Shown here in pieces: positions 1 to 25,994 of a DNA stretch of 25,994 bases. A program made the position numbers and the translations under genes. The stretch comes from Cochliopodium minus. Taxonomy: Eukaryota; Discosea; Himatismenida; Cochliopodiidae. Position 1 is the first letter of the stretch; each line of letters starts with the position of its first letter. The stretch covers positions 50,529 through 76,522 of the forward strand of contig JAMYWO010000185.1 in assembly GCA_024220525.1 (NCBI GenBank). The letters run 5' to 3'. The notes beneath the pieces are model-generated. The model did no database searches and had not been told where the DNA came from. It saw only the letters and a program-made list of their open reading frames with translations.

Positions 1-77
1 TTTATTTATTTTATTTATTTTATTTATTTTATTTATTTTATTTATTTTATTTATTTTATTTATTTTATTTATTTATT
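1..77. repeat. Period-9 AT microsatellite at left edge
   Basis: An almost perfect tandem run of the 9-mer TTTATTTTA begins at the first base and stops just inside the reading frame of the ZNG1 N-terminal part. The same 9-mer makes up the right end of block 2 (about 23985-24023). Read on the minus strand it is intron-like sequence of the ZNG1 gene. Its place at the very edge suggests the assembly broke in it. Confidence 0.9.
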
Positions 78-88
78 GAGAATTATGC

Positions 89-873
89 CTTGTTTTTTCA
101 ATCACAGCTAACTGGTTGATGCTTTTGATCAAGCGAAGAACATTTTCCATAGTATTTTCATCGACAAGATCCATTTTATTGATGATAATTCTATCTGCGA
201 AAGCAATTTGTCTTTGTGCTTCGTTGACACAATCTACCTTCTTTTCCTGGAATAATTTTTGTAAATAAAATAATTTTGTTTAAATAATTTTTCAATAAGA
301 TTTTTTAGAGATATACCTTGATTTCGGTGATTATATTTTTAGCATCTACAATGGAGATAACGGAATCCAAGTAAACAGAACTCATTAATTCTTCATCAAC
401 CCAAAAGATAGAAATGATGGCTCCTGGGTCAGCCATTCCAGATGATTCAATTACAATGTAATCCAAATCATATTTCTTTTTTTCAATCAAATTTTCAATA
501 GTCACCAACAAATCATCTCTGTCAATAAATAGATAATCAATTGAAAATCATGTTGATCTTTTTTTTCTTATAATTTTTTGATTTTTTTTTTTTTACTTTA
601 CAGTACAACAAACACATCCATTATTCAATTCGAGCCATTCAAAATTTTTATCTCCTTCCTCACTTACAATCATAGCTTCTTCTATCCCTAAATCCACCCC
701 AAATTCATTTTGGAGGACTGCAATCTTTTTCCCTTTTTGATTGGTCAGGATATTTTGCAAGAGGGTTGTCTAAAAAATGGATAAATTCGAAAAAATTAGA
801 AAATTAATGTTAATTCACCTTTCCAGAACCCAAATATCCTGTTAACAATGTGATTGGTATTTTTTTCTTCCAT
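89..873 (-). CDS. ZNG1: ZNG1/CBWD-type zinc chaperone GTPase, N-terminal part
   Basis: COG0523 (CobW) G3E GTPase of the ZNG1 group, which in animals and yeast delivers zinc to methionine aminopeptidase 1. Exons are 819-873, 597-769, 317-518 and 89-246. Seen: P-loop GYLGSGKTT near residue 15, the metal motif GCVCC near residue 70, the DPGA/FWVDEEL region, and NKMD near residue 166. Three introns are GT-AG; the last donor is GC (AAG|GCATAA). The C-terminal domain is absent here but lies at 23364-23904 and fits in frame. The ATG at 871-873 is one base out of frame with the P-loop frame. A 7-A run lies between them and no other ATG is nearby, so a homopolymer length error is likely. The CPELVPI-like N-terminal motif of animal ZNG1 is not seen. 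Family assignment is firm; the ZNG1 subgroup rests on close resemblance along both parts. Confidence 0.9.
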
Positions 874-975
874 TTTTTTTTTTTTTTTTTGATCAAAATT
901 AATTTAAATTGAATTATAATAATTGTGTTTAACAAAGAAAAAAATAGTTTGATAGGATTTGAGTAATTAAATTTT

Positions 976-3900
976 TTATAACTGCTGAAAATGACAAAGA
1001 TATTTGATAATGTTCAAACAAATTCCCCTCACAAGAACTTTAGACTGATCCTTTCTGCTTTCTCTTCTAAACTTTGAAATCAAAAACAAAACAATGATTT
1101 GCCCACCCAACTCTTTTTTAAAGGAAAAGTAATTGTGATATTCACTCTTCCATTCTACTCTTCTTTTTGACAATATTTCTTTCAAAGAAGAGACATGTTT
1201 TTCTTTGTCCTCATTATCTATTGAAATTAGCCTGGTTAAATAAAAAGAAACTTTTTCCAAGTCCTCTTTTATTTTTTCTTTCCCAAACTTATAGACTTTT
1301 CTTCAAAAAAAATGATTAAATCAATTTGTTTGGAAAAAAAAAAATAAAAACAAAAAAAAAAATATTGAAACGAGAAAAACAAAAAGAATACATAATATTT
1401 TTGGTTGCTGTAATGTTGTTTAAGCTGCTTGCTTTATCATAAAACTCTATTGCCTTTAGAATATCCTTTTCAACTCCATTTCCTTCTTCAAGAGCAACAG
1501 CTATTTTAAAAAGAATTTAAGAAAGAAAATAAAAGAAAAAAAGAAAAATATTTAAAAATAAATAAAAATATTAAAATAAATAAAAATATTAAAAAATATA
1601 AAAATATAAAAATATTTTAAAAATATTTTAAAACCGTAATTGTTCATTGCAAGAACACAACCTAAGTCAATTGATTTCAAGAAATAATAATTTGCTTTCT
1701 CAAAATTTTGTGGAATTTCTTCGCCTTGCTTGTACAACAAAGCCAAATGATTGTAAGATTCTCCATGTCCATTTTTACCTCCTTTGATAAAGTATTCTAT
1801 TGCCTTTTGTACATTCTTTTCAACTAGTTTCCCTTTTTTTAAAAAAAAATAAAAAATAAAATAAAATTAATTTTAAAATATTTTAAAATAAAAATAAAAA
1901 ATAAATAAAAATAAATAAAAATAAATAAAAATAAATAATAATAAATAATAATAAATAAAATAAATAAAAAGAAGTAAAGATTTGACCTCCTAAGAACAAG
2001 AAAGCGAGATGGTAAGTGGAGTTGTTATTTCCCAACTTGCTGCTTTTTAAAAGGTACTCCATGGCTTTTTCGTAGTTTTTGGGGATAGAATTTCCTCTTT
2101 CATACATCAAACCTTAATTAATCAATAAAAAATAAATAATGTAAAATAAATAATGTTGAAAAATAAATAATGTCAAAAAATATATAATAAAAAATAAATA
2201 ATGTAAAAAATAAATCAAACAAAACTTTTTTACCCAGATTGTCTATTTTTTATTTAAATGTTTAAAAATTAATTATTTTTTTTGTTTAATTTTTTTTTGA
2301 TTTACGAATAGCAGTTGTATCTCCCAGTTGACCTGCTTTTGACAACAGCTCAACACATCTCTCCACATTTTTTGGAACATCTAAAGCCCCAACTTTATAT
2401 AATCTACACAAATAAATGTGAAAAACAAAATTTGTTTAATAAAAAATTATTTTTTTAAAAAAACTTTTAATTACATTGCTAAATTCTAAGAAATAAATTG
2501 AGAAATAAATTAATTTTAAATGTTAAATATTTTAAATATTAAATATTAAATATATTAAATATTAAATATTAAATTTTAAATTTAAAGTATTAAATGTTAA
2601 GGAATTTTTTTTTTAAAAAAATTTTTTTTATACGTTCATGGCACTAGTGTGCTTGAGGGAAATAGCTTTTTCGTACAATTCGACTGCTTTCTTCAAATTT
2701 TTTTCTGTTCCCAAACCCCTTTCGTACATTATTGCTAGATTGTATCTTTCAAAAAAAAAAAATGATAATAAATATTATAATAATGATAAAAAAAGCTTAT
2801 AAAATATTATAATAATAATTATAAAAAAAAAGAAAATTAAAAAAAATACAAAATAAAAATAAAAGAAAATTAAAAAAAAATACATAGCAATTGGATGTCC
2901 CAAATCACTTGCTTTGGAATACAACTCCAATGCTTTTTCATAGTTTTTTTTGACAATTCTTCCTTTCTGATAAATCAAGGCCAATTCAAACCTTTTCTTT
3001 TTAATTTAAAAAAAAAAATTTAAACTGGTGTCAATTTTTTGGGTTACATAGATTCTTGGTTTCCTGCACTCACAGATTTTTCAAAAAGTTCAATGGCTTT
3101 CACTTCATTAATTTGAGTTTTCCTTCCGTTTGAATATAACCTTTGTTAATAATGTGTTTATTAAACTAAAAAAGATTTTTTAAAAAAAATTTTTTTTTAC
3201 ACAGCAAGATCATTGGTGGCCTAGAAAAAGAATGATCATTATTTCAAAATAAAAATTGGATTACATTAATGCTGTAGAGTTTTGCTTTTTCAAAGTATTG
3301 TTTTGATTTTTCAAGATCTCTGGTAAAATAAACGCCAGTATCATAAAGTACGCTCAAATATAACATGGCTCTAACATATCCTCCATCTGCTGATTTGTGA
3401 AACAACTCTGATGCCAGTTTTATATTCATTTTCACTATTATCCCTTTTTCATAGTAATAAGCTAAGTGATAAGTTGATATCATATTTCCTATCTCGCTTG
3501 CCCTTTTAAAAAGATTGAATGCTTTCTCCCTCTTTTTTTTGGAATTTGATTCTTTGTATATCCTCTTTTTAAAATTGAAGAAATTTAATTTTCAAAATCT
3601 TTATAGTTTTATGTTGGAAATGATTGAACTCTTTTGTATCAAAGAATATAATTATTAAATTTAGAAATTTTTACAGCCATCTCATTCATGGAACATACGT
3701 TATCCAAAAGAATTGATTGTTTATAAAATTCTTTTCCTTTAATTGTATCTCTGAGCATATAAATATTTCCAATCTTATATAAACAAAATCCTTTCTGCAA
3801 TTTGGGAGTTGATTCCAAATTATTGAATTTAAGGAAATATTCCAAAGCTAGATCTTCATTTGCCTCACAATCAAATCCTTCAAGCAATTTATAGCCCATA

Positions 3901-4037
3901 GCAAGAAAATTAGAATCTGCATATTTTAAACATAAAGATTTAGCCAATGGAACTGATTTCCGAGATTTTAATCCATGATATGATTCAAAGAATAATTCCA
4001 TATCAAAGAGTTCATCCATTTCATGAATTGAAATCAT
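976..4037 (-). CDS. Sel1-repeat (SLR) protein, 623 aa, 13 exons
   Basis: Exons (gene order) are 3675-4037, 3265-3564, 3201-3220, 3048-3140, 2884-2991, 2634-2745, 2475-2485, 2306-2403, 2234-2242, 1987-2112, 1635-1832, 1392-1500 and 976-1300. They sum to 624 codons with every junction in phase and GT-AG. The protein is a chain of Sel1-type helical repeats of the form A-x-x-L-A-x-x-Y-x-x-G ... A-x-x-x-x-x-K-A, for example NLAIMYERG and LGLMYERG. Such repeats form a solenoid scaffold; in the Sel1/Hrd3 and bacterial families they hold signalling or degradation complexes together. No signal peptide or membrane helix is visible. The last ~100 residues lack repeats and are unrecognised. Exons of 9, 11 and 20 nt are needed to complete repeat motifs, which supports them. 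The partner and process are unknown. Confidence 0.9.
2121..2217. repeat. Imperfect AAATAAATAATGT repeats in a Sel1-gene intron
   Basis: Four imperfect copies of a roughly 13-20 bp AAATAAATAATGT-like unit lie in the intron between the 9-nt exon (2234-2242) and the next exon (ending 2112). This is low-complexity intron sequence with no coding sign. Confidence 0.6.
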
Positions 4038-4140
4038 TTTTTTTTTGATGCAAAATGAAAAATTTATTTTTTATTTTTATTTATTGAACACTTTTCTTTT
4101 GTTTGAAAAAGATTATTTTTTTGTGTAAAAAACTTCTTGG

Positions 4141-7100
4141 TTAATCATCAATGAATTGTTTGTTGTTGGAAGCAAGAGGAATTTTGGGTATTTCGGTGGA
4201 TTTGATGGTCTCAGCAGTGAAAGTGTCTTCTTCCCTGGTGAGAGATTTCTTGTTGGAAATCTTCTTCATAATGAGAGGAGAGTTATCCACTTGTTTGGAG
4301 CTCGGAGGTTGCGAATCATCAAATATTCTGTTATTGTTGTTACTGTCAAAAAAAAAAATGATAAAAATATAACGAAATCTTTTATGAAAAAATTTAACGA
4401 AAAAGGCAAACCTATTATTGTGATTAGGTTTGACATTAGAAGGAGAGGGGTCATCACCCAAAAAGTGTTTGGGTTTATTGTTGGAAGTGTTGTATTTTGT
4501 AGGAGGAGTTTTATGGTGTGTAACTTTTTTTTTGGTTGTGTGATGTTCTTTTTTAAAAATTAATTTTTTAAAATATATTATATTTTAAAATTATTTTAAA
4601 GTTTATTTTAATTACCATGTTTGTGGATCTTGTCTTTTTGATAGTTTTTGGCGATGTGGTTGTTGTAGTTAAGCTTCAAGCTTTTGCGTTGTTTGTGTTT
4701 GTGGACTTCCTCTGTCATTGTATCCCAATCGTCTATTTCCTAGATAAAATTGAATAAATAAAATTAAATTGAAAAAAATAAAAAATTATTAAAAAAAGTT
4801 ATTTTTTATTTTACGTTAGTTAAAATCAAACGTTGTTTTTGTAGGGAACCATTGGTTTTGTGAGTGATGTTGGAGAGGGTTTCTTTCAACTCTTGGTCTC
4901 CAGTGGAAAGTTTAGCAAGCAATAATGCCTTTTTGTGATTTTTTCTCTTGTACTTCTCTACCTAACCAAAAAAAAAAAAATAAAGAAAAAAAAAAATTTA
5001 AATTTAAATAATAAAAATAAAAAAAATAAAAAAATATATTTACTTTCTCTTGCAAAATTTGAATGGCCTTCTCGTGTTTAGAACAAGAAACAGCGAGAGA
5101 AGGAGAATTACCCTCTTGGTGGTTGAGGTTATTGTGTTTTTTGGATTGGAATTCGAGTTTTTTCTGTTCGAAGAGACGTTTTTTCTTTTCAAAGTTTTTC
5201 TTTTCAATTTTAAATTCATTTTGTTTTTTTAATAATTCCGCTTTTTGTTTTTCCAACTTTTGTTTTTCTATGTTGAAAAGGTGTATTTGTTGTTGGAGGG
5301 AGGAGGGACTTTCCACCGAGTAGTTGTGTTGTCTTTTTTTTAAATAAAATAAAAAATAAAAAAAAATCATATAAAAAATAAAAAATAAAAAATAAAAAAA
5401 ATTATTTTATATTTAATATTTTTGAAAAAAAATTATTTTAAATAGAAATGTGAATGTTAATTTAAAATAATTTTTTTTTTTACGTAGTTTGTTGGTTAGT
5501 GAGATGGTCAGAATAGAGAGGGGATTTGGCGTGGTTGCGGGGAGAAGTTTCCTTGTTGTGAGTGGGTTTCATCAATTTGTTGGTGTCCTTCTTTGTTATT
5601 GTGTTTTTAACGTGGATTGATCTTTTCTTCAATTTATTTGTTGAGCTCTTTTTCTTTTTGTGACTTCAAAAATAATTTTTGAAAATAATTTAAAATCAGT
5701 ATCGAAAAAAATGTAAATTGAACAAAAAAAAAAATGTCAAAATAAATGTAAAAAAAATATTTCTAAACAAAATTAAAAAAAAAAATAAAAATATAATTAT
5801 AAAAAATAAAAAATGAAGGAATATTTCATTAAAGAAAAATAAAAGAAATAATTTTAAAAAAAATAAAAAAATATAATAAAAAAATATAATATTGATAATA
5901 AAATAATAAAAAAAATGAGGGGAGAGTTACACAGGAGTGGCACCAACAGAAGGAGGGTTGTGTTTGGACTTGACAGAAGTATTTTCAAAAATCAACTCGC
6001 CCTCTTCGTCCTCCTCCTTAGGAGTAGGGGGGACATTCTCATCAGGAACAGAATCATCTTCATCAACATGATTGTTAAGAGGGAGACCACCAGAAGGATG
6101 TTTGTGAGAATGAAGAGACTGAAGAGAAGAGGAATGTTTGTTTTCTTGTTGGGGAGTGTTGAGGGGGGAGGAGACACGGTGAGGGGAGAGGATCTTGTCG
6201 ATTTTGGCGGTACGGGAGGTGATGGGCTCGGAGCTGTCGTCTTCGCCGCTGAGGTCTTGTGTGGAGGTGCTTTCTTGGTCGTCTTTTTCTCTATCGCGCT
6301 CTTCGGCCGACTTGTATTCAGAGTGGGGTGACAAGTGTCTTGGTGGTGGGGGTCCTACACATTTTTAATTGTGGTAAAAGAAAAAGAAATAAAATTAATA
6401 AATAATTAAAAAAAATTAATAAATGTCCAAATAAAAAATAAAATAATTAAAATAAAAATAAAAATAAAAATATTCTAAAAAATAACAAAATAGAATGTTT
6501 TGTTAAAATTTTACCAGTTGGAGGAGGAGGGGTGGTAATGGAGAGGTTTGAGTTTACCGAATGAGCTCCTTTTTTGATGGGTTGGTACTTGTTAGGAGGA
6601 GGTTTGGTGTTGGGGAGTGGAGGTGGCTCATTAGGCTCAGAATCATCCTCTGAAAAGTCTATAACAAAATTTTTATTTTATTTAGTTTTTATTTTATATT
6701 TTCATTTTTATTTTCATTTTATTTTTTCATTTAAAATTTATATTTTTATTTCATTTTTATTTTCAAAATGAAGAATATTAATAATATAAATATTAATAAC
6801 ATTAATATTAATTTTTTACCTTTTGTTGAATACTTTTTCTTGAGTTCAGGAGGGGGAGACTGAGGCTCAGAATCATCCACAGAATCGCCCCCAGGGGGAA
6901 CAGGAGGAGGGTGTTGAGGGAGAAACTCGGAGATTCTTTTTTTGCGTAATGGTAAAAATTTGTCCGACAATGTGTCATTCATATTTACTGATGAACGTTT
7001 GTCAATTTCCTAAAAATAAATAATAAAAATTAACTAAAATAACAACATAGATGAAATAATAATTAAAAAAATATAAAATAATTTAATTAACAATAAAAAT

Positions 7101-8502
7101 TAACTAAAAATAACGGTTTTACACTAGAATCATCTTCACTAGAAAAAGGATCATTTTGGGGAGGAGTTGGCGGACGATCACGAGAAGAAGGGATGGTGTT
7201 AAACTTTGAACGACTGTCCGAGCTGGAAGAATCTTCTTCTGAAGGATCTTTGTTAGGCAAAGGAGGAGGGTGTTTGGGTGGTTCATCCTAAAAGTGAAAC
7301 AAAAATATATTATCAAAATAAAAGTATCATAAAAAATTTTGTATAAATTGTCAAATTCAAATATTAATTTATATTGAATGAATATATAATAATTATATAT
7401 TATTCTTCGTAGTGGAATATGCAAGTTTCAAATTTTTTGAAACTTTTTTGTAAAAAAAAAAATATTTTACACTTGAATCTTCCTCTTCATCTGAATAATC
7501 TTCTCCATGTTTTGGGGGAGGAGGTGGAGGAGTGGTGATGGAATGGAGATTGTTGATGTTGCGGATATCTTGCGAAGAGAATTTGGAATCAGTTGCCTTC
7601 TTGAGTTGATAATCCTCCTCACTGGAAGATTCAGGATCATGGATGGGCAAAGGAGGTTTGGGATTGGACTTAAGTTTGTTATTTTGGGATGAATCTTCAG
7701 AGGAATCACTGGGATCACTGGAGGAGGGATCACCTTTAGGGATGGGTGGCAAAGGTGGATGTTGATAATTATCCTCCACTTTGAAATCAGAGAGCTCAGA
7801 TGTGTTGGTTCTGCTGTTCATTTTTTTACGATCCGATATTTTGAATGATCCTTCTGATTTGAGCTCTTTTGTATTGGATTGTGAAATGATTGTTTTTGCA
7901 CTATTATTATCTTCTTCACTGCTGGATGTGGTATCTGATGAATATTGTTTATTATTTATTGGAGGTTCGTTGGGTGGTTCTTCATCAGAATCATCAAAAC
8001 TGGACAAATTCTTTTCAATTAATTCATTTATTTTATTAATATTATTGTGGTGATGGTTTGGTTGTTGAGGTATTGGGGGCAATTTCTCGATACTATAATT
8101 CGAACTATCATCAGTAGAATCGTCGGATGGGGGTGGAGGTACTTTTGGTGTTTTAGGTACTTGTTCTGAATCTGATGTTTCTTCACTATCAAGATTGGAA
8201 TGTTTTGTATGTACTGATTTATTATCTATATGAGGTGAATCTTCATCAGATGAATCTGTTAATTCACTAGATGAATCCTCTGGTGGGATTGGGGGCAATG
8301 GTGGAGGCAATTTTGGTGTTTTTGGATTCATTTCACTTTCTGAGGTTGTTTCATCCGTGCTATCATCTAATTGTGGTATAGGTGGTGGAGGTAATTTTGG
8401 TGCATCATCAGATGACTATTTTAAATATGGTTTTATAAAATTATTCATATGAATTGTTTTGTTTATGGAAATTTTTTTGATTACATCTGAATCTGAAGAC
8501 AT
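4141..8502 (-). CDS. Proline-rich/acidic disordered protein with coiled coil, 987 aa
   Basis: Twelve exons: 8485-8502, 7471-8415, 7123-7287, 6820-7009, 6515-6658, 5931-6354, 5484-5663, 5044-5332, 4815-4961, 4616-4739, 4412-4547 and 4141-4342. All are GT-AG and in phase, 988 codons with TAA. Residues 1 to about 630 repeat a two-part pattern many times: a polyproline stretch such as PPPLPPIP, then a serine/acid cluster such as SSSEED. The first looks like SH3, WW or profilin ligands and the second like casein kinase 2 sites. After residue ~630 the protein turns basic (KKKKSS, KLKKR), then has a Lys/Gln/Glu heptad-like coiled coil (about 700-760) and an H/K/N-rich tail. No folded domain is recognised. 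A multivalent scaffold, possibly actin- or chromatin-linked, is a guess. The first exon encodes only MSSDSD. Two TATAAA elements lie just upstream. Confidence 0.82.
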
Positions 8503-9011
8503 TTATATTCTGTTATATTCTATTATTGTTGAATCTTTATACAGTTTATACTCTTTTTTGTAGGAAGTAATTATAAAAAGATTTACCAATTTTTTTATAA
8601 TTTTTTAAAATCCTGCTTTTCTAATTTCATTATTTTTCTGGAATGCACAATTTTAAATGTTTTGTTAAGACAACTTTTAAATTTCATTATCCTTCAATTT
8701 TGAGAACAATTTTGAAAATTCTAATAGAAAAAAAAAAAAAATCATTTAATTAATTATTTAAAATTTAAATTGAATATTTACAAACTGATAACTTGAGCAT
8801 AAAAAGTTTTTAAAATTATTTGTTTTGGAAGTTTTTGATTAAAATATAAGAAAAAATGAATTACAATCTCAATATTATGTTAAATTAGTTTGCAATTTGA
8901 CACTCAGTTTTTTTGTCTTCACTGAGATTATAAAGTTAATCTGATGTTTTTTAATTATTTTGCAAATGGGATTGATATGTTGTGGAAAAAACAATTAAAA
9001 AAAAAAATCAA
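8503..9011. promoter_or_regulatory. Divergent intergenic region, likely shared promoter
   Basis: These 509 bp separate the starts of the proline-rich gene (-) and the RCHY1-like gene (+). I found no convincing coding frame in it. It contains two TATA-like elements near the minus-strand gene and a small inverted repeat, CTCAG (8903-8907) with CTGAG (8922-8926). Use as a bidirectional promoter is inferred from position only. Confidence 0.5.
8536..8550 (-). promoter_or_regulatory. Two TATAAA elements upstream of the proline-rich gene
   Basis: On the minus strand TATAAA occurs at 8536-8541 and 8545-8550, about 34-48 nt before the ATG at 8500-8502. The spacing suits a TATA box with a very short leader. 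In such AT-rich DNA chance occurrence is quite possible. Confidence 0.35.
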
Positions 9012-10525
9012 ATGGAAGAAGAATACAAAAGATTAATGCAGATCCAAGAAAAAGAAAATGAGGAAATGGAAAAAAAGCTTCAAGGTTTGAAAAATGCTTT
9101 CATAATAAATATTTTAAACATGTTTCCCAAAAATTTCTCGATTAATTTCCCTATTCATCAAAGAAAAGAGAAAAATGATAAGGGAGATCCAAAATTCAAA
9201 GGAATTATCAAATTCTGAAAAATCACAAAAGATTCAAATGATTATGAGTGGAAATTATGATAATACAAACAAAAACAATACCGAAATTAAGAAAAAAGAA
9301 GAGAATTTACCTCAGAAATCATTCCATGTATTCTTTATCCAACATCAATCAAAAATCAACCTATTAAACATTCACTTAAATTTTTTTACCAGAACGAAAA
9401 ACAAAATATATTGGGTTGTAAACATTATAAAAGAGATATCTACATGAAAGCTGCATGTTGCAAGAAATATTATGTAATTTTGTTTTGATTTGAAAAAAGA
9501 GATTCCAAAATTATATTTAATTTAAAAGGTATGCAGATTGTGTCACGATGAAAAAGAATCAGAACATACAATCGATAGATTTGCAACCAAAAAAATGTTA
9601 TGTATGGTAAAGAAAATCATAAATTGTTAAATTTCGTTTACAAATGATTAAAATAAACAGAAATGCAGCACCGTACAAACAATGAGCAATACATGTATCA
9701 ATACTGAATGTGAAAATCACAAAAAGATTTCTTTTTATTATTGCGATGTGTGTAAATTTCATTCTGATGACCCCAAAAAAGAAATTTTCCATTGTGAAGA
9801 ATGTGGATTTTGCAGAGTGGGAACGAAAGAGAACACAGTACATTGTATGAGTTGCAAAGCATGTTTTGCGTAAGAAAATTTTTTTAAAAAATTTTCTTAA
9901 AACCTTATTTTCTTAATAATTAGTATCGATCATAAATGCAAGGGCACGTTGAACAAAGACTGTCCTATATGCACGGAGGATCTTTTCACTTCCACTTTCC
10001 CTGCCATGTACATGAAGTGCGGTCATCCATGCCACATTAAATGTTTTGGAACTTATCTCGAAAAAGGAAACTTCACTTGTCCTCTGTGTAAAAAATTTTA
10101 ATTCTCTCGTTTATGTTCATTTTATTTTGCTTTGTTTGTTTTTATTTAAATTATTTTTTGATTATTTCAATTTTTGTTATTAGGTAAGAGAGCTTGTGTT
10201 GATATGAAAGAAGAATGGAACTATATGGACCAACAAATTCAAATACAACCAATGCCAGAAATGTTCAAAGAAACTACTTCTGAAATAATTTGGTATAAAT
10301 CCTTTTAAAATACTCATTTTCATTTTGTTTTAATTTCTTTGTTTTAATTTCTTTAAATTTATTTTTTTACAAAATAGCAATGATTGCCAAAAATCATGCA
10401 CGGTTTCTTTCCACTTTTTGGGTCATAAGTGTACTTCTTGTGGTAGTTATAATACTGATATCAAATCTCAAACTAAAATGCCAACAAGAGAGGAAATTCT
10501 CGAATTTCAAAAAAATTTTAAATAA
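9012..10525 (+). CDS. RCHY1: CHY-zinc-finger/RING E3 ubiquitin ligase (RCHY1/Pirh2-like)
   Basis: Eight exons: 9012-9084, 9164-9327, 9393-9473, 9529-9606, 9661-9869, 9924-10087, 10184-10292 and 10378-10525; 341 aa. Order: charged coiled-coil N-terminus (about 1-79), CHY zinc finger from GCKHYKRD (about 87) through VCRLCHDE, CTCHY-type zinc finger with FHCEECGFCRVG (about 150-200), RING CPIC...CGHPCH...CPLC (about 215-256), and a C-terminal zinc ribbon with CNDC and CTSC. Animal RCHY1 is about 260 aa and ubiquitinates p53 and other proteins. Plant members of the family act in iron and stress signalling. The extra N-terminal coiled coil makes this one longer. The start at 9012 is the first in-frame ATG after an upstream stop, and an A-run precedes it. 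An AATAAA at 10521-10526 overlaps the stop codon. Substrates are unknown. Confidence 0.95.
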
Positions 10526-10549
10526 ATATTAAATTAATTCAAAAAAAAA

Positions 10550-11635
10550 ATGAAGTTATTGAAAAATTTTAAGATGAAAAAACAATTTAAATTGAAGAAT
10601 ACTTTTAATGCTTTGTCATTGATGAATTCTAATTTCAATTATTCCAAAAAGTTATTCTTACAAAAAAATTATATGAGCATGGAGACTAATCCAATCAAAA
10701 TTCAGACTGAATCCATTACCAAACTCTCAAATAGAAGAATTTCAAAGAGAATCAAATCGAATAATTCAGGATTTTTCAAGACCAAATGCATTTTTCTCAA
10801 ACAAAACAATAATGCTAAACTTTTTCTTCCCTCTCATCAAATTAGACAAATAACAACAGGCACTGTTGTTAAGGTAGGTGTGATTGTGATGATATTATGG
10901 GTCTTGTCTCCCATCATCTTCTTTGTAAGTTTACTATCAATTTTATTTCTTCTAAATAACGATATTATAAAAAGGGGATAAAATTTATATTGTTATTGAT
11001 GGTTGTGGGTGGAGGATATCTCGGATACAAGTAAAAAATTCAAATTTATGCATTCCCTTTTATATATACGTAAAACCAATACAGGTTATTCAGGAAATCA
11101 AGAGGATTGTCACATACAGATCCAAATTTCATCAAAAAGAAATTGAGCCATGAATTCGAAAAGATCAACAAGGATAAATTCAACGGATTTGATTCGATGG
11201 TCAGAGTTGTGGCTCCTTTGATCAAGAATGTGATGGGTATCATCCTCTCCATCTTCAAGGAAATCAATCCTAAAATGAATTTTGCAAGAGAAACATCAGA
11301 AAGATTGATCAATGAGAATCAACATCTCATTCAAAAGGATCTTGGTAACATAAATAGAGGATATATATTCTTAAATCCTCCTCATTAATAAAATTCAATT
11401 AGGAAACATACAGGTGGCACCAGGAATAAATTTTCTTGAAAACAATGAGATGATTTTCACTTCCTTCAGACTCCAAAAGGAGAATGGTATCCTTGTTGGT
11501 ACCCTTGATCTCACTTTCGGCAAAGATATGAGAACTGTCCATTCTGCCAAGATCATCACTGTAAGAGGCCAAGAAATCGATTTGAAGAATTCTCACCAAA
11601 CCATTTTCGATGCAGAGTTCTCTGAAAAGAAATAA
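10550..11635 (+). CDS. Probable mitochondrial inner-membrane protein, Coa1/Tim21-like
   Basis: Four exons: 10550-10924, 10975-11030, 11085-11344 and 11403-11635; 307 aa. The first ~45 residues are rich in Lys, Asn and hydrophobics with no acidic residue, as in mitochondrial presequences. Hydrophobic segments span about residues 106-143, interrupted near the first exon junction, so one or two membrane helices. The C-terminal ~100 residues (ERLINENQHLIQKDLG, then beta-like GILVGTLDLTFG and AKIITVRGQEIDL) resemble the general layout of the Coa1/Tim21 fold, which serves cytochrome oxidase assembly or presequence import. That assignment rests on pattern memory and is tentative. The start lies only 24 bp after the RCHY1 stop in the same direction and follows an A-run. 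Confidence 0.85.
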
Positions 11636-11672
11636 AATTCTCTTTTTCAAATTCTATTATTTCTTTTCATTT

Positions 11673-11683
11673 TTTGGCGCAAA
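11673..11683 (+). promoter_or_regulatory. E2F/DP-like site upstream of gamma-tubulin
   Basis: TTTGGCGCAAA sits 22 bp before the gamma-tubulin ATG, inside a 69-bp AT-rich spacer. It contains overlapping E2F half-sites on the two strands (TTTGGCGC and TTTGCGCC). E2F/DP factors drive cell-cycle genes in animals, plants and many protists. The function here is inferred. Confidence 0.45.
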
Positions 11684-11704
11684 ATAAATAATAAAAAAAA
11701 AAAA

Positions 11705-14700
11705 ATGCCAAGAGAGATAATCACTATACAAGTTGGACAAGTAAACAAATTTATAAAACAAAAGATACTCAAATTGAGATCTATATATAAATGTTGTGCA
11801 TAAGATTATTATGAATAAATGAAACAAATTTTTGATTATATGTGGTTATATAATCTTCCATCTTTGCTCATCATTAAAGATTAAATTTTCACCATATACA
11901 TCAAAATAAGATTATATAATTCATTCAAAATCAATGACGTCAAATCAAGAATCATATTGATAAATGATAAATCAATTTTAACACATAAATAAATATAGTG
12001 TGGAAATCAAATAGGGAGCAGATTTTGGGAGGAATTATGCTACCAACACGGCATAGACGAGAACGGAAACGTGAAAGACTTTACCTCAGAAACACTGGAC
12101 AGAAAAGATGTCTTTTTCTACCAAGCAGACGACGATCACTACGTGCCAAGATCCCTCCTCTTAGATCTTGAAGAAACAGTCCTCAATAAAATTAAAAACT
12201 CCTCCTTCAAGAGGCTTTACAACCAGGAGAACATCTTCTGTCCCAAGGAGGGTGGCGGTGCTGGTAATAACTGGGCTTCTGGTTATTCTAGGGCCGAGTC
12301 TAACTATGAGAGGATCATGGAGATGATGGAGAGGGAGGCTGAGGGTAATTTAATAATTTTTTAGATAATTTTTTTAATTATTTTTTTAATAAATTCTTTT
12401 AAGCAAAAAATTTTATCATTTTTTAAAAATATTTTAAATTATGTTTTTTTTTAAAAAATTGTTTTTTAGTTAATTTTTATTATTTTTTTAAAATAAAATA
12501 AATTTAAATGAACCATTTTTTTTTTAGGAAGTGACAGTTTAGAGGTAATTTTCTTTTATGTTTTTTTAATTCATTATTATTCTTCATTTTTTAACATTAT
12601 TATTATTTCATTTATTTATTTTTATTTATTTTTTATTTCATTTTTTATTTTTTATTTTTTATTTTTTATTTTTTATTTTTATTTATTTTATTTTATTTTT
12701 TATTTCTTTTTAAAATGAATTCAATGAAAAAAAAGGGATTCGTATTGTGCCACTCAATAGCGGGAGGTACAGGGTCAGGTATGGGATCTTTCCTTTTGGA
12801 AAAGTTAAATGACAGATTCGGAAGCAAAAAATTGATTCAAACTTACTCCGTCTTCCCCAACAAAGATGGTATAACCCCAATTTATTTTTTATTTTTTATT
12901 TTTAAAATTTTCATATTTTATTTTTTATTTTTTATTTATTTTATTTTATTTTATATTTTATTCAAAATTTATTTTTTATTTATTTTATTTTATATTTTTT
13001 ATTTTTTGTTATTAATTTATTTATTTCATTTTTATTTTATATATTATATTTTTTGTTATTAATTTATTTATTTCATTTTTTATTTATATTTATTTATATT
13101 ATTTATTTTTATTTTATTTTATTTTATATTTTTTATTTATAATTTTTTTTTTTTTATTTTTGAATTAAAAAGATAACGTGGTGGTGCAACCATACAACTC
13201 AGTGTTGACATTGAAGAGGCTGATTCAAAACGCAGACAGTGTGGTGGTGTTGGACAATGCCGCATTGATTCGTGTCGTTTCAGAAAACAACAGTGTTTTC
13301 AACGAGGGAGGTTTCAATGAGATGAACTCTTTGGTTTCCACCGTCATGGCTGCTTCCACTTCCACCATCCGTTTCCCTGGGTAATCTCCTACCATTTTTT
13401 TTATTTATTTTAATTATTATGTATTATTTATTATTATTTGTTATTTTTAATTTTATTTTATTTATTATATATTATTTATCACATTAATTATTATTTGTTA
13501 TTTTTAATTTTATTTAATTTATTATATATTATTTATCATATTAATTATTTTTTTATTTTTATTTTTTATTGTTTATTTTTTATTTTTTTATTTTTCTACA
13601 AAATAAAGTTACATGAATAACGATCTCGTCGGGCTTGTTGCGTCACTCATACCAACACCTAAATGCCATTTCTTAAGTAAAAAATATAAGAAAAAAATAA
13701 CAACAAAATAATAAAAATTTAAGAATAATTAAAAAATAAAAATAAATAATCAAAATTAAAAAATATTTAAATTAAAATGATTTGAAAACAAAAATAAAAA
13801 AGTTTAAAAATAATTTAAATTATAAAATTTTATTAATTTCATTTTAAAAGTGACTGGGTACACTCCACTTAACATTTATGGAAACAAACAAAACGAACAA
13901 GAGCTCAACGTAAAACGTACCAGCGTAATAGATGTCATGCAAAGACTCTTACAACCCAAAAACGCCATGGTCTCTTGCCCAATCAAAAACAAAGGTTAAA
14001 AAATTATAAAATGAGAATTTAACAAAACACTTTATTTTATTTTTAAATACTTCTTTTAAATTAAATTATTTTTAAATTACTTTATTTTTAAATTACTTTA
14101 TTTTTAAATTATTTTTACTTTATTTTTGAATTAATTTATTTTGTTTATCTTTTTTTTTTTTTTTTTGAAAGGATGCTACCTCTCCATTTTGAACATCATT
14201 CAAGGGAATGTAGATCCTACTCAAGTTCACAAATCACTCCAAAGAATCAAAGAAAAAAAATCCATCAAATTCATGCCTTGGGGTATTTATTTTGATAAAT
14301 TATTTTATAAATTATTTTAATATTTAATAAATTATTTAAATTATTTAATAAATTATTTTATAATTAATTATAAAATTTATGATTTTAAATTGTTAAAATA
14401 ATTCGAATTATTTTTTTAGGACCAGCTTCCATTCAAGTGGCACTCGCCCAACAATCTCCCTACGTGAAAACCGTCAACCGTGTGAGCGGACTCCTCATGG
14501 CCAACCACACCTCCATCAGGTCCCTCTTTGAAATGAACCTCAACCAATACGACAAACTGAGAAGTAAAAACGCTTTCATTGACAACTACAGAAAAGAAAA
14601 GATGTTCTCTGACAGTTTGCAAGAATTTGATGATTCCAAAGAAGTCATTGCTAATCTCATTGAGGAGTACAAGGCTGCCGAGAGGGATGATTATATTGAG

Positions 14701-14766
14701 TGGTCTTTGAAGAACGCCAAGTTGCAGGATGATGAGAAGGAAGGAAAAAACTCCAAAATTTTTTGA
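11705..14766 (+). CDS. TUBG: Gamma-tubulin, 469 aa
   Basis: Nine exons: 11705-11740, 11999-12344, 12528-12544 (17 nt), 12736-12868, 13173-13380, 13609-13676, 13851-13994, 14172-14282 and 14420-14766; all GT-AG and in phase. The start [12 protein letters not shown], then [32 protein letters not shown] and the tubulin signature GGTGSG (143-148) identify gamma-tubulin, the GTP-binding core of the microtubule-nucleating ring complex at centrosomes and basal bodies. Compared with human TUBG1 from memory, about three residues are missing before VVVQPYNS, and the flanking intron has no internal AG that could hide a microexon. The C-terminus carries a lysine/acid-rich tail ending in IF. Intron 1 is unusually complex, and an E2F-like site lies just upstream. 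The stop is TGA, unlike the TAA of its neighbours. Confidence 0.98.
11834..11855 (+). other. Perfect inverted repeat in gamma-tubulin intron 1
   Basis: GATTATAT at 11834-11841 is matched by ATATAATC at 11848-11855 around a 6-nt loop (GTGGTT). A third related copy, GATTATATAA, lies near 11910. This could fold in RNA or be a protein site. AT-rich palindromes also arise by chance. Confidence 0.4.
11935..11942 (+). promoter_or_regulatory. CRE-like palindrome TGACGTCA in gamma-tubulin intron 1
   Basis: The 8-bp ATF/CREB consensus TGACGTCA occurs once, in an intron with very little G or C. Together with the E2F-like site it hints that intron 1 may hold regulatory DNA. Inference only. Confidence 0.25.
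13001..13094. repeat. Two-copy 47-bp tandem repeat in gamma-tubulin intron
   Basis: A TTTTGTTATTAATTTATTTA-containing unit occurs at about 13004 and again at 13051 (period 47) in the intron between exons 4 and 5. It is AT-only, intronic and probably slippage-derived. Confidence 0.6.
13434..13547. repeat. Two-copy 57-bp tandem repeat in gamma-tubulin intron
   Basis: A unit starting TTATTTGTTATTTTTAATTT at 13434 recurs at 13491 (period 57) with a few mismatches, inside the intron between exons 5 and 6. No coding potential. Confidence 0.7.
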
Positions 14767-14890
14767 AGAAAAAAAATTATTATTTTTTAAAATGATTAAT
14801 ATTATAAATTAATTAAAATGAAAATAAATAAATTTAAAAATTTTCTTTATTTGTTTTTTTTTAAAAATATTCTTTTTCCATTCATTTTTT

Positions 14891-16073
14891 TTAAAAGGAA
14901 CTCTTCTTTTGTATGACATCTTGGAGATCTTTGATTTGGCTGATAAATTTTTGTAATTCGGATTTGTCCATTTCGAATGTGAAAACCTTTATTTTTTTTA
15001 AAATAAGATCAAAAAGAGAAAAAACAGATAATAAAGAAATACATCATTGTTATCGTCATGAGTATTTCTGCCTATCATCATTTCGACCAAAGCGGTTGGA
15101 ACATTAAGATCACCTATTTTTTTGAAAATAATAAAATTTCAAAAATTGATTAAAAAAAAAATAATTAAAAATTGTTTGAATGAACCTTGACTCGCGCTTT
15201 TAGTTTGTACGTCAACTCTCCACTCAAGTGATTTTAAAACATTTCCTAAGCGAGATTTTTGTACCATAATATCATGTATTTTGTTTCTTTGAAGAGTCCC
15301 TTGAATAGAAATTGTTGAACAATTTTTAAATTTTATTTTTTTTTTTTTTTTAAAAAAAATTTTTTTCTTACAAAATTTTACAAAAAGATTTTTTTGTTCC
15401 TCTTCAAGACCCTTCACTTTTTTGAGATCTTCTGTGAGTTGAGCAACAGTCCAGTTATTATTTGAAGCATTTTTTAAAATCTGGGTCAGGAGAGCAAAAA
15501 CTCCCAAAATATCTATCCAAAGAATTTTGATTAATCAAATATCTCAAATAAAATCAATATCAAAAGTGACAGATATTTTTAACACGATAAATAAAATCAT
15601 TCATCTCTATATGGAGATTGATATATTTACATGAAATTTTTTTTGTAAGAATTTAATATGCGCAATATAATTTTCAATTATGCAAATTATTTTCCTTATC
15701 AACACATTATTATAATTTGATCAAATTGGCAAAGATAATGTGCAAGTAAATTCAATGAGATATTGATATATTTCTCATGATTGATTATATATTTGTTTAA
15801 TTATATTGAGAATAAGAAATTTCTTTAGAATAATGAAATATTTTTATATATTTTGATTTTTACCTTTATTTGTCAATGGACTATTTGAGAAAGCTCTTTC
15901 TTTGATTATTGGGATGGTGATTGTTTGATCTCCTTCTATATTTTTTTTCACACATTGTGTCAACAAAAACCCAAATTGTTTCTGATCTATTTTGGAAGAA
16001 ACTATTGGAGAAGTATAACTTCATATAAATCAAAATTTTTATAGAAAATAAAGATTGATATACCTGATTGCAT
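14891..16073 (-). CDS. COMM domain-containing protein (COMMD), 189 aa
   Basis: Six exons: 16064-16073, 15864-16001, 15372-15512, 15186-15299, 15043-15113 and 14891-14986; all GT-AG and in phase. The N-terminal helical half (1 to about 110) is followed by the COMM domain (about 115-185) with the hallmark SLEWRVDV (120-127), then VPTALVEMMIG and a final FEMDKSELQKF helix. COMMD proteins form heteromeric rings in the Commander complex, which works with retromer-like sorting of endosomal cargo and with cullin regulation. Which of the ten paralogues this is cannot be said. The first coding exon is only 10 nt (MQS plus one base); its choice rests on phase and is the weakest part of the model. The gene converges on gamma-tubulin with 124 bp between stops. 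Intron 2 (15513-15863) is long and not low-complexity. Confidence 0.93.
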
Positions 16074-16122
16074 TTATGGTTCAATATTTTTTTTTTTCAT
16101 TAAATTAATTTTTCATTTGCAG

Positions 16123-16629
16123 ATTCCAACATTTCTTACTCTATGTAACATCAATGAGTTGATTTTTGATCAGTATCTCCACAATCAAACTTCTTCAATG
16201 GAAAAAATTCTGATTCTTTCAAAATTTTGCTCTCATTACTTGGAAGAATCATGTCGAATGATATCATAAAGTAAGAAGTTGATTCTGGGGTTGGAAAAGA
16301 GAGAGCTGCAAAATTTGATCGAAAGTAGTTTTGCCTAATTCTGAAACCAATCAACAATAGAGACAATGGAATCAAGAGGAGATCCAAGATTCAGTTTTCA
16401 TCCATAGGGAGTTTTAATACTGTATTTTCTGGATCAGATGGGCAAAAGTTAAAAAGAAAGAACTTTGTTTAACAACTGCCGATTTTTTAGATTCTGCAAT
16501 GAATAAATTACTTGTTACATCAAAAATCTCAAACAATATGAACCACAAATGTTTGCAGAAATGCTGAGCAATATGAATTATTGTGAAAGAACATCATCTC
16601 AATGCGAACAGTTAAAAGAGATTTATTAA
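16123..16629 (+). pseudogene. Possible decayed coding region of unknown family
   Basis: In the 710-bp gap between the COMMD and ankyrin genes the DNA is less AT-rich than introns or spacers, and protein-like stretches appear on the plus strand. One is a Cys/Leu/Ser-rich stretch of about 48 residues (with CNINELIFDQYLH). Another in the same frame includes KKLILGLEKRELQNLI. Later stretches in other frames include LTTADFLDSAMNKLL and QMFAEMLSNMNYCERTSS. Stops and at least one frame change interrupt them, and I could not build a clean spliced model. I recognise no family. A 78-codon open frame also exists on the minus strand (16151-16387), so the coding strand is uncertain. Confidence 0.3.
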
Positions 16630-16783
16630 ACATTTGTGGCTTAATATTAAATTTATAAATTTGTTACTAGAAAAAATAAATGAGAAATTTAAATTTTAAT
16701 TTCTCTGTCTGAGTTTGCAGAATTTTCTTTCAATTTTCTTTCAGAAACATTTAATTGTTGTTGGCGTTAAACCGTTTTCAACT

Positions 16784-19700
16784 TTACCACCTGTCTTTAT
16801 AACCTCCATATTCTCGATAATTTTGGTATCCTCGATAATCATCAGAATCGTCCGAAAAATATCCTCCAGACATATCATTTTCATCAAATGAATATTCATT
16901 CTGTGCTTCTGATGGATCTGTAAATTCAATATCCTTTTAATTTTGGAAAAATTTGAGAAAAATATTTGTGAAAAAAAAAAAGATTTACCTGATCATTTTC
17001 ATATGAATTCTAAGAAAAACAAAATTTAACCTTAATAAAATAAAATTATTAGAGTTACTTCTTCTTTATCTTTTATCTCGGATAAATTGAAAGATTGTGG
17101 AAAATGTATGGTATAATCGTATTTAGAGGTAAGGAAAATAATTCTGTTAAATAAAGGTCTTGGTAATTTGAGATTCTTGTTTGGAAGATGTTTGTTGCAA
17201 AGAAGAAATATAAAAATTAATTTCTTGAAAAAAGGAGGAAAGAAATGATGACGAGTAGGATTCCAAACAGATTTCTTGGTTATATATTCTTCCAAAATGA
17301 TTTTGCATTCTTCTTTGGAGATATTAATTGCCTAAAATAAAAAATTTGAATAGATAATTAAAAATAAAATCCAAATTTTAACAATTTTTTTTTTTTTTAC
17401 ACTTCGACCATCAAAGCTTAAAAAAGGAATTACATGTCTAGCCAATAAGAAGAGAGTTATTTCTACGTTATTCTGTAACACAGAAAAGAATAGAGAGTTT
17501 CTTTTTTGATCATTTATTTTGTGTTCGTTTGCTCCTTTCTCAACAAGAAGTTTTACTATCTTAAATTCAATTGTTTTATTTTTAGAAAAATAATCCACAA
17601 AAATTTTATCTAAAATTTGTGGTGAAGTAGAAATAGTGAGTAATTTGTTGAGAATGGAGGGAAGAGGAGAATTAATAATGTAAGAAAAAAGCAAATTTTC
17701 TACAAATTTGGAATCTATTTTTGTTAAAAAGAAATCAATGATATCTTCGTTTATATCTGTAACATTTTCGAGATAGATCTTCAAAATATTGGGGATAGAA
17801 ACTTTTCTTGTTGAGATTTTTTCAAATAAAGAAGAGATGTATTGGAAAGATATGACGTTGGTATCGCAAATTAATTTAAAATGATTATCGAAACTATAAC
17901 TAAAAGAAATGAGAACATTTTGGTTTAAAAAAAAAGAAAGAATTTTTTTATCAATTCTTTGTTTTGAAAGATAATTCGTCAAAATTTCTTCCTTCATAGT
18001 TGGTGTAGAGTTGTTTGTCAACAATTTTAGAGTTTCAATATTATTGTTATTGATCAAAAACTGTGAGACACATCTTTTATTTTTTAAAAAAAGAATAATG
18101 TATATTGATTAAAAAAATGTATATTTATTAAAAAAATGTATTTTGATTAAAAATTTACTCTGATGTCACTTTTGCATTTTTGAAAATCAAATATTCGATA
18201 GTATCATTATTAATTGAGAAAGAACAAACTGTATCAAGCATTTTGTTGAAACACTCAAGATGGATATCTGCTTTTTTGTCAACGAAGAGTCTAATGATGG
18301 AAATGTTTTCAGTTTTATCATTATGAAAATTTCTTTCCATAAAATTTTTTAGGAATAAATTGTATCTTTCGCTTTCAAAGTCATTTCTCTCCAACAAAAG
18401 TTTTACTGTTTCAAGACTGAGGTTTTTAAAATTGGAAAGAATGTAAGAAAAATCATCCGTAGAAACACTGAGTTTCTTTTCGAGAAAGAAAAAGAAAAGA
18501 TCAGAGTATTGATCAATTTTTTCGGAACGAATGATGGACTGATAAGATTTGAATTTTTCTTGTAGGTGATAATTGACATCCGCTTTGTTTTGCAACAATA
18601 TTTCAATGATGTTTTTGTTGATTTTTGAAAGAGAGAAAGAATTACTGATGTAAAGACACAAAGTTTCTGTAAAATATTTGGCTCCATTGGAAATTATTTT
18701 TTGGATGAGATCAAGGTTGGGATTGGAAGTGATGCACAGATAAAAAAGAGATGTTTTTTCGATATTTGGTGTTACTTTAACTAATATTCGGTGACTTCTA
18801 TAGTCATCCTGTATAAAATAGTTTACATTTCTAGCTTTTGTGATAAACAAATCAATCATTTCATAATTACTTAAGGTATTTTTTGAGCATAATTTTAAGA
18901 GAGAAGGAGAACAATCAACGCCTAATTCAAAGAACAAGTTTAGTATCTCTTTATTTACAAGACCATCTTTTTTTTCAACATATTGGCTCAAACATAAAGG
19001 AAGATTTTCATTGTAATACTTGGTGAGGAATTTCACAATTTCAAATTTAGGATTACTGGTCCCCAAATAACTCAACAGTGGATTTGCAATGATGTTGTAA
19101 TTATTTGGTGTTCTAAAATAATATTTTTTCATGACTATGTATTGGATTGTTTCCATAGAATGAGAAATATGCTTGTGTTCAAGGTAAAGTTGGAGAGCAT
19201 GATTTGGATCAGCATTAAAATTAAGAAGAGTTTTCATCATTTCAAGATTTGGATCGTTATAATCAAAAATAAGTGTCAGAGGATTGCTTTGGCTTATGCT
19301 ATCTCGAACATGTACCCTTACTTTTGAGTTTTGAGAAAGAAGTAGATATAAGATTCCATTTTTTTTGTTGGAAGAGCAAATGGACCAAATTGGCGATCTT
19401 TTGTTAGGTTCATAAGTTGGCTGAGCTCCTTTATTGAGAAGAAGTTTCACAAGGTTTTTTTTGACATCTTTTCTTTTGCACAATTTCAATAAACATTGAT
19501 CCAAATTGTTGGTTTCATTCAAAAAGCTTTTAAACTCTTCTTCTTTCAAAATTTTTTCTCCTTCGATGTAACTTAGAAGATTCTTTTTGGGAGATTCATT
19601 TCTAAGGGATGAATGAGTAGGTAGCTTGACATTTGAAAATATAATTTTGTTAGAATTTTGGATGTTTGCTTTGTTTTCAATCAAAAATTGTATCATTTCT

Positions 19701-22357
19701 TGATTTTGATTTACTCGTCCATGCAAATTAGAAAGATCATGCTGAGAAAAATCAAAATGAGAAAGATCAATCTTTTTATTGATAATGTTTTGGAGTATTT
19801 CTTTTTGAGGATAAATAGTGATGATTCTAACAAAATCTTCTTTCCTGATCTGTGAATGTGGGACAAATTCAAGGAGAAAGGATATGACTTCTGTTCGCAG
19901 TTTCCCAGAATGGCATAAAAAAGTAGTTGGATTATTGATGGTTGCATTTGACTCTACAAAATATTTTATCAAATCCAATTTGCAATTGATGTTTTGGATG
20001 TATACTTCCATAACCCTTTGCAATTCTTTCATGTTTTTCTTTTTCAAAAAATCGATTAGCTTTTGTGAGAACTCCAAACAATCAACTTCTTCATCTCCAA
20101 AGTATTTGTTGATTCTTGTATAAACAGTGGATTGGAATGAAGAATATGAATGAAATTTATTTGCGAAGAATTTTAAGAGAGAAAGATTGAGAGGTTTTTT
20201 CAACAAAAAGTTTTTATCAATCGTTTTTAAACTTGTAAATATGAGATCATCTTCCAATTTAGGAACATATCCATTATCAAGCAAATATTCAACAGATTTA
20301 GCATCTTTATTTGATAGAGATTCAGAAAAACCAGGAATAGAAATAGCACCGAGATTAGTGAGATAATTAACAAATTGATGGTTATGTTTGAAAAGACAAA
20401 CAAGTGTTTTTCCTTTTTCATCAAAACAGTTGATATTTGCTTTTTTTTCAACTAAAAGAATCAAATTGGCTGTTTTTATGTTGTGTAATGAAGAAGCTTT
20501 GAATAAAGCTTCTTCAATCTCTTTTTTCTCAAAACTGAGGTTTTTTAAAAAAAATTGAAAAACATTGGGATAATTATTGATGATTTTGGAAATGTTTCCT
20601 TTCGGAAAAGCAACACCCAAAGAAAAGAGATACTCAAATATTTCCACTTTTAAATCCCTATAAGGCGAAAAGAAAAAATGAATGCACTGATCAAGGTCTT
20701 TTTGATCGAAAAAAGGAACAAATTTCTTTAGAAAAAGCAAATCATTGTGAGAACAAACATGTTCAATCAAAATGTTGAAATTTTCTTGAGAAAAATTTTT
20801 GGGAGAGATGTAGTTGAGGAAAAGATCGATCACATCCATTTTTTCCGTTCCCAAACTGACTAATTTAACAAAACTTTCTTCAATACAAACTCTCTCTCCA
20901 TTCTCCAAAAAATATTTAAAAAGAGAAAATCCCAAACTTGAGTCATCTTTTCTTTTGTCCATACAAGTTGAAGTAATAACCAACAAAATAGAATCAATTC
21001 TGAGATCTATAGGGTTTCTTGTTAAATTGCTCACTTTTGCATGATTAAAGGAGACTCCAAGAATAGTGCCATCGATTTCAAGTTTGTTCAATGCTTGGTA
21101 AGCAGAATTTTGTTCTTCAGAGTTTAAAAATTCTACGAACCCATTTCCTTTTCTCGTAACTCTGGCAAGTTTGATCTCAAAATCTGAAAAAATCTCCGCC
21201 AGATCATTATCTTCAAAATCTTGTGGGAAATCATAGACGTACAGAATGAAACCAGTTTTGGGGTAGATGCACTTGGAATATAATATCTCTACCATGTCCA
21301 GCTTGATATCTTCGTGATAGGTGAGGTAACGAATGATCGAATTTCTTAATTCAAATACATCTATATTTTCAATCAGAAATTTTAAGACTTCTTTGTTCGG
21401 ATTTTTGCTGGAGAAAACATTCTCGAAATTAAAATTTAATAAATCTGCCTTCTTCTCCATCAAAAACGTGATAATCCCCAGGTTTGTATCTTCAATATTT
21501 CCATATAGGTGATTATTTAGACATTCAGACATCAGCTCCTCTATTGTGTTGTTATCATTTTGATTGGATTCCATCATTTCAAGTAAATAATTGAATACTT
21601 CTTTGTTGGGATCTTTTGATTCACACAAATTGATCATGCATTCTCTCCAAATACTTTCCCGCTTTTCTGCTTCCTTTTGAGAGACATTCTTTTTTGATTC
21701 ATCAATGAGAAATTTGAGTGTGGTAAGTTTACAACTTGGATTCTTGCAATATGCAATTATTGTGTTGACATACACCAAAGATCCTTTTTCGATCAGATAT
21801 TCGATCAGATCTATCTCAACTTCTATGTTGTAGCAAGCAGATATCAAACATTTGCCAAGGTTTTTTTTCCTATATCCTTTTTCCAAGAAGAAATCAATGA
21901 TATCTTTGCATTCTTTGTTGTGATAGCAAAATATTTCCAGGGGAGAAAATTTATTGAACACATAATTCACATCTGCCTTTTTCTCAATTAAAAATTTGAT
22001 TTTGTCGATTTGCATTTTGCTAGAGGATGCGAATAATCCCTCATTCAAATTTGTTGCTCCACATTTCAACAGAAAATATAAAATTTGCTTATCACAATTT
22101 TCATTCAGGCAACTCACAAGAAAAAATTTTTCAAGTTTGATCCATCCCCTTGATATGAGTTTTTTTATCTTCTCAAATTTCGGACTTGCTGAGGAGCATT
22201 CTTCCATCAATTCTTTTCCCAAATCTTTATTTTTAGAATAGCTATTTTCCGATTCAATTTCATCTTCCTCCACATAATCAACAGTATTAAAATTTGATTT
22301 TAAATTGAGAATGAAGAAAGAAAGATTTGAAAGATATTTTTGAATTCTGTTTGTCAT
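16784..22357 (-). CDS. Giant ankyrin-repeat protein with internal RRM, 1771 aa
   Basis: Five exons: 18159-22357, 17401-18073, 17059-17331, 16989-17009 (21 nt) and 16784-16933; 1772 codons. Most of the chain is degenerate ankyrin-like repeats of about 35-40 residues ending in motifs such as FLIEKKADVNYV, LLLNKGAQPTYE and LLQNKADVNYH. At residues about 370-445 the repeats are broken by a canonical RNA-recognition motif: RNP2-like ILYVYDFP, then RNP1-like GNGFVEFL and a closing ILGVSFNHAK. After the repeats comes a module starting near VWNPTRHHFFPP (about 1646) with LLLCNKHLP-type hydrophobic helices, reminiscent of the C-terminal module of many protist ankyrin proteins and perhaps F-box-like. 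The tail (1723-1771) is Gly/Tyr/Asp/Arg-rich. An RNA-linked adaptor is a reasonable inference; targets are unknown. The long first exon contrasts with its intron-dense neighbours. Confidence 0.93.
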
Positions 22358-22524
22358 TTTTTCTTTTTTTTAATTTTTATTTTAATAATGTTTAATAATT
22401 TCTTTGGAGTTAAATTTCAACAGTCAACGTTTTATTTTGAACGAAGAATTTCAATTGTATGAGAAGGAATAGAAGAAGATAAAAGAGGGTTTTTTATTTT
22501 TTTAAAATGTGTATCTATTGGACC
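22358..22524. other. Upstream region of the ankyrin gene, end of block 1
   Basis: AT-rich spacer with no convincing coding frame. An A-rich run (minus strand) directly precedes the ankyrin ATG. The last bases before the N read, in the frame of the following kinase exon, as VYLLD, which faintly resembles the VIHLD of the second kinase copy. The DNA before that is not kinase coding, so I treat it as unresolved. Confidence 0.5.
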
Positions 22525-22525
22525 N
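22525..22525. other. Single N: block 1/block 2 junction
   Basis: One ambiguous base lies exactly where sequence identical to the middle of a kinase exon begins (compare 24345 onwards). The kinase exon has no 5' part here. This looks like a join between separately assembled pieces, with an unknown true gap. Confidence 0.75.
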
Positions 22526-23300
22526 ATTCAATGGAGAAGCACATGGATACTTGCCTGTTGTCAACAATTATTTCTCTATTGGTATTGATGCCAAAATTGC
22601 TTACAAATTTCACGAAAAGAGAGAGGCCAATCCCGAAAACTTTAGCAGGTTTTCTTTTTATTTATTTATTCTTATTATTTTATTTATTAAATCTTTCTTA
22701 TTTTAATCATTAAATTATTAAATTATTAAATTAATTTTATAAAGTCAAACAATGAACAAGATCAAGTATGGAGCGTATGGAGCTACAGAAAGCGTAAAGG
22801 GGTTAGAAAAAGAATTCACCATAAAAATAGATGGAAAGGAAAAGAAAATACCATCCATCCAAGGTACATTATTAATTTATTTTATTTTTATTTTATTTTT
22901 GTTAAAAAATAGGGATAATTGTTTTGAATTTGCCATCATGGGCAGGAGGAACAGATTTGTGGAATTACACAAAGTCGGATGAAAAAAAAGGTTGGAAAGA
23001 AAACAAAATAGATGATGGTCTCTTTGAGGTTGTTGGTATCAAATCTTCCATGCACATTGCAAGAATTAAAGTAAATTTTTTTTATTTTTTTTTTTTCTTT
23101 ATATTTAATTTTGTTTTTAAAAACAAAAGGGAAAAATCAGTAGAGGAGCAATAAAAATAGGACAGGGTAAGAAATTGGAGATAGAGCTAAAGGCGGAGCA
23201 CTACTGCCAAATAGATGGAGAACCATGGAAACAAGCACCTTGCACCATCGTTATGGAACACTTCAATAGTGTTCCAATGCTCAAGAAAAAGAAGAATTAA
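22526..23300 (+). CDS. Diacylglycerol kinase, accessory domain only (copy A, 5' part missing)
   Basis: Exons 22526-22648, 22745-22863, 22913-23070 and 23130-23300, ending in TAA. The protein begins mid-exon at [20 protein letters not shown], the start of the DAGK accessory domain. It continues through [48 protein letters not shown] and [10 protein letters not shown], to a short basic end, LKKKKN. Diacylglycerol kinases phosphorylate diacylglycerol to phosphatidic acid. The catalytic half with the GGDGT loop is not present to the left, because the N at 22525 interrupts it. The gene converges on the ZNG1 C-terminal part with 63 bp between stops. Long stretches, including intron ends, are nearly identical to copy B, while other stretches differ strongly. 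Confidence 0.9.
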
Positions 23301-23363
23301 TCCATACACTCAGAAAAAACAGTTTCAAAAAAAAAACATAATTAAAATTTTGATTTAATAATT

Positions 23364-23904
23364 TTAATTTTCGAAACAATTTTTGAACAAAAGAGAGAAT
23401 TTTTGGAGGTCAAGAAATCTACCAATAAAAATGATTTTGTTTGATCTTTCTTCGTTTTCTTTCCAAAGAAGATTGGATTCATTGACAATAAATAAGTCCT
23501 GAACACATTGCAAAGAATATTTGTATTTTTTGCCAACATCCAAAACACCTTTCATTCTATAAATTTCCCAAGTATCCCCTTCTTCTTTTTCCCAAACCAA
23601 AGCGTTCATAAAAAAATTGAATTTTTCCAAATCAACAACTCCCTTTAAAATCAAAGTGACAGTTTTAATATCTTCATCGTGTTTGTGATCATTTATTTTT
23701 TCCACTATTTTCCTTGTCTCCACTTTTTCATTGTGTTGATTGTCATGATTGTGTTTATGATTATTGTCATCACAATGATCATTACAGTTATTTTCTTCGT
23801 GTTGATGGTCATCATGAGGGATATAGTTGTTTGCAACTTTGAGAGAATGGTTTTTGTCAAATGCATTTATCCCCAAAATTTCTTCCACGTTCACTTTACT
23901 AAAA
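23364..23904 (-). CDS. ZNG1: ZNG1/CBWD zinc chaperone, C-terminal part (CobW_C)
   Basis: A single terminal exon whose acceptor is AATAG|TTTTAG at 23905, preceded on the minus strand by the AAATAAAATA repeat. It encodes FSKVNVEEILGINAFD, a His/Asp/Asn-rich stretch with HKHNHDNQH and nearby HDDHQH (likely metal-binding), then the CobW C-terminal domain with RMKGVLDVG and LLWKENEERSNKIIFIGR. These match the corresponding parts of animal ZNG1/CBWD1. No GTPase half precedes it in this block; the GTPase half is at 89-873, ends in phase 2 and fits this exon's phase exactly (AG|T gives Ser). About 180 residues, giving roughly 375 aa for the whole protein, close to the animal length of about 395. Confidence 0.9.
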
Positions 23905-23940
23905 CTATTAACAAAAAATTTTTAGAAATGAGAATGAGAA

Positions 23941-24023
23941 TCAAATTTTATTTTATTTTATTTTATTTTATTTTATTTTATTTTATTTATTTTATTTATT
24001 TTATTTATTTTATTTATTTTATT
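23941..24023. repeat. TTTTA then TTTATTTTA microsatellite at block 2 right end
   Basis: A 5-bp TTTTA run grades into the same 9-bp TTTATTTTA unit that opens the window, and stops at the N at 24024. It lies where the intron of the ZNG1 gene should be. Confidence 0.9.
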
Positions 24024-24024
24024 N
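24024..24024. other. Single N: block 2/block 3 junction
   Basis: The base separates the microsatellite end of block 2 from a kinase exon that starts abruptly at [12 protein letters not shown] with no splice acceptor. This is probably a scaffold join. Confidence 0.75.
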
Positions 24025-25811
24025 CCAGTAGGAGTGATACCATTAGGAACTGGAAATGATTTGGCAAGAACTTTAGGATGGGGAGGTGGTTTTGATAAAG
24101 TTAAAGCTTCCAAAGAAGTTTTAAACTTGTTGGCTTCCAGCGAAGTTATTCATCTAGACAGGTTCTATTTCTTTTTTCTATTACAAATTACATTTTAGAT
24201 AAAAATATTTTTAATTTCTTTGATAACTTTTTTTAATTTCTTGGTTTACTTTTTTTTTGTTATTTTTTACATTATATATAAATATTTCTTTGTTAACTTT
24301 TCTTTTCTTTTTTCTGTTTTTTAAAAGATGGAAAATAACATTCAATGGAGAAGCACATGGATACTTGCCTGTTGTCAACAATTATTTCTCTATTGGTATT
24401 GATGCCAAAATTGCTTTAAAGTTTCACGAAAAGAGAGAAGCCAATCCCGAAAACTTTAGCAGGTTTTCTTTTTATTTATTTATTCTCTTTTATTTTAATC
24501 CTTTACTTTCTTTTTATTTACCTATTTTTAATCATTTTATTTTTTAATAATTAATTAAATTAAATTTTTTATAAAGTCAAACAATGAACAAGATCAAGTA
24601 TGGAGCGTATGGAGCATTGGAGAGCACAAGAGGTCTTCAAAGTAGAATAGAGTTAGAAATTGATGGAAAACAAATCAAACTTCCCACTTTGCAAGGTTTT
24701 ATTAATAACTTTTAATTTCATTCTTTAATCATTTTGTTAATCTTTAATTATTTTGTTAATCTTTAATCATTTTGTTAATCTTTAATTATTTTGTTAATCT
24801 TTAATTATTTTGTTAATCTTTAATCATTTTCTTTCTTTAATCATTTTCATTTCCTTAAATCAATATTTTATTTTTATTTTATTTTTTAAAAAATAGGGAT
24901 AATTGTTTTGAATTTGCCATCATGGGCAGGAGGAACAGATTTGTGGGATTACACAAAGTCGGATGAAAAGAAAGGTTGGAAAGAAAACTCTACCAGTGAT
25001 GGTCTCTTTGAGGTTGTTGGTATCAAATCTTCTTTTCACATTGGCCAAATCAAAGGTAATCTCCTATTTTTATACTTATTATATAAATAATATACTTATT
25101 TATTTTAATAATATATATTTATAAATAATATACTTATTTTTATTTATATAATATAAATAAAATATAATTTATTTTTATTTATTTTTATTATTTATATATA
25201 TAAATAATATTCTTATTTTTATTTTTATTACATAAATAATATTATTTATTTTTATTATTTTAACAATGTTTTTTTTTTAAAAAAAGGGCACTTGTCAAAG
25301 GCAGTAAAATTAGGGCAAGGAAAAAAGTTGAAGATAACATTGAAGGAAACAGATTTTTGCCAAATAGATGGAGAACCATGGAAACAAGTTGTTGAAAACA
25401 ATCAACCTTGTATCATTGATCTTTCCCTTTTCAACAATGTCCCCATGTTGTCTCGTAAAAGAAAAACTGTTGTAATCACCCCCTCCCCTCTTTTCTTTTA
25501 CTTTTCTTTTATTTTTCTTTTACTTTTCTTTTACTTTTCTTTTACTTTTCTTTTACTTTTCTTTTATTTTTTTATTTATTTTTTTATTTATTTTTCCATT
25601 TATTTTTTTAAAAATAAAAAAATAGAAAAAGCAACCATTTTCAGAGAGTGAAGGGGAAGGAGAAGAAAAATTTGATACAGATTTAAAAAATATTTTAATT
25701 TTAAATCATCAAGTAAAACATGATCAACAAGAAGAAGATAAATTTACTTTATCCATTCGTGAAGGTACCACCCCTTTCTGTACTTTTATCAACCCTCTTT
25801 CTGGTGGACAA
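24025..25811 (+). CDS. Diacylglycerol kinase copy B, running into a further kinase domain
   Basis: Exons 24025-24161, 24328-24462, 24577-24695, 24897-25055, 25287-25471 and 25626-25811; both ends open. It starts in the catalytic domain at [19 protein letters not shown], the conserved stretch after the GGDGT loop (loop not in window). It continues through [17 protein letters not shown], the accessory domain ([31 protein letters not shown]) and [10 protein letters not shown] to [10 protein letters not shown]. Unlike copy A there is no stop here. A donor at 25472 joins in frame to an acidic linker ([12 protein letters not shown]) followed by [14 protein letters not shown], which matches the beginning of a DAGK catalytic domain. 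No in-frame ATG precedes that motif. So either one polypeptide carries tandem kinase modules, or a second gene's start is spliced differently. The join is inferred. Confidence 0.85.
24724..24850. repeat. 19-bp minisatellite in kinase copy B intron
   Basis: Five full copies of the 19-mer TTTAATYATTTTGTTAATC run from 24724 to 24818, differing only at one C/T position, followed by partial copies. The matching intron of copy A (22864-22912) is short and lacks it, so the expansion followed duplication or was lost from A. Confidence 0.85.
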
Positions 25812-25864
25812 GTAGATCTCTTTTTTTATCTTTATTTCTTATTAATTTTTTAATTTTATTTTTT

Positions 25865-25994
25865 ATTTTTTATTTTATATTTATTTTTATTTATTTTTAT
25901 TTATTTTTATTAATTTTTATTTTTATTTTTATTTATTTTTATTTATTTTTATTTATTTTTATTTATTTTTATTTATTTTTATTTATTTTTATTT
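25865..25994. repeat. Period-10 ATTTATTTTT microsatellite at right edge
   Basis: The tandem unit TTTATTTTTA fills the end of the window, inside the apparent intron that follows the third kinase-domain start at 25811. Like the left edge, the window ends in a microsatellite, probably marking an assembly break. Confidence 0.9.

Follow-up and report, generated by a model that had tools for sequence, protein, structure and literature searches.

The CobW/ZNG1-like GTPase gene that appears in two parts about 22 kb apart, both on the minus strand, at the end of scaffold C185 of Cochliopodium minus is very probably split by a scaffolding artefact: the three contigs that make up this end of the scaffold (here referred to as A, B, and C) have been placed wrongly, in an order opposite to the one that their genes support. 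As a feature of the genome itself, the split GTPase is most likely not real. The evidence comes from the GTPase gene and from a diacylglycerol kinase (DGK) gene that is broken at the same joins.

Layout of the window and its contig joins

The stretch of DNA that we analyzed (the window; 25,994 nucleotides, C185:50529-76522) forms the right end of scaffold C185, which is 76,522 bases long and belongs to an assembly of 44,654,751 bases in 598 contigs. It is AT-rich, with a G+C content of 26.7%, and a search of Rfam at gathering thresholds gave zero matches within it. Single Ns at positions 22525 and 24024 split the window into contig A (1-22524), contig B (22526-24023), and contig C (24025-25994). 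Directly left of position 1 lies a run of 11,975 Ns (C185:38554-50528), which we infer to be an assembly gap; long N runs were also present in two of seven 4-kb stretches that we looked at. In principle, a withheld stretch would look the same. The features to which we refer are as follows.

1 to 88, minus strand: left end of contig A, where the seam intron begins with its GC donor, and (TTTTATTTA)n; immediately right of the 11,975 Ns
89 to 246, minus strand: GTPase exon 4, ending in the split codon AG (..VIEKT-S); acceptor TATTCCAG
317 to 518, minus strand: GTPase exon 3
597 to 769, minus strand: GTPase exon 2, carrying GCVCC
819 to 872, minus strand: GTPase exon 1, with the P-loop GYLGSGK
22419 to 22491, no strand assigned: contig-end segment found in two places in the assembly, here and at C185:38472-38553 (L005:7943-8024)
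22525, no strand assigned: single-N junction of contigs A and B
22526 to 22648, plus strand: DGK second-domain exon in B, beginning mid-exon at the contig edge
22745 to 22863, plus strand: DGK second-domain exon in B
22913 to 23070, plus strand: DGK second-domain exon in B
23130 to 23300, plus strand: last DGK exon, with stop; resembles the end of domain 2 in the C66 DGK, which has two domains
23364 to 23904, minus strand: last GTPase exon, with the split-codon remainder T, FSKVNVEEILGINAFD.., the CobW_C domain, and the stop
23905 to 24023, minus strand: end of the seam intron, which has (TTTTATTTA)n where B ends on the right and the acceptor TTAATAG
24024, no strand assigned: single-N junction of contigs B and C
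24025 to 25468, plus strand: first DGK domain in C (24025-24161, 24328-24462, 24577-24695, 24897-25055, and 25287-25468)
25626 to 25811, plus strand: DGK linker and start of the second domain, followed by a repeat at the scaffold end

Six of the eight single-N junctions in the stretches examined were flanked on one side by strongly periodic sequence (score of at least 0.85; in one case the flank is only 25 bases long), compared with a background of 0.7% of 4000 60-mers that reached this score. The single-N joins are therefore mostly contig ends at microsatellites. At the junction at 22525, periodicity scoring of the flanks found a microsatellite on neither side, which counts against the misordering account.

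The preliminary description had pointed to a 9-bp repeat bordering both halves of the GTPase gene as a sign that they belong together. The repeat is indeed there, with seven perfect copies of the unit TTTTATTTA at the left end of A and four at the right end of B. As evidence for the join it is weak, however, since four tandem copies of the unit match the genome 875 times (419 on the plus strand and 456 on the minus strand, overlapping registers counted apart), and we rejected it as proof on this ground. A unit this common accounts for contigs ending at it, but the repeat alone does not identify which contigs are partners. When B and C were compared with the assembly as DNA, the long matches among those scored were to themselves and to each other, the remainder being low-complexity sequence, and no second DNA copy of B or C was found among the matches scored (40 of 52 and 40 of 1307 candidates, respectively).

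The two GTPase halves join in frame across the seam

Joined together, the five GTPase exons give 375 residues in one frame, which does not open with a start codon. Both halves lie where the preliminary description had put them. The one near the left end of the window, with its exons within 89 to 872 on the minus strand, matches Pfam cobW over residues 5-189 (PF02492, E 1.3e-53) and lacks the C-terminal domain; the one at 23364 to 23904 in B, also on the minus strand, matches CobW_C (PF07683, E 3.9e-13). The matching exon phases that it had proposed are likewise present, as AG at the end of exon 4 and T at the start of the last exon together encode a serine, so that the halves of A and B join in frame. 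The donor at the seam, after 89, is GC (GCATAATT) and not GT, and the seam acceptor ends in TTAATAG. Exon 2 encodes NNGCVCCTVK, which places a GCxCC motif, as defined for COG0523/CobW GTPases in PMC10642216, between Walker A and Walker B. The preliminary description had placed the GTPase half at 89-873. Exon 1 extends to 872, but the ATG at 873, which is the first ATG and lies beside a run of A, is shifted by one base relative to the reading frame of the P-loop. No in-frame ATG occurs from the P-loop back to the nearest upstream stop.

We aligned the two halves separately (Biopython alignments) to the best 44 of the 120 GTPase homologues listed. In 31 of these 44, exactly one residue, the one that corresponds to the split codon, was left between the aligned halves, and this residue was serine in 9 of the 31. 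The other 13 homologues had different spacings (0, -2, or -20 to -43); since their printed strings showed no obvious gap, we took these spacings to be slips of the half alignments. P0001, P0003, P0005, and P0015 are reported as single proteins that run through the seam, and the seam residue is serine in P0001, P0005, and P0015 and asparagine in P0003. The best GTPase match was P0001, with 65% identity over 79% of the query. Animal proteins named ZNG1-like were also among the best matches (for example, P0011 at 41% identity), and a search of the PDB at E 0.001 gave no matches beyond YjiA sequences.

Within the 44.65-Mb assembly, there is one close copy for each GTPase half. More distant GTPase paralogues are present on C1, C404, and C55 of the same genome, and all three have an open frame straight through the position matching the seam, indicating that an intron at this position is not ancestral to the group. 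This, the GC donor, the 13 deviating spacings, and the fact that the seam residue is serine in only 9 of 31 homologues count against the misordering account.

A DGK gene split between contigs C and B completes the contig order

Contig C covers a first DGK domain from its middle to its end, then a linker and the beginning of a second domain, and contig B encodes the 3' part of a DGK. The same genome contains an intact two-domain DGK of 794 residues as spliced here, from ATG to stop, at C66:123448-126030 (L054). Its domain order and linker (MLSR.. LLNHQV ..TPF.. INPLSGGQ) are those of C followed by B: the end of the first domain in C resembles domain 1 of the C66 protein (MLSR.., then the linker), and the end in B resembles its domain 2 (short tail and stop). 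Since the domain order of the C66 gene fits C and then B, C precedes B. The C66 gene has three introns as spliced here, whereas the copy on C185 has more, and the C185 gene, unlike that on C66, is broken at contig joins and is without its 5' part. Nothing on C185 left of C matched the N-terminal part of the C66 DGK, and the gap would accordingly hold the 5' part of the gene, some 190 residues long.

Two further proteins bear on this gene. P0123 carries the end of a first domain and continues through the linker into a second, and P0122 is identical to the DGK of B at 138 of 166 residues (83%) and to that of C at 120 of 167 (72%). In a separate observation, the two domains of the C66 DGK aligned as identical at the protein level across most of the 3' part of each, a pattern suggestive of gene conversion or recent duplication.

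The DGK gene thus places C before B and the GTPase gene places B before A, giving the consistent order C-B-A, the reverse of that in the scaffold. According to the simplest reading in the preliminary description, the block with the C-terminal half belongs immediately left of the block with the GTPase half. Our results bear this out: the join is in frame, the halves are complementary and single copy, and there is a 12-kb N gap left of A, whose 11,975 Ns leave room for B. Further support comes from a relative whose GTPase, P0001, runs through the seam and carries the same signature (source ena, 2 contigs, longest 5977) as P0122, the orthologue of the DGK in B; given this equal signature, the two genes presumably share one contig in the relative. 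We propose that the 12-kb N run to the left of A would be the proper place of B and C, that the seam would be an intron with a microsatellite at which the assembly broke, and that the scaffolder may have attached these two small contigs to the wrong end of A. No coding evidence was found that joins the right end of A to B or C.

A duplicated contig end and the alternatives to misordering

Simple misordering does not account for a segment shared by two contig ends, and this counts against it. The segment at 22419-22491 recurs at the right edge of the contig that precedes the 12-kb gap, with 73 of 73 positions identical outside a 9-base indel. No third copy was found in the assembly, also when up to 3 mismatches over 25 bases were allowed. 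A recent duplication or a duplicated contig end would each fit this segment. A dispersed mobile element lying at two similar contig ends was considered and rejected, as a segment found at two places only shows no element family. On the minus strand, the segment could encode the end of a protein (..NPLLSSSIPSHTIEI..LRSK*), too short to identify, and the 9-base indel is in frame with this reading.

At two other places in the same scaffold, L005:114 and L005:4613, which are 4.5 kb apart, contigs begin with identical 60 bases after a single N. The interval between them includes, at L005:2255-4440, what we take to be a ubiquitin-hydrolase-like gene (GLVNLGNTCYFNSVMQ), which extends to about where the single N at 4612 lies.

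A recent segmental or tandem duplication could place the DGK and the C-terminal segment of the GTPase on both sides of A, with the copies collapsed in the assembly to a single one that the scaffolder placed on the right; the GTPase fragment in the right copy would then be genuine, and the left gap would be spanned by the intact gene. We consider this unlikely. The identity of the right end of A with the right end of the left contig, found in no third place, fits a duplication, as does an indel that keeps the minus-strand frame, and a collapsed repeat would leave the left gap too. However, a duplication would leave the DGK order of B and C reversed in the scaffold, and misordering would have to be assumed all the same; in addition, the identical 60-base contig starts at L005:114 and L005:4613 mean that shared contig ends occur elsewhere in this scaffold. 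A window-sized duplicate was, moreover, not found in C185:1-40529, where comparison with the window gave only four short matches by blastn (E 1e-6, low-complexity filter on; longest match, 96 b) and none by tblastx (E 1e-8).

Very improbable, in our judgment, is a circle or tandem array of 26 kb, with the right end of A connected to C, C to B, and B back to A. The order C-B-A is consistent with such an arrangement, and the right end of A is the contig end that adjoins B in the scaffold. Against it, the 155 bases right of the last long open frame of A (18155-22369) contain no match to the N terminus of the C66 DGK, although the A-C join would have to accommodate DGK 5' coding sequence for about 190 residues, and 38.5 kb of other sequence is scaffolded to the left side of A. 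The 24-kb tandem unit or circle that the preliminary description had offered as another way to explain the split is not needed.

We give next to no credence to a naturally split gene whose halves, 22 kb apart, are transcribed separately and trans-spliced from the GC donor at 88 to the acceptor at 23905, because, for all the splice-like signals and the matching codon phase at the seam, each of the two junctions is a contig join marked by a single N, the DGK gene breaks at these points too, and relatives are listed with one protein running through the seam. If the gene were truly split, it would be a trans-spliced metal-chaperone gene of a rare kind, which is not where the evidence points.

Implications and comparison with known systems

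For users of this assembly, the probable misordering of A, B, and C means that the gene order at the end of C185 is unsuited to synteny or split-gene claims, and single-N joins in the assembly are to be read as contig ends.

The gene itself encodes a GTPase of the COG0523 metal-chaperone type with nothing out of the ordinary about it. Like the eukaryotic ZNG1 (CBWD) branch of COG0523, it combines cobW and CobW_C domains with GCVCC and a His-rich stretch before the C-terminal domain. Unlike the ZNG1 proteins reported in PMC10642216, which describes their N-terminal extension, it has no such extension readable ahead of the P-loop, where no in-frame ATG fixes the start; we therefore give its class as CobW-type, with ZNG1 proper as a candidate assignment. 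ZNG1 proper is marked by an extension able to bind the zinc-finger region of MAP1 (methionine aminopeptidase) and by the transfer of zinc to MAP1. A loose PxLVP-like pattern, as defined in this analysis, was present in 22 of the 44 homologues.

Scaffold misordering is a general assembly artefact, in which genes break at placeholder gaps and are collinear under another contig order. The end of C185 resembles it in both respects: the breaks coincide with the Ns at 22525 and 24024 and with the N run left of position 1, and another order makes two broken genes, the GTPase and the two-domain DGK, collinear. It differs from the general case in that two genes here jointly order all three contigs and in that a duplicated contig end is also present.
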